From Heliopora coerulea (taxonomy: Eukaryota > Cnidaria > Anthozoa > Scleralcyonacea > Helioporidae), in assembly GCA_030142905.1 (NCBI GenBank), contig JASJOG010000052.1, positions 887,001-951,000 on the forward strand: a DNA stretch of 64,000 nt, read 5' to 3'. The notes under the pieces are model-generated. The model worked only from the letters and a program-made list of their open reading frames with translations, made no database searches and was not told where the DNA came from. Of this stretch, positions 1 to 64,000 are shown in pieces; positions within the stretch are counted from its first letter, which is position 1; every line of letters begins with the position of its first letter. A program made the translations under genes and the position numbers.

Positions 1-1070
1 AATGACCAGTGGGTTGATGGATGTATATGGCTTGCTTCCTGAATATCGTAGATCGTTATGAGTTTGCATTTAATGTCCTGAAGAACGAACAAAAACGTGG
101 TATTGAGAATCAATGAGAGAGCAGGTTCAGTAATGATCATTCCCAAGAAGACTAGGGGAGACTGTAGAGTGTTCTATATTCTGGGTAAATGGTCGTTTAT
201 ATTCTAGATGAATGTGATGAACATTTCTCTTCTTGCTGAAGAAAAGAATGAATTATAAAGCATTAAAATGTTCATCGAACGGGAGATTTGACTTCCAGTT
301 GCTTCAAACACATTAGGTCAAATAGTGTATCATTCGAAGTTTCAAAGACGTATATGACGTTCCGTAACGGTCAAAATTATGAAAGTAATAAAAATCTTAA
401 ACTTTCTTAATAAAATTATCATCAAAGTTAGTAGAAAATTGTAGAAACTTGCTCACGAAAAACGAAACGTTCAAAGTTATTATCAAGTCCTTAAGAAATT
501 AGTCCAATTTAGAAAATTTAATGTCAATGTTCCATGTTTGTATTCATGTGCTTGATTCCGTCTGAACATTGAAAAACTCGAAACTGAACTAATCCTTTAG
601 GATACATAATGATAAACGACTAAAGAATGACGAATCAACGTAAAATAAACCGAATAACGACGAGAAAAGTAGAAAACGCCAACAAATATAACGAACATCT
701 AATAATGATAGCCAGATGTTCACGAACGCACCGAACGGGAGAATTTTGACCGAACTTCACAAGGATGAATAGATACGCTCACAAATCATTTGAACGAAAG
801 CGAAAATCGCGTACATTCACCGGAAAATGCATAGTACCCATATTTAGCAGTGATATTAGCAGCGATACTAGATTAGTTTTTCTAGAAAAAAACTTCATCT
901 TGCAGGAATAATCGTTGATATAGTAAAAACAAAGTAAAGAGCTGTAATAAAAGAAAGTTATTTCATTACTTAAATGTCGATCAGCAAATTGTTCAGGAGA
1001 AAAACTGGCAACGGACTCAAAGGAACATGTGCACAACTATAGGGGGGTTCAGGAGTTTGGAGAGCTCGAC

Positions 1071-1250
1071 TCAGGCAGTTTTTAGGGGTGGTCGCATGTG
1101 TGTCGTGTTAGCGAAAGATTTTAGCCCTTGAAGGCCGTCTTTCATTAGGAGAATTTTTTCGCGCGAATCGATAAATCCATCATAAGTTCCAGCCGAAAGC
1201 TCATGAGACAAAAGAAATGGTCTCTTCCCACAAAGAAATTCATCTAGTGG
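1071..1250 (-). other. Short conserved minus-strand frame ending HMRPPLKTA
   Basis: About 59 codons read PLDEFLCGKRPFL, ELSAGTYDGFIDSR, KILLMKDGL, KSFANTTHMRPPLKTA then TGA. The frame is also open in units 2 (12427 to about 12600), 4 (39915-40093) and 5 (48194-48535, longest). No ATG at the left end is seen in units 1, 2 and 4. A TAAG precedes GCCGTTTTCC, which could be an acceptor. Family unknown. Confidence 0.25.
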
Positions 1251-1947
1251 AAAACGGCCTTATTTCGCAAACTTACGTAGATCTGCTGCACTCAAAATGA
1301 TCAAAATCGCACAGATGTTGCTATGATACTTCCCTCTGACTCCTGGCCCTGCCTATCGAAATTCTTCGTTGCGCACCTAAGGAATATTAATCCGTAAAAT
1401 CTAAAATAAAGAAAAACCCAAAGGGAATCTTGATTACACTCCTATTTTGTCATTTGCCCATGGTAGACAAAATCATTAAGTTGTAATGGCAGTGTTTATA
1501 TGGAAGCGACCCAGTTCACTTGTTAGGACTAATTCTAGTATGAGGGCTGGATTTCACGTCCCTTTTATGTGAGAATGCTCTTGTCATGCTCTTGCCCTAC
1601 CTGGAAGACTGGGTCTAGTGCAATTCCAGAAGCTTCTTATTACAATTTCTCTGCAGGTAACGACGTTCATCGCTTGAATTTGTTGAACAATGTGGTTGAA
1701 CAGAAACAACCAGTTGTTTTCCTAGTTTATGAACCATGTCAACAGTCTCGCGAAATTATTTCTTTTGCAATGTTACCTGTATCGGTGCCTCACATTACAA
1801 TGAGTATACTGTATTACGTTTCGAGAGAAAAGGTCAAGTTTATAACACATATCACCCATATTTACAAGTTGTGGACGAATATTTGAAATTTAGTTAAGAA
1901 CCAGAAGCCAGAGCCAGCCGACAATTGGAAAAAAATACAAGATAATA

Positions 1948-2155
1948 CATATTCCGAAGAGGAACATCTTGAAAAGCCAGAAGAATATGAGTCAAAATCC
2001 GGACGAAAGTTGAATCAGTAATATATCAGTTTACTTGAAAACCATGATCAGACCAATTGATTATTTTGAAATAAAACCGAAATATTGCTGATTCAACTTT
2101 CGTCTTGATTTTGACTCGTATTCTGAGTTTTCAAGATGTTCCTCTTCCGAATATG
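1948..2155. mobile_element. Foldback element Y, unit 1 copy
   Basis: The left arm begins CATATTCCGAAGAGGAACATC and the right arm ends in its inverse. The arms of about 90 bp are imperfectly complementary and separated by a short loop near 2050-2075. There is no coding capacity. Outer flanks read AGTTAAGAACC on the left and AGTTAACAAAC on the right, a possible imperfect target-site duplication; the whole insertion would then be about 1897-2187. Confidence 0.75.
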
Positions 2156-4180
2156 TTTCATCTTGCATTAGTTAACAAACGCTGACAGCCTTTGTTTTTG
2201 CGTCTGGACCCAAGTGAGCCTGAACTCCACGTTTTCCACTACTAGAAGGTGCCGTGATTACACGTGGTAATCAATTAGTCATGGAAATGGCAGGTAAAAA
2301 ATAAATTGAAAAAGAGTTGTATTGGCTCGTGACTAAGATTAGGGACTGTTTGTTATGCAGGAGACTGTCAGTATAAAATTCAGGTCGATCTGTTATAAAG
2401 AAAGAGTTTCTTATGGTGAAAACCTTCAGGGGGTTTCCCATTTTCCCTATTCAGTATATGCTGGATTCCTTTCAGGATTTTACAAAGTGCATGGCTTTGA
2501 ACGGTTTAATGTACATGGTTTGTGAGAATCACGAGCTGATTATTAATTAAACAGTAGAGAATTATGTTTCTGTTTCCTAAATTCCCTTTATTATCCTCAT
2601 CCTTAAAAGCGACTAAAGTTAATTACGATTTCTACTAGAAACAACGGAAGGGCTTGATACGGAGCCTTGCAATAAGCTACGGTCACGGTATTGAATTGTC
2701 TGACCGTAGACGTGGATAAATCCGTGTTTTTGAGGTGTCATGTTAGTTTAGGTTTACGTCTAATAGTGGTGTCGTGCATTTGTGTCCGACTCGAGAGTTG
2801 GAAATTGCGAGAAATACGCGAACTGCTTCGTACTTGTTTGTCGACAATCGAAGTTTGCCGGACATGTGCATGTTTGTTTAGTAAATAACGGATAGTTTAG
2901 CCCAGCAATGAGTAAATGTTTTTCAATTTCACTGATCTTTGTATGCATGGGTTGCTTTAAATAAAAAAGTCGCATGTCAAGTCATTGAAGCAAATTCCAA
3001 CTTTGCTGATCATTGCAATTCCAAATTTTCCAATCACAACTTATCACTAATCAATAATTAATTAAACCTCAAAGACAACGAACCACTGACGTGTCTTTTT
3101 TTAACACAACAAAATACATCTTTTATTTACAAACATCAGTTCGTCATAAGAAAAAAATTATCTTAAATTTTCATGATGACATACTGGGAAGGAGGGAGGT
3201 AATGTTTCCTTATGTTGGATAAAATAAACAACACATTGTCTGCCGAATAATTTATTAATTTTGCGATTCACACACTCTGGAACTTAAGGTACTGATACTT
3301 TTCTCTTAAGCTCGTCAAGGTGCAGGATCACCAACATGTAGGATCAGTGAGAAAGAGCAGGGTAGCCAATACAACTGCTCCAGGGAAAAAGCCATGCTGG
3401 GGGCTCAGAGAGTATACGTGGCTGTAGGTGTGCGACAGAAGAACGAGATTTCTCAAACTCATTAATTACTCATGAGTATATCATTCAATGAAATGCGCTG
3501 AACGGCACCACGTGAGAAAACTTCAAATAGTGTGGAAGTACTGGACAGAAGACTTGAACTGTTTTTTCCACTTCTTTCACTGGAAAAAATAGTTGAAATC
3601 TTGGGACATAAAATATAATTTCACACAATCGATTTATTCACCCATACACTCACCACTAATACACTATTCATTGTACCAATACACTAGCTTATTCTGAGAA
3701 GTCATTGAACGGCCTCCAATTCGGACTAGACCGGGTTTTCAAGTACTTGGAATTTGTTCCATTCCTCGCCTTTGCCTCGGGCTAGGATGAATTCGTGGTA
3801 CTTTAAAATGAAGTCTAGTCCTCATTGTCAGGCTTTCAATATCATGTAAATGGGGAAAAAACATGTAAGGATATGTAAGTCTTCGTTAGAACCTATTTTT
3901 ACTGTAAACTAGTCACCAGACATTGACTAGAGCAAAACTTACAAAATGCCAGTTTGGTATTGAATAGTTTAATGATATTTACAGTAGTTATTCTATGAGC
4001 CGATCGTGATCAAGGGCAAAGCTCGCAGCCCCAAGTTGACTATCGCTAAAGCGAATGGCCGAATTGTTTTAGTATAAACTTGTGATTTTATTAATTTTTA
4101 GTTCGAATATTACGCCAAACTTAGCATAGTTTTGCGATTATTATCTTTTCGAAAATATCGCCCTATAATAATTTCAGACG

Positions 4181-4370
4181 TCATTTCACGTACGAAAACG
4201 ATACTTCACATGTGAAAATATTTCAATTCCGTATGTGAAATCGATTTTGATATGTGAATGTTTCGTTTCGTATTTGAAATACATATGCGTACAGCAATAT
4301 TTCAGTTTTTAAATTTTGAACCAAGTCATTTCACATGTAAATCAGGTATTTCATATGTGAAAACTTTCCA
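4181..4370. repeat. Cluster of TTTCACATGTGAAA-like palindromes, unit 1
   Basis: Repeated palindromic words such as TTCACATGTGAAA and TTTCATATGTGAAA, spaced 20-40 bp apart, lie 220-410 bp past the receptor stop. They recur in every unit, and some positions have decayed (TTTGAAATAC). Confidence 0.8.
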
Positions 4371-4592
4371 ATTACATACCATATGGCACCATGAAGGGTG
4401 GCTCTCACTGTACTTCTAAGGAGAACGACTTAACTAGCTGATATGGTTATCCACTATAAATAAAGACACTTTATCCTATAGGTCCATTCGACTATGGCCA
4501 TGTCATTTTATATTTACTATCAGTGGATAGTCAATGGTAGGGTAGGTAACGAAGTTCACCGATTATTGATGATACGAAACGGGAAATCCATT

Positions 4593-5475
4593 CTAATTGC
4601 ATACGTTCACGTTGGTTGTAAACATCCTCCAAAATGCCTTCCGGTACGTCCCGACTCTCCATATATATATTACTGGGTTGATGATGAAGTTCAGTAATTC
4701 AAAAATAAACAAACACGAATAAAAGTATGATATAACCGGAGTTCTGATGACAGTTCCAATTTGAAACTCGGCACCTGTTCATTATTACATCCAATACTAG
4801 ACAAGGTCCACATGTGGCAAACATTATCATCGCCAATAATACAGAAAGTGAACAAGCCTTATTGTAAAGGCGCCTGGGCGCTTCCTGATTCTGTGATATA
4901 GCCGCTGACCTTTGTCTTTCGACCTGAAGTCTCCAGGCAATGTACATGTAAACTAACACGACGAGTAGGCAAATAAACAAGATGACAAGTACGTTGAAGA
5001 ATTGAAAAGACAAAGACGAGAAGTAGTAGTATTGAATGACAGAGAGTGAAAGTGCTGTTATCCAAATGCTTAATATAGCCAATAAAATTCTTTTAATGGT
5101 CAAGATGTTCTTCGATGCATAAGGCTTTGTTATGACAACAGCCCTTTCAATGGCCATGAGAAGTATTGCTGAGAAAGATGCACGCATTGCAGCATTACAT
5201 ACAACAATAAATACTTTGTAATGAAACAGGGCGATTACTGAACAAAACAGAGTTAAACCAAACATAGTGTCCGCCATTGCCCGGTTTACCACATGATAGG
5301 TGATCCGCTTACGCTTGACGAGGTCTCTATTTCTTGCAAGAACGACCAAGAAGGCGGCATTGAGGATGAATGAGACACAAGCCTGGCTGATGACCACTCT
5401 ACGGATGACTGTAAAATCTTTCTCATTGCGGACCAGTGTTAAATATGTCGCTTTAAAGGTAGGGTTTTTGCGCAT
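4593..5475 (-). pseudogene. Class A GPCR copy 1, frameshifted before TM7
   Basis: The ATG at 5475 is at the same place as in the intact copies. The protein is about 95% alike to copy 2 through TM6 (MAD of TM2, ER at the TM3 end, CGPC in TM6). A 2-bp deletion near 4750 (GATGACAGTT where copy 2 has GATGACACAGTT) shifts the frame, and translation stops at 4699 after 258 residues. The TM7 NPxxY and helix-8 coding sequence still exists downstream in another frame, ending at the ancestral TAG (4593-4595); the total span is exactly 2 bp shorter than copy 2. The N-terminal sequon present in other copies (N8) is K here. If translated it would lack TM7 and is unlikely to signal. Confidence 0.88.
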
Positions 5476-5518
5476 TTCTTTTCTATTTTAAACAAAGAAG
5501 AGAAATATCATTTAAAAG

Positions 5519-5600
5519 TTCGTTAACTCTCTCCTATCCAGAGGTCTCCGTTTGGTCAGTAAAATTGTCTGGCGTTATCCGAAAAAGAAACTAAGAGAAG
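5519..5600. repeat. Scrap of a dispersed TTAA-type repeat upstream of receptor
   Basis: GTTAACTCTCTCCTATCC and CAGTAAAATTGTCTGGCGTT resemble the better preserved element in the NUP188 intron at 62839-62944 (TTAACCCTTTAC, GAGTAAAATCTTCTGGCGTT). Equivalent copies lie 40-120 bp upstream of the ATG in all units (about 18022, 34530, 44395, 52287, 57046). It is too degraded to show termini. Confidence 0.45.
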
Positions 5601-6065
5601 ACCAATCTGGACAATAAGGAATTTGATCGTGATTAATAAAAACTTCACCCAGGGTTATCATGAATGTAGACTGATTTAAAAGTCCAACTAACATTTTTTC
5701 AACGAATAGATCGTATCGATAGTTCAGGTGCGAATCTTCAGGAGGGATGCAGGTAAGGCTTTCCACAAGATCTTCGGCAACTTTTTGGCAACTTTTCGTA
5801 TTACAAGCAATTTTTTTTGTTTTGGGCAACGTATTTCGTTCTGAGGAATTCCTATCTATTTTGAGAAATAGGAGGAACTTTGGCCTTTGAATACTTAAAT
5901 TGATCTTGATTCCTTATTTCACAGTGGTAGTTCTTAGACTATTTATTTCTTGTGCAAAAGGGAAGTTGGTCTTGCTCGGCTGATCAGCGGTTTTTTAAAG
6001 AAAATTCAAAATGACGGACGAATATTCGCGCTCGACTGAATGGATCAGTGAGTGAATCAAGCGAA

Positions 6066-6466
6066 GAAGGTCCATTGAACTCTAAAAAGACTGGAACGAT
6101 ACCTGGAAACTGTATTTTGAAGCCATCGTGGAGGCTGACATGTAGGTCAATTTTTGATGGTCATCCTAGTCCCTTACGCAATAAAACACGCAACCTATTG
6201 TGAAAAACATCACCGAAATCTCGGATTTTTGACAGTTTTCTTTTTTATCCATAGTAAGTAGAGGAAGATGTCGGTAGGACTGCATAATTGTCAGAATTAA
6301 CTGTCAATGAAAAGTAAAGGTTTAATACAACTTTTCCGCATGCGTGTTTTTGACCTACATGGCTGCCCCCATGTCGGCTTCATTCAGTCGTGAAGCCTGG
6401 TACTACGAGGTATCGTTCGAGTCTTTTTAGAGTTCACTGAGAAGGTCCTGCAGATCCTTTGAGGAT
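6066..6466. repeat. Imperfect inverted repeat flanking zinc-finger remnant, unit 1
   Basis: The left arm (about 6066-6146: GGTCCATTGAACTCTAAAAAG ... GACATGTAGGTCAA) is the inverse of the right arm (about 6345-6466: TTGACCTACATGGC ... GTCTTTTTAGAGTTCACTG). The loop is about 200 bp. The same structure is at about 18571-18965, 34958-35345 and 44940-45325. Confidence 0.65.
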
Positions 6467-6474
6467 AACAACAG

Positions 6475-7048
6475 AAGCAGGAGGAAGGCTGAGTACTCCA
6501 AAGAAAACGGCCATTTCAAGAAAACGTAAAGTGCAGACAAACCCACCTGAAAAGAAGCGAAATGTCCCGTGGCACAGCCGATCCAAATGTGAGTGCTTGG
6601 GATAGATTAAATCAGTTCAAAGGAAAGCATCTTACTGTAGTGTCGGGTAAACTCAGATGTGATGCTTGCAAGGAAACCTTGTGCAAAAAGAACGGCTCTG
6701 TTATTAAGCACATAACATCCCAGAAACATTAAATCAAAGGAAGTTATAGCGGAAAGCAAGAAAAAAGACCAGAGTATTGTTGACTTGGTGAAAAGTAACG
6801 ACAAACAAATGAATCCCAAAGGATCAGCACTACCCAAAGATATGAGACTGGATCGATACGAGCTTCTGGAGTCTTTACTGATTGCAGGAATACCCATATC
6901 GAAAGTCGACAATCAGAGAATATTTCTGGAAAAGTATGGCCACCATCTTAAATCCTCAAGTCATTTGACAGAACTCATCCCACTGATTCTGAAGAGAGAG
7001 AAGGATTGTGTTAAATCTGAAATTGGTACAAAGAAAAGTGGGATTTGA
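6475..7048 (+). pseudogene. CGGBP1-like / hAT-type zinc-finger protein remnant, unit 1
   Basis: Reading frames, joined only by frameshifts, give STPKKTAISRKRKVQ, then WDRLNQFKGKHLTV with C-x2-C and H-x5-H (LRCDACKETL ... IKHITSQKH). A conserved C-terminal part follows (6785-7048: RYELLESLLIAGIPISKVDN, FLEKYGHHLK). This is the layout of the BED-like zinc finger and helical tail of CGGBP1 and related hAT-derived DNA-binding proteins. The frame breaks just after the second zinc-binding His (CAT TAA), so it cannot make one protein. It was probably a transposase N terminus or domesticated gene before the array expanded. Confidence 0.6.
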
Positions 7049-8684
7049 GGACAAGTTTACTTGTTTCTATCAACTTTTATTGCAGTTAAATTGCATGAAA
7101 ATGGTTAGAGTTCTTCATGTGTACCCTTAACGCTGATAAATACATTTTTTTAGTTTTAATTGAGGGCAAAGTTATTTAGCAAGCTTGTTACAGCGCAAAA
7201 TTCAACGAAAATGCTTAGAAATCTTACTTTTCTTGTACAATTTGGATATTTTTCCTTCATACCAAAAAAAAAAAAGAGATCAACCTTCGTTGCAGGAAAA
7301 GCAACATTCTGGTTTTTTTGAGGAACTTTTGAGCAACATTTTGATAAATTACGGGCAAATTTCTCAGAAATCTTGGGCAATTTGTTACGGCGGTTTCTGG
7401 ATTTTTTTAAATTTTCTGAAAAGATTTTTATGAAAAATAATTTGCTCGAATCTCGTCGAAAACCAGTTTAGGTTCTTTACAACTGGTAATATACCAAGTT
7501 GTAAATACGTGCTTTTCAAAAGCCACATGTTTCAAACGAAACAACATTAAATAAACACAAGAAAAATGACAGACAACGAAGGAACTAGGAGAAACAAGTG
7601 AACACCTTGAGACATTAGGATCCATATTTTATGGTAGTTGTATGATATATGTATATTCCACTTTCCTGTCACTAGCATTTACTAAAGAGCTACTGAACAT
7701 TTCAATTGACCGTTGACTTATTTTTCTAAATGTCAAAGAAAATGAAACGCATTATAAAACCAATTAATAAGGAGCTGCAGGATAAAATAAAAAAATTGTC
7801 CAATATCGCTGGCACATCTTTCCAGGTTCTTGAAATTTTCAAGTATTCCTAACAATTTTTTGTTTCGCCAGTTCTCACAAGTCAACAATGATCATCACAT
7901 TACATCAATCCAACGTGAAATGGGTCGATATGTTTACGAGTAAAAAGATCCTGTTTATAAATTATCTGGACACTTCCTTGTAATGACAAAAAGAGTTTCA
8001 GGTCGAATTTCTAACTTTAACTGTTAATTGCCACCGTGTGGCTTGTTCGTATGACTCGTTATTCATTAAAAACTAATCTTCTCGTCAATTTTGTTTTGGA
8101 ATATGATTTTCCATGACCAGAAAACTGCCAGATTTGTCTAGCGTTAAAGCAATGAGTGGTAAATATTGTTAAAGCCTTTTTTACACACATTATGTGTCCA
8201 AAGTTCATTCCCAAGATGATTTTATTTGTCGTACCAGCGTGTCAGAAATAATGAGTTAGTCTTTTAATTGAACAAAAAGTTGGTAAATAGTTAGAGAGAA
8301 CACGTTTTATAATGGCTTGTCGTTGGAATAAGATGAAAATACTTGAACCGGCCTCAAAAATTTTTCTATGTTTATTTCTAAATTCTGTCTTTTTAAACTT
8401 TTATTAAGGCTTAACCTTCGATTTGTTGTTGAATTTGATTTAAGCTTAAAATGCAGATTGACTTACCAGTTAAGAAGATTCACGTTGGCTAGTTTAACGT
8501 CTTTTGTCAGACGCAGATCATACGACGTTACTGTTGATTCAATTCAGCTATATGGTGGGATGAACACAATTAACCTGTTTATATTTGAAGACCATCTGTG
8601 TGACATGGCTAAGTGACAAAATTAACCAACTGCAGCCATCTATCAATCAAATTTAGGCACGTTCTTTAGGTGCTTCATCAAAAG

Positions 8685-9149
8685 GAGTGGCAACCGGGGT
8701 GTATTCGGAGCACGTGCCCCCCAACCTTTTTGAAACGACCAAAAGTACCCTTTAAAAGTATGAAATGTGCCCTTTTTAAAGAAATGCCTTTTCATTACCA
8801 AGTGTAACGAATCAGTTTGTGTCGTCTTACTTGGGTTTATAGATTAAGACGTACATAGGAATATGAAAAACAATCCCACATTGGACAACATCACTTTTCC
8901 TCTGATGTCAGTCTAACCACGTCAGAGAATCCCGACGTATCATCACATACTAATCAAACCATAGAATCGGTAAAGCCAGCAACATTGGACAAAGATCTCG
9001 TTTGACTAAAATACGACCTCGATGAAAAGAACAGGTATGAGAGAAGTTATCTATTTTGAGGGTGCACTTTCCCTTGCACAAAATGCCTCCAAAATGTTTA
9101 ACCGCCCTCCCTCGCCCCCTGAAACTTAGATATGCTTCTTACGCCACTA
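8685..9149. mobile_element. Nonautonomous hAT-like element, unit 1
   Basis: The left edge GAGTGGCAACCGGGG and right edge CTTACGCCACT resemble hAT termini (CAGTGGCGTA and its inverse). Inner ends have the usual C-runs (GTGCCCCCCAACC, CCGCCCTCCCTCGCCCC). There is no transposase frame. A target-site duplication is not clear. Confidence 0.55.
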
Positions 9150-9480
9150 ACTGTATGGGAATAAGAAGGAATAGTAAAAGCGTTTTTTTGCAGACATACT
9201 ACAGTTGAACATTAAGCAGAATAGTATTTTGGCTTTTCTACTCACGGTTGCAGAATATTTGGAATATGGAGTTTAAACACGGTTTTTAACTATGATGATA
9301 CCATGGTGATTGGTAACATACAATAAAGTAAGAGAAAACGAAATAAACGCACTAAAAAAGGTATACACACTTACCAAGATTTAGGTACTGCTGGACCGTT
9401 TAATTCTTGAGAGAACTGTATGAAAGTTAAAGAGAGGTAAACTACTACGTAAAGAGTAAGCCTGAAGAATTAAGGAAAGG

Positions 9481-9600
9481 CACGATGTAGTTTGATCCTA
9501 TCACCCAGTCTCTGATTAGTTCTACCCAAATAGCGAGATCCACATTCGCATTTAAATTCGTAAACAAGACAACTCGATGAAGAAGCAGGCAGAGACTATT
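9481..9600 (-). pseudogene. Penelope GIY-YIG endonuclease scrap, unit 1
   Basis: The minus strand encodes VYEFKCECGSRYLGRTNQRL, the opening of the GIY-YIG nuclease of Penelope-like retroelements (VY for the first motif, YLG for the second, with the catalytic Arg region GRT). Only this start is kept. Confidence 0.65.
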
Positions 9601-10027
9601 TGTGAGTGGGTGGGACGAACTTAACCATCTGCTGCCATCTATCAATCAAATTTAGGGGTTTTTCTGTAGGGACGGTTTCGGACTAAGAATGAACGGTTAA
9701 AGCATTATTTTGAAGACACACTACGGTTGAACATTTGACAGAATTGTATTTTGGCTATTCTACTAGCGGCTGCAGAATATTTAGAACATGGAGTTGCAAT
9801 TAAGTTTTGTAGTGATAAAGTCCACTCACTGATCAGGAGTATTCCTAAGATGGCGAAATCTACATGAAGACACTCGATATCTGACATGAACATCGTTAAC
9901 ATTTTGGGGAGGACACGGCTAAAAGTTGGGCACAGGTACCGCTATCTTAGGGCACGGCACGGGTAGTTTTCACAGTGTAAACGGTACGGCTCATTGAAAT
10001 TAGGTATCCATGCCTGAAAATTTAGCA

Positions 10028-10062
10028 GTGCCGAACACTTCTGTATATGTAAGTGTCGGCAC
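10028..10062. repeat. Conserved hairpin, unit 1
   Basis: GTGCCGAACACTT and AAGTGTCGGCAC form a 12-bp stem with one bulged A around CTGTATATGT. It is flanked by direct repeats of CAGTGTAAACSGT (about 9979 and 10094). Confidence 0.75.
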
Positions 10063-10675
10063 GGTTGATTTAGCGTGCATTGCCCAAAATGTTACAGTGT
10101 AAACCGTTAACGTGGTTGAAGACACGAGTCGGAACAGAGGGAACATGGGGTCACGTTTCTCCCACCTTTTTTAAAAGCGTTGTTTGTTGTAGGAGGATAT
10201 GCCCTTCAAATTTAGAGAAGACATTGAGACTATAGATTTAGTGAGATACTGTGTTTGAAGGTGTCCTTTCCGTATGCAAAAGTACCTCGGGAACTTTGTG
10301 CCCGCACTAATTTGAATTTGCTTCAAACGCCTCTGCCATTGACCTTAGTGGCTTTATCGGACAAAAATTTTATAGTTTTTAGAACTGTTTTGACTTAAGA
10401 TCCATCTATATTTCTGCTTGAGCTTTACAAAACTAGTAGAACCTTCTTTGCAAGGTAAACAGGAAGATGCTGTAAAAACAGATTGCTGCGCTTGGAAGTG
10501 TTAAGGTTTTAAAAAACCCAAAGAGTAAGGGATAGCTGATATGCGTTAGTCGTAGGCTGGCAGCACGTCAGAGCTGTCACTTTTCAAGTAGAACATGTAC
10601 TTAGATGTACGCCACCTGGTGTGGTATCATTTATGTTTATTGTGACACTACGTGTTGTTGTCTCCTTTTAACACT

Positions 10676-10740
10676 TCGCTGACGGTAGTTCTACCATGAA
10701 CGAGTAAAATGGTCTTGTGGTAGACCGAACAAAATAATCC
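10676..10740. repeat. Second scrap of the same dispersed repeat in unit tail
   Basis: CTGACGGTAGTTCTACCATG and CGAGTAAAATGGTCTTGTGG belong to the same family as the scrap upstream of the receptor and the element at 62839. Matching copies are at about 23577, 28643 and 38095. It includes the short inverted repeat GGTAGTTCTACC. Confidence 0.4.
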
Positions 10741-12924
10741 AGGGTCGCCAAAAATCTTGAAGAAAATAACATTTATCTTAGAAGACTGTCTGAAGTTTAC
10801 GAATAGCTCGCTCTATTTGGTGTTCACATATATTGGGTTGCGTTATAGGATTTTCCACAATGCCATGTGAAATGTAAAGATGAATATTACGATTTGGGGT
10901 GTAATTATTTTGTTTTCCTTTTATCTAAACTCACTGTATTGGACCAAAACAGGTACGAAAACTAGAACCCATGTTTGCGGTGATACACATAATGATCATG
11001 TTTCTCCATGAGTGGATTTTTGACACAATGGGCAATATTATTGGGCCAGTATTTCCGACTATCGCCCGTTTACTGTTTTAAACTTAATATCGAAAAGAGC
11101 ACTGTCCTGTGGCGATTTTAACCAGATGGAGAATGTGCAATTGCCATCTTTATGACGTGTCATAATTGTCATCATGATGTTGTTATAAGTGGAAATATCA
11201 CTTCATAACATGCCGTGGTGGTGAGGGAGTGGCGAAAATGATCATAGCAACTGGTCATGCTATGCAAATTTTAGATTATTTATGTATTGCAAAAGCTCAT
11301 GCTATACAAATATAAAATTTAGACATTAAGCACAACATATCCATCGACAAGTATTTTTGTTAAAGTTTCTAGACGTGCTTCGCACAATCACCAATTTGAC
11401 CACTATTCGTTGTATTTTGTTATAATAACCACTGGGTTGGTAGATGTATATGGCTTGCTTCCTGAATATCGTAGATTATTTTGAATTTGCAATTAATGAG
11501 CTGAAGAAGGAACAAAATCGTGGCATTGAGAACGAATGAGAGCAGCCTCGGTAATGATCATTCCCGAGAAGAGTAGGGGAGACTGTGGTCTCTTCTATAT
11601 TCTGGGTAAAGGGTCGTTTATATTCTAGGTAAAGGTGATAAAGATTCCTTTTCTTGGTTGTTCAAACACAATAGGTTAAATAGTGTATCATTCGAAGTTT
11701 CAACGACGTATACGACGTTCCGTAACGGTCAAAATTATGAAAGTAATAAAAATCTTAAACTTTCTTAATAAAATTATCATCAAAGTTAGTAGAAAATTGT
11801 CGAAACTTGCTCACGAAAAACGAAACGTTCAAAATTATTATCAAGCCCTTGAGGAATTAGTCCAATTTTGAAAATTTAATGTCAAAGCTCCATGTTTGTA
11901 TTCATGTGCTTAATTCTGTCTGAACAGTGAAAAACTCGAAATTGAACTAATCCTTTAGGATACATAATGAGAAACGACTAAAGAATGCCGAATTGACGTA
12001 AAATAAACCGAATAACGACGAGAAAAATAGAAAACGCCAACAAATATAACGAACATCTAATAATGATAGCCAGGTGTTAACGAATGCACCGAACGGGAGA
12101 ATTTTGATCGAACTTCACAAGGATCAATAGATACACTCACAAATCATTTGCACGAAAGTGAAATCGCGTACATTCATCGGAAGTTGCATAGTACCCATAT
12201 TTAGCAGTGATATTAGCAGTGATACTAGGTTAGTTTTTCTTGACAAAAACTTCATCTTGCAGGAATAAACGTTGAGATAGTAAAAACAAAGTGAAGAGCT
12301 GTAATAAAAGAAAGTTATTTCATTACTTAAATGTCGATCAGCAAATTGTTCAGAGGAAAAACTGGCAACGGACTCAAAGGAACATGTGCACAACTACAGA
12401 GGGGTTCAGGAGTTTGGAGAGCTCGACTCAGGCAGTTTTTAAGGGTGGTCGCATGTGTGCCGTGTTAGCGAAAGATTTTAGCCCTAGAAGGCCATCTTTC
12501 ATCAGGAGAATTTTGTTGTGCGAATCGATAAATCCATCATAAGTTCCAGCCGAAAGCTCATGAGAGAAAAGAAATGATCTCTTCCCGCAAAGAAATTGTC
12601 TAGTGGAAAACGGCCTTATTTCGCAAACTTACGTAGATCTGCTGCACTCAAAATGATCAAAATCGCACAGACGGTGCTATGATACTTCCCTCTGACTCCT
12701 GACCCTGCCTATCGAAATTCTTCGTTGCGCACCTAAGGAATATTAATCCGTAAAATCTAAAATAAAGAAAAACCCAAAGGGAATCTTGATTACACTCCGA
12801 TGTTGTCATTCTCCCATGGTAGACAAAATCATTAAGTTATAATGGAAGTGTTTATATGGAGGCGACCCAGTTCTCTTGTTAGGACTAACCCTAGTATGAG
12901 GGCTGGATTTCACGTCCCTTTTAT

Positions 12925-13269
12925 GTGAGAATGCTCTTGCCGTGCTCTTGCCCTACTAGGAGGACTGGGTCTTGCACAACTGCAGAAGCATCTTCTTACA
13001 ATTTCTCTGCAGCTAACGACGTTCATCGCTTGAATTTTCGAACAACATGGTCTTTTGATTGTTTGGAAAATGAAAGAGCTGAACAGAAACAACCAGTTAT
13101 TTTCCTAGTTTATGAACCATGTCAGCAGTCTCACGAAATTATTTCTTTTGCAATGTTACCTGTGTCGGCGCCTCACATTACAATGGGTATACTGTATTAC
13201 GTTTCGCGAGAAAAGGTCAAGTTTATAACACATATCACCCATATTTACAAGTTGTGGACGAATATTTGA
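12925..13269 (+). other. Repeat-unit ORF of 114 codons, coding status doubtful
   Basis: Begins MRMLLPCSCPTRRTG and ends FITHITHIYKLWTNI. Related ORFs occur at 1569-1886 (105 codons), 40407-40751 (114) and 48651-48974 (107); in unit 3 (from 30537) it is broken. The C-terminal 60 codons are well conserved, while the first 45 vary with many amino-acid changes. No domain, signal peptide or membrane segment is recognised. It may simply be a chance frame in a duplicated sequence. Confidence 0.2.
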
Positions 13270-13329
13270 AATTTAGTTAAGAACCAGAAGCCAGAGCCAG
13301 CCGACAATTGGAAAAAATACAAGATAATA

Positions 13330-13538
13330 CATATTCCGAAGAGGAACATCTTGAAAACCCAGAAGAATATGAGTGAAAATCCGGACGAAAGTTGAATCAG
13401 TAATATATCCGTTTTACTTCAAAACCGTCATCAGAAAAATTCATTATTTTGAAATAAAACCGAAATATTGCTGATTCAACTTTCGTCTTGATTTTGACTC
13501 GTATTCTGAGTTTTGAAGATGTTCCTCTTCGGAATATG
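13330..13538. mobile_element. Foldback element Y, unit 2 copy
   Basis: Same arms and position as the unit 1 copy, with scattered substitutions (for example GTTTTACTTC in the left arm). Inserted at the same place, so it predates the duplication. Confidence 0.75.
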
Positions 13539-13926
13539 TTTGATCTTGCATTAGTTAACAAACGCTGACAGTCTTTGTTTTTGCCTCTGGACCCAAGTCA
13601 GCCTGAACTCCACATTTTCCACAAATTCAAGGTGCCGTGATTACACGTGGTAATCAATTAGTCATGGAAATGCAAGGTTAAAAATAAATTGAAAAAGAGT
13701 TGTATTGACTCGTGACTAAGATTAAAGACTGTTATGGAGGAGACTGTCAGTATCAAATTTAGGTCGATCTGTTATAAAGAAAGAGTTTCTTATGGTGAAA
13801 ACCTTCAGGGGGTTTCCATTTTCAACATTTAGTATAAGGTGGATTCCCTCCAGGATTTTACAAAATGCATGGCTTTGAACGGTTTAATGTACATGGTTTG
13901 TGAGAGTCACTAGCTGATTATTAATC

Positions 13927-13959
13927 CCCTCGCCCACCGCGCGAAGCGCGGTGCGAGGG
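13927..13959. repeat. GC-rich hairpin at block edge
   Basis: CCCTCGCCCACCGCGC pairs with GCGCGGTGCGAGGG across a 3-nt loop (GAA), with one unpaired base. It is the most GC-rich stretch in the array and sits exactly at the left breakpoint of the inserted block. Confidence 0.75.
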
Positions 13960-14045
13960 TACTAATCTTGACGTGCGTGGAGTCCTTTTACACGCGTGAT
14001 GATTACTAGGGAGAAAAATTTTCGCTTTGAGTATGTATCTTTCTT

Positions 14046-14066
14046 TATATATATATATATATATAT
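14046..14066. repeat. TA dinucleotide microsatellite
   Basis: Uninterrupted TA repeat of about 21 bp inside the inserted block. Confidence 0.9.
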
Positions 14067-14371
14067 CCACGGTGTCTTGTCACTCAAAAATGCCGTGTGC
14101 CAGCTGGGGGACTGGTATGTTGTTGAACAAACCGTACTTAGCTACCGTATTGAAGCAAATCGATTTGGTCTCGTCCTTTTTTCCCTTGTATGGATCTCTC
14201 GCAAGTTGTTTACATTATTTGAACACTGAAGCCAGTAAATGATTTAAGACCGGCAAAGGAAATGGCTTTCTTGGTGCCTGCGGCTGGTTTCGCCGCCTCA
14301 GTAACTGGACAATTTGACTTGAAAGAGCAGTTCTCAAAGTTAGCTCGTTGGAATATGCATTTGCCAACTGT

Positions 14372-15535
14372 TCACTTTTTGCAGCAACGCTTTGTCTTGG
14401 TTCTTTCTGATTTATATGAACAAAAGACGTGAAGGAACTCGCTTGCTGTCAGGACATTTGCTAAGCGACTAACTGTATTAAAACGACATTCTTCGCTGAA
14501 GTTGAATAGATGTCGATTAGTATAAATCTTGGGACTTTTCACATTGTGGTAACCACTTACCTGAGCTGCACAATCGCAGGTAAGTCTGAATCGAGTAGCT
14601 TTGAAGTACAAGTTTTGCGAACGGAATTGTTTTGAGCAGCTTTCAAAAGTAGCTTCCCGACTTCATTCTTCCCCAAGGGAGACTTCTTGTACGAAATATT
14701 ACAGCCTGGATTTTGCTGGTGTTTATTGGTAAAGTAGAATGAAGATTCTGGTTCATTCATCTCTGTACGACGATTATTTTTTAACATTTTGCAGTATTTA
14801 AGCGGACAGCGTTCATGGTCAATTGTTTGAGAAGTGGGATAGAACACTCGTCATCCAGAAGAGTTGTCCAGGCCATGACAGTCTTTGGATGCTTTCTCCG
14901 CTTTCCACACAAAGATTTCATTGCCTCAATCAGGATTTTTTTTGCTATGAAATGTCACCCCGTTGAAGACATTAACATGTATTTTTCATTCGAAACAAAA
15001 ATGCAAGGTAAACAGCTATCAGGTAACTCGCTGCAAAGCTACTTGTTTTTGGCCACCAAATTATCCTTCGGCAAAACAGTTGTCCGCTTCAGTCTTTCTC
15101 ACTGCAAGAGTGATTTGTGCATGATGACCTTTACCGTATTCGATCGGTGATGCTTTCACCAGGATTTTAAAACTTCTCAAAAAAGTTTAAAGTCGTCTGT
15201 GTGTAAATTTACCGTTGAACCCTTTGTGTTGAGGTGCCACTGAATGCTTAGTTGAAAATACGCAAGAGTTGCAGGTTTATACGCCATTTTTCATTTTTAT
15301 TGATGTTTTGCCTTGGAAAAAGTAAGTCTTTTACTTCCCTATTCTCGTTCTTCTTTCGACAAAACTTGCACAAGGTTTGCTTGTCGTATTTAGTTTTATG
15401 TTTTGTATTTTCTGATATTTGGTCAGCGATAAAACTGCAGAACTCGTTCATGTTTTCTTTGTTTACTTCGTCGATTTCGTAATTCGTTTCATCTTCGTCA
15501 CCAAAGTCTTGTACTTCCGGATAAATACTTAGCAT
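14372..15535 (-). pseudogene. Crypton/DUF3504-type tyrosine recombinase, decayed
   Basis: Read on the minus strand, an N-terminal part (15535-15248) has NTKHKTKYDKQTLCKF, the start of the core-binding region of ZMYM2/KIAA1958-like recombinase proteins. The centre (15240-14850) is full of stops. The catalytic part (14847-14557) has IDHERCPLKYC, MNEPESSFYF, PLGKNEVGKLL and NNSVRKTCTSKLL, where the H-x-x-R motif is N-S-V-R. After a frameshift the final motif continues as QVSGYHNVKS (14565 and below); the usual GH is GY. The domain order is as in the family, but with frameshifts, an internal deletion before NNSVRK and lost catalytic residues, so it is inactive. Confidence 0.75.
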
Positions 15536-16680
15536 AAACCCTTATTACCAATCATTAATTAAACCTCAAAGACAACGAACCACTGACGCGCCTTTTTTTA
15601 ACACAACAAAATACATCTTTTATTTACAAACATCAGTTCATCATAAGAAAAAAATTATCTTAAATTTTCATGATGACATAATGGGTAGGAGGGAGGGAAC
15701 ATTCCCTTATGTTGAATAAAATAAATAACACATTGTCTGCCGAATAATTTATTAATTTTGCGATTCACACACTCTGGAACTTAAGGTACTGATACTTTTC
15801 TCCTAAGCTCGCCAAGGTGGCAGGATCACCAACATGTAGGATCAGTGAGAAAGAGCAGGGTAGCCAATACAACTGCTCCAGGGACAAAGCCATGCTGGGG
15901 GCTCAGAGAGTATACGTGGCTGTAGGTGTGCGACAGAAGAACGAGATTTCTCAAACTCATTAATTACTGATGAGTATATCATTCAATGAGATGCGCTGAA
16001 TGGCACCACGTGAGCGAACTTCAAATACTGTGGAAGTACTGGACAGAAGACTTGAACTGTTTTTTCCACTTCTTTCACTGGAAATAATAGTTGAAATCTT
16101 TGGACTTAAAATATAATTTCACACAATCGATTTATTCACCCATACACTCACCACTAATACACTAATTCATTGTACCAATACACTAGCCGATTCTGAGAAG
16201 TCATTGAACGGCCTCCAATTCGGACTAGACCGGTTTTTCAAGTACTTGGAATTTGTTCCATTCCTCGCCTTTTGCCTCGGACTAGAACGAATTCGTCGTA
16301 CTTTAAAATCATGTCTAGTCCTCATTGCCAGCATTGAAATATTATGTAAAGGGGGAAAAACATGTAAGGATATACAATCCTTCGTTAGAACCTATTTTTA
16401 CCGTAAACTAAAGTCACCAGACATTGACTAGAGCAAAACTTACAAAATTCCCGTTTGGTATTGAATAGTTTAATGATATTTACAGTAGTTATTCTATGAG
16501 CAGATCGTGATCAAAGGCAAAGCTCGCAGCCCCAAGTTGACTATCGCTAAAGCGAATGGCCGAATTGTTTTAGTATAAACTTGTGATTTTATTAATTTTT
16601 AGTTCGAATATTACGCCAAACTTAGCATAGTTTTGCGATTATTATCTTTTCGAAAATATCGCCCTATAATAATTTCAGAC

Positions 16681-16870
16681 GTCATTTCACGAACGAAAAC
16701 GATACTTCACATGTGAAAATATTTCAATTCCGTATGTGAAATCGATTTTGATATCTGAATGTTTCGTTTTGTATTTGAAATACATATGCGTACAGCAATA
16801 TTTCAGTTTTTAAATTTTGAACCAAGTCATTTCACATGTAAATCAGGTATTTCATATGTGAAAACTTTCC
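16681..16870. repeat. Palindrome cluster, unit 2
   Basis: Same words and spacing as in unit 1, 3' of the intact receptor copy 2. Confidence 0.8.
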
Positions 16871-17093
16871 AATTTCATACCATATGGTCCCATGAAGGGT
16901 GGTTCTCACTGTACCTCTAAGGAGAACGACTTAACTAGCTGATATGGTTATCCACTATAAATAAAGACACTTTATCCTATAGGTCCATTCGACTATGGCC
17001 ATGTCATTTTATATTTACTATCAGTGGATAGTCAATGGTAGGGTAGGCAACGAAATTCACCGATTATTCATGGTACGAAACGGCAAATCCATT

Positions 17094-17978
17094 CTAATTG
17101 CATACGTTCACGTTGGTTGTAAACATCCTCCAAAATGCCTTCCGGTACGTCCCGACTCTCCATATATATATTACTGGGTTGATGATGAAGTTCAATAATT
17201 CAAAAATAAACAAACACCATCTAATGTATGATATAATTGGAGTTCTGATGACACAGTTCCAATTTGAAACTCGGCACCTGTTAATTATCACATCCAATAC
17301 TAGACAAGGTCCACATGTGACAAACATTATCATGGCCAATAATACAGAAAGTGAACAAGCCTTATTGTAAAGGCGCCTGGGCGCTTCCTGATTCTGTGAT
17401 ATAGCCGCTGACCTTTGTCTTTCGACCTGAAGTCTCCAGGCAATGTACATGTAAACTAACACGACGAGAAGGCAAATAAACAAGATGACAAGTACGTTGA
17501 AGAATTGAAAAGACAAAGACGAGAAGTAGTAGTATTGAATGACAGAGAGTGAAAGTGCTGTTATCCAAATGCTTAATATAGCCAATAAAATTCTTTTAAT
17601 GGTCAAGATGTTCTTCGATGCATAAGGCTTTGTTATGACAACAGCCCTTTCAATGGCCATGAGAAGTATTGCTGAGAAAGATGCACGCATTGCAGCATTA
17701 CATACAACAATAAACACTTTGTAATGAAACTGGACGATTACTGAACAAAACAGAGTTAAACCAAATATAGTGTCCGCCATTGCCAGGTTTGCCACATGAT
17801 AGGTGATCCGCTTACGCTTGACGAGGTCTCTATTTCTTGCAAGAACGACCAAGAAGGTGGCGTTGAGGACGAATGAGAGAGAAGACTCTGTCATCATCAC
17901 TCTACTAAAGGCTGTAAAATCTTTCTCATTGCGGACCAGTGTTAAATATGTCGTATTAAAGGTAGGGTTTTTAGACAT
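17094..17978 (-). CDS. Rhodopsin-like (class A) GPCR copy 2, intact, orphan
   Basis: Single-exon 294-residue seven-helix receptor. Visible marks are: sequon N8-T-T in a short extracellular N terminus; TM1 about 27-48 with N39 (1.50); TM2 LAMAD with D69 (2.50); E110-R111 where DRY is usual; W138 (4.50); P224 (6.50) in TCGP, so the usual tryptophan at 6.48 is C; N267-P268-V-I-Y271 in TM7; basic/aromatic helix 8. The usual TM3 cysteine (3.25) and an ECL2 cysteine are absent, ECL2 is very short, and there is no TM5 proline. In known families this set occurs in the melanocortin/S1P/cannabinoid/adenosine group, so a MECO-like plasma-membrane receptor is inferred; the ligand is unknown. An AATAAA lies on this strand about 500 nt past the stop (16588-16593). 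Confidence 0.87.
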   Translation of the reverse strand: MSKNPTFNTTYLTLVRNEKDFTAFSRVMMTESSLSFVLNATFLVVLARNRDLVKRKRITYHVANLAMADTIFGLTLFCSVIVQFHYKVFIVVCNAAMRASFSAILLMAIERAVVITKPYASKNILTIKRILLAILSIWITALSLSVIQYYYFSSLSFQFFNVLVILFICLLVVLVYMYIAWRLQVERQRSAAISQNQEAPRRLYNKACSLSVLLAMIMFVTCGPCLVLDVIINRCRVSNWNCVIRTPIISYIRWCLFIFELLNFIINPVIYIWRVGTYRKAFWRMFTTNVNVCN

Positions 17979-17984
17979 TTCTTT

Positions 17985-18020
17985 TCTATTTTAAACAAAG
18001 AAGAGAAATATCATTTAAAA
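17985..18020 (-). promoter_or_regulatory. Acceptor-like pyrimidine-AG just 5' of receptor ATG
   Basis: On the minus strand, TTTCTCTTCTTTGTTT is followed by AAAATAG and then, seven bases later, the receptor ATG. This matches a 3' splice site and would join an untranslated upstream exon to the coding exon. The same sequence stands in front of all six receptor copies (for example 5482-5515, 34493-34530, 44357-44390, 52250-52285, 57008-57045). No upstream exon or branch point was identified. Confidence 0.4.
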
Positions 18021-18959
18021 GTTCGTTAACTCTCTCCTATCCAGAGGTCTCCGTTTGGTCAGTAAAATTGTCTGGCGTTATCCGAAAAAGAAACTAAGAG
18101 AAGACCAATCTTGAATATAAGGAATTTGATCGTGATTAATAAAAACTTCACCCAGGGTTATCATGAATGTAGACTGATTTAAAAGTCCAACCGACATTTT
18201 TTTAACCAAGAGATCGTATCAATTGTTCAGGTGCGAATCTTCAGGAGGGATGCAGATAGGGCTTTCCACAAGATCTTCGGCAACTTTTTGGCAACTTTTC
18301 GTATTACAAGCAATTTTTTTTGTTTTGGGCAACGTATTTCGTTCTGAGGAATTCCTATCTATTTTGAGAAATAGGAGCAGCTTTGGCCTTTGAGTACTTA
18401 AATTGGTCTTGATTCCTTATTTCACAGTGGTAGTACTTAGACTATTTATTTCTTGTGCAAAAGGGAATTTGGTCTTGCTCGGCTAGTCAGCGGTTTCTTA
18501 AAGAAAATTCAAAATGGCGGACGAATATTCGTGCTCGAGTGAATGGATCAGTGAGTGAATCAAGCCAAGAAGGTCCATTGAATTCCAAAAAGACTAGAAC
18601 GATACCTGGAAACTGTATTTTGAAGCCATTGTGGAGGCTGACATGTAGGTCAATTTTTGACGGTCATCCTAATCCCTTGCGCAATAAAACACGCAACCTA
18701 TTGTGAAAAACATCACCGAAATCTCGGATTTTTGTCAGTTTTCTTTTTTATCCATAGTAAGTAGAGGAAAATGTCGGTAGGACTGCATAATTGTCAGAAT
18801 TAACTGTCAATGAAAAGTAAAGGTTTAATACAACTTTTCCGCATGCGTGTTTTTGACCTACATGGCTGCCCCCATGTCGGCTTCATTCAGTCGTGAAGCC
18901 TGGTACTACAAGGTATCGTTCCAGTCTTTTTAGAGTTCACCGAGAAGGTGCTGCAGATA

Positions 18960-19551
18960 CTTTGAGGATAAGAACAGAAGCAGAAGCAAGGTTGAGTACT
19001 CCAGAGAAAACGGCCATTTCAAGAAAACTTAAAGTGCAGACAAACCCAGCTGAAAAGAAGCGAAATGTCCCGTGGCACAGCCGATCCAAATGTGAGTGCT
19101 TGGGATAGATTAAATCAGTTGAAAGGAAAGCATCTTACTGTGGTGCCGGGTAAACTCAGATGTGATGCTTGCAAGGAAACCTTGTGGAAAAAGAAAAGCT
19201 GTGTTATTAAGCACATTACATCCCAGAAACATTAAATCAAAGGAAGTTATAGCGGAAAGCAAGAAAAAAGACCAGAGTATTGTTGACTTGGTGAAAAGTA
19301 ACGAAGAAATAATGAATCCCAAAGGATCAGCATTACCCAAAGATATGAGACTGGATTGATACGAGCTTCTGGAGTCTTTACTGATTGCAGGAATACCCAT
19401 ATCGAAAGTCGACAATCAGAGGATATCTCTGGAAAAGTATGGCCACCGTCTTACATCCTCAAGTCATTTGACACAGGTCATCCCACTGATTCTGAAGAGA
19501 GAGAAGGATTGTGTTAAATCTGAAATTGGTACCAAAAAAAGTGGGATTTGA
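18960..19551 (+). pseudogene. CGGBP1-like remnant, unit 2
   Basis: Same zinc-finger and tail as in unit 1 and the same break after the second His. In addition, CGATACGAG of unit 1 is TGATACGAG here (after RLD), adding a stop near 19357 in the C-terminal part. N-terminal text TPEKTAISRKLKVQTNP is legible. Confidence 0.6.
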
Positions 19552-21184
19552 GGACAAGTTTACTTGTTTCTAGCAACTCTGATTGCAGTTAAATTGCATA
19601 AAAATGGTTAGAGCTCTTCATGTGTAGCCTTAACGCTCATAAATACATTTTTTTTGATTTTAATTGAAGACAAAGTTATTTAGCAAGCATGTTACAGTGC
19701 AAAATTCAACGAAAATGCTTAGAAATCTTACTTTTCTTGTACAATTTGGATATTTTTGCTTCAAACCAAAGAAAAAAAATACAGCAACTTTCGTTAAAGG
19801 AAAAGCAACATTCTAGTTTTTTTCACCAACTTTTGAGCAACTTTATGAGAAATTATGGGAAACTTTCTCAGAAATCTTGGGCAATTTGTTAGGCGGGTTT
19901 CTGGATTTTCTTTTATTTTCTGAAAAGATTTTTATGAAAAATAATTTGTTGGAATCTCTTCGAAAACCAGTTTAGGTTGTTTACAACTGGTAATATACCA
20001 AGTTGTAAATACGTGCTTTTCAAAAGCCACATCTTTCAAACAAAACAACATTAAATAAACACAAGAAGAATGATAGACAACGTAGGAACAAGCACAAACA
20101 AGTGAACACCTTGAGACATTAGGATCTTTATTTTATGGTAGTATTATGATATATGTATATTCCACTTTCCAGTTACTACCATTTACTAAACAGCTATTCA
20201 ACATTTCAATTGACCGTTGACTTATTTTGCTAAATGTCAAAGAAAATGAAACGCACTATAAAAACAATAAGGAACTACAGGATAAAGAAAAAATTGTGCA
20301 ATATCGCTGGCACATCTTTCCAGGTTCTTGAAATTTTCAAGTATTCCTAACAATTTTTTGTTTCGCCAGTTCTCACAAGTCAACAATGATCATCACATTA
20401 CATCGATTCAACGTGAAATCCGTCGATATATTTACGAGTAAAAAGATCCTGTTTATAAGTTATCTGGACACTTCCTTCTAATGACAAAAAGAGTTTCAGG
20501 TCGAATTTCTATCTTTAACTGTTAATTGCCACCGTGTGGCTTGTTCGAATGACTCGTTATTCATTAAAAACTAATCTTCTCATCAATTTAGTTTTGGAAT
20601 ATGATTTTCCATGACCAGAAAACTGCCAGATTTGTCTAACGTTAAAGGAAGAAGTGGTAAATATTGTTAAAGCTTTTTTACACATATTAAGTGTCCAAAG
20701 TTCTTTGCCAAGATGATTTTATTTGTCGTACCAGCGTGTCAGAAATAATGGGTTGGTGTTTTAATTCAACAAAAAGTTGGCAAAAAATTAGAGAGAACAT
20801 GTTTTATGATGGCTTGTCGTTGGAATAAGATAAAAATATTTGAACCGGCCTCAAAAATTTTTCTACGTTTATTTTTAAGTTGTGTCTTTTTAAACTTTTA
20901 TTATAGCTTAACCTTCGATTTGTATTTGAATTTAATCTAAGCTTAAAATGGAGATTGACTTACCAGTTCTGAAGATTCACGTTAGTTAGTTCAATGTCTT
21001 TTCTCAAACTTAGATCATACGACGTTACTGTTGATTCAATTCAGCTATATGGTGGGATGAACACAAATAACCTGTTTATCCCTGAAGACCATCTTTGTGA
21101 CATGGCTAAGTGACAAATTTAACCATCTACAGCCATCTGTCAATTAAATTTAGGCGCGTTCTTTAGGAACTTTATCAATAATAT

Positions 21185-21694
21185 TAGCAACCGGGGGGTA
21201 TTCGGAGCACGTGCCTCCCCCAACCTTTTTGAAACGGCCAAGTGTACCTTTTAAAAGCATGAAATGTGCTCTTTTTAAAGAAATGCCTTTTTATTACGAA
21301 GTGTAACGCATCAGTTTGTGCCCTCTTACTTGGGTTTATAGATTAAAACAAACATAGGAATATGGAAAAAATTATCCCACATTGAACAACATCAATTTTA
21401 CTCTGATATCAGTCTAACCAAGAAGCTAGAGCTTTCCTTGTTGAATAAGTAGCCGAGAATCCTGACGTATCATCACAAACTAATCAAACGATAGAATCGG
21501 TAAAGGCAGCAAATGTGGACAAAGATCTTAAAGAATACGATTTTCAGTTTCACTAAAATACAACCTCGGTCAAAAAAACTGGTATGACAGATGCTATCTA
21601 TTTTGAGGGTGCACTTTCCCTTGCGCAGAGGTGCGTCCGAAAGATCTTCCACCCCCCTCCCTCCTCAAACTTACATTTCATTCCTACGCCACTG
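21185..21694. mobile_element. Nonautonomous hAT-like element, unit 2
   Basis: Copy of the unit 1 element. The right end CCTACGCCACTG is an exact inverse of a canonical hAT start; the left end is decayed to ATTAGCAACCGGGG. Confidence 0.6.
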
Positions 21695-22149
21695 ACTGTA
21701 TGGGAATAAGAATATACTGTAAAAGCGTTCTTTTTGCAGATATACTATAGTTGAACATTAAGCAGAATAGTATTTTGGCTATTCTATTCACGGTTGCAGA
21801 ATATTTGGAATATGGAGTTTAAACACGGTTCTTAACTATGATGATTCCATGGTGATTGGGTAATATACGATAAAATAAGAGAAAACGAAATAAACGCACT
21901 AAAAAAGGTATACACACTTACCATGATTTAGGTACTCCTGGACCGTTTAATTCTTAAAAGAACTGTATGAAACTTAAAGAGAGGTAAAGTGCTACGTGAA
22001 GAGTAGGCCTAAAGAATTAAGAAAGAGGACAATGTATTTTGGCAGATCACTTATCAAATGCCATACGTCTTCTGACTCAAAGGAAACGAATCATCTGTAA
22101 ATATAGTCTCCAAAACCTGAAGACATCAACCCGAAGCTTTGCGGGAGGG

Positions 22150-22530
22150 TCAAAATAGGGCTAACTGGAAAACAAATCCTTTTTGCCGGCACAGATATGG
22201 ATCATTAAGTTTTGTGTAAATGACTTCCATCAATTTTAGTTGAAAGGTGGAACAGCATTTGTAAAGAATTCTAAAATTACCGTCTGAGTAGGTTTCAGCG
22301 AAAAACTTATTGGAGAAAAGGTGTTTGAAAACTGCTGAATCACAGCTGATGAAATGGCTAGATCGGCATTATCGTTCTCCTTGTTGACGTGATGGCTGAG
22401 TTTATTTCCAATGACGTTAGTTTGATCCTATCACCCAGTCTCTGATTAGTTCTACCCAAATAGCGAGATCCACATTCGCATTTAAATTCGTAAACAACAA
22501 CTCGATGAAGAAGCAGGCAGAGAGTATTTG
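22150..22530 (-). pseudogene. Penelope GIY-YIG endonuclease remnant, unit 2
   Basis: It starts as in unit 1 (EFKCECGSRYLGRTNQRLGD) and extends to the domain end: AETYSDGNFRILYKC, FQLKLMEVIYTKLNDP, LCRQKGFVFQLALF and a stop. The middle is frameshifted. The C-terminal E-x-x-Y..K and QK-FV motifs are typical of Penelope endonucleases. No reverse transcriptase sequence is present upstream. Confidence 0.7.
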
Positions 22531-22956
22531 TGAGTGGGTGGGATGAACTTAATCATCTGCTGCCATCTATCAATCAAATCTAGGCGTTTTTCTGTAGGGA
22601 CGGTTTCGTATTAAGAATGAACGGTAAAAACATTATTTTGCAGACTTACTAAGGTTGAACATTTGGCAGAATAGTATTTTGCATATTCAACTAGCGGTTG
22701 CAGAATATTTGGAACATGGAGTTGCAATTAAGTTTTGTAGTGATAAAGTCCGCTTACTGATCGGGAGTATTCCTAAGATGGCGAAATCTTCATGAAGACA
22801 CTCGATTGCTTTCAATAACACCGTTAACATTTTGGGGAGGACACGGCTTAAATCAGGGCACAGGTACCGCTATCTTAGGGCACGGCACGGGTGGTTTTCA
22901 CAGTGTAAACAGTACGGACTCATTGAAATTAGGTATCCATTGCTGAAAATTTAGCA

Positions 22957-22990
22957 GTGCCGAACACTTCTGTATATGTAAGTGTCGGAA
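22957..22990. repeat. Conserved hairpin, unit 2
   Basis: Same stem and loop; the last bases are changed (GTCGGAAC), weakening the bottom pair. Confidence 0.7.
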
Positions 22991-24475
22991 CGGTTAATTT
23001 ACGGTGCAGTGCCCAAAATATTACAGTGTAAACCGTTAACGTGGTTCAAGACACGAGTCGGAACAGAGGGAACACGGAGTCACGTTGCCCGCACCTTTTT
23101 TAAAAGCGTTGTTTGTTGTAGGAGGATGTGCCCTTCATGTTTATAGAAGACATTGAGAGTAAAGATTTAGTGAGATACTGTGTTTGAAGGTGTCCTTTCC
23201 GTATGCAAAAGTACCTCGGGAACTTTGTGCCTGCACAAATTTGAATTTGCTTCAAAAGCCTCGGCCATTGACCTTAGTGGCTTTCTCGGACCAAAACTTT
23301 CCTGTTTTTAGAACACTTTTGACTTCAGATCCATCTATATTCCTGCTTGAGCTTTACAAAACTAGTAGAACCTTCTTTGCAAGGTAAACAGGAAGATGCT
23401 GTAAAAACAGAGAGCTGCGTTTGGAAGTGTTAAACGTTTAAAAAGCCCAAAGGGTAAGGGATTGACGTCAGAGTTGTCACATTTCAAGTAAAACATCTGT
23501 TTAAATGTACCCCACCTGGTGTTGTATCTTTCGTGTTCATTGAGACCCCATGTGTTGTTGTTTCCTTTTAACGCTTCCCTGACGGTAGTTCTACCATGAA
23601 CGAGTAAAATCGTCTTGTGGTAGACGGAACGAAATAATCCAGGGTCGTCAAAACCTGGATGATAATAACATTTATCTTAGAAGACTGTCTGAAGTTTACC
23701 AATAGCTCGCTCTGTTTGGTGTTCACATATATTGGGTTGCCCTATACGCTTTTCCACAATGCCATGTGAAATGTAAAGCTGAATATTACGATTTGGGGTA
23801 TAATTATTTTCGCTTGCTTTGACCTAAACACATTGTATTGGACAAAAACAACTGCGGACACTAGAAGCCATGTTTGTGGTGATATACATAATATTCATGT
23901 TTCTCCATGAGTGGATTTTTTACACGATGGTCAATATTATTACGCCAGTGTTTCCAACTATTGTCCGTTTACTGTTTTAAACTTAATGTTGAAAAGAGCA
24001 CTGCCCTATGGCGATTTTAACCAGATAGAGAATGTGCAATGCCATCTTTATGACACATCATAATTGTCATCATGATGTTGTTATAAGTGGCAATATCACT
24101 TCATAACCTGTCGTCGTACTGAAGCAGTGGCAAAGCTGATCATAGCAACCAGTCACGCTATGCAAATTGAAGTATAGAGTAAATACCGAGAACGGAGGTT
24201 TTAAGCCTGGCTTAAAGCCGACGTTAGACGTATTTATCCAACTTAAAACACGATAGAGGTTTTTTAAAAGAACCCCAGGGATTAGAGACTTGTAGGATGT
24301 AATAAATATGTATATATATACAACCTGGTTGAAGTTCGGAAGAAAGGAACAGGTAACGTCTTCTGCGGTAACACGTTGTATAAAATGGTGTGCAGTTTCC
24401 AGCGTTTCATTAGAGAAAACGGAAGACCAGAAATAATTAAATGTTTTTGAACAACCTGAGTTCAACCAAATAGTT

Positions 24476-24616
24476 ACCAGCGATTTACTGGGTGGAAAGC
24501 GAAGGCGTAATATAAAAATAAGAGCCCAGCTCAAAATTCTCACAATTTTAACTAATGTCTCTTTCTGTGAGAATTTTGAGCTGGACTCTTATTTTTATAT
24601 TACAACCTGAGTTCAA
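24476..24616. mobile_element. Short foldback insertion Z in recombinase 5' region
   Basis: A 36-bp arm (24508-24543, TAATATAAAAATAAGAG...) is inversely repeated at 24567-24602 with one mismatch. The insertion is flanked by ACAACCTGAGTTCAA at 24461-24475 and 24602-24616. The shorter recombinase copy at 29521 has a single ACAACCTGAGTTCAA and no insertion. Confidence 0.8.
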
Positions 24617-25810
24617 GCTCTTCCGAGACAGTTTAGGTGCCGAAATGAAAAGACTTACCTCAGAAGGCTTTGGGGTAGAAGTGAAACAGGCCGAACCATT
24701 GAGCAGAGAGGAAGAAGATATTCTTTGGCGTAAACATTATCTTGGTGGAAGTAACCGTCGAAATTTGTTAGATACGATGGTGTTCTTACTAGGAAGATGC
24801 TTTGTATTAAGGGAAGGCAAAGAACATCGTGGATTAAAGTTTAAACAGCTGTCCTTGATCGAAGGTGCTGATGGGGCACCAGCGAAGTTATGTTACTGTT
24901 CATTTGGCGAATAGAATAACAAGGGAGGACTAAAAGATAGAAGGTACAAGCCGAAACGTATTGAGCACCATGCGAATATGAACAATCCATACAGATGTGT
25001 TGTACAATTTTATAAACAATACTTAGCCAGAGGGTAAGTTTGTTTTTGATATGTGTATAAATTGGCCTCTTTAGCTTCGTATGTGAATTGTTCAATTTCG
25101 GACGACGAGATGTACGGTTTATCATTCTAATCACTATGCTAGGATGCGTATCTCAAGATCATTCAATACAAGAGAATGAATTTTCCTGATTATCATTACG
25201 TGATGTGAAATGGGTAAACAAATTTCAAAGCTAATGGAGACCATGTTATGTTATAATGTATTTTTAAATGGGCCCAAAGTATTTAGTGACTGAGTAATTG
25301 TCTGAATATTATAATAGTCCTGTAGAGGGTGTAAATGGCCCATTCTATCTGCGCCCTGAAGGGAAGTGTAGTGACGATGCTGGTGCCACATGGTATTTAA
25401 ATGTGTTTGTCGGACATAATACGCTGGGAAATACCGTGAAAAGATTGGGTAGAGATGCCGGCATAACGGGAAACAAAACTAATCACTGTCTTCGAGCTAC
25501 AGCAGCAACGCGAGGTTTGGATGTGGGCGTTCCGGAGAAGATGTTACTGGAAAGAACAGGGCATCGTTCAGTTGATTCGTTGCTCCGCTATCAGCGACCA
25601 TCAGAAGAACAAAAGGCAATGGTATGGCATGCTCTTGATGATGGTAAGAGATTGAGTGAACTGAGGAGTGAAGATTTGCTAAGTTTGAAACGGTCGTGTG
25701 TTGCACAGAACGAAGAAAAGGAGGGGAAAGTAGTTCCTATGGCGAGTTGCCATGGGAATGTTATTACCTTTCAAAACTGTACTATGAACATTAATAATTT
25801 TAACGTCTAA
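24603..25810 (+). pseudogene. Tyrosine recombinase (KIAA1958/Crypton-like), two exons, one in-frame stop
   Basis: Exon 1 reads FRDSLGAEMKRL, VEVKQAEPLSREEEDILW, then LLDTMVFLLGRCF and GKEHRGLKFKQLSL, the core-binding and early catalytic region of this family. A TAG at 24912-24914 interrupts what should be ...GEx NNKGGLKDRRYKPK. After 25033 a GTAAG donor and an AATAG acceptor (25317) bound a 284-bp intron that keeps frame (YLAR-G-PVEGVNGPFYL). Exon 2 has TNHCLRATAATR (H-x-x-R), ERTGHRS (GH) and SLLRYQRPS with the likely nucleophile Tyr, so the catalytic end is intact. The upstream start is not resolved. Only the single stop (and any missing N terminus) disables it. Confidence 0.75.
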
Positions 25811-26168
25811 ATACTTCATACGATTTCATAAATGGTACGGGTTTAATAGTGTGGGTTAATTCTGTTGAGTTGTAAATATCTGATGCGAGTAATAAATTTA
25901 AGAAGTGTTGCTTTGTGATTTTGGTTGTTTGTATTATTAAATATTTATTTTTGTTGTTTGTATTTTTTAATCGACGTTTCAGGGATTACATATATAGTCC
26001 CGGGGACTGTATATATAATCCATGATACCTACGTAAAACAGCTAATCAGTACATTAACCCTTATTTCCCTTGGGGCAATTCAAAAGCCGCAACCAGGTTT
26101 TAAAATACTCTATTATTCTTGGGAAGTTTATTAGGCAGGTAGGGATCCATTTTTTATGGTAGTTGTAT

Positions 26169-26193
26169 GATATATATATATATATATATATAT
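26169..26193. repeat. TA microsatellite, unit 2b
   Basis: About 24 bp of pure TA after GGTAGTTGTATGA. In most units the same site is only GATATATGTATATTCC. Confidence 0.9.
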
Positions 26194-26304
26194 CCCACTT
26201 CTCAATCAGTAGCTTTTACTAAAGAGCGATTCAACATTTTAATTGACCGTAGACTTCTTTTGCTGAATGTTCAAAGAAAATGAAACGTACAATAAAAAGC
26301 ATGG

Positions 26305-26425
26305 CAGGACATTTTACCGAAAGACATCCTGCCAAAAGACATTTGGCCGAACGAACATTTTGTCGACGGATAGTTTATCGAATAGACTTCTTGCCGAAAA
26401 GATTTCTTGCCGAAAAAATTCTGCA
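26305..26425. repeat. Degenerate minisatellite, unit 2b
   Basis: Imperfect tandem words of 16-20 bp built on TTGCCGAAAAGA (ACCGAAAGACATCCTGCC, AAAAGACATTTGGCCGAA, CTTCTTGCCGAAAAG). Other units lack it at the same site. Confidence 0.7.
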
Positions 26426-26490
26426 ATATCGCTGGCACATCTTACCACGAATCACGACCAGCCGACAACTTCAAAACGTATGAAATAAAA

Positions 26491-26773
26491 CATACTCCGA
26501 AAAATAGAGTCATCTTGGAAAACAAAAAGTCAAAGTCAAAGCACGACGAGTACATGAGACTGTAATATTTCGACTTTATTACAAATGCATCATCAGACAG
26601 AATGATTTATGTCGTTGTCAAAATCACACTGTATATATAGACCTTGGCTTGTTTTGGAAATCATTCTGTCTGATGATGCCTTTGTAATACAGTCGAAATA
26701 TTACAGTCTCATATACTCGTCTTGTTTTGACTCATATCTCGAGTTTTCCAAGATGTCTCTATTTTTCGTAATA
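26491..26773. mobile_element. Foldback element X, complete copy (partial unit 2b)
   Basis: Left arm CATACTCCGAAAAATAGAG ... CATCATCAGACAGAATGATT and right arm AATCATTCTGTCTGATGATG ... CTCTATTTTTCG are inverted copies of about 110 bp around a loop near 26607-26665. Its order of motifs (CCAGCCGACAA, CAT..TCCGAA, CATCTTG, AATATTTCG, CATCATCAGAC) parallels foldback Y, so the two are diverged members of one family. Confidence 0.75.
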
Positions 26774-27996
26774 TTTTTTTATTTTATACATCATTCAAGG
26801 TCCTTGCAATTTTCAAGTATTCCTAACAATTTTTTGTTTCGCCAGTTCTCACAAGTCAACAATGATCATCACATTACATCAATTCAACGTGAAATGCGTC
26901 GATATATTTACCAGTAAAAAGATCCTGTTTATAAGTTATCTGAACACTTCCTTGTAATGACAAAAAGAGCTTCAGCTCGAATTTCTAACGTTAACTGTTA
27001 ATTGCCACGGTGTGGCTGGTTCGAATGACTCGTTATTCATTAAAAACTAATGTTCTCGTCAATTTTGTTTTAGAATATGATTTTCCACGATCATAAAAAT
27101 GACAGATTTGTCTAGCGTTAAACCAATGAGTAGTAAATATTGTTAAAGCCTTTTTACACACATTATGTGTCCAAAGTTCTTCGCCAAGATGGTTTTATTT
27201 GTCGTAGCAGTTATTCGGAAATAATGGATTGGTCTTTTAATTCAACAAAAAGTTGGCCAAAAATTACAGAGAATATATTTTATGATGGCTTGTCGTTGGA
27301 ATAAGATGAAAATATTTGAACCGGCCTCAAAAATTTTTGTATATTTATTTCTAAATTGTGTCTTTTTAAGGTATATTAAGGCTTAACTTTAGATTGGTTG
27401 TTGAATTTAATTTAAGTTTAAAATGCAGATTGACTTACCAGTTGTGAAGATTCACGTTGGCTAGTTTAATGTCTTTTCTCAAACGCTGATCATACGACGT
27501 TACTTTTGATTCAATTCACTTATATGGTGGGATGCACACAAATAACCTGTTGATACTTGAAGACCATTTGTGTGACGTGGCTAAGTGATAAACTTATCTG
27601 TTTCCATCTATCAATCAAATTTAGGCGTTTTTCTTTAGGGACTGTTTTGGACTAAAAATGAACGGTAAAAGCATTATTTTGCAAAGATACTACTGTTGAG
27701 CATTTGGCAGAATAGTATTTTGGATATTGTAGTGGCAATTGCAGAACATTTGGAATATGGGGTTGCAATTAAATTTTGTGGTGATAAAGTCCGGTCACTG
27801 ATCGGGAGCATTCCTAAGATGGCGAAATCTACATGAAGACACTCGATTGCTGACATCAACACCGTTAACATTTTGGGAAGGTCAAGGCTAAAATTTGGTC
27901 AGGGGTAACACTATTTTTGGCACGGCACGGGTGGTTTTAACCGTGTAAACGAATCGGACTCGTTGAAATTTGGTCCCCGTGGCTGAAAATTTAGTC

Positions 27997-28031
27997 GTGC
28001 CGAACACTTCTGTACATGTAAGTGTCGGCAC
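27997..28031. repeat. Conserved hairpin, partial unit 2b
   Basis: The stem is preserved; the loop reads CTGTACATGT. Confidence 0.72.
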
Positions 28032-29236
28032 GGCTAATTTAACGTGCAGTGCCCAAAATGTTACAGTGTAAACCGTTAACGTGGTTCAAAACGCGAGTCG
28101 GAACAGAGAGAACACGGGGTCACGTTCCCCCCCACCAGTTTTAAAGGAGTTCTTTTTTGTAGGAGGATGTACCCTTTATGTTTAAAGAAGACATTGAGAG
28201 TAAAGATTTAGTCAGATGCTGTGTTTTAAGGTGTCTTTTCCGTATACAAAAGTAACTCGGGAACTTCGTGGCTACACTAATTTGAATTTGCTTCAAACGC
28301 CTCTGTCATTGATCTTAGTGGCTTTCTCGGATCAGAACTCTCCTGTTTTTAGAACTCTCCTGAGTTGAGATCCATCTATATTTCAGCTCGAGCTTTACAA
28401 AACTAGTAGAACCTTCTTTGCAAGGTAAACAGGAAGATGCTGTAAAAACAGAGAGCTGCGTTTGGAAGTGTTAAGCATTTAAAAAGGCCAAAGGCTAAGG
28501 GATAGCTGATTTGCGTGAGTCGTAGCCTCGCAGTACGTCAGAGTTGTCACATTTCAAGTAAAACATCTATTTAGATGTACCCTACCTGGTGTAGTATTCG
28601 TGTTCATTGAGACCCCATGTGTTGTTGTCTCCTTTTAACACTTCCCTGACGGTAGTTCTACCATGAACGAGTAAAATCGTCTTGTGGTAGACCGAACAAA
28701 ATAATCCAGGGTCGTCAAAACCTGGATGATAATAACATTTATCTTAGAAGACTGTCTGAAGTTTACCAATAGCTCGCTCTGTTTGGTGTTCACATATATT
28801 GGGTTGCCCTATACGCTTTTCCACAATGCCATGTGAAATGTAAAGCTGAATATTACAATTTGGGGTATAATTATTTTCGCTTGCTTTGACCTAAACACAT
28901 TGTATTGGACAAAAACAACTGCGGACACTAGAAGCCATGTTTGTGGTGATATACATAATACTCATGTTTCTCCATGAGTGGATTTTTTACACAATGGTCA
29001 ATATTATTAGGCCAGTATTTCCAACTATCGCCTGTTTACTATTTTAGACTTAATGTTGAAAAGAGCACTGCCCTATGGCGATTTTAACCAGATAGAGAAT
29101 GTGCAATTGCCATCTTTATGACACATCATAATTGTCATCATGATGTTGTTATAAGTGGAAATATCACTTCATAACCTGTCGTAGTGCTGAAGCAGTGGCA
29201 AAGCTGATCATAGCAACCAGTCACGCTATGCAAATT

Positions 29237-30183
29237 GAAGTATAGAGTAAATACCGAGAACGGAGGTTTTAAGCCTGGCTTAAAGCCGACGTTCGAAGTA
29301 TTTATTCGACTTAAAACACAATAGAGGTTTTTTAAAGGAACCCCGAGGAATAGAAACTTTTAGGATGTAATAAATATGTATATATATACAACCTGGTTGA
29401 AGTTCGGAAGAAAGGAACTGGCAACGTCTTCTGCGGTAACACGTTGTATAAAATGGTGTGTGATTTCCAGCGTTTCATTAAAGAAAACGGAAGACCAGAA
29501 ATAATTAAATGTTTTTGAACAACCTGAGTTCAAGCTCTTCCGAGACAGTTTAGGTGCCGAAATGAAAAGACTTATCTCAGAAGGCGTTGGGGTAGAAGTG
29601 AAACAGGCCGAACCATTGAGCAGAGAGGAAGAAGATATTCTTTGGCGTAAACACTATCTTGGTGGAAGTAACCGTCGAACTTTATTAGATACGATGGTGT
29701 TCTTACTAGGAAGATGCTTTGCATTAAGGGAAGGCAAAGAACATCGTGGATTAAAGTTTAAACAGCTGTCCTTGATCGAAGGTGCTGATGGAGCATCAGC
29801 GAAGTTATGTTACAGTTCATTTGGCGAATAGAATAACAAGGGAGGACTAAAAGATAGAAGGTACAAGTCGAAACGTATTGAGCTCCATGCGAATGTGAAC
29901 AATCCGCCCAGATGTGTTGTACAATTTTATAAACAATACTTGGGCAGATGGTAAGGTTGTTTTTGATATCTGTATAAATTGGCCTCTTTAGCTTCGTATG
30001 TGAATTGTCCATTTCGGACGACGAGATGTACGGTTGATCATTCTAATCACTATTCTACGATGCGTATCTGAAGATCATTCAATATAAGAGAAAGAATTCT
30101 CCTGATTATCATTACGTGATGTGAAATGGGTTAACAAATTTCAAAGCTAATGGAGACCATGTTATGTTGTTAATGTATTTTTA
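29237..30183. mobile_element. Recombinase-bearing block, short copy
   Basis: Collinear with 24169-25270 except for foldback Z. It ends inside the recombinase intron (GTATTTTTAA, 30183), where the sequence passes into unit 3 through an inverted-repeat junction. Exon 2 is missing. Confidence 0.75.
29521..29950 (+). pseudogene. Tyrosine recombinase fragment, exon 1 only
   Basis: Over 90% alike to exon 1 at 24603-25033: EMKRLISEGVGVEVKQAEP, EEEDILWRKHYLGG, GKEHRGLKFKQLSL. It carries the same TAG (29829-29831) as the long copy, so the stop arose before the two blocks were duplicated. The splice donor (GGTAAG near 29950) is kept, but the catalytic exon with H-x-x-R and the Tyr is absent. Confidence 0.78.
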
Positions 30184-30198
30184 ATACACTAAGGTCAT

Positions 30199-30237
30199 TT
30201 GGGAAATAAGGCCGTGGTAAATGGACTTATTTCCCAA
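30199..30237. repeat. Inverted repeat at junction into unit 3
   Basis: TTGGGAAATAAG (30199-30210) and CTTATTTCCCAA (30226-30237) are exact inverse copies around GCCGTGGTAAATGGA. Other units have only the right-hand sequence (CGGCCTTATTTCGCAAAC), so the left arm was added, inverted, at the breakpoint. Confidence 0.85.
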
Positions 30238-30939
30238 ACCTACGTAGACCTGCTGCACTCAAAATGATCAAAATCGCACTGACGACGTTTTGATACGTCT
30301 TTGTGACTCCTGGCCTTGGCTTTCGAAATTCCTCTTTTCGGCAAGAAGAATAGTAATCCGTAAAGTCTAAAATAAAGAAAAACCCAACGGGAATCTTGAT
30401 TACAATCCGATGTTGTCATTCGCCCATGGTAAACAAAATCATTAATTTGTAATGGCGGTGTTTATATGGAGGTGAACCAATTCTTTTGTTAGGACTAACC
30501 CTAGTATAAGGGCTAGATTTTACGTCGCTTTTATGTGAGAATGCTCTTGCCGTACTCTTGCCCTACTAGGAGGACTGGGTCTTGAACAACTCCAGAAGTT
30601 TCTTGTTATAATTTCTCTGCAGGTAACGACGTTTCTCGCTTGAATTTTTGAACAATATGGTCTTTTGATTGTTTGGAAAATTAAACACTTCAACAGAAAC
30701 AACTAGTTATTTTCCCAGTTTATCAAACATGTCCGCAGTCTCACGAAATTATTTCTTTTGCAATGTTACCTGTATCAGCGCCTCACATTACAATGGGTAT
30801 ACTGTATTACGTTTCGAGAGAAAAGGTCATGTTTATAACACATATCACCCATATGTACAAGTTGTGGACGAATATTTGAAATTTAGTTAAGAACCAGAAG
30901 CCAGAACCAGCCGACAATTGGAAAAAATACAAGATAATA

Positions 30940-31148
30940 CATATTCCGAATAGGAACATCTTGAAAACCCAGAAGAATATGAGTCAAAATCCGGACGAAA
31001 GTTGAATCAGTAATATTTCGGTTTTACTTGAAAACCATCATCAGACAAATTCATTATTTTGAAATAAAACCGAAATATTGCTGATTCAACTTTCGTCTTG
31101 AGTTTGACTCGTATTCTGAGTTTTGAAGATGTTCCTCTTCGGAATATG
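30940..31148. mobile_element. Foldback element Y, unit 3 copy
   Basis: Same arms and same insertion site. The minus strand of the left arm reads CTGATGATGGTTTTCAAGT, then AAAACCGAAAT, a hammerhead-like core with a perfect 6-bp helix (see findings). Confidence 0.75.
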
Positions 31149-33167
31149 TTTCATCTTGCATTAGTTAACAAACGCTGACAGCCTTTGTTTTGTCCTCGAT
31201 CCAAGTGAGCCTGAACTCCACATTTTCCACTACTTGAAGGTGCCGCGATCACACGTGGTAATCAATTAGTCATCGAAATTGCAGGTAAAAAATGAATTGA
31301 AAAAGAGTTGTATTGGCTCGTGACTAAGATTAGATACTGTTTGTTATGCAGGAGACTGTCAGTATCAAATTTAGGTCGATCTGTTATAAAGAAAGAGTTT
31401 CTTATGGTGAAAACCTTCAAGGGGTTTCCCATTTTCCCCATTCAGTATAAGGTGGATTCCCTCCAGGATTTTACAAAATGCATGGCTTTGAACGGTTTAA
31501 TGTACATGGTTTGTGAGAATCACGAGCTGATTATTAATTAAAGAGTAGAGAATTATGTTTGTGTTTCCTAAATTCCCTTTATGATACTCATCCTTAAAAG
31601 CGACTAAAGTTAATTACGATTTCTACTAGAAACAACGGAAGGGCTTGATACGGAGCCTTGCCATAAGCTACGGTCACGGTATTGAATTGTGTGACCGTAG
31701 ACATGTGGATAAATCAATGTTTTGAGGTGTCATGTTAGTTTAGGTTTACATCTAATAGTGGTGTCGTGCATTTGTGTCCGACTCGAGCGTTGGAAATTGC
31801 GAGAAATACGCGAACTGCTTCATACTTGTTTCTCGACAATCGAAATTTGCCGGACATGTGCATGTATGTTTTGTAAATAACGGATAGTTTAGCCCAGCAA
31901 TGAGTAAATGGTTTTCATTTTCACTGATCTTTGTATGCATGGGTTGCTTTAAATAAAAAAGTCGCATGCCAAGTCATTGAAGCAAATTCCAACTTTGCTG
32001 AGCATTGCAATTCCAACTTTTCCAATCACAACCTATCACTAATCAATCATTAATTAAACCTCGAAGACAACGAACCACTGACGTGCCTTTTTTTAACACA
32101 ACATTTTATTTACAAACATCAGTTCATCATAAGAAAAAAATTATCTTAAATTTTCATGATGACATACTGGGCAAGAGGGAGGGAATATTCCCTTATGTTG
32201 GATAAAATAAACAGCACATTGTCTGCCGGATAATTTATTAATTTTGAGATCCACACACTCTGGAACTTAAGCTACTGGTACTTTTCTCCTAAGTCGCCAA
32301 GGTGGCAGGATCACCAACATGTAGGATCAGTGAGAAAGAGCAGGGTAGCCAATACAACTGCTCCAGGGACAAAGCCATGCTGGGGGCTCAGAGAGTATAA
32401 GTGGCTGTAGGTGTGCGACAAAAGAAACGAGATTTCTCAAACTCATTAATTACTCATGAGTATGTCTTTCAATCAGATGCGCTGAATGGGACCATGTGAG
32501 CGAACTTCAAATACCATGAAAGCACTGGACAAAGGACTTGAACTGTTTTTTCCAGTCCTTTCACTGGAAATAATAGTTGAAGTCTTTGGACTTGAGATAT
32601 AATTTCACACAATCGATTTATTCACCCATACACTCACCACTAATACACTAATTCATTGTACCAATACACTAGCTTATTCTGAGAAGTCATTTAAAGGCCT
32701 CCAGTTCGGACTAGACCGAGTTTTCAAGTACGTGGAATTTGCTCCATTCCTCGCCTTTGCCTCGAACTAGAGCGAATTCGTCGTACTTTAAAATCCAGTC
32801 TAGTCCTCATTGTCAGCATTTAAATATTATGTAAAGGGGGAAAAATACATGTAAGGATATACAATCCTTCGTTAAAAACTATTTTTACTGTAAACTAAAC
32901 TCACCAGACATTGACTAGAGTATAACTTACAAAATGCTAGTTTGGTATTGAGTAGTTTAATGACATTTACGGTAGTTATTCTAGGAGCAGATTGTGAACA
33001 AAGGCAAAGCTCGCAACTCCCAAGCTATCTATCGCTAAAGCGACTTGCCGAATTGTTTTAGTATAAACTTGTCATTTTATTAATTTTTAGTTCGAATATT
33101 ACGTCAAACTTAGCATAGTTTTGCGATTATCATCTTTTCGAAAATATCGCCCTATAATAATATCAGA

Positions 33168-33356
33168 CGTCATTTCACTTACGAAAACGATACTTCACAT
33201 GTAAAAATGTTTCAATTCCGTATGTGAAATCGATTTTCATATGTGAATCTTTTATTTCATATGTGAAATACATGTTGCGTACAGCAATATTTCACATGTG
33301 AAATTTCGAACCAGGCCATTTTCACATGTAAATTAGGTATTTCATAAGTGAAAACT
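33168..33356. repeat. Palindrome cluster, unit 3
   Basis: Retains more intact words than units 1 and 2, including TTTCATATGTGAAA and TTTCACATGTGAAA. Confidence 0.8.
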
Positions 33357-33583
33357 TTCCAATTTCATACCATATGGACCGATGAAGAGTGGGCCTCACT
33401 GTGCCTTCAAGTAGAACAGGTTAGCTAGCTGACATGGTTATCCAGTATAAATAAAGACACTTTATCCCATAGGCGCATTCGACTATGGCGACGTCATTTT
33501 ATATTTGATATCAGCGGATAGTCAATGGTAGGGTAGGCAACGAAACTCACCGATTATTCATGATACGAAACGGCAAATCCATT

Positions 33584-34486
33584 CTAATTGCATAGGTTCA
33601 CGTTGGTTTTAAACATCCTCCGAAATTCCTTCCGGTACGTCCCGACTCTACATATATATATCACTGGGTTGATGATGAAGTTCAGCAATGAAAAAGTATA
33701 CAGACACGTTTCAGTGTATAACATAAACGGAGTTATAACACAGTTCAAATATGAACGACTGCAGCTTAACAATATATCATTGGATACTTGACAAGGTCCA
33801 GCAGTGACAAACACTATAATGGCCAAAAATAGAGAAAGAGCACAAGCCTTATTGTAAAGGCGCCTGGCCGCTTCCTGATTCTGTGATATAGCTGCTGACA
33901 TTTGTCTTTCGACTTTAAGTCTCCAGGCGATGAACATGTAAACTAACGCGATGAGCAAGCAAATAAACAAGAAGAAAATGAATCTGAAGAATTGAAAAGA
34001 CGTAGACCAGAAGTAGTAGTAATGAATAGGAGCGAGTGAAAGTACTGTTATCCAAATACTTAACATAGCCAAAAAAATTCTTTTAATGGTCAAGATGTCC
34101 TTCCATGTATAAGACTTTGTTATGACCACAGCCCTTTCAATGGCCATGAGAAGTATTGCTGATAAAGACGCAGTAATTGCACAATCATTTACAAGAATAA
34201 ACACTGTATATTTCTGTATCAACCCTACATATGTCGATTTCACGATTTCTGAACAAAAAAGACTTTTACCAAACATAGTGTCTGCCATTGTCAGGTTTTC
34301 CACATGATACGTGATCCGCTTACGCTTCATGAGGTCTCTGTTTCTTGCAAGAACGACCAAGAAGGCGGCATTGAGGATGAATGAGACACAAGCCTGGCTG
34401 ATGACCACTCTACGGATGACTGTAAAATCTTTCTCATTGTAGACCAGAGTTGAATATGTCGTATTAAAGGTAACGTTTTTGGGTAT
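33584..34486 (-). pseudogene. Class A GPCR copy 3, open frame but ATG changed to ATA
   Basis: The frame is open from codon 2 to the stop with the full seven-helix pattern, including MAD in TM2, ER after TM3, AGP in TM6 and NPVIY in TM7. The codon aligned with the start of all other copies (34484-34486) reads ATA, because the plus strand has GGTATTTC where the others have a CAT. No in-frame ATG occurs before the end of TM1; a GTG lies at 34408. The ancestral length is 300 residues, as in copy 5, with which it shares a longer ECL1 containing LIQKYTVFILVND. It is either a recently disabled gene or one that starts from a non-AUG codon or an upstream exon. Confidence 0.75.
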
Positions 34487-35344
34487 TTCTTTTCTATTTT
34501 AAACAAAGAAGAGAAATATCATTGAAAAGTTCGTTAACTCTCTCCTATCCAAAGGTCTCCATTTGGTCAGTAAAATTGTCTGGCGTTAGCCGAAAAAGAA
34601 ACTAACAGAAGACGAATCTGGAAAATAAGGAATTTGATATTGATTAATAAAAACTTCACCCAGCGTTATCATGAATGTAGACTGATTTAAAAGTCCAACC
34701 AACATTTTTTTAAATAACGTATTTCGTTCTGAGGAATTCCTATCTATTTTGAGAAATAGGAGCAGCTTTGGCCTTTGATTACTTAAATTGGTCTTGATTC
34801 CTTATTTCACAGTGGTAGTTCTTTGACTATTTATTTCCTTTGCAAAAGGGAAGTTGGTCTTGCTCGGCTGGTCAGCGGTTTTTTAAAGAAAATTGAAAAT
34901 GACTGACGAATATTCGCGCTCGACTGAATGGATCAGTGAGTGAATCAAGCGAAGAAGGTCCATTGAACTCTAAAAAGACTGGAACGATACCTGGAAACTG
35001 TATTTTGAAGCCATCATGGAGGCTGACATGTAGGTCAATTTGCTGGCCATCCTAGTCCCTTACGCAATAAAACACGCAACCTATTGTGAAAAACATCACC
35101 GAAATCTCGGATTTTTGACAGTTTTCTTTTTTATCCATAGTAAGTAGAGGAAAATGTCGGTAGGACTGTAATATTTGTCAGAATTAACTGTGAATGAAAA
35201 GTAAAAGTTTAATACAACTTTTCCGCACGCGTGTTTTTGACCTACATGGCTGCCCCCATGTCGGCTTCATTCAGTCGTGAAGCCTGGTACTACGAGGTAT
35301 CGTTCCAGTCTTTTTAGAGTTTACTGAGAAGGTCCTGCAGATCC

Positions 35345-35749
35345 TTTGAGGATAGCAACAGAAGCAGGAGCAAGGCTGAGTACTCCAGAGAAAACGGCCA
35401 TTTTAAGAAAACGTAAAGTGCAGACAAACCCAGCTGAAAAGAAGCGAAATGTCCCGCGGCACAGCTGATCCAAATGTGAGTGCTTGGGATAAATTTAATC
35501 AGCTCAAAGGAAAGCATCTTACTGTGGTGTCGGGTAAACTCAGAAGTGATGCTTGCAAGGAAACCTTGTGGAAAAAGAAAAGCTGTGTTATTAAGCACAT
35601 TACATCCCAGAAACATTAAATCAAAGGAAGTTATAGCGGAAAGCAAGAAAAAAGACCAGAGTATTCTGATTCTGATTTTCCCACTGATTCTGAAGAGAGA
35701 GAAGGATTGTGTTAAATCTGAAATTGGTACAAACAAAAGTGGGATTTGA
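35345..35749 (+). pseudogene. CGGBP1-like remnant, unit 3, tail deleted
   Basis: The zinc-finger part is present (KFNQLKGKHLTVVSGKL), but the first zinc-binding Cys context reads RSDACKE, losing one Cys. About 180 bp coding for the RYELLESLL tail is deleted at about 35666. Confidence 0.6.
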
Positions 35750-36865
35750 GGACAAGTTTACTTGTTTCTATCAACTTTTATTGCAGTTAAATTGCATGAA
35801 AATGGTTAGAGTTCTTCATGTGTACCCTTAACGCTGATAAATACATTTTTTTAGTTTTAATTGAGGGCAAAGTTATTTAGCAAGCTTGTTACAGCGCAAA
35901 ATTCAACGAAAATGCTTAGAAATCTTACTTTTCTTGTACAATTTAGATATTTTTGCTTCACACCAAAGAAAAATAAGAGATCAACCTTCGTTGCAGGAAA
36001 AGCAACATTCTGGTTTTTTTGAGGAACGTTTGAGCAACATTTTGATAAATTACGGGCAAACTTCTCAGAAATCTTGGGCAATTTGTTACGGCGGTTTCTG
36101 GATTTTTTTAAATTTTCTGAAAAGATTTTTATGAAAAATAATTTGCTCGAATCTCGTCGAAAACCAGTTTAGGTTCTTTACAACTGGTAATATACCAAGT
36201 TGTAAATACGTGCTTTTCAAAAGCCACATGTTTCAAACGAAACAACATTAAATAAACACAAGAAAAATGACAGACAACGAAGGAACTAGGAGAAACAAGT
36301 GAACACCTTGATACATTAGGATCCATAGTTTATGGTAGTTGTATGATATATGTATATTCCACTTTCCAGTCACTTGCATTTACTAAAGAGCTACTGAACA
36401 TTTCAATTGGCCGCTGACTTATTTTGCTAAATGTCAAAGAAAATGAAACGCATTATAAAAACAATTAATAAGGAGCTGCAGGATAAAATAAAAAATTGTC
36501 CAATATCGCTGGCACATCTTTCCAGGTTCTTGAAATTTTCAAGTATTCCTAACAATTTTTTGTTTCGTCAGTTCTCACAAGTCAACAATGATCATCACAT
36601 TACATTAATTCAACGTGAAATGCGTCGATATATGTACGAGTAAAAAGATCCTGTTATAAGTTATCTGGACACTTCCTTCTAATGACAAAAAGAGTTTCAG
36701 GTCGAATTTCTATCTTTATCTGTTAATTGCCACCGTGTGGCTTTTTCGAATGACTCGTTATTCATTGAAAACTAATCTTCTCGTCAATTTTGTTTTAGAA
36801 TATGAGTTTCCATGACCAGAAAACTGACAGATTTGTCTAGCGTTAAAGCAATGAGTGGTAAATAT

Positions 36866-36995
36866 TAGACCTTTACTCTCCTTTTGACTCTGAAGATGAC
36901 CGCCGCTAAGGCTGTCGAAACGTCAGTCACTTCAACCAACAGTCTTTCTCAAGACTACACTAACCTGGACGATCAACTTCCTCAAACATGTCACA
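36866..36995. mobile_element. Interspersed repeat insertion replacing unit sequence
   Basis: TCTGAAGATGACCGCC, GGCTGTCGAAACGTCAGTC and CAACAGTCTTTCTCAAGACT form a repeat that I recognise as widespread in coral genomic sequence. Here it stands where about 1.4 kb of unit 3 is missing. GAC-GCC and GGC-GTC can pair, giving a hammerhead-like arrangement with GAAAC. Confidence 0.6.
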
Positions 36996-37153
36996 ACTCG
37001 ATGAAGAAGCAGGCAGAGACTATTTGTGAGTGGGTGGGATGAACTTAACTATCTGCTGCCATCTATCAATCAAATTTAAGGGTTTTTCTGTACGGACGGT
37101 TTCGGAATAAGAATGAACGGTTAAAGCATTATTTTGTAGACATACTACGGTTG

Positions 37154-37291
37154 AACATTTGGCAGAATAGTGTTTTGGCTATTCTACCAGCGGTTGCAGA
37201 ATATTTGGAACATGGAGTTGCAATTAAATTTTGTGGTGATAAAGTCCGCTCACTGATCGGGAGTATTCCTAAGATGGCGAAATCTACATGA
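37154..37291 (+). other. Exon-like frame repeated in seven blocks
   Basis: After ATTATTTTGCAG a frame runs NIWQNSVLAILPAVAEYLEH, GVAIKFCGDKVRSLIGS, IPKMAKST, stop. Equivalent frames occur at about 9736, 22657, 27696, 47587, 54937 and 59197, with one stop in unit 1 and a deletion in unit 6. The opposite strand is also open (65 codons). No family recognised. Confidence 0.2.
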
Positions 37292-37452
37292 AGACACTCG
37301 ATATCTGACATCAACACCGTTAACATTTTGGGGAGGACACGGCTAAAATCTGGGCACGGGTACCGCTATCTTAGGGCACGGCACGGGTGGTTTTGACAGT
37401 GTAAACGGTACGGACTTATTGAAATTTGGTGTCCATGACTAAAAATTTAGCA

Positions 37453-37487
37453 GTGTCGAACACTTCTGTATATGTAAGTGTCGGCAC
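37453..37487. repeat. Conserved hairpin, unit 3
   Basis: The left arm is GTGTCGAACACTT; C to T gives a G-T wobble in the stem, with the right arm unchanged. Confidence 0.7.
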
Positions 37488-38297
37488 GGTTAATTTAGCG
37501 TGCAGTGCCCAAAATGTTACAGTGTAAACCGTTAACGTGGTTCAAGACACGAGTCGGAACAGAGGGAACACGGGGTCACGTTTCTCCCACCTTTTTTAAA
37601 AGCGTTCTTTGTTGTAGGAGGATGCGCTTCATGTTCATAGAAGACATTGAGAGTAGAGATTTATTGAGATACTGTGTTTGAAGTGTGCCTTTCCGTATGC
37701 AAAAGTACCTCGGGAACTTTGTGCCCGCACTAATTTGAATTTGCTTCAAACGCCTCTGCCATTGACCTTAGTGGCTTTCTCCGACGAAAACTCTCCTGTT
37801 TTTAGAACTCTTCTGAATTGAGATCCATCTATATTTCTGCTTGAGCTTTACAAAACTAGTAGAACCTTGTTTGCAAGGTAAACAGGAAGATGCTGTAAAA
37901 ACCGATTACTGCGTTTGGAAGTGTTAAGCGTTTAAAAAACCCAAAGTGTAAGGGATAGATGATTTGCGTGAGTCTTAGGCTCGGAGCACGTCAGAGCTGT
38001 CACTTTTCAAGTGAAACATCTAGATGTACGCCACCTGGTGTGGTATCATTTATGTTCATTGTGACACTACGTGTTGTTGTCTCCTTTTGTCACTTCCCTG
38101 ACGGTAGTTCTACTATGAACGAGTAAAATGGTCTTGTGGTAGACCGAACAAAATAATCCAAGGTCGCCAAAATTTGGAAGAAAATAACATTTATCTTAGA
38201 AGACTGTCTGAAGTTTGCCAATAGCTCGCTCTGTTTGGTGTCCACATATTTTGGGTTGCGTTATACGCTTTTCCACAATGCCATGTGAAATGTAAAC

Positions 38298-38498
38298 ATG
38301 AATATTACTATTTGGGGTGTAATTATATTCGTTTCCTTTTACCTAAACACACTATATTGGACCAAAACAGGTGCGACACTAGAAGCCATGTTTGAGGTGA
38401 TATACATAATACTCATGTTTCTCCATGAGTGGATTTTTGACACAATGGGCAATATTATTGGGCCAGTATTTCCAACTATCGTCTGTTTACTATTTTAA
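38298..38498 (+). other. 66-codon hydrophobic ORF in unit 3
   Basis: MNITIWGVIIFVSFYL followed by a polar stretch, a second hydrophobic segment (VIYIILMFLHEWIF) and FPTIVCLLF: two possible membrane segments. The equivalent sequences in units 1, 2 and 2b (10879, 23781, 28840) are frameshifted after the first segment or lack the ATG. Probably a chance frame. Confidence 0.15.
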
Positions 38499-40811
38499 AC
38501 TTAATATCAAAATGAGCACAACCCTATGGCAATTTTAACCAGATAGAGAATGTGCAATTGCCATTTTTATGACATATCATAATTGTCATCATGATGTTGT
38601 TATAAGTGGAAATATCACTTCATAACATGTCGTGGTGCTGAAGCAGTGGCGAATGTGGTCGTAGAAACTGGTCACGCTATGCAAATTTTAGATTATTTAT
38701 CTATTGCAACAGCTCATGCTATGCAAATATAAAATTTAAGACATCAAGCACAACATATCCATTGACAAGTATTTTTGTTAAAGTTTCTAGACGTGCTTCG
38801 CACAATCACCAGTTTGACGAACAATCGTAGTATTTTGTTATAATAACCAATGGGTTGGTGGATGTATATGGCTTGCTTCCTGAATATCGTAGATCGTTAT
38901 AAGTTTGCAGTTAATGTCCTGAAGAACGAACAAAAACGTGGCATTGAGAATCAATGTGAGATCATGCTCAGTAATGATCATTCCCAAGAAGAGTAGGGGA
39001 GACTGTGGAGTGTTCTATATTCTGGGTAAAGAGTCGTTTATATTCCAGGTAAAGGTGATGAACATTTTTCTTCTTGCTGAAAAAAAGAATGAATTATGAA
39101 GCATTAAAATGTTCATCGAACGGGGGATTTGACTTCCAGTTGCTTCAAACACAATAGCTCAAATAGTATATCATTCGAAGTTTCAAAGACGTATATGACG
39201 TTCCGTAACGGTCAAAATTATGAAAGTAATAAAAATCTTAAACTTTCTTAATAAAATTATCATCAAAGTTAGTAGAAAATGGTCGAAACTTGCTCACGAA
39301 AAACGAAACGTTCAAAATTATCATCAAGCCCTTGAGGAATTAGTCCAATTTAGAAAATTTAATGTCAATGCTCCATGTTTGTATTCATGTGATTAATTCT
39401 GTCTGAACAGTGAAAAACTCGAAATTGAACTAATTCTTTACGATACATAGTGAGAAACGACTAAAGAATGCCAATCGACGAAAAAAATCAACCGAATAAC
39501 GACGAGAAAAATAGAAAACGCCAACAAATGTAACGAACATTTAATAATGATAGACAGGTGTTCACGAACGCACCGAGCGGGAGAATTTTGACCGAACTTC
39601 ACAAGGATGAATAGATACGCTCACAAATCATTTGCACGAAAGCGAAAATCGCGTACATTCACCGGAAAATGCATCGTATCCATATTTACCAGTGATATTA
39701 GCAGCGATACTAGGTTAGTTTTTTTTAAAAAAAACTTCATCTTGCAGGAATAATCGTTGAGATAGTAAAAACAAAGTAAAGAGCTGTAATAAAAGGAAGT
39801 TATTTTATTACTTAAATGTCGATCAGAAAATTGTTTAGGGGAAAAACTGGCAACGGACTCAAAGGAACAGGTGCAACACTATAGGGGGGTTCAGGAGTTT
39901 GGAGAGCTCGACTCAGGCAGTTTTTAGGGGTGGTCGCATGTGTGCCGTGTTAGCGAAAGATTTTAGCCCTTGAAGGCCGTCTTTCATCAGGAGAATTTTG
40001 TCGCGTGAATCGATAAATCCATCATAATTTCCAGCCGAAAGCTCATGAGAGAAAAGAAATGGTCTCTTCCCACAAAGAAATTCGTCAAGTGGAAAACGGC
40101 CTTATTTCGCAAACTTACGTAAATCTGCTGCACCCAAAATGATCAAAATCTCACAGACGGTGCTATGATACCTCTGACTCCTCGCAACGCCTATCAAAGT
40201 TCTTCGTTGCGCACCTAAGGAATATTAATCCGTAAAATCTAAAATAAAGAAAAACCCAAAGGGAATCTTGATTACACTCCGATTTGATCATTCGCCCATG
40301 GTAGACAAAATCATTAAGTTGTAATGGCAGTGTTTATATGGAGGCAACCCCGTTCTCTTGTTAGGACTAACCCTAGTATGAGGGCTGGATTTCACGTCGC
40401 TTTTATGTGAGAATGCTCTTGCCGGGCTTTTGCCCTACTAGGAGGACTGGGTCTGGCGCAACTGCAGAAGCTTTTTATTACAATTTCTCTCAAGGTAACG
40501 ACGTTCCTCCCTTGAATTTTCCAACAATATGGTCTTTTGATTGTTTGGAAAACGAAAGAGTTGAACAGAAACAACCAGTTATTTTCCTAGTTTATGAACC
40601 ATGTCAGCAGTCTCACGAAATTATTTCTTTTGCAATGTTACCTGTATCGGCGCCTCACATTACAATGGGTATACTGTATTACGTTTCGAGAGAAAAGGTC
40701 AAGTTTATAACACATATCACCAATATTTACAAGTTGTGGACAAATATTTGAAATTTAGTTAAGAACCAGAAGCCAGAGGCAGCCGACAATTGGAAAAAAT
40801 ACAAGATAATA

Positions 40812-41020
40812 CATATTCCGAAGAGGAACATCTTGAAAACCCAGAAGAATATGAGTCAAAATCCGGACGAAAGTTGAATCAGTAATATTTCGGTTTTATT
40901 TAAAAACCATCATCAGACCAATTGATTATTTTGAAATAAAACCGAAATATTGCTGATTCAAGTTTCGTCTTGATTTTGACTCGTATTCTGAGTTTTCAAG
41001 ATGTTCCTCTTCGGAATATG
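40812..41020. mobile_element. Foldback element Y, unit 4 copy
   Basis: Same arms and insertion site as the other three copies. No ORF, no internal structure beyond the two arms. Confidence 0.75.
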
Positions 41021-43051
41021 TTTCATCTTGCATTAGTTAACAAACGCTGACAGCCTTTGTTTTTGCCTCCGGACCCAAGTAAGCCTGAACTCCACATTTT
41101 CCACTACTAGAAGGTGCCGTGATCACACATGGTAATCAATTAGTCATGGAAATGGCAGGTAACAAATGAATTGAAAAAGAGTTGTATTGGCTCGTGACAA
41201 AGATTAGAGACTGTTTGTTATGCAGGAGACTGTCAGTATCAAATTTAGGTCGATTTGTTATAAAGAAAGAGTTTTTTATGGTGAAAACCTTCAGGGAGTT
41301 TGCCATTTTCCCCATTCAGTATAAGCTGGATTCCCTCCAGGATTTTACAAAATGCATGGCTTTGAACGGTTTAATGTATATGGTTTGTGAGTATCACGAG
41401 CTGATTATTAATTAAACAGTAGAGAATTATGTTTGTGTTTCCTAAATTCCGTTTATGATCCTCAACCTTAAAAGCGACTAAAGTTAATTACGATTTCTAC
41501 TAGAAACAACGGAAGGGCTTGATACAGAGCCTTGCCATAAGCTACGGTCACGGTATTGAATTGTGTGACCGTAGACATGTGGATAAATCAGTGTTTTTGA
41601 GGTGTCATGTTGGTTTAGGTTTACGTCTAATAGTGGTGTCTTGCATTTGTGTCCGACTCGAGAGTTGGAAATTGCGAGAAATACGCGAACTGCTTCATAC
41701 TTGTTTCTCGACAATCGAAGTTTGCCGGACATGTGCATGTTTGTTTAGTAAATAACGGTTAGTTTAGCCCAGCAATGAGTAAATGTTTTTAATTTTCACT
41801 GATCTTTGTATGCATGGGTTGCTTTAAATAAAAAAGTCGCATGCCAAGTCATTGAAGCAAATTTCAACTTTGCTTAACATTGCAATTCCAACTTTTCCAA
41901 TCACAACCTATCACTAATCAATCATTAATTAAACCTCGAAGACAACGAACCACTGCCGCGCCTTTTTTCAACACAACAAAATACATCTTTTATTTACAAA
42001 CATCAGTTCATCATAAGAAAAAAATTATCTTAAATTTTCATGATGACATTCTGGGCAGGAGGGAGGGAATATTCCGTTATGTTGGATAAAATAAACAGCA
42101 CATTGTCTGCCGGATAATTTATTAATTTTGAGATCCACACACTCTGGAACTTAAGATACTGCTACTTTTCTCCTAAGCTCGCCAAGGTGGCAGGATCACC
42201 AACATGTAGGATCAGTGAGAAAGAGCAGGGTAGCCAATACAACTGCTCCAGGGACAAAGCCATGCTGGAGGCTCAGAGAGTATACGTGGCTGTAGGTGTG
42301 CGACAGAAGAACGAGATTTCTCAAACTTATTAATTACTGATGAGTATATCATTCAATGAGATGCGCTGAATGGCACCACGTGAGCGAACTTCAAATACTG
42401 TGGAAGTACTGGACAGAGGACTTGAACTGCTTTTTCCAGTCCTTTCACTGGAAATAATAGTTGAAATCTTTGGACTTAAAATATAATTTCACACAATCGA
42501 TTTATTCATCCATGCACTCACCACTAATACACTAATTCATTGTACCAATACACTAGCTTATTCTCAGAAGTCATTCAAAGGCCTCAAATTCGGACTAGAC
42601 CGGGTTTTCAAGTAGTTGGAATTTGTTCCATTCCTCGCCTTTACCTCGGACTAGAACGAATTCATCGTACTTTGAAATCCAGTCTAGACCTCATTGTCAG
42701 TCTTTAAATATTATGTAAAGGGGGAAAAATACATGTAAGGATATACAATCCTTCGTTAGAACCTATTTTTACTATAAACTACAGTCACCAGACATTGACT
42801 AGAGCAAAACTTACAAAATGCCAGTTTGGTATTGAATAGTTTAATGATATTTACAGTAGTTATTCTATGAGCAAATCGTGATCAAGGGCAAAGCTCGCAG
42901 CCCCAAGTTGACTATCGCTAAAGCGAATGGCCGAATTGTTTTAGTATAAACTTGTGATTTTATTAATTTTTAGTTCGAATATTACTCCAAACTTAGGATA
43001 GTTTAGCGATTATCATCTTTTCGAAAATATCGCCCTATAATAATTTCAGAC

Positions 43052-43240
43052 GTCATTTCACGTACGAAAACGATACTTCACATGTAAAAATGTTTCAATT
43101 CCGTATGTGAAATCGATTTTGATATGTGAATGTTTCGTTTCGTATTTGAAATACATGTTGCGTACAGCAATATTTCACTTTTTAAATTTTGAACCAAGTC
43201 ATTTCACATGTAAATTAGGTATTTCATATGTGAAAACTTT
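43052..43240. repeat. Palindrome cluster, unit 4
   Basis: Same arrangement 3' of receptor copy 4; the words are partly decayed (TTTCACTTTTTAAATT). Confidence 0.8.
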
Positions 43241-43465
43241 CCAATTTCATACCATATGGCACCATGAAGGGTGGCTCTCACAATACCTCTAAGAAGAACT
43301 ACTTAGCTAGCTGACATGGTTATCCAGTATAAATAAAGACACTTTATCCTATAGGCCCATTCGACTATAATGACGTCATTTTATATTTACTATCAGCAGA
43401 TAGTCAATGGTAGGGTAGGCAACGAAATTCACCGATTATTCATGATACGAAACGGCCACTCCATT

Positions 43466-44350
43466 CTAGTTGCATACGTTCACGTTGGTTTCAAACATCC
43501 TCCAAAATGCCTTCCGGTACGTCCCGACTCTCCATATATATATTACTGGGTTGATGATGAAGTTCAGTAATGCAAAAATAAACAAACACCAGTAAATGTA
43601 TAATATAAACGAAGTTCTGATGACACAGTTCCAATTTGAAAATCGGCACCAGGTCACTATCGCATCGAATACTAGACTAGGTCCACATGTGACAAACATT
43701 ATTATGGCCAATAATACAGAAAGTGCACAAGCCTTATTGTAAAGGCGCTTGGGCGCATCCTGATTCTGTGCTATAGCCGCTGACCTTTGTCTTTCGACCT
43801 GAAGTCTCCAGGCGATGTACATGTAAACTAACACGACGAGCAGTGAAATAAATAAGGCTACAATGTTCTGGAAGATTTGAAAAGACAAAGCCCAGAAGTA
43901 GTAGTATTCAATGACAGCGAGTGAAAGTACTGTTATCCAAATGCTTAATATAGCCAACAAAATTCTTTTAATGGTCAAGATGTTCTTCCATGTATAAGGC
44001 TTTGTTATGACAACAGCCCTTTCAATGGCCATGAGAAGTATTGCTGAGAAAGATGCAATCACTGCAGCATTACGTACAACTTCAAACACTATGAAATCAA
44101 ACTGAACGATTTCACCACAAAATTGACTTAAACCAACCATAGTGTGTGCCATTGCCAGGTTTGCCACATGATAGGTGATCCGCTTACGCTTCACGAGGTC
44201 CCTGTTTCTTGCAAGATCGACCAAGAAGGTGGCATTGAGGACGAATGAGAGACAAGCCTCAGTCATCACCACTCTACTAAAGGCTGTAAAATCTTTCTCA
44301 TTGTAGACCAGTGTTAAATATGTCGTATTAAAGGTAGCGTGTTTGGGCAT
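43466..44350 (-). CDS. Rhodopsin-like (class A) GPCR copy 4, intact, D2.50 replaced by H
   Basis: 294 residues with the same architecture as copy 2: N8-T-T sequon, N in TM1, ER at the end of TM3, W in TM4, TCGP in TM6, NPVIY in TM7 and a helix 8 RVGTYRKAFW. The TM2 motif reads LAMAH instead of LAMAD: the near-invariant Asp 2.50, which binds the allosteric sodium ion in class A receptors, is CAC (His). The start ATG at 44350 is preceded by the same pyrimidine-AG acceptor-like sequence as the other copies. The protein is otherwise undamaged, so either this copy signals unusually or it is beginning to decay. Ligand unknown. Confidence 0.86.
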   Translation of the reverse strand: MPKHATFNTTYLTLVYNEKDFTAFSRVVMTEACLSFVLNATFLVDLARNRDLVKRKRITYHVANLAMAHTMVGLSQFCGEIVQFDFIVFEVVRNAAVIASFSAILLMAIERAVVITKPYTWKNILTIKRILLAILSIWITVLSLAVIEYYYFWALSFQIFQNIVALFISLLVVLVYMYIAWRLQVERQRSAAIAQNQDAPKRLYNKACALSVLLAIIMFVTCGPSLVFDAIVTWCRFSNWNCVIRTSFILYIYWCLFIFALLNFIINPVIYIWRVGTYRKAFWRMFETNVNVCN

Positions 44351-45329
44351 TTCTTTTCTATTTTAAACAAAGAAGAAAAATATCATTGAAAAGTTCGTTA
44401 ACTTTCTCCTATCCAGAGGTCTCCGTTTGGTCATTAAAATTGTCTAGCGTTAGCCGAAAAAGAAACTAACAGAAGAACAATCTGGACAATAAGGAATTTG
44501 ATCGTGATTAATAAAAACTTCACCCAGGGTTATCATGAATGTAGAGTGATTTAAAAGTCCAACCAACATTTTTTCAACCAAGAGATCGTATCGATAGTTC
44601 AGGTGGAATCATCAGGAGGGATGCAGGTAGGGCTTTCCACAAGATGCTCGGCAACTTTTTTGCAACTTTTTGCATTACAAGCAATTTTTTTCGTTTCGGG
44701 CAACGTATTTCGTTCTGAGGAATTCCTATCTATTTTGAGAAACAGGAGCAGCTTTGGCCTTTGAGTACTTAAATTGATCTTGATTCCTTATTTCACAGTG
44801 GTAGTTCTTAGACTATTTATTTCTTGTGCAAAAGGGAAGTTGGTATTGCTCGGCTGATCAGCGGTTTTTAAAAGAAAATTCAAAATGGAGGACCAATATT
44901 CGTGCTCGAGTGAATGGATCAGTGAGTGAATCAAGCGAAGAAGGTCCATTGAACTCTAAAAAGACTGGAACGATACCTGGAAACTGTATTTTGAAGCCAT
45001 CATGGAGGCTGACATGTAGGTCAATTTGATGGTCATCCTAGTCCCTTACGTAATAAAACACGCAACCTATTGCAAAAAACATCACCCAAATTTCGGACTT
45101 TTGACAGTTTTCTTTTTTATCCATAGTAAGTAGAGGAAAATGTTTATAGGACTGCATATTTGTTAGAATTAACTGTGAATGAAAAGTAAAGGTTTAATAC
45201 AACTTTTCCGCATACGTATTTTTGACCTACATGGCTGCCCCCATGTCGGCTTCATTCAGTCGCGAAGCGTGGTACTACGAGGTATCGTTCCAGTCTTTTT
45301 AGAGTTCACTGAAAAGGTGCTGCAGATCC

Positions 45330-45925
45330 TTTGAGGATAACAACAGAAGCAAGAGTAAGGCTGAGTACTCCAGAGAAAACGGCCATTTCAAGAAAACGTA
45401 AAGTGCAGACAAATCCAGCTGAAAAGAAGCGGAATGTCGGCGGCGTAGCTGATCCAAATGTGAGTGCTTGGGATAGATTAAATCAGTTCAAATGAAAGCA
45501 TCTTACTATGGTGTCGGGTAAACTCAGATGTGATGCTTGCAGGGAAAGCGTGTGCAAAAATAAAAGCTGTGTTAGTAAGCACATTACATCCCAGAAACAT
45601 TAAATCAAAGGAAGTTATAGCGGAAAGCGTAAAATTACCAGAGTATTGTTGATTTGGTGAAAAGTAACGACAAACAAATGAATCCCAAAGGATCAGCATT
45701 ACTCAAAGATATGAGACTGGATCGATACGAGCTTCTGGAGTCTTTACTGATTGCAGGAATACCCATATCGAAAGTCGACAATCAGAGGATATTTCTGGAA
45801 AAGTATGGCCACCATCTTAAATCCTCAATCATTCGACAGAACTCATCCCACTGGTTCTGAAGAGAGAGAAGGATTGTGTTAAATCTGAAATTGGTACAAA
45901 GAAAAGTGGGATTTGAGGAGAAGTT
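45330..45925 (+). pseudogene. CGGBP1-like remnant, unit 4
   Basis: The frameshift seen upstream of GGTADPN in other copies is absent here (NVGGVADPNVSAWDRLNQFK runs in one frame), but a TGA follows FK. The C-terminal segment is open (45654-45860) and ends in a frameshift after HHLKSS. Confidence 0.6.
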
Positions 45926-48900
45926 TACTTGTTTCTAGCAACTCTGATTGCGGTTAAATTGCATGAAAATAGTTAGAGTTCTTCATGTGTAGCCTTAACT
46001 CTCATAAATACATTTTTTTGGTTTTCATTGAGGGCAAAGTGATTTAGCAAGCTTGTTACAGCGCAAAATTCAACGAAAATACTTAGAAATGTTACTTTTC
46101 TAGTACAATTTGGATATTTTTGCTTGATGCCAAAGAAAAAAAAAGAGAGCAACTTTCGTTACAGGAAAAGCAACTTTTAGCAACTTTTAAGCAACTTTTT
46201 GAGAAATTACGGGCAACTTTCTCAGAAATTGTGGGCAATTTCTTAGGCGGGTTTCTGGATTTTTTTAACATTTTTAACATTTCTTTAAACGTTTTTATGA
46301 AAAATAATTTCCTCGAATCTCTTCGAAAAGCAGTTAGGTTGTTTGCAACTGGTAATATACCAAGTTGTAAATACGTGCTTTTCAAAAGCCACATGTTTCA
46401 AACGAAACAACATCAAATAAACACAAGAAGAATGACAGACAACGTAGGAACAAGCACAAACAAGTGAACACCTTGAGACATTAGGATCCATATTTTATGG
46501 TAGTTGTATGATATATGTATATTCCACTTTCCAGTCACTAGCATTTACTAAACAGCTATTCAACATTTCAATTGACCGTAGACTTATTTTGCTAAATGTG
46601 AAAGAAAATGAAACGCACTATAAAAACAATAAGGAGCTGGAGGATAAGGAAAAAATTGTGCAATATCGCTGGCACATCTTTCCAGGTCCTTGAAATTTTC
46701 AAGTATTCCTAAAAATTTTTTTTTCCCCAGTTCTCACAAGTCAACAATGAGCATGACATTACATCAATTAAACCTGAAATGCGTCGATATATTTACAAGT
46801 AAAAAGATCCTGTTTATAAGTTATCTGGACACTTCCTTCTAATGACAAAGAGAGTTTCAGGTCGAATTTCTAACTTTAACTGTTAATTGCAACAGGGTGG
46901 CTGGTTCGAATGACTCGTTATTCATTAAAAACTAATCTTCTCGTCAATTTTGTTTTAGAATATGATTTTCCATGACCAGAAAACTGCCAGATTTGTCTAG
47001 CGTTAAAACAATGAGTGGTAAATATTGTTAAAGGGTTTTTACATACATTATGTGTCCAAAGTTCTTTGCCAAGATGATTTTATTTGTCGTACCAGCGCGT
47101 CAGAAATAATGGGTTAGTCTTTTAATTGAACAAAACGTTGGCAAAAAATTAGAGAGAACATTTTTTATGATGGCTTGTCGTTGGAATAAGATGAGAATAC
47201 TTGAAGCGGTTTCAATAATGTTTCTATGTTTATTTCTAAATTCTGTCTTTTTAAACTTTTATTAAAACTTAACCTTCGATTTGTATTTGAATTTAATTTA
47301 AGCTTAAAATGCAGATTGACTTACCAGTTCTGAAGATTCACATTGGCTAGTTTAATGTCTTTTCTCAAACGCAGATCATAGGACGTTAATGTTGATTCAA
47401 TTCAGCTATATGGTGGGATGCACACAAATAACCTGTTTATACTTGAAGACCATCTGTGCGACGTGGCTAAGTGATAAACTTAACTATCTGTTTCCATCTG
47501 TCAATCAAATTTAGATGTTTTTCTTTAGGGACTGTTTTGGACTAAGAATGAACGGTAAAAGAGGTATTTTGCAGACATACTACGGTTGAACATTTGGCAG
47601 AATAGTATTTTGGACATTCTACTAGCAGCTGCAGAATATTTGGAATATGGAGTTGCAATTAAATTTTGTGGTGATAAAGTCCGTTCACTGATCAGGAGTG
47701 TTCCTAAGATGGCGAAATCTCCATGAAGACACTCGATATCTGACATGAACACCGTTAACATTTTGGGGAGAACACGGCTAAAATTTGGCCACGGGTACCG
47801 CTATTTTTTGATAGACACACATTTAATAATGATAGACAGGGGTTCACGAACGCACCGAGCGGGAGAATTTTGACCGAACTTCACAAGGATGAATAGATAC
47901 GCTCACAAATCATTTGAACGAAAGCGAAAATCGCGTTCATTCACCGGAAGTTGCATAGTACCCATATTTAGCAGTGATATTAGCAGCGATACTAGGTTAG
48001 TTTTTTTAGAAAAAAACTTCATCTTGCAGGAATAATCGTTGATATAGTAAAAACAAAGTAAAGAGCTGTAATAAAACAAAGTCATTTCATTACTTAAATT
48101 TCGATCAGCAAATTGTTCAGGGGAAAAACTGGCAACGGACTCAAAGGAACAGATGCACAACTATAAAAGGGTTCAGGAGTTTGGGGACCTCGATCAGGTC
48201 GTTTTTAGGGGTGGTCGCATGTGTGCCGTGTTAGCGAAAGATTTTAGCCCTAGAAGGCCGTCTTTCATGAGGAGAATTTTTTCGCGCGAATCGATAAATC
48301 CATCATAAGTTCCAGCCGAAAGCTCATGAGACGAAAGAAATGGTCTCTTACCGCAAAGAAGTCTCTTCCCGCTTTCGAAATGATCAAAATCACATCGACG
48401 GTGTTTTGATATGTCGTTATGACTCCTGGCCCTGCCTATCGAAATTCCTCGTTGCGCCCTGAAGAATAGTAATCCGTAAAATCTCAAATAAAGAAAAACC
48501 CAAAGGGAATTTTGATTACGATCCGATGTTGTCATTCGCCCATGGTTGACAAAATCATTAGATTGTAATGGTTCTGTTTATATGGAGGTGAACCAATTCT
48601 CTTGTTAGGACTAACCCTAGTATGAGGACTGGATTTCACGTCACTTTTATGTGAGAATGCACTTGCCGTGCTCAAGGAGGAATGGATCTAGCACAACTGC
48701 AGAAGCTTCTTCTTACAATTTCTCAGCAGGTAACGAGGTTCCTCGCCTGAATTTTCCAACAATATGGTCTTTTGATTGTTTTGAAAATGAAAGAGTTGAA
48801 CAAAAACAACCAGTTGTTTTCCCAGTTTATGAATCATGTCAGCTGTCTAACGAAATTATTTCTTTTCCAACGTTGCCTATATTGGCGCCTCACATTACAA

Positions 48901-50923
48901 TGGGGAAACTGTATTACGTTTCGAGAGAAAAGGTCAAGTTTATAACCCATATCACCCATATGTACAAGTTGTAGACGAATATTTGAAGTTCAGTTAAGAA
49001 CCGCTGACAGCCTTTGTTTTTGCATGTGGACCCAAGTCAGCCAGAACGTTACATTTTCCAGTACTAGAAGAAGCCGTGATCGCACGTGGTAATCAGTGAT
49101 GGAAATGGCAGGTAAAAATGAATTTAAAAGAATTGTATTGGCTCGTAACTAAGATTAGGGACTGTTTATAATGCTGGAGACTGTCAAAATCGAATTTAGG
49201 GCGATCTGTTGCAAAGAAAGAGCTTTTAATGGTGAAAACCTACACGGAGTTTCCCATTTTCCCATTCAGTATAAGCTGGATTCCCTCCAGGTTTTTCCAA
49301 AATGCATGGCTTTGAACGGTTTAATGTACATGGTTTGTGAGAATCACGAGCTGATTATTCGTTAAACAGTAGAGAATTACTACTACAGACAATAGAAAGG
49401 CGTCATACGGAGCCTTGCCATAAGCTACGGCCACGGTGTTGAATTGTCTGACCGTAGACATGTGGATAAATCAATGTTTTGAGGTCTCATGTTAGTTTAG
49501 GTTTACGTCTTATAGTTATGTCTTGCTTTTGTGTCGTACTCAAGAGTTGGAAATGGCGAGAAATACGGGAATTGCTTTATAGTTATTTGTCTACAATGGA
49601 GGTCTTCCGGACGTGTGCATGCTTTTGTTGTAAATAACGGGTAGTTTACCGCAGCAATGAGTAAATATTTTTCAATTTCACTGATCCTTGTATGCCTGGG
49701 TTGTTTTAAGTAAAAAAGTCGCATGCCAAGTCATTGAAGCAAATTCCAACTTTGCTGAGCATTGCAATTCCAACTTTTGTAATCACAACTTATCACTAAT
49801 CAATCATTAATTACTCCTTCTCAAAGAAAACGAACCACTGCCACCCCTTTTTTTTAACAGAAAAAAATGCATCTTTTATTTACAAACATCAGGTGATAAT
49901 AAGAAAAAAATTACCTTAAACTTTCATGATGACATAGTGGACAGGATGGAGAGAATATTCCCCTATCTTAGATAGAATATACAGCACATTATCTGCTGGA
50001 TAAGTTATTAATTTTGGGCTTCACACACTTTGGAACTGAAGGTGCTGGTAGTTTTTCCCCAAGCTCGACAAGGTGCAGGATCACCTACATGTGGGATCAC
50101 TGAGAAAGAGAGTAGCCAGGACAACTATTCCAGTGACAAAGCCATGCTGGGGACCCGGAGAGTCTACGTGGCGGCAGGTGTGCCAAGGAAGAACGATATT
50201 TCTCAAACTCATTAATAATTCATGAGTATATCATTCAATCAGATGCGCTGAATGGCACCACGTGAGAGAACTTCAAATACCATGAAAGTACTGGACAAAG
50301 GACTTGAACTGTTTTTTCCAGTCCTTGCACTGGAAATAATAGTTCAAGTCCTTGGACCTAAAATATAATTTTGCACAATTAGTTTATTTATCAATTCACT
50401 CATTACTAATACACTGATTCATTGTGCCAATACATTAGCTTATTCTGAGAAGTCATTCAAAGGCCTCTAATTCGGACTAGACCGGGTTTTCAAGAACTTG
50501 AAATTTGTTCCAATTTGCCTCGGATTAGAACGAATTCGTCGTACTTGAAAATCCAGTCTAGTCCTCATTGTCAGCCTTTAAATATTACATAAAGGGTAAA
50601 ACAGGACATGTAAGGGTATACAATCCTTCGTTAGAACTTATGGTTGCTGTAAACTAAAGCCACCAGACATTGACTAAAGCAAAACTTGCAAAATGCCAGT
50701 TTGGTATTGAATAGTTTAATGATATTTACGGTAGTTATTCTATGAGCAGATCGTGAACAATGGCAAAGCTCGCACCCCCAAGTTGACTATCGCTAAAGCG
50801 AGTTGACGAATTGTTTTAGTATAAACTTGTCGTTTTTTAATTTTTAGTTCGATTTCTACGCCAAACTTAGCATAGTTTTGCGATTATCATCTTTTTGAAA
50901 ATATCCCCTTATAATAATTTCAC

Positions 50924-51116
50924 ATGTCATTTCACGCACGAAAACGATACTTCACATGTGAAAATATTTGAATTTCATATGTGAAATCAAATTTCATATG
51001 TGAATCTTCCATTTCATATGTGAAATACATGTTGCGTACAGCAATATTTCACATTTGAAATTTCGAACCAGGCCATTTTCACATGTAAATTAGGCATTTC
51101 ATAAGTGAAAACTTTC
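50924..51116. repeat. Palindrome cluster, unit 5
   Basis: The best preserved cluster, with successive TTCACATGTGAAA, TTTCATATGTGAAA and TTCATATGTGAA words. Confidence 0.82.
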
Positions 51117-51340
51117 CAATTTCATACCATATGGACCGATGAAGAGTAGGTCTCACTGTACCTCCAAGTAGAACAGGTTAGCTAGCTGACATGGTTATCC
51201 AGTATAAATAAAGACACTTTATCCTATAGGTCCATTCGACTATGGCGACGTCATTTTATATTTAATATCAGCGGATAGTCAATGGTAGGGTAGGCAACGA
51301 AACTCACCGATTATTCATGATACGAAACGGCAAATCCATT

Positions 51341-52243
51341 CTAATTGCATACGTTCACGTTGGTTTTAAACATCCTCCGAAATGCCTTCCGGTACGTCCC
51401 GTCTCTCCAAATATATATTACTGGGTTGATGATGAAGTTCAGCAATGAAAAAGTATACAGACACGTTTCAGTGTATAACATAAACGGAGTTTTAACACAG
51501 TTCAAATATGAACGACTGCAGCTTAACAATATCACATTGAATAGTTGAGAAGGTCCACCAGTGACAAACACTATAACGGCCAAAAATACAGAAAGAGCAC
51601 AAGCCTTATTGTAAAGGCGCCTGGCCGGTTTCAGATTCTGTGATATAGCCGCTGACATTTGTCTCTCGACCTTAAGTCTCGAGGCGATGTAGATGTACAG
51701 TAACGAGTTTAGCAAGCCAATAAACAAGAAGAAAATGAATCTGAAGAATTGAAAAGACGTAGACCAGGAATAGTAGTAATGAATTGGAGCGAGTGAAGGT
51801 TCTGTTATCCAAGTACTTAATATAGCCAACAAAATTCTTTTAATGGTCAAGATGTCCTTCCATGTATCAGGCTTTGTTATGATTACAGCCCTTTCAATGA
51901 CCATGAGAAGTATTGCTGATAAAGACGCAGTAACTGCACAATCATTTACAAGAATAAACACTGTATATTTCTGTATCAACCCTGCATATGATGATTTGAC
52001 GATTTCTTGACAAAAAAGACTTAAACCAAACATAGTGTCTGCCATTGCCAGGTTTGCCACATGATAAGTGATCAGCTTACACTTGACGACGTCTCTGTTT
52101 CTTGCAAGAACGACCAAGAAGGTGGCATTGAGGACGAATGAGACACAAGCCTCGGTCATCACCACTCTACCAATGACCGTAAAATCTTTCTTATTGTAGA
52201 CCACTCTTGAATATGTCGTATTAAAGGTAGCGTTTTTGGGCAT
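51341..52243 (-). CDS. Rhodopsin-like (class A) GPCR copy 5, intact, long-ECL1 subtype
   Basis: 300 residues. The N terminus has two sequons (N4-A-T and N8-T-T). TM2 carries LAMAD, TM3 ends in ER, TM6 has TGGP (no tryptophan at 6.48) and TM7 has NPVIY followed by RDGTYRKAFR. Compared with copy 2 it has about six extra residues in the TM2-TM3 loop (around SSYAGLIQKYTVF), shared only with copy 3. The TM6/ECL3 region (YLNCVKTPFMLYTETC) also resembles copy 3 more than copies 2 and 4. The different extracellular loops suggest ligand preference could differ from the short-loop subtype; this is inference. Confidence 0.86.
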   Translation of the reverse strand: MPKNATFNTTYSRVVYNKKDFTVIGRVVMTEACVSFVLNATFLVVLARNRDVVKCKLITYHVANLAMADTMFGLSLFCQEIVKSSYAGLIQKYTVFILVNDCAVTASLSAILLMVIERAVIITKPDTWKDILTIKRILLAILSTWITEPSLAPIHYYYSWSTSFQFFRFIFFLFIGLLNSLLYIYIASRLKVERQMSAAISQNLKPARRLYNKACALSVFLAVIVFVTGGPSQLFNVILLSCSRSYLNCVKTPFMLYTETCLYTFSLLNFIINPVIYIWRDGTYRKAFRRMFKTNVNVCN

Positions 52244-53456
52244 TTCTTTTCTATTTTAAACAAAGAAGAGAAATATCATTTAAAAGTTCGTTAACTCTCT
52301 CCTATCCAGAGGTCTCCGTTTGGTCAGTAAAATTGTCTGGCGTTAGTCGAACAAAAATAACAGAAGACGAATCTGGAAAATAAGGAATTTAATCGTGATT
52401 AATAAAAATTTCGCCCAGGGTTATCGTGAATGTAGACTTACTTAAAGGTGCAACCAATATTTTTTTAAATAAAAGATCGTATCGATATTTCAGGCGCCCA
52501 TCTTAAGGAGGGATGCAGGAGGTGAGCATATTCCTCCTGAAGAGATAAAGCAGGATAAAGAAAAAATTGTGCAATATCGCTGGCATATCTTTCCAGGTCC
52601 TTGCAATTTTCAAGTATTCCTAACAATTTTTTGTTTCGTCAGTTCGCACAAGTCAACAATAATCATCACATTACATCAATTCAACGTGAAATACGTCCAT
52701 ATATTTATGAGTAAAAAGATCCTTTTTATAAGTTATCTGGACACTTCTTTCTAATGACAAAAATAGCTCCAGCTCGAATTTCTAACTTTAACTGTTAATT
52801 GCCACCGGGTGGCTGGTTCGAATGACTCTTTATTCATTAGAAACTAATTTTCTCGTCAATTTTGCTTTGGAATATGATTTTCCACGATCATAAAAATGAC
52901 AGATTTGTCTAGCGTTAAACCAATGAGTGGTAAATATTGTTAAAGGTTTTTTACACTCATTATGTGTCCAAAGTTCTTTGCCAAGATGATTTTATTTGTC
53001 GTAGCAGCGTGTCGGAAATAATCGGTTAGTCTTTTAATTCAACAAAAAGTTGGCGAAATATTACAGAGAATATATTTTATGATGGCTTGTCGTCGCAATA
53101 AGATGAAAATAGTTGAAACGGCCTCAAAAATTTTTCTATATTTATTTCTAAATTCTGTCTTTTTAATCTATATTAAGGCTTAACTTTAGATTGGTTGTTG
53201 AATTTAATTTAAGTTTAAAATGCATATTGACTTACCAGTTCTGAAGATTCACGTTAACTGGTTTGATGTCTTTTCTCAGATGCCGATCATACGACGTTAC
53301 TGTTGATTCAATTCAGCTATATGATGGGATGCACACAAATAACCTGTTTATATTTGAAGACCATCTGTGTGATGTGGCTAAGTGATGAACTTAACTATGT
53401 GCTGCCATCTATGAATCAAATTTAGGCACGTTCTTTACGGACTGCATCCATACGCG

Positions 53457-53964
53457 TCGGAATCTGGGGCATCCTGAGTACGTGCACCCCCAAACCTTTT
53501 TAAAACGACCAAAAATACCCTTTATAAGAATGAAATATGCCCTTTTTAAAGAAATGCATTTTTATTACGAACTGTAACGCACCAGTTTGTGCCATCTTGC
53601 TTGGGTTTATTGATTAAAATATACATAGGAATATGAAAAACAAACCCATATCGAACAACATCACTTTTACTCTGATGTCAGTCTAACCAAGAAGCTAGAG
53701 CTTTTCTTGTTGAATTAGTAGCTGAGAATCCTGACGTATCATCACAAACTAATCAAACGATAGAATCGATAAAGCCAGCAACATTGGACAAAGATCTTGA
53801 AGCTTACGATTTTCAGTTTCACTAAAATACAACCTCGGTCAAAAGAACTGGTATGAGAGATGCTATCTATTTTGAGGGTGCACTTTCCCTTGCACAAAGG
53901 TGCGTCCGAAAGGTTTTGCCGTCCCCCTCCCTACTCAAACTTACATTTGTTTCCTACGCCACTG
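53457..53964. mobile_element. Nonautonomous hAT-like element, unit 5
   Basis: Right end CCTACGCCACTG; left end decayed (GTCGGAATCTGGGGC). Same internal sequence as unit 2, including AAGAAGCTAGAGCTTTTC. Confidence 0.58.
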
Positions 53965-54417
53965 ACTGTATGGGAATAAGAAGGAATGGTAAAAACGTTC
54001 TTTTGCAGACATACTACAATTGAACATTAAGCAGAATGGTATTTTGGCCATACTTCTCACGGTTGCAGAATATTCGGAATATGGAGTTTAAACGCGGTTT
54101 TTAACTATGCTGATACCATGGTGATTGGTAATATACGATAAAGTAAGAGAAAACGAAATAAACGCACTAAAAAAGGTATACACACTTACCAAGACTTAGG
54201 TACTGCTGGACCGTTTAGTACTAAAGAGAAGTGCAATAACTTTAAAGAGAAGTAAACTACTACGTAAAGTGTAGGCCTAAAGAATTAAGAAAGAACACAA
54301 TGTATTTTGCCAGACGACTTATCATGTGCCAGACGTCTTCTGAGTCGAAAGAAATTTATCGCCTGTATATATAGTCTCCAAAACCTGATGACATCAACCC
54401 GAAGCTTTGCGGGAGGG

Positions 54418-54800
54418 TCAAAATAGGGCTAGCTGGAAGACAAATTCCTTTTGCCAGCACAGATCCGGATCATTAAGTTTTATGTAAATGGCTTCCATCA
54501 ATTTTAGTTGAAAGGCGGAACGACATTTGTAAAGAATTCTAAAATTACCGTTTGAGTAGGTTTCAGCAGCAGACTTATTAGATCCAAGGTGTTTGCCAAC
54601 AGCTGAATCGCAGCTGATGAAATGGCTATATCGGCATTGTCGTTCTAGTTGTGGACGTGATGGCTGAGTTTTATTTGTAATGACGCTATGAGGATGTTTG
54701 ATCCTATCACCCAGTCTCTGATTAGTTCTACCCAAATAGCGAGATCCACATTCGCATTTAAATTCGTAAACAAGACAACTCGATGAAGAAGCAGGCAGAG
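54418..54800 (-). pseudogene. Penelope GIY-YIG endonuclease remnant, unit 5 (longest open)
   Basis: It is open from the conserved CxCG start through LGRTNQRLGDRIK, SAVGKHLGSNKSAAETY, GNFRILYKCRSAF, LMEAIYIKLNDPDLCWQK and FVFQLALF to the stop at 54418. Some histidine-rich spacer is shortened. The nuclease fold could in principle be complete, but there is no reverse transcriptase or start codon, so it is a relic of a Penelope-like retrotransposon copied with the unit. Confidence 0.72.
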
Positions 54801-55234
54801 ACTATTTGTGAGTGGGTGGGACGAACTTAACCATCTGCTGCCATCTATAAATCAAATTTAGGCGTTTTTCTGTAGGGACGGTTTCGGACTAAGAATGAAC
54901 GGTAAAAGCATTATTTTGCAGACACACTACGGTTGAGCAATTGGCAGAATAGTATTTTGGCTATTCTACTAGCGGTTGCAGAATATTTGGAACATGGAGT
55001 TTCAGTTACGTTCTGTGGTGATAAAGTCCACTCACTGATCGAGAGTATTCCTAAGATGGCGACATTTACATGAAGACACTTGATATTTGACATTAACAAC
55101 GTTAATATTTTAGGGAGGACACGGTTAAAATGTGGGCACGGGTAGCGCTATCTTAGGGAACAGCACGAGTGGTTTTCACAGTGTAAACGGTACGGACTCA
55201 TTGAAATTAGGTATCCATGGCTGAAAATTTAGCA

Positions 55235-55269
55235 GTGCCGAACACTTCTGTATATGTAAGTGTCGGTAC
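55235..55269. repeat. Conserved hairpin, unit 5
   Basis: Same stem; the right arm reads AAGTGTCGGTAC. Unit 6 has only a degraded version near 59457-59500. Confidence 0.68.
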
Positions 55270-55751
55270 GGTTAATTTACCGTGCAGTGCCCAAAATGTT
55301 ACAGTGGTAACCGTTAACGTGGTTCAAGACAGGAGTCGGAACGGAGGGAACACGGGGTCACGTTTCTCCCACCTTTTTTAAAAGCGTTCTTTGTTGTAGG
55401 AGGATGTGCCCTTCATGTTTATAGAAGACATTGAGAGTAAAGATTTAGTGAGATACTGTGTTTGAAGTGTCCTTTCCGTATGCAAAAGTATCTCGGGAAC
55501 TTTGTGCCTGCACTAATTTGAATTTGCTTCAAACGCCTCTGCCATTGACCTTAGCGGCTTTCTCGGACCAAAACTCTCCTGTTTTAAAACTCTTCTAGTT
55601 TGAGATCCATCTATATTTTAGCTTGAGCTTTACAAAACTAGTAGAACCTTGTTTGCAAGGTAAACAGGAAGATGCTGTAAAAACAGAGCTGCGTTTGGAA
55701 GTGTTAAGTTTTGTGATTATCATCCGTTTGAAAATATCCCCTTATAATAAT

Positions 55752-55900
55752 TTCACATGTCATTTTACGTACGAAAACGATACTTCACATGTGAAAATGT
55801 TTCAATTTCATATGTGAAATCGACTTTCGTATCTGAATCTTTTATTTCATATGTGAAATACATGTTGCGTACAGCAATATTTTACATGTGAAATTTTGAA
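55752..55900. repeat. Palindrome cluster, unit 6 (shortened)
   Basis: TTCACATGTGAAA and TTTCATATGTGAAA words are present, but the last part of the cluster is deleted. It lies only about 40 bp after the unit 5/6 junction. Confidence 0.8.
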
Positions 55901-56113
55901 CCATATGGATCCATGAAGGGTGGCCCTCACTGTTCCTCTTAGGAGAACGACTTAGCTAGCTGATATGGTTGTCCACTATAAATAAAGACACTTTATCTTA
56001 TAGGTCCATTTGACTACGGCCATGTCATTTTATATTTACTATCAGCAGATAGTCAATGGTAGGGTAGGCAACGAAAGTCACCGATTATTCATGATACGAA
56101 ACGGCCAACCATT

Positions 56114-57001
56114 CTAATTGCATACGTTCACGTTGGTTTCATACATCCTCCAAAATGCCTTCCGGTACGTCCCGACTCTCTCTATATATAGTACTGGATT
56201 GGTGATGAAGCTCAGCAATGAAAAAATATGCAGACACGGATGAATGTATAATGTAAACGGAGTTCTGATGACACAGTTCAAATATGAAGACAGGCACCTG
56301 TACAATATCGCACTGAATACTAGATAAGGTCCACATGTAACAAACATTATCATGGCCAATAATATAGAAAGTGCACAAGCCTTATTGTAAAGGCACCTGG
56401 CCGCTTCCTGATTCTGTGATATAGCTGCTGACCTTTGTCTTTGGACCTGAAGTCTCCAGACGATGTAGATGTAAACTAAGACGATGAGCAAACAAATAAA
56501 CAACAACACAATGACGTTGAAGAGCGGAAAAGACAAGGACCAGAAGTAGTAATATTGAATGACAGCGAGTGAAAGTTCAGTTATCCAAATACTTAATATA
56601 GCCAACAAAATTCTTTTAATGGTCAAGATGTCCTTCCATGTATAAGGCTTTTTGATGACCACAGCCCTTTCAATGGCCATGAGAAGTGTTGCAGATAAAG
56701 ATGCACGCATTGCAGCATCATTTACAACACCAAACACTCTGGAATTAAGTATGTCGTTTTCTGCACAAAAACGACTTAAACCAAAGATAGCGTCTGCCAT
56801 TGCCAGGTTTGCCACATGATGGGGGATCCGCTTGCGCTTCACGAGGTCTCTGTTTCTTGCAAGAACGACAAAGAAGGTAGCATTGAGGAGGAATGAGAGA
56901 CAAGCCTGGGTCATCATCACTCTACGACGAAAGACTGTAAAATCTTTCTTATTGTAGACCAATGTTGAATATGTCATATTAAAGGTAGCGTTTTTGGACA
57001 T
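56114..57001 (-). CDS. Rhodopsin-like (class A) GPCR copy 6, intact, most divergent
   Basis: 295 residues. Two N-terminal sequons (N4-A-T, N8-M-T) are followed by TM1 with N1.50, TM2 LAMAD, ER at the TM3 end, TCGP in TM6 and NPVLY in TM7 with helix 8 RVGTYRKAFWRMY. It has one extra Arg in the N-terminal tail, and ECL1 is short like copies 2 and 4 but of different sequence. It is the last copy, in the shortest unit, next to the array edge. Because the preceding unit's tail is fused directly to the palindrome cluster, its 3' flank is shorter than in the other copies. Orphan receptor, MECO-like by the same motif losses as copy 2. Confidence 0.86.
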   Translation of the reverse strand: MSKNATFNMTYSTLVYNKKDFTVFRRRVMMTQACLSFLLNATFFVVLARNRDLVKRKRIPHHVANLAMADAIFGLSRFCAENDILNSRVFGVVNDAAMRASLSATLLMAIERAVVIKKPYTWKDILTIKRILLAILSIWITELSLAVIQYYYFWSLSFPLFNVIVLLFICLLIVLVYIYIVWRLQVQRQRSAAISQNQEAARCLYNKACALSILLAMIMFVTCGPYLVFSAILYRCLSSYLNCVIRTPFTLYIHPCLHIFSLLSFITNPVLYIERVGTYRKAFWRMYETNVNVCN

Positions 57002-57561
57002 TTCTTTTCTATTTTAAACAAAGAAGAGAAATATCTTTGAAAAGTTCGTTCACTCTCTCCTATCCAGAGGTCTCCATTTGGTCAGGAAAATTGTCTGACA
57101 TTAGCCTAAAAAAAAAATAACAGATGATCTATCTGGGCAATAAGGAATTTGATCGTGATTAACGAAAATTTCACCCAGGGTTATCATAAATGTTGATTTA
57201 TTTAAAAGTCCAACCATCATTTTTTTCAATCAGAAATCGTGTCGATAGTTCAGGCGCGGATGTTCAGGAGGGATGCAGGAGGTGAACACGAAAGTGCAGT
57301 TTTTACACCGACTTCTTTGTCAGGGGGTTTTAAAGGATTTTTTTTTATTTTTTTGGAAAAAATTTTTATGAAAAATAATATCTTCGAATCTCTTTGCTTT
57401 TGGTAATATACCAAGATGTAAATCCGTGCTTTTCAAAAGGCAAATGTTTCAAACGAAACAACATTAAATAAACGCAAGAAGAATGACAGACAACGTAGGA
57501 ACAAGGAGAAACAAGTGAGCACCTTAACACATTAGGATCCATATTTTATGGTAGTTGTATG

Positions 57562-57585
57562 ATATATATATATATATATATATAT
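57562..57585. repeat. TA microsatellite, unit 6
   Basis: Same position and flanks as the expansion in unit 2b (26169-26193). Confidence 0.9.
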
Positions 57586-57689
57586 CCCACTTTCCAGTCA
57601 CTAGCATTTACTAAAGAGCGATTCAACATTTCAATTGACCGTTGACTTATTTTGTTGAATGCCAAAGAAAATGAAACGCACTATAAAAA

Positions 57690-57800
57690 GCATGGCCGGA
57701 CATTTCGCCGAAAGACATCCTGCCGAAAGACATTTGGCGGAACGGACAGTTTGTCGAATGGACTTCTTGCCGAAAAGACTTCTTGCCGAAAAAACTGTGC
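57690..57800. repeat. Degenerate minisatellite, unit 6
   Basis: Same words as in unit 2b (GCCGAAAGACATCCTGCC, CTTCTTGCCGAAAAGACT) at the same site, with one word fewer. Confidence 0.7.
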
Positions 57801-57866
57801 AATATCGCTGGCACATCTTACCAGGAATCAAGATCAGCCGACAACTTCAAAAAGTATGAAATAAAA

Positions 57867-58041
57867 CATACTCCGAAAAATAGAGTCATCTTGGAAAACT
57901 CAAGATATAAGTCAAAACACGACGAGTATATGAGATTGTAATATTTCGACTTTATTACAAAGGCATCATCAGACAGAACGATTTATGTCGTTGTCTACAT
58001 CACACTGTATATATAGACCTTGGCTTGTTTTGGAAATCATT
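57867..58041. mobile_element. Foldback element X, half copy (unit 6)
   Basis: The left arm and loop are as in 26491-26665, but the sequence jumps from GGAAATCATT directly to TTTATTTTATACATCATTC, the flank beyond the right arm of the complete copy. The right arm has been deleted cleanly. Confidence 0.7.
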
Positions 58042-58964
58042 TTTATTTTATACATCATTCAAGGTCCTAATAATTTTCAATTATTCCTGACAATTTTTTG
58101 TTTCGCCAGTTCTCACAAGTCAACAATGATCATCACATTACATCAATTCAACGTGAAATACGTTGATATATTTCCGATTAAAAAGATTCTGTTTATAAGT
58201 TATCTGGACACTTCCTTCTAATGACAAAAAGAACTTCAGGTCGAATTTCTAACTTTAACTGTTAATTGCCACCGGGTGGCTTGTTCGTATGACTCGTTAT
58301 TCATTAAAAACTAATCTTCTCGTCAATTTTGTTTTAGAATATGATTTTCCACGATCATAAAAATGACAGATTTGTCTAGCGTTAAACCAATGAGTAGTAA
58401 ATATTGTTAAAGCCTTTTTACACACATTATGTGTCTAAAGTTCTTTGCCAAGATGATTTTATATGTCGTAGCAGTTATTCGGAAATAATGGATTGGTCTT
58501 TTAATTCAACAAAAAGTTAGCCGAAAATTAGAGAGAATATATTTTATGATGGCTTGTCGTTGGAATAAGATGAAAATACTTGAAGTGGCCTCAAAAATGT
58601 TTCTATGTTTATTTCTAAATTGTGTCTTTTAAAGCTTTATTAAGACTTAACTTTTGATTGGTTGTTGAATTTAATTTAAGTTTAAAATGCAGATTGACTT
58701 ACCAGTTGTGAAGATTCACGTTGACTAGTTTAATGTCTTTTCCCAAACACATACGACGTTACTGTTGATTCAATTCAGCTATATAGTGGGATGGACACAA
58801 ATAACCTGTTTATATTTGAAGATCATTTGTGTCACGTAGCTAAGTGATAAACTTCACTATCTGTTGCCATCTATCAATCAAATTTAGGCGTTTTTCTTTA
58901 GGGATAGTTTCAGACTAAGAATGAGCGGTAATGGCTGAGTTTATTTCCAATGACGCTAGGAACA

Positions 58965-59080
58965 TGTAGTTTGATTCTATCACCCTGTCTCTGATTAGTT
59001 CTACCCAAATAGCGAGATCCACATTCGCATTTAAATTCGTAAACAAGACAACTCGATGAAGAAGCAGGCAGAGACTATTT
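58965..59080 (-). pseudogene. Penelope GIY-YIG scrap, unit 6
   Basis: Same short fragment as unit 1 with substitutions (GACAGGGTGATAG on this strand). Only the nuclease start remains. Confidence 0.55.
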
Positions 59081-60379
59081 GTGAGTGGGTGGGACGAACT
59101 TAACTATCTGCTGCCATCTATCAATCAAATTTAGGCGTTTTTCTGTAGGGACGGTTTCGGACTAAGAATGACCGGTAAAAGCATTATTTTTCTGACATAC
59201 TATGGTTGAACATTTGGGAGAATAGTATTTTGGCTATTCTACTAGCGGTTGATGAATATTTGGAATATGGAGTTGCAATTACGTTTTCTGGTTATAAGAC
59301 ACTTGATATCTGACATCAACAATGTTAACATTTTGGGGAGGGCACAGCTAAAATTTAGGCATGGGTACCACAATTTTTCTTTTTCACGTCACGGGTGGTT
59401 TTCATAGTGTAAACTGTGCTGACGTGTTGAAATGTGGTGTCCATGCCTGAAAATTTAGCTTTGCTGAACATTTTTGTATATGTAAGTCTCGTGCCGAAAA
59501 TGTTACAGTGTAAACTATTAACGTGATTCAAGACACGAGTCGGAACAGGGGGGGAACACGGGGTCCCGTTCCCCCATCTTTTTTAAAAGAGTTCTTCTTT
59601 GTAGGACGATGTGCCCTTCATGCTCAGAGAAGTCATTGAGAGTAAAGATTTAATGAGATACTGTGTTTGAAGGTGTCCTTTCCGTATGCAAAAGTACCTC
59701 GGGAACTTTGTGGCTGCGCTAATTTGAATTTGCTTCAAACGCCTCTGCCATTGACCTTATTAGCTATCTCGGATAAGAACTACATATCCTGTTTTTAGAA
59801 CTCTCCAGAGTTGAGATCCATCCATATTTCTGCTTGAGTTCTACAAAACTAGTAGAACCTTCTTTGCAAAGTAAACAGGCAGATGCTATAAAAATAGAAA
59901 GCTGCGTTTGGCAGTGTTAAGCGTTTAAAAAACCCATAGGGCAGTGGCTTGCCGAGCAGTGGGCAGGAGGGGCAGTCGCCCCCGGACACCAGGTTAAAGG
60001 GGGCGCCAAAATTCCAAATATATACCAGGAAATTTTTTTAAGAAAGTATTAGTCTATCTTTGAAACTAAAATGCCCTCCATTTATTCGAGAATCTTCTCA
60101 AAATAGTCAAAATACGGCCGGCCGTGCCTGTTTCGTTCTACTTACATTATAAAATAATTACACCACGTTTTCATCCAAGGATTATTCGCGGGCTCATTGC
60201 CTCCTGTCCCCTGATCTGAAAAATAGGACTGGATCGAGCAACCCGGGGTTGGAGTGCGGGAGAAAACGAAGCCCGCGAAATTCAATCAGCGCCATATTGG
60301 AGTGACCACTTTCTTGGTAACGTTGTTGTAAGGCTATTATGAAAATGGGGAAACTCAGTACGTAGTGCTGTGCTTTTTG

Positions 60380-60495
60380 CTGTAATGAACGAAGAAAAAT
60401 TTGAAAAGAAACGACAACACATGCCGAAGTGATAGTGAGGGACCTGACGATGAAGAATCCAGGTTAAAAAGAAAGTTTTCACGGACATTTCACTC
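60380..60495 (+). pseudogene. Possible first coding exon of the edge element
   Basis: One frame gives RNDNTCRSDSEGPDDEESRL, then KRKFSRTFHS, an acidic then basic stretch, and meets GTAAGT at 60496. Upstream, ATGGGGAAACTC (60344) opens a frame that hits a stop after about 13 codons. This would fit a transposon or zinc-finger gene's first exon with frameshifts; the family is not recognised. Confidence 0.25.
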
Positions 60496-60530
60496 GTAAG
60501 TATGGCATTGGGGTGTCATTACCGTCAAGA

Positions 60531-60890
60531 TTATTATGTTTCTTTATCATCTAGCAGTTCATTATTATACAGTTTTTCGTTATTATTATTCCCAAGTTTA
60601 TCATGATCATGCAATGTCTAGTTATTAATTTGCATTTCTTTGTTATTATTATACACTGCTTTGTTATTATTATTCACTGTTGATTTGTTATTATTATGCA
60701 CTGTTTCTTTATTGTAAAGCATTGGTTTGTATTGGTACATACTGTTTCGTTATTATTGTGCAATGTTTCATTATTTGTACCGATTTGTTATTATTAGGTA
60801 CTGCTTCAGTATTATTTTGCAATGTTTCGATATTATCATGCACTGTGGCATTATTATGCAGTGTTGTACTATTATCATCACCTTGCAAAA
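60531..60890. repeat. Degenerate tandem repeat, TTATTATTAT-TGCACTGTTT type
   Basis: About fifteen imperfect words of 20-25 bp combining TTATTATTAT with GCACTGTTTC or GCAATGTTTC. Strongly strand-biased in composition (T-rich on plus). ORFs crossing it on both strands are artefacts of the repeat. Confidence 0.75.
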
Positions 60891-60918
60891 TTTCATGTGC
60901 GTGTGAATAACTGGTACG

Positions 60919-61149
60919 TTGAGCAGGGCAGAAAGACAAACAAACATGGTGAGAGATTTCACTGCGAAGTTGAAAAATGTAATAACATCCAAATTAAGGG
61001 AGATTGTTTCTAGTGTTCATAGTGCTGATAATTGCAACATAGCAGAAGAGCTTCAAGAAATTCAGAAGCTTGTCATTGTCTTAGTCTCCTTGAGAAGAAT
61101 ACCAGAAGAAATATTGAATTTGTTGAGCAGTTCATGGTCAATTTTTTGA
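60919..61149 (+). other. Unrecognised 76-codon frame
   Basis: Contains VRDFTAKLKNVITSKLREIV and NCNIAEELQEIQKLVIVLVS, helical in character, ending before TGA at 61147. It could be an exon of the edge element or of the neighbouring gene; no splice sites decide this and no family is recognised. 61150-61655 holds nothing identifiable. Confidence 0.2.
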
Positions 61150-61655
61150 ACATCAGAATTTGAACATCAGAGAAAATGCTATTTTCACTGGATAACCAGG
61201 TAGACCAAAGTATGCAGTTAGAAAGCTGAGCGGTGATACACCAGGTAGTGTTTCACAAGCCATGACATACAGTAACGTAAAAGTAGGTGTTGACCAATGA
61301 CGTCGGCCAAAAAGTGGAGAGAGTCACTTATGTTCTAGTTCTTACCAAGTCGTTCCAACCTTTGATCGGAAACGCTGTCGTGGAATTACTCCGACATCTT
61401 TTGTTTAGTTTTTAAAATAGCTATAAATTAACCTGGTAGCTGTTAAAAGCTGTTCTTCTACATCATTGTCTCACATCGAAGGAAAGCCTTCACTCATGTA
61501 ATCTCCATTGCTAAATGGTTGGACGATATCACTTGAGGATATCATGTGTTTGTAATGGGTTGGTGATTTGCACTAGGTTCCGAAAAGCTTTCGAATTCAC
61601 AAGATTAAGCATATGTACATTCAAATACACTATTCTTTTTCTTTCATTCTTCTAG

Positions 61656-61756
61656 AGGGTGTTCATCTCGTAGCTTCTATTGCGTCATACCTATATCACC
61701 ACAGAGATAACGAACTTCCGACCCTTTCCATGGAATTGCTGAGGAAAATATGTATG
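61656..61756 (+). CDS. NUP188: NUP188-like nucleoporin, exon n
   Basis: After TTCTAG (or TTCTAGAG) the frame reads GVHLVASIASYLYHHRDNEL, PTLSMELLRKICM and ends at GTAAGT. With the next three exons it matches the mid-part of NUP188, an alpha-solenoid scaffold protein of the inner ring of the nuclear pore (partner of NUP93). LPTL..xLLKR/K is a recognisable stretch of that protein. The exon start is ambiguous by 2 bp because of the AGAG. The intron to the next exon is phase 0. Confidence 0.78.
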
Positions 61757-61950
61757 GTAAGTACCGAGGACGTTTGAAAGTCGCGTATCGAGAATTGATG
61801 TTGTTACGTCTGATCTTGATTGACGAATGTCGGGGGCCTCTCTTGTGAAACACCACTAAATTTATTTTCCTGCTAACAAGCGTAGCAATGTAACGTAAAC
61901 TGTTTTAGTGGCCTTATTGATAAACCTCTACGTGTTATCTTTCTTTTTAG

Positions 61951-62040
61951 ATTTCACCAATGTCAATATACGGCAGTCTGGGGTCCAAAGCTGAAAGCCT
62001 TAGAGATACATTTGCTAATCGATTGACATCTTTAACAGAG
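61951..62040 (+). CDS. NUP188: NUP188-like nucleoporin, exon n+1
   Basis: 90 bp, phase 0 at both ends (TTTTTAG before, GTAAGG after). Reads ISPMSIYGSLGSKAESLRD and TFANRLTSLTE; the human protein has a very similar APMSVYACLG segment. Distance from the previous exon is 194 bp. Confidence 0.85.
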
Positions 62041-62089
62041 GTAAGGGCTAACTTTGGGTGAAGCAACTACCTGAAATATACGAATAGAA

Positions 62090-62131
62090 ACTTCGACGTT
62101 TCGAGCGAAGGCCCTTCGTCGGAAAGTTAGT
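62090..62131. repeat. Interspersed repeat end in NUP188 intron
   Basis: TTCGACGTTTCGAGCGAAGG followed by CCCTTCGTCGG forms a hairpin and resembles widespread invertebrate repeat ends. On the minus strand it reads CGACGAAGGG ... CTCGAAACGTC, hammerhead-like. Confidence 0.5.
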
Positions 62132-62667
62132 AGGGTGTGTCGGGAAAACAACATGAGCTTTTATAATGTTGAATACAAAAGCGATCACGTGATAAAAAAA
62201 TAGTTATATTTAAACATCATTTCATGAATATGTTACCTACAGCGTATAGTCCCACCTTAGGGTAACAGCTGATGAACAGAAGTATATATGTTTAAAGCAA
62301 ACATGCTTCTGACAACGGCAAACTTTCGAATGTTAATCAGTTTGCCTTATGGTAGTGTTTTCTGGCTGGTACAGTTGTTTATTGTTTGGCTAAATTTATG
62401 ACTCGCAAGGATATTTGTAGTTCAGAGCTTTTCCATTCTGCAAACACTACTTTTTAGCAGGAAAACCGTAGAGTCGATTTAAAAACCACTGGAAGAGAAC
62501 GTGATGGTCCCTCGCAAAATTTGGACTGAAAATTGTTCAGAAGTATAAATCGTGCTTTGCTTCGAAGTTTTCACGTAATTACATCGATATTATGGTTTGT
62601 TTCAGCAAATTTGATTGATGCTTCCGTACATAATTTACTCAATTTTTTGTCGTTTCTCTGATCCTAG

Positions 62668-62787
62668 GACACTCGCTTAAAAGTGTCTATCCTTGAGTTC
62701 CTGTCAGCTGCCGTGGAGACGCAACCTGGTCTTATGGAACTTTTTCTCGACTTCAGACCTGCACAAACTTCTTCCTCCGACTCAAAG
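62668..62787 (+). CDS. NUP188: NUP188-like nucleoporin, exon n+2
   Basis: 120 bp, phase 0 (ATCCTAG before, GTAATA after). Reads DTRLKVSILEFLSAAVETQP and GLMELFLDF, the most diagnostic block: vertebrate NUP188 has EFLTVAVETQPGLIELFL here. A variable Ser-rich tail (TSSSDSK) precedes the splice. Confidence 0.9.
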
Positions 62788-62838
62788 GTAATACGAATGG
62801 TGCTTAAGTAACGGTTTGGTTGGTTAATGGAGGATTTC

Positions 62839-62944
62839 TTAACCCTTTACTGTCGGCGACGTCTCCAATTGACGAGTAAAATCTTCTGGCGTTAGCTAAA
62901 GTAAGATTAAAAAGTGATGTGCGGGCGGAAAAGAGTTTAAGGGT
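62839..62944. mobile_element. Short TTAA-flanked element in NUP188 intron
   Basis: Starts TTAACCCTTTACTGTCGG and ends GTTTAAGGGTT, a short inverted repeat, with GAGTAAAATCTTCTGGCGTT inside. Size is about 105 bp, no coding. Diverged relatives lie in every array unit (5519, 10676 and equivalents). Confidence 0.6.
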
Positions 62945-63088
62945 TCCCACGTACCATTGTATGGCAACAAATATAGTATTTCACTTTAAGTGACATTATT
63001 GTTATTAGTCAGTGACGATCGATCTATTTTTTTAAAAATCCTCTTTTATTACGTCTGCGACGCCTGTATAACGTCTGCGTGTTTCTAG

Positions 63089-63148
63089 GAGTTCAAAATT
63101 GGTTCATACAGTTGTTTAAAGCCAGTGCTAGCTTGTATAACGAAGGAG
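63089..63148 (+). CDS. NUP188: NUP188-like nucleoporin, exon n+3
   Basis: 60 bp, phase 0 (TTTCTAG before, GTGAGT after). Reads EFKIGSYSCLKPVLACITKE, matching the EFSLG.WSCLHAVLELI segment that directly follows in NUP188. The gene continues beyond the window; 63149-64000 is intron. Confidence 0.88.
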
Positions 63149-63496
63149 GTGAGTCTGATTCTTCATCAGTAATTTCTTTTTAAAAAACTCATTAATAACT
63201 CACGAAGAAAACACAAAAGATTTTGACTCCTAATTAGTATGTTGTAAATTGGATACAGAACTCTAATTAGAATTACGAACTTTTGCCTTCGATTTTCTAC
63301 GTTAAAATTTACTGTAACTTCAAAATAGCCGTTAAACGTGGCCATTTAAATGTATTCGTATTTTAAGAAAGGTACAATATCCGCATTTGATCTGTATGGG
63401 ATTTACCACGGCTCGCCTTGTAAATCAGATCCAGATCGGCCGCTCATATTGTATCTATTACTTTGACACTCTTACACCACAGCATAGTGCTGGAAG

Positions 63497-63645
63497 TAAT
63501 ATATCATAAATGAGAAGGAGTATTTCATCAGATATCCAAACACCGAGAAGTGTACTGAAAAACGAGGTGATAGCCGAGTTTTTTAATCAATTTCGAGGTG
63601 TTTGAATATCTGATGAAACACGACTTTCGAGTGTATGATATTACA
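63497..63645. mobile_element. Foldback element in NUP188 intron
   Basis: TTTCATCAGATATCCAAACACC (about 63523-63544) and GGTGTTTGAATATCTGATGAAA (63597-63619) are inverse copies with one mismatch and about 50 bp between them. Outer parts (AATATATCATAAATGAG, GTGTATGATATTAC) extend the symmetry. Confidence 0.7.
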
Positions 63646-64000
63646 TCTCAAACGAATCCGTATTTAAAGAGAAAATCGGGTTTAAAATTGTCGAAATTCT
63701 ATGCTAATTAAGATCAGATATCCAAACTACGCCTCGGTACTGATTTCCTTTGTGTTTTGCTCATGAATTGTTAGTGAGTTTAAGATGTAACAGTCTGTCA
63801 TCGGAAATTGTCCGAACTAATTGCTAAAATTTCCGATTAAGTTTACACCTTGAGTACAAAAATGTTGCTTTGTTCTAAGTCTTCTCTTGATCGAATAACT
63901 CTCAGGTTTTCACTTTGATGAACCAATCAGTACGAGTTAATTATCTAAAAATTATGTTTTTCCATAAATTTTTGCAAACTGCATGAACATCCAAACTTAA

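Follow-up and report, generated by a model that had tools for sequence, protein, structure and literature searches.

A tandem array of MECO-like class A receptors in Heliopora coerulea and its possible evolution as a chemosensory family

To our knowledge it is largely an open question by which receptors corals and anemones perceive chemicals, whether those of settlement cues, prey, microbes or symbionts. The locus described here raises it in concrete form: are the clustered receptor genes of Heliopora coerulea found in this window (the whole 64-kb stretch of DNA analysed, positions 887,001–951,000 of its contig) part of a sensory repertoire, and from which class A lineage do they come? The minus strand of the window holds six class A GPCR copies, all at the places where a sequence-only reading had put them. 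Copy 1 (4593..5475, ends approximate) is open for 258 residues and is then broken by a 2-base loss in ECL3, its C-terminal part, with the motif NPVIY, lying in another frame at 4596–4751. Copy 3 (33584..34486) is open over 300 residues and has ATA as its start codon. The other four are intact, as had been claimed: copy 2 (17094..17978; 294 residues), which serves as the reference for residue numbering; copy 4 (43466..44350; 294 residues), with His at 2.50; copy 5 (51341..52243; 300 residues), with Gly at 6.48 and an ECL1 seven residues longer than that of copy 2; and copy 6 (56114..57001; 295 residues). Identity to copy 1 is 62–87% over the aligned parts, which excludes chance resemblance. PF00001 (7tm_1) scores above its Pfam cut-off of 30.5 bits in all six (36–48 bits, copies 1 and 3 being entered as their ATG-initiated parts only), and copy 2, modelled with AlphaFold2 at a mean pLDDT of 73.9, shows seven long helices and helix 8. 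With NPxxY, these are the features of class A (rhodopsin-like) GPCRs.

The six copies are a slice from the middle of an array that continues on both sides of the window. Grouped genome matches give at least 41 copies, all on the minus strand, over ~546 kb (contig 468, 532,000–1,079,000), where 41 reflects our own grouping of matches and such counts are lower bounds. The six-copy tandem array proposed from sequence is therefore real in its copies and common orientation but understated in number (~41), and the suggested receptor expansion becomes a large local one. Intact copies account for 20 of the 38 retrieved; a further 2 have an open frame but no ATG, 15 are broken and 1, L060, retrieved without its N-terminal end, is unresolved. 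The 41 grouped copies, the 15 broken ones among those retrieved and the presence of block duplication, at an offset of 307–349 kb, together make up a tandem birth-and-death pattern. The first 111 residues carry a signal of gene conversion or recombination (AU p 0.004 and 0.002). The same genome contains a second array, on contig 545. A search for the GFP family gave a single exon match, in keeping with a cnidarian.

Upstream of copy 2, a pyrimidine tract followed by AG, 7 bases before the ATG, forms a predicted 3′ splice site (17986..18010, minus strand). The motif is kept in all 30 array copies for which the upstream sequence was available, and two paralogs of 38–44% identity (L054 and L055) have a similar one ahead of them. 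It implies a 5′ exon, and each array gene has one coding exon, probably with that exon in front. Copy 3 (L034) and its reciprocal best copy, L036, 312 kb away, share the ATA start and show a dN/dS of 0.46, but their changes (6.5 synonymous, 10.5 nonsynonymous) are too few to judge whether an upstream exon still supplies the start.

Position names (3.32, 6.48 and so on) and pocket positions are those that we take the residues of the copies to occupy. In these terms the motif claims of the sequence-only reading hold for the window copies: N1.50 is present, D2.50 is found in five copies (copy 4 being the exception), E-R replaces D-R-Y, position 6.48 is C, A or G, and there is no mid-TM5 proline, no C3.25 and no ECL2 cysteine. 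Across the 20 intact copies of the array, N-P-x-x-Y is universal, W6.48 is never present, E-R-A occurs in 19 (E-K-A in the other) and a cysteine at 3.25 or in ECL2 in none; a proline within residues 158–185 is seen once, in copy 6 (L027), near the top of TM5, and an ECL3 cysteine pair is present in 17. Four intact copies lack P6.50 besides W6.48.

The unusual switches had been read as a mark of the array. This does not hold, and array-specific switch loss was rejected, because relatives share both W6.48 loss and the E-R motif. In 22 database relatives of less than 50% identity, none of the 17 with letters at 6.48 has W, and all 22 have E-R; the eight own-genome paralogs lack W6.48, and seven have E-R, the eighth (L057) having D-R-L. 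On the aligned sequences, W6.48 loss and E-R are features of the wider family and not of the array alone. A local match of F-V-T-C-G-P to F-V-V-C-W-A-P of MC4R hinted at deletion of W6.48. Copy 2 and MC4R, however, have the same spacing of 18 between the conserved Lys (6.32) and Pro 6.50, and the multiple alignment has no gap in this stretch; we tentatively prefer substitution to a one-residue deletion.

From which lineage, then, does this family come? Absence of P5.50 and of the C3.25–ECL2 disulfide is a hallmark of the MECO group, and the array shares it. Adenosine receptors, which the sequence-only reading had listed among the groups with these losses, retain both P5.50 and the disulfide. 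In profile searches of the PDB, melanocortin (MC) and cannabinoid receptors rank first (among the best 60 of 241 chains). A 20-sequence profile finds 27 sequences at E<1e-10, every one of them CB1 or MC; with a six-copy profile, 29 of 33 at E<0.001 are CB1 or MC, the other four being alpha-1A. The best matches are MC4R at 43 bits (six-copy profile) and CB1 at 64 bits (wider profile). No EDG (S1P/LPA) receptor appears among the best 60 of 241 matches, and TAAR9 appears in that set only at rank 56, with 35 bits, which does not place the array among the TAARs. Single sequences give a less clear picture: copy 2 finds an adenosine A1 chimera best (4.8e-7), then CB1 and MC4R; the closest paralog, L051, finds only vasopressin V1a; and the distant paralog L058 finds galanin 1 first and CB1 second. 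The placement therefore rests on the profiles. Foldseek, tried as a family test, put CB1 first with S1P1, orexin and other receptors within a threefold E-value, and does not discriminate. In a tree limited to CB1 and MC4R as outside references, the family together with these two splits from nine other receptors of the same genome (SH-aLRT/UFBoot 91.7/98), but neither reference nests inside the family. The array lacks the W6.48 and D-R-Y of CB1 and MC4R, and we accordingly use the label MECO-like, as proposed from sequence, which the profile searches make reasonable, rather than claiming certain membership.

Mean dN/dS is 0.96 by NG86 (190 pairs) and 1.17 by M0. A value near 1 in all copies, together with an absence of transcripts, had been named as grounds for abandoning the proposal made from sequence; the mean comes close to it, but an average is the wrong test here, as it hides opposite regional values. 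In regions fixed ahead of the site tests, NG86 omega is 2.07 in ECL1 and the top of TM3, 2.08 from the top of TM6 to ECL3 and 1.36 from ECL2 to the top of TM5; it falls to 0.30–0.64 in ICL1, TM2, TM5–ICL3, lower TM6 and helix 8. The part outside the pocket is not uniformly constrained, with omega 1.09 in lower TM3 with ICL2 and 0.96 in TM4.

Site models, run with our own Python code on this one array and on trees derived from the same data, gave 2ΔlnL of 213.5 for M1a versus M2a on one tree and 168.1 for M8a versus M8. Gene conversion can inflate such tests. With five segment trees, M1a versus M2a still gave 167.3, compared with a maximum of 5.3 in 21 finite null simulations (22 were run and 1 was dropped for numerical overflow). 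Outer-half codons alone yield 134.6, and inner-half codons alone 4.8. On the segment trees 25 sites have a posterior above 0.9, and 24 of them lie in the extracellular half, the sole exception being the cytoplasmic site 184; the line between the halves was drawn from helix anchors after 31 one-tree sites had been viewed, so that the Fisher value of 2e-8 is descriptive. The selected sites cluster in three segments of copy 2, all on the minus strand. Residues 79–98 (17685..17744; top of TM2, ECL1 and outer TM3) include 79, 86, 87, 90, 93, 94, 97 and 98, which we take to be 2.60, ECL1, 3.29, 3.32, 3.33, 3.36 and 3.37. Residues 141–165 (17484..17558; outer TM4, ECL2 and outer TM5) include 141, 148, 162 and 165. 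Residues 225–260 (17199..17306; outer TM6, ECL3 and outer TM7) include 225, 229, 232, 233, 236, 237, 253, 254 and 260, presumably 6.51, 6.55, 6.58, 6.59, ECL3, 7.35, 7.36 and 7.42.

Flanking DNA provides a further yardstick. Nine of the 20 copies fail to align in their 5′ flanks (the mean over all 20, 0.26, is meaningless), and the 11 aligned copies were used. In these, outer dN is 0.226, dS 0.107, inner dN 0.041 and flanking divergence 0.050–0.062; the 3′ flanks diverge by 0.089 on average (18 of 20 copies kept). Outer dN is thus about twice dS and about four times the flanking divergence, the fourfold ratio being an upper figure because dS is itself nearly twice the flanking value and the flanks may be constrained or homogenized. 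Inner-half omega is 0.50 (codon bootstrap 0.36–0.70). These results favour positive selection, concentrated at the ligand pocket.

The reading we lean towards, with moderate confidence, is that of a tandem class A GPCR array that arose from near the MECO stem and evolved like a chemosensory receptor family. Purifying selection maintains a large part of the cytoplasmic half (ICL1, lower TM2, TM5–ICL3, lower TM6 and helix 8), so that working copies could share one G-protein output. The pocket-facing extracellular half is driven to change, and each copy could recognize another ligand, presumably an external one met by a sensory cell. The repertoire turns over as copies duplicate in tandem and in blocks, undergo gene conversion and frequently lose their frame. 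The site tests thus lend support to the ligand-diversifying, possibly chemosensory role suggested earlier from sequence; that only 20 of the 38 retrieved copies are intact counts against this reading. A bolder version, which we consider less likely than not, is that a non-bilaterian animal assembled an olfactory-type repertoire of its own, separately from those of vertebrates and insects, out of a melanocortin/cannabinoid-like stem in which activation has ceased to depend on the W6.48 toggle; the array would then be one of its main gene sets and still diversifying.

The same selection pattern is predicted equally well if the copies are innate-immune or symbiont-recognition receptors, with microbial or algal ligands driving the pocket and with expression in immune or gastrodermal rather than sensory cells. 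Passages of two studies raise immune or symbiosis roles for amplified coral GPCR families, there as suggestions (PMC10236652, PMC6208414). Nothing that we observed at the locus points to immunity. Class A pockets, moreover, would be better fitted to small ligands than to the recognition of surface patterns, and we regard this explanation as rather unlikely.

Alternatively, the copies might recognize rapidly evolving peptides or lipids made by the animal itself, as hormone, gamete or self-recognition receptors co-evolving with their ligands. The nearest profile relatives bind peptides (melanocortin receptors) or lipids (cannabinoid receptors). Cnidarian peptide systems have themselves expanded independently, according to passages of one study (PMC11087051). 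Receptors of endogenous ligands would not normally be expected in some 41 copies with many of them broken, and this possibility seems to us decidedly unlikely. A decaying array under relaxed constraint, its omega signal produced by gene conversion and alignment artefact, would fit the 15 broken and 2 ATG-less copies, the conversion or recombination at the 5′ end of the genes and the mean omega of about 1, but is very improbable given the inner-half constraint, an outer dN excess over dS and flanks for which relaxation alone is insufficient, and a signal that persists with segment-specific trees beyond the null simulations.

For the question of coral and anemone chemoreception, the array supplies concrete candidates that can be tested: 20 intact genes whose signalling face is largely common and whose pocket has been altered by selection at identified positions. 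Provided that they are working receptors, they also form a series, found in nature, of class A members that act with no W6.48 toggle; four of the intact copies do without P6.50 too.

Compared with known systems, the array resembles melanocortin receptors (MC1, MC3, MC4 and MC5) and CB1 in lacking P5.50 and the C3.25–ECL2 disulfide, and MC4R in having two ECL3 cysteines. It differs from them in the absence of W6.48, in E-R-A for D-R-Y and in its ~41-copy tandem arrangement; this is a similarity, and we claim no orthology. The array is also close to the wider W6.48-less family, which comprises own-genome paralogs (L051–L056) and database proteins (P0007–P0028). Like the array, this family has the E-R motif, a residue other than W at 6.48 where readable and, in aligned members, the core K/R-x-I/M-T-Y-H-V/I-x-N-L-A; unlike the array, its members are 31–49% identical to copy 2 and, in the same genome, occur only in small numbers on each of contigs 35, 768, 81 and 113. 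OR and V1R receptors are tandem chemoreceptor families to which the array can be likened. Along with the TAARs, they belong to a different class A lineage. Mammalian TAARs, in passages of PMC4786312, are likewise tandem with many broken copies, and their selected sites (3.32, 3.33, 4.61, 5.38 and 5.42) include the pocket positions 3.32 and 3.33 seen here. Tandem amplification of coral GPCRs has already been published: in the relevant passages of PMC10236652, rhodopsin-like GPCRs account for 34 of 192 amplified orthogroups and, like the array, are tandem class A receptors specific to a genus. There they are described by orthogroup and domain, whereas the present array is described by subfamily, motifs and selection at the level of sites.

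Six class A receptor copies lie on the minus strand of the window, as the sequence-only reading had described, and four of them are intact. The window, at contig 468:887,001–951,000, covers only a slice of one array, which comprises 41 copies after grouping of genome-search matches (a lower bound, as are all array copy counts from that search) and occupies 532–1,079 kb of contig 468 on one strand throughout. Copy 1 lacks two bases in ECL3, and copy 3 has ATA in place of the ATG of the others and is otherwise open over 300 residues. We retrieved 38 of the 41 copies for analysis; genome-search matches at the other three, near 767, 802 and 965 kb, are fragmented. Twenty of the 38 are open from ATG to stop (among them L031, with a stop ten residues late), two are open without an ATG (L034, which is copy 3, and L036) and 15 are broken; L060, the retrieved sequence of which lacks its N-terminal end, is counted apart from these classes. 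Outside the array, the full-length genome sequences closest to it share 47% (contig 35) and 38–44% identity (contigs 768, 81 and 113); a contig 81 fragment is higher, at 53%.

A pyrimidine tract and AG, seven bases before the ATG in all 30 array copies with upstream sequence, suggest a 5′ exon. Among paralogs outside the array, L054 and L055 carry a similar motif and L056 a looser version; it is absent from that place in L051, L053, L057 and L058, and L052 lacks the AG. At window positions 24552–25810 (plus strand), two pieces resemble tyrosine recombinase elements of the Crypton type in matching DUF3504 and Phage_integrase. A repeated protein is represented by open fragments (plus strand; L021:3170–3802, L013:3338–3880 and window 6716–7048) that lie on the strand opposite to the receptors, ~0.9–1.2 kb upstream of receptor copies; they match no Pfam family above its cut-off and are apparently carried along within the repeat units.

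Searched against PDB sequences, a wider profile of 20 sequences, four window copies included, returned 27 at E<1e-10, all of them CB1 or melanocortin receptors; the first receptor of another kind was alpha-1A (44 bits versus 64). When the profile was built from the six window copies alone, 33 sequences matched at E<0.001 (13 melanocortin, 12 CB1, 4 CB2 and 4 alpha-1A), with MC4R best. Single-sequence searches are less clear than profiles: copy 2 found an adenosine A1 chimera ahead of CB1 and MC4R, L058 found galanin 1 and then CB1, and L051 found vasopressin V1a only. No EDG receptor is among the best 60 of 241 profile matches, and Foldseek structure comparison does not discriminate between receptor families. 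A 31-sequence tree was built from six intact array copies (of 20), eight paralogs, six of 22 distant database relatives, nine other receptors of this genome, CB1 and MC4R; in it, the array, paralogs and database relatives are united with support of 100/100. CB1 and MC4R adjoin this family, apart from the nine other genome receptors (91.7/98). The grouping of CB1 with MC4R itself has little support (51.2/77), and a firm placement would take more than these two references. A further likeness to MC4R, absent from the earlier reading, is the pair of ECL3 cysteines in 17 of the 20 intact copies. On the profile matches, we therefore call the family MECO-like. The groups listed in that reading as lacking P5.50 and the C3.25 disulfide were drawn too widely, because adenosine receptors retain both.

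The activation motifs named there, including E-R in place of DRY and loss of W6.48, are found in the window copies. No intact array copy has W6.48 (Cys in 13, Ala in 3, Gly in 2, Val in 1 and Asp in 1 of 20), and P6.50 is also missing in four (L020, L022, L024 and L035); D2.50 and R3.50 are each retained in 19. Tryptophan is equally absent at 6.48 from the 17 sequences with letters there among 22 database relatives below 50% identity, and from all eight own-genome paralogs; E-R is found in 22/22 of these relatives and 7/8 paralogs (L057 has D-R-L), and the loss therefore predates the array. Substitution rather than deletion is favoured, since Thr 6.47 is constant (20/20 intact copies) and the distance of 18 residues between Lys 6.32 and Pro 6.50 is unchanged. 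Another tandem class A GPCR array in this genome lies at contig 545:1,583,800–1,743,500 (17 copies at ≥75% identity, 16 plus and one minus) and contig 221:276,000–315,500 (6 copies). The copy of it that we examined, L067, retains C-W-G-P, has D-R-C and is matched best in the PDB by histamine H2.

Among the 20 intact copies (190 pairs), NG86 gave dN 0.136, dS 0.141 and omega 0.96. Omega was 2.07 at residues 83–97 (ECL1 and TM3 top; numbering of copy 2, 17094–17978), 1.36 at 149–165 and 2.08 at 220–246 (TM6 top and ECL3). It was 0.30 in ICL1, 0.49 in TM2, 0.64 from low TM5 to ICL3, 0.53 in low TM6, 0.37 in helix 8, and 0.80–1.09 in the N-terminus, TM1, low TM3 with ICL2, TM4 and TM7. Codon site models, in our own Python implementation, favoured M2a over M1a on one tree (2ΔlnL 213.5; omega 5.4 in 16% of codons) and on five segment trees used to allow for gene conversion (167.3; omega 4.6 in 18%); null simulations (21 finite) reached at most 5.3, and M8a versus M8 gave 168.1. 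Outer-half codons alone gave 134.6 and inner-half codons 4.8, with omega of 1.47 (bootstrap 1.08–2.01) and 0.50 (0.36–0.70), respectively, across all 20 copies. As a check independent of dS, 11 copies with alignable 5′ flanks were compared: flank divergence was 0.062 (5′) and 0.050 (3′), dS 0.093–0.107, inner dN 0.041 and outer dN 0.226 (TM2–TM7 parts). Outer-half amino-acid change is ~2× dS and ~4× the flanking rate; as dS exceeds flank divergence, constraint or homogenisation may have acted on the flanks, and the smaller factor is safer.

Naive empirical Bayes placed 25 sites at posterior >0.9: 2, 16, 25, 79 (2.60), 86, 87, 90 (3.29), 93 (3.32), 94 (3.33), 97 (3.36), 98 (3.37), 141 (4.53), 148 (4.60), 162, 165, 184, 225 (6.51), 229 (6.55), 232 (6.58), 233 (6.59), 236, 237, 253 (7.35), 254 (7.36) and 260 (7.42). 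Helix anchors in copy 2 are N39 (1.50), D69 (2.50), R111 (3.50), W138 (4.50), P224 (6.50) and P268 (7.50), in what we assume to be the standard numbering; many of the 25 are presumably textbook class A ligand-contact positions. The half drawn as extracellular (132 of 294 residues) holds 24 of them; the Fisher value of 2e-8 is only descriptive, because the halves were drawn after 31 sites of the one-tree run were known. The same mark of selection would be expected if the array served immune or symbiont recognition, or if its receptors bound co-evolving endogenous ligands, and either may be the case.

Six reciprocal best pairs recur at similar offsets with 94.6–98.4% identity and conserved order: L010/L009 (307 kb), L036/L034 (312 kb), L065/L066 (349 kb), L017/L012 (348 kb), L064/L011 (348 kb) and L021/L026 (335 kb). 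A seventh, L029/L027 (269 kb), breaks the order, and further reciprocal pairs are offset by 31–107 kb. We read the pairs as a probable block duplication inside the array, rearranged later; having copied dead genes with live ones, it would account for the ATA start common to L034 and L036 and the frameshift common to L065 and L066. The paired blocks may instead be an assembly artefact, but the second has five additional copies between L034 and L066. The array also shows gene conversion or recombination. Segments 1 and 2 of five (residues 1–111) reject the whole-gene tree (AU p 0.004 and 0.002), and segments 3–5 do not (0.06, 0.22 and 0.15); identical runs are longer than in permuted sites in 51 of 190 pairs at p<0.05 (9–10 expected), 12 of them with a run length never reached in 300 permutations.

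Database relatives P0003 and P0004 resemble, by eye, mosaics of different array subtypes, being either true recombinants or chimeric assemblies. A two-base ECL3 gap occurs at one shared place in three of the 38 retrieved copies (copy 1, window ~4740–4760, L059 and L063), either spread by conversion or recurrent. A (TA)n run within the NPVIYIW codons (window ~4658–4680 in copy 1, equivalent codons in other copies) is altered in length in five of the 38 (L062, L028, L033, L021 and L026), all broken; this part of the NPxxY motif may be prone to slippage, with assembly error the alternative.

Tandem class A GPCR amplification in corals is already known, with 34 of 192 amplified orthogroups in passages of PMC10236652, where function is said to need more investigation; the GPCR genes of Nematostella number over 1000, and most cnidarian GPCRs are still orphan (passages of PMC11087051). 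Coral GPCRs or expansions are mentioned in PMC9897584, PMC6208414 and PMC11639872, in passages that hold no site-level selection. Among the open-access papers listed by our searches, none describes, in its title or abstract opening, selection centred on the pocket for a GPCR array of a cnidarian, which is not proof of absence. Our best reading is of a repertoire in which the output side would be largely constant across copies and the input side variable between them, with diversity maintained by duplication, conversion and pocket selection. Selected sites in mammalian TAARs include 3.32, 3.33, 4.61, 5.38 and 5.42 (a passage of PMC4786312). Constant output with variable input, the mode that we propose for the array, is that of olfactory-type families.
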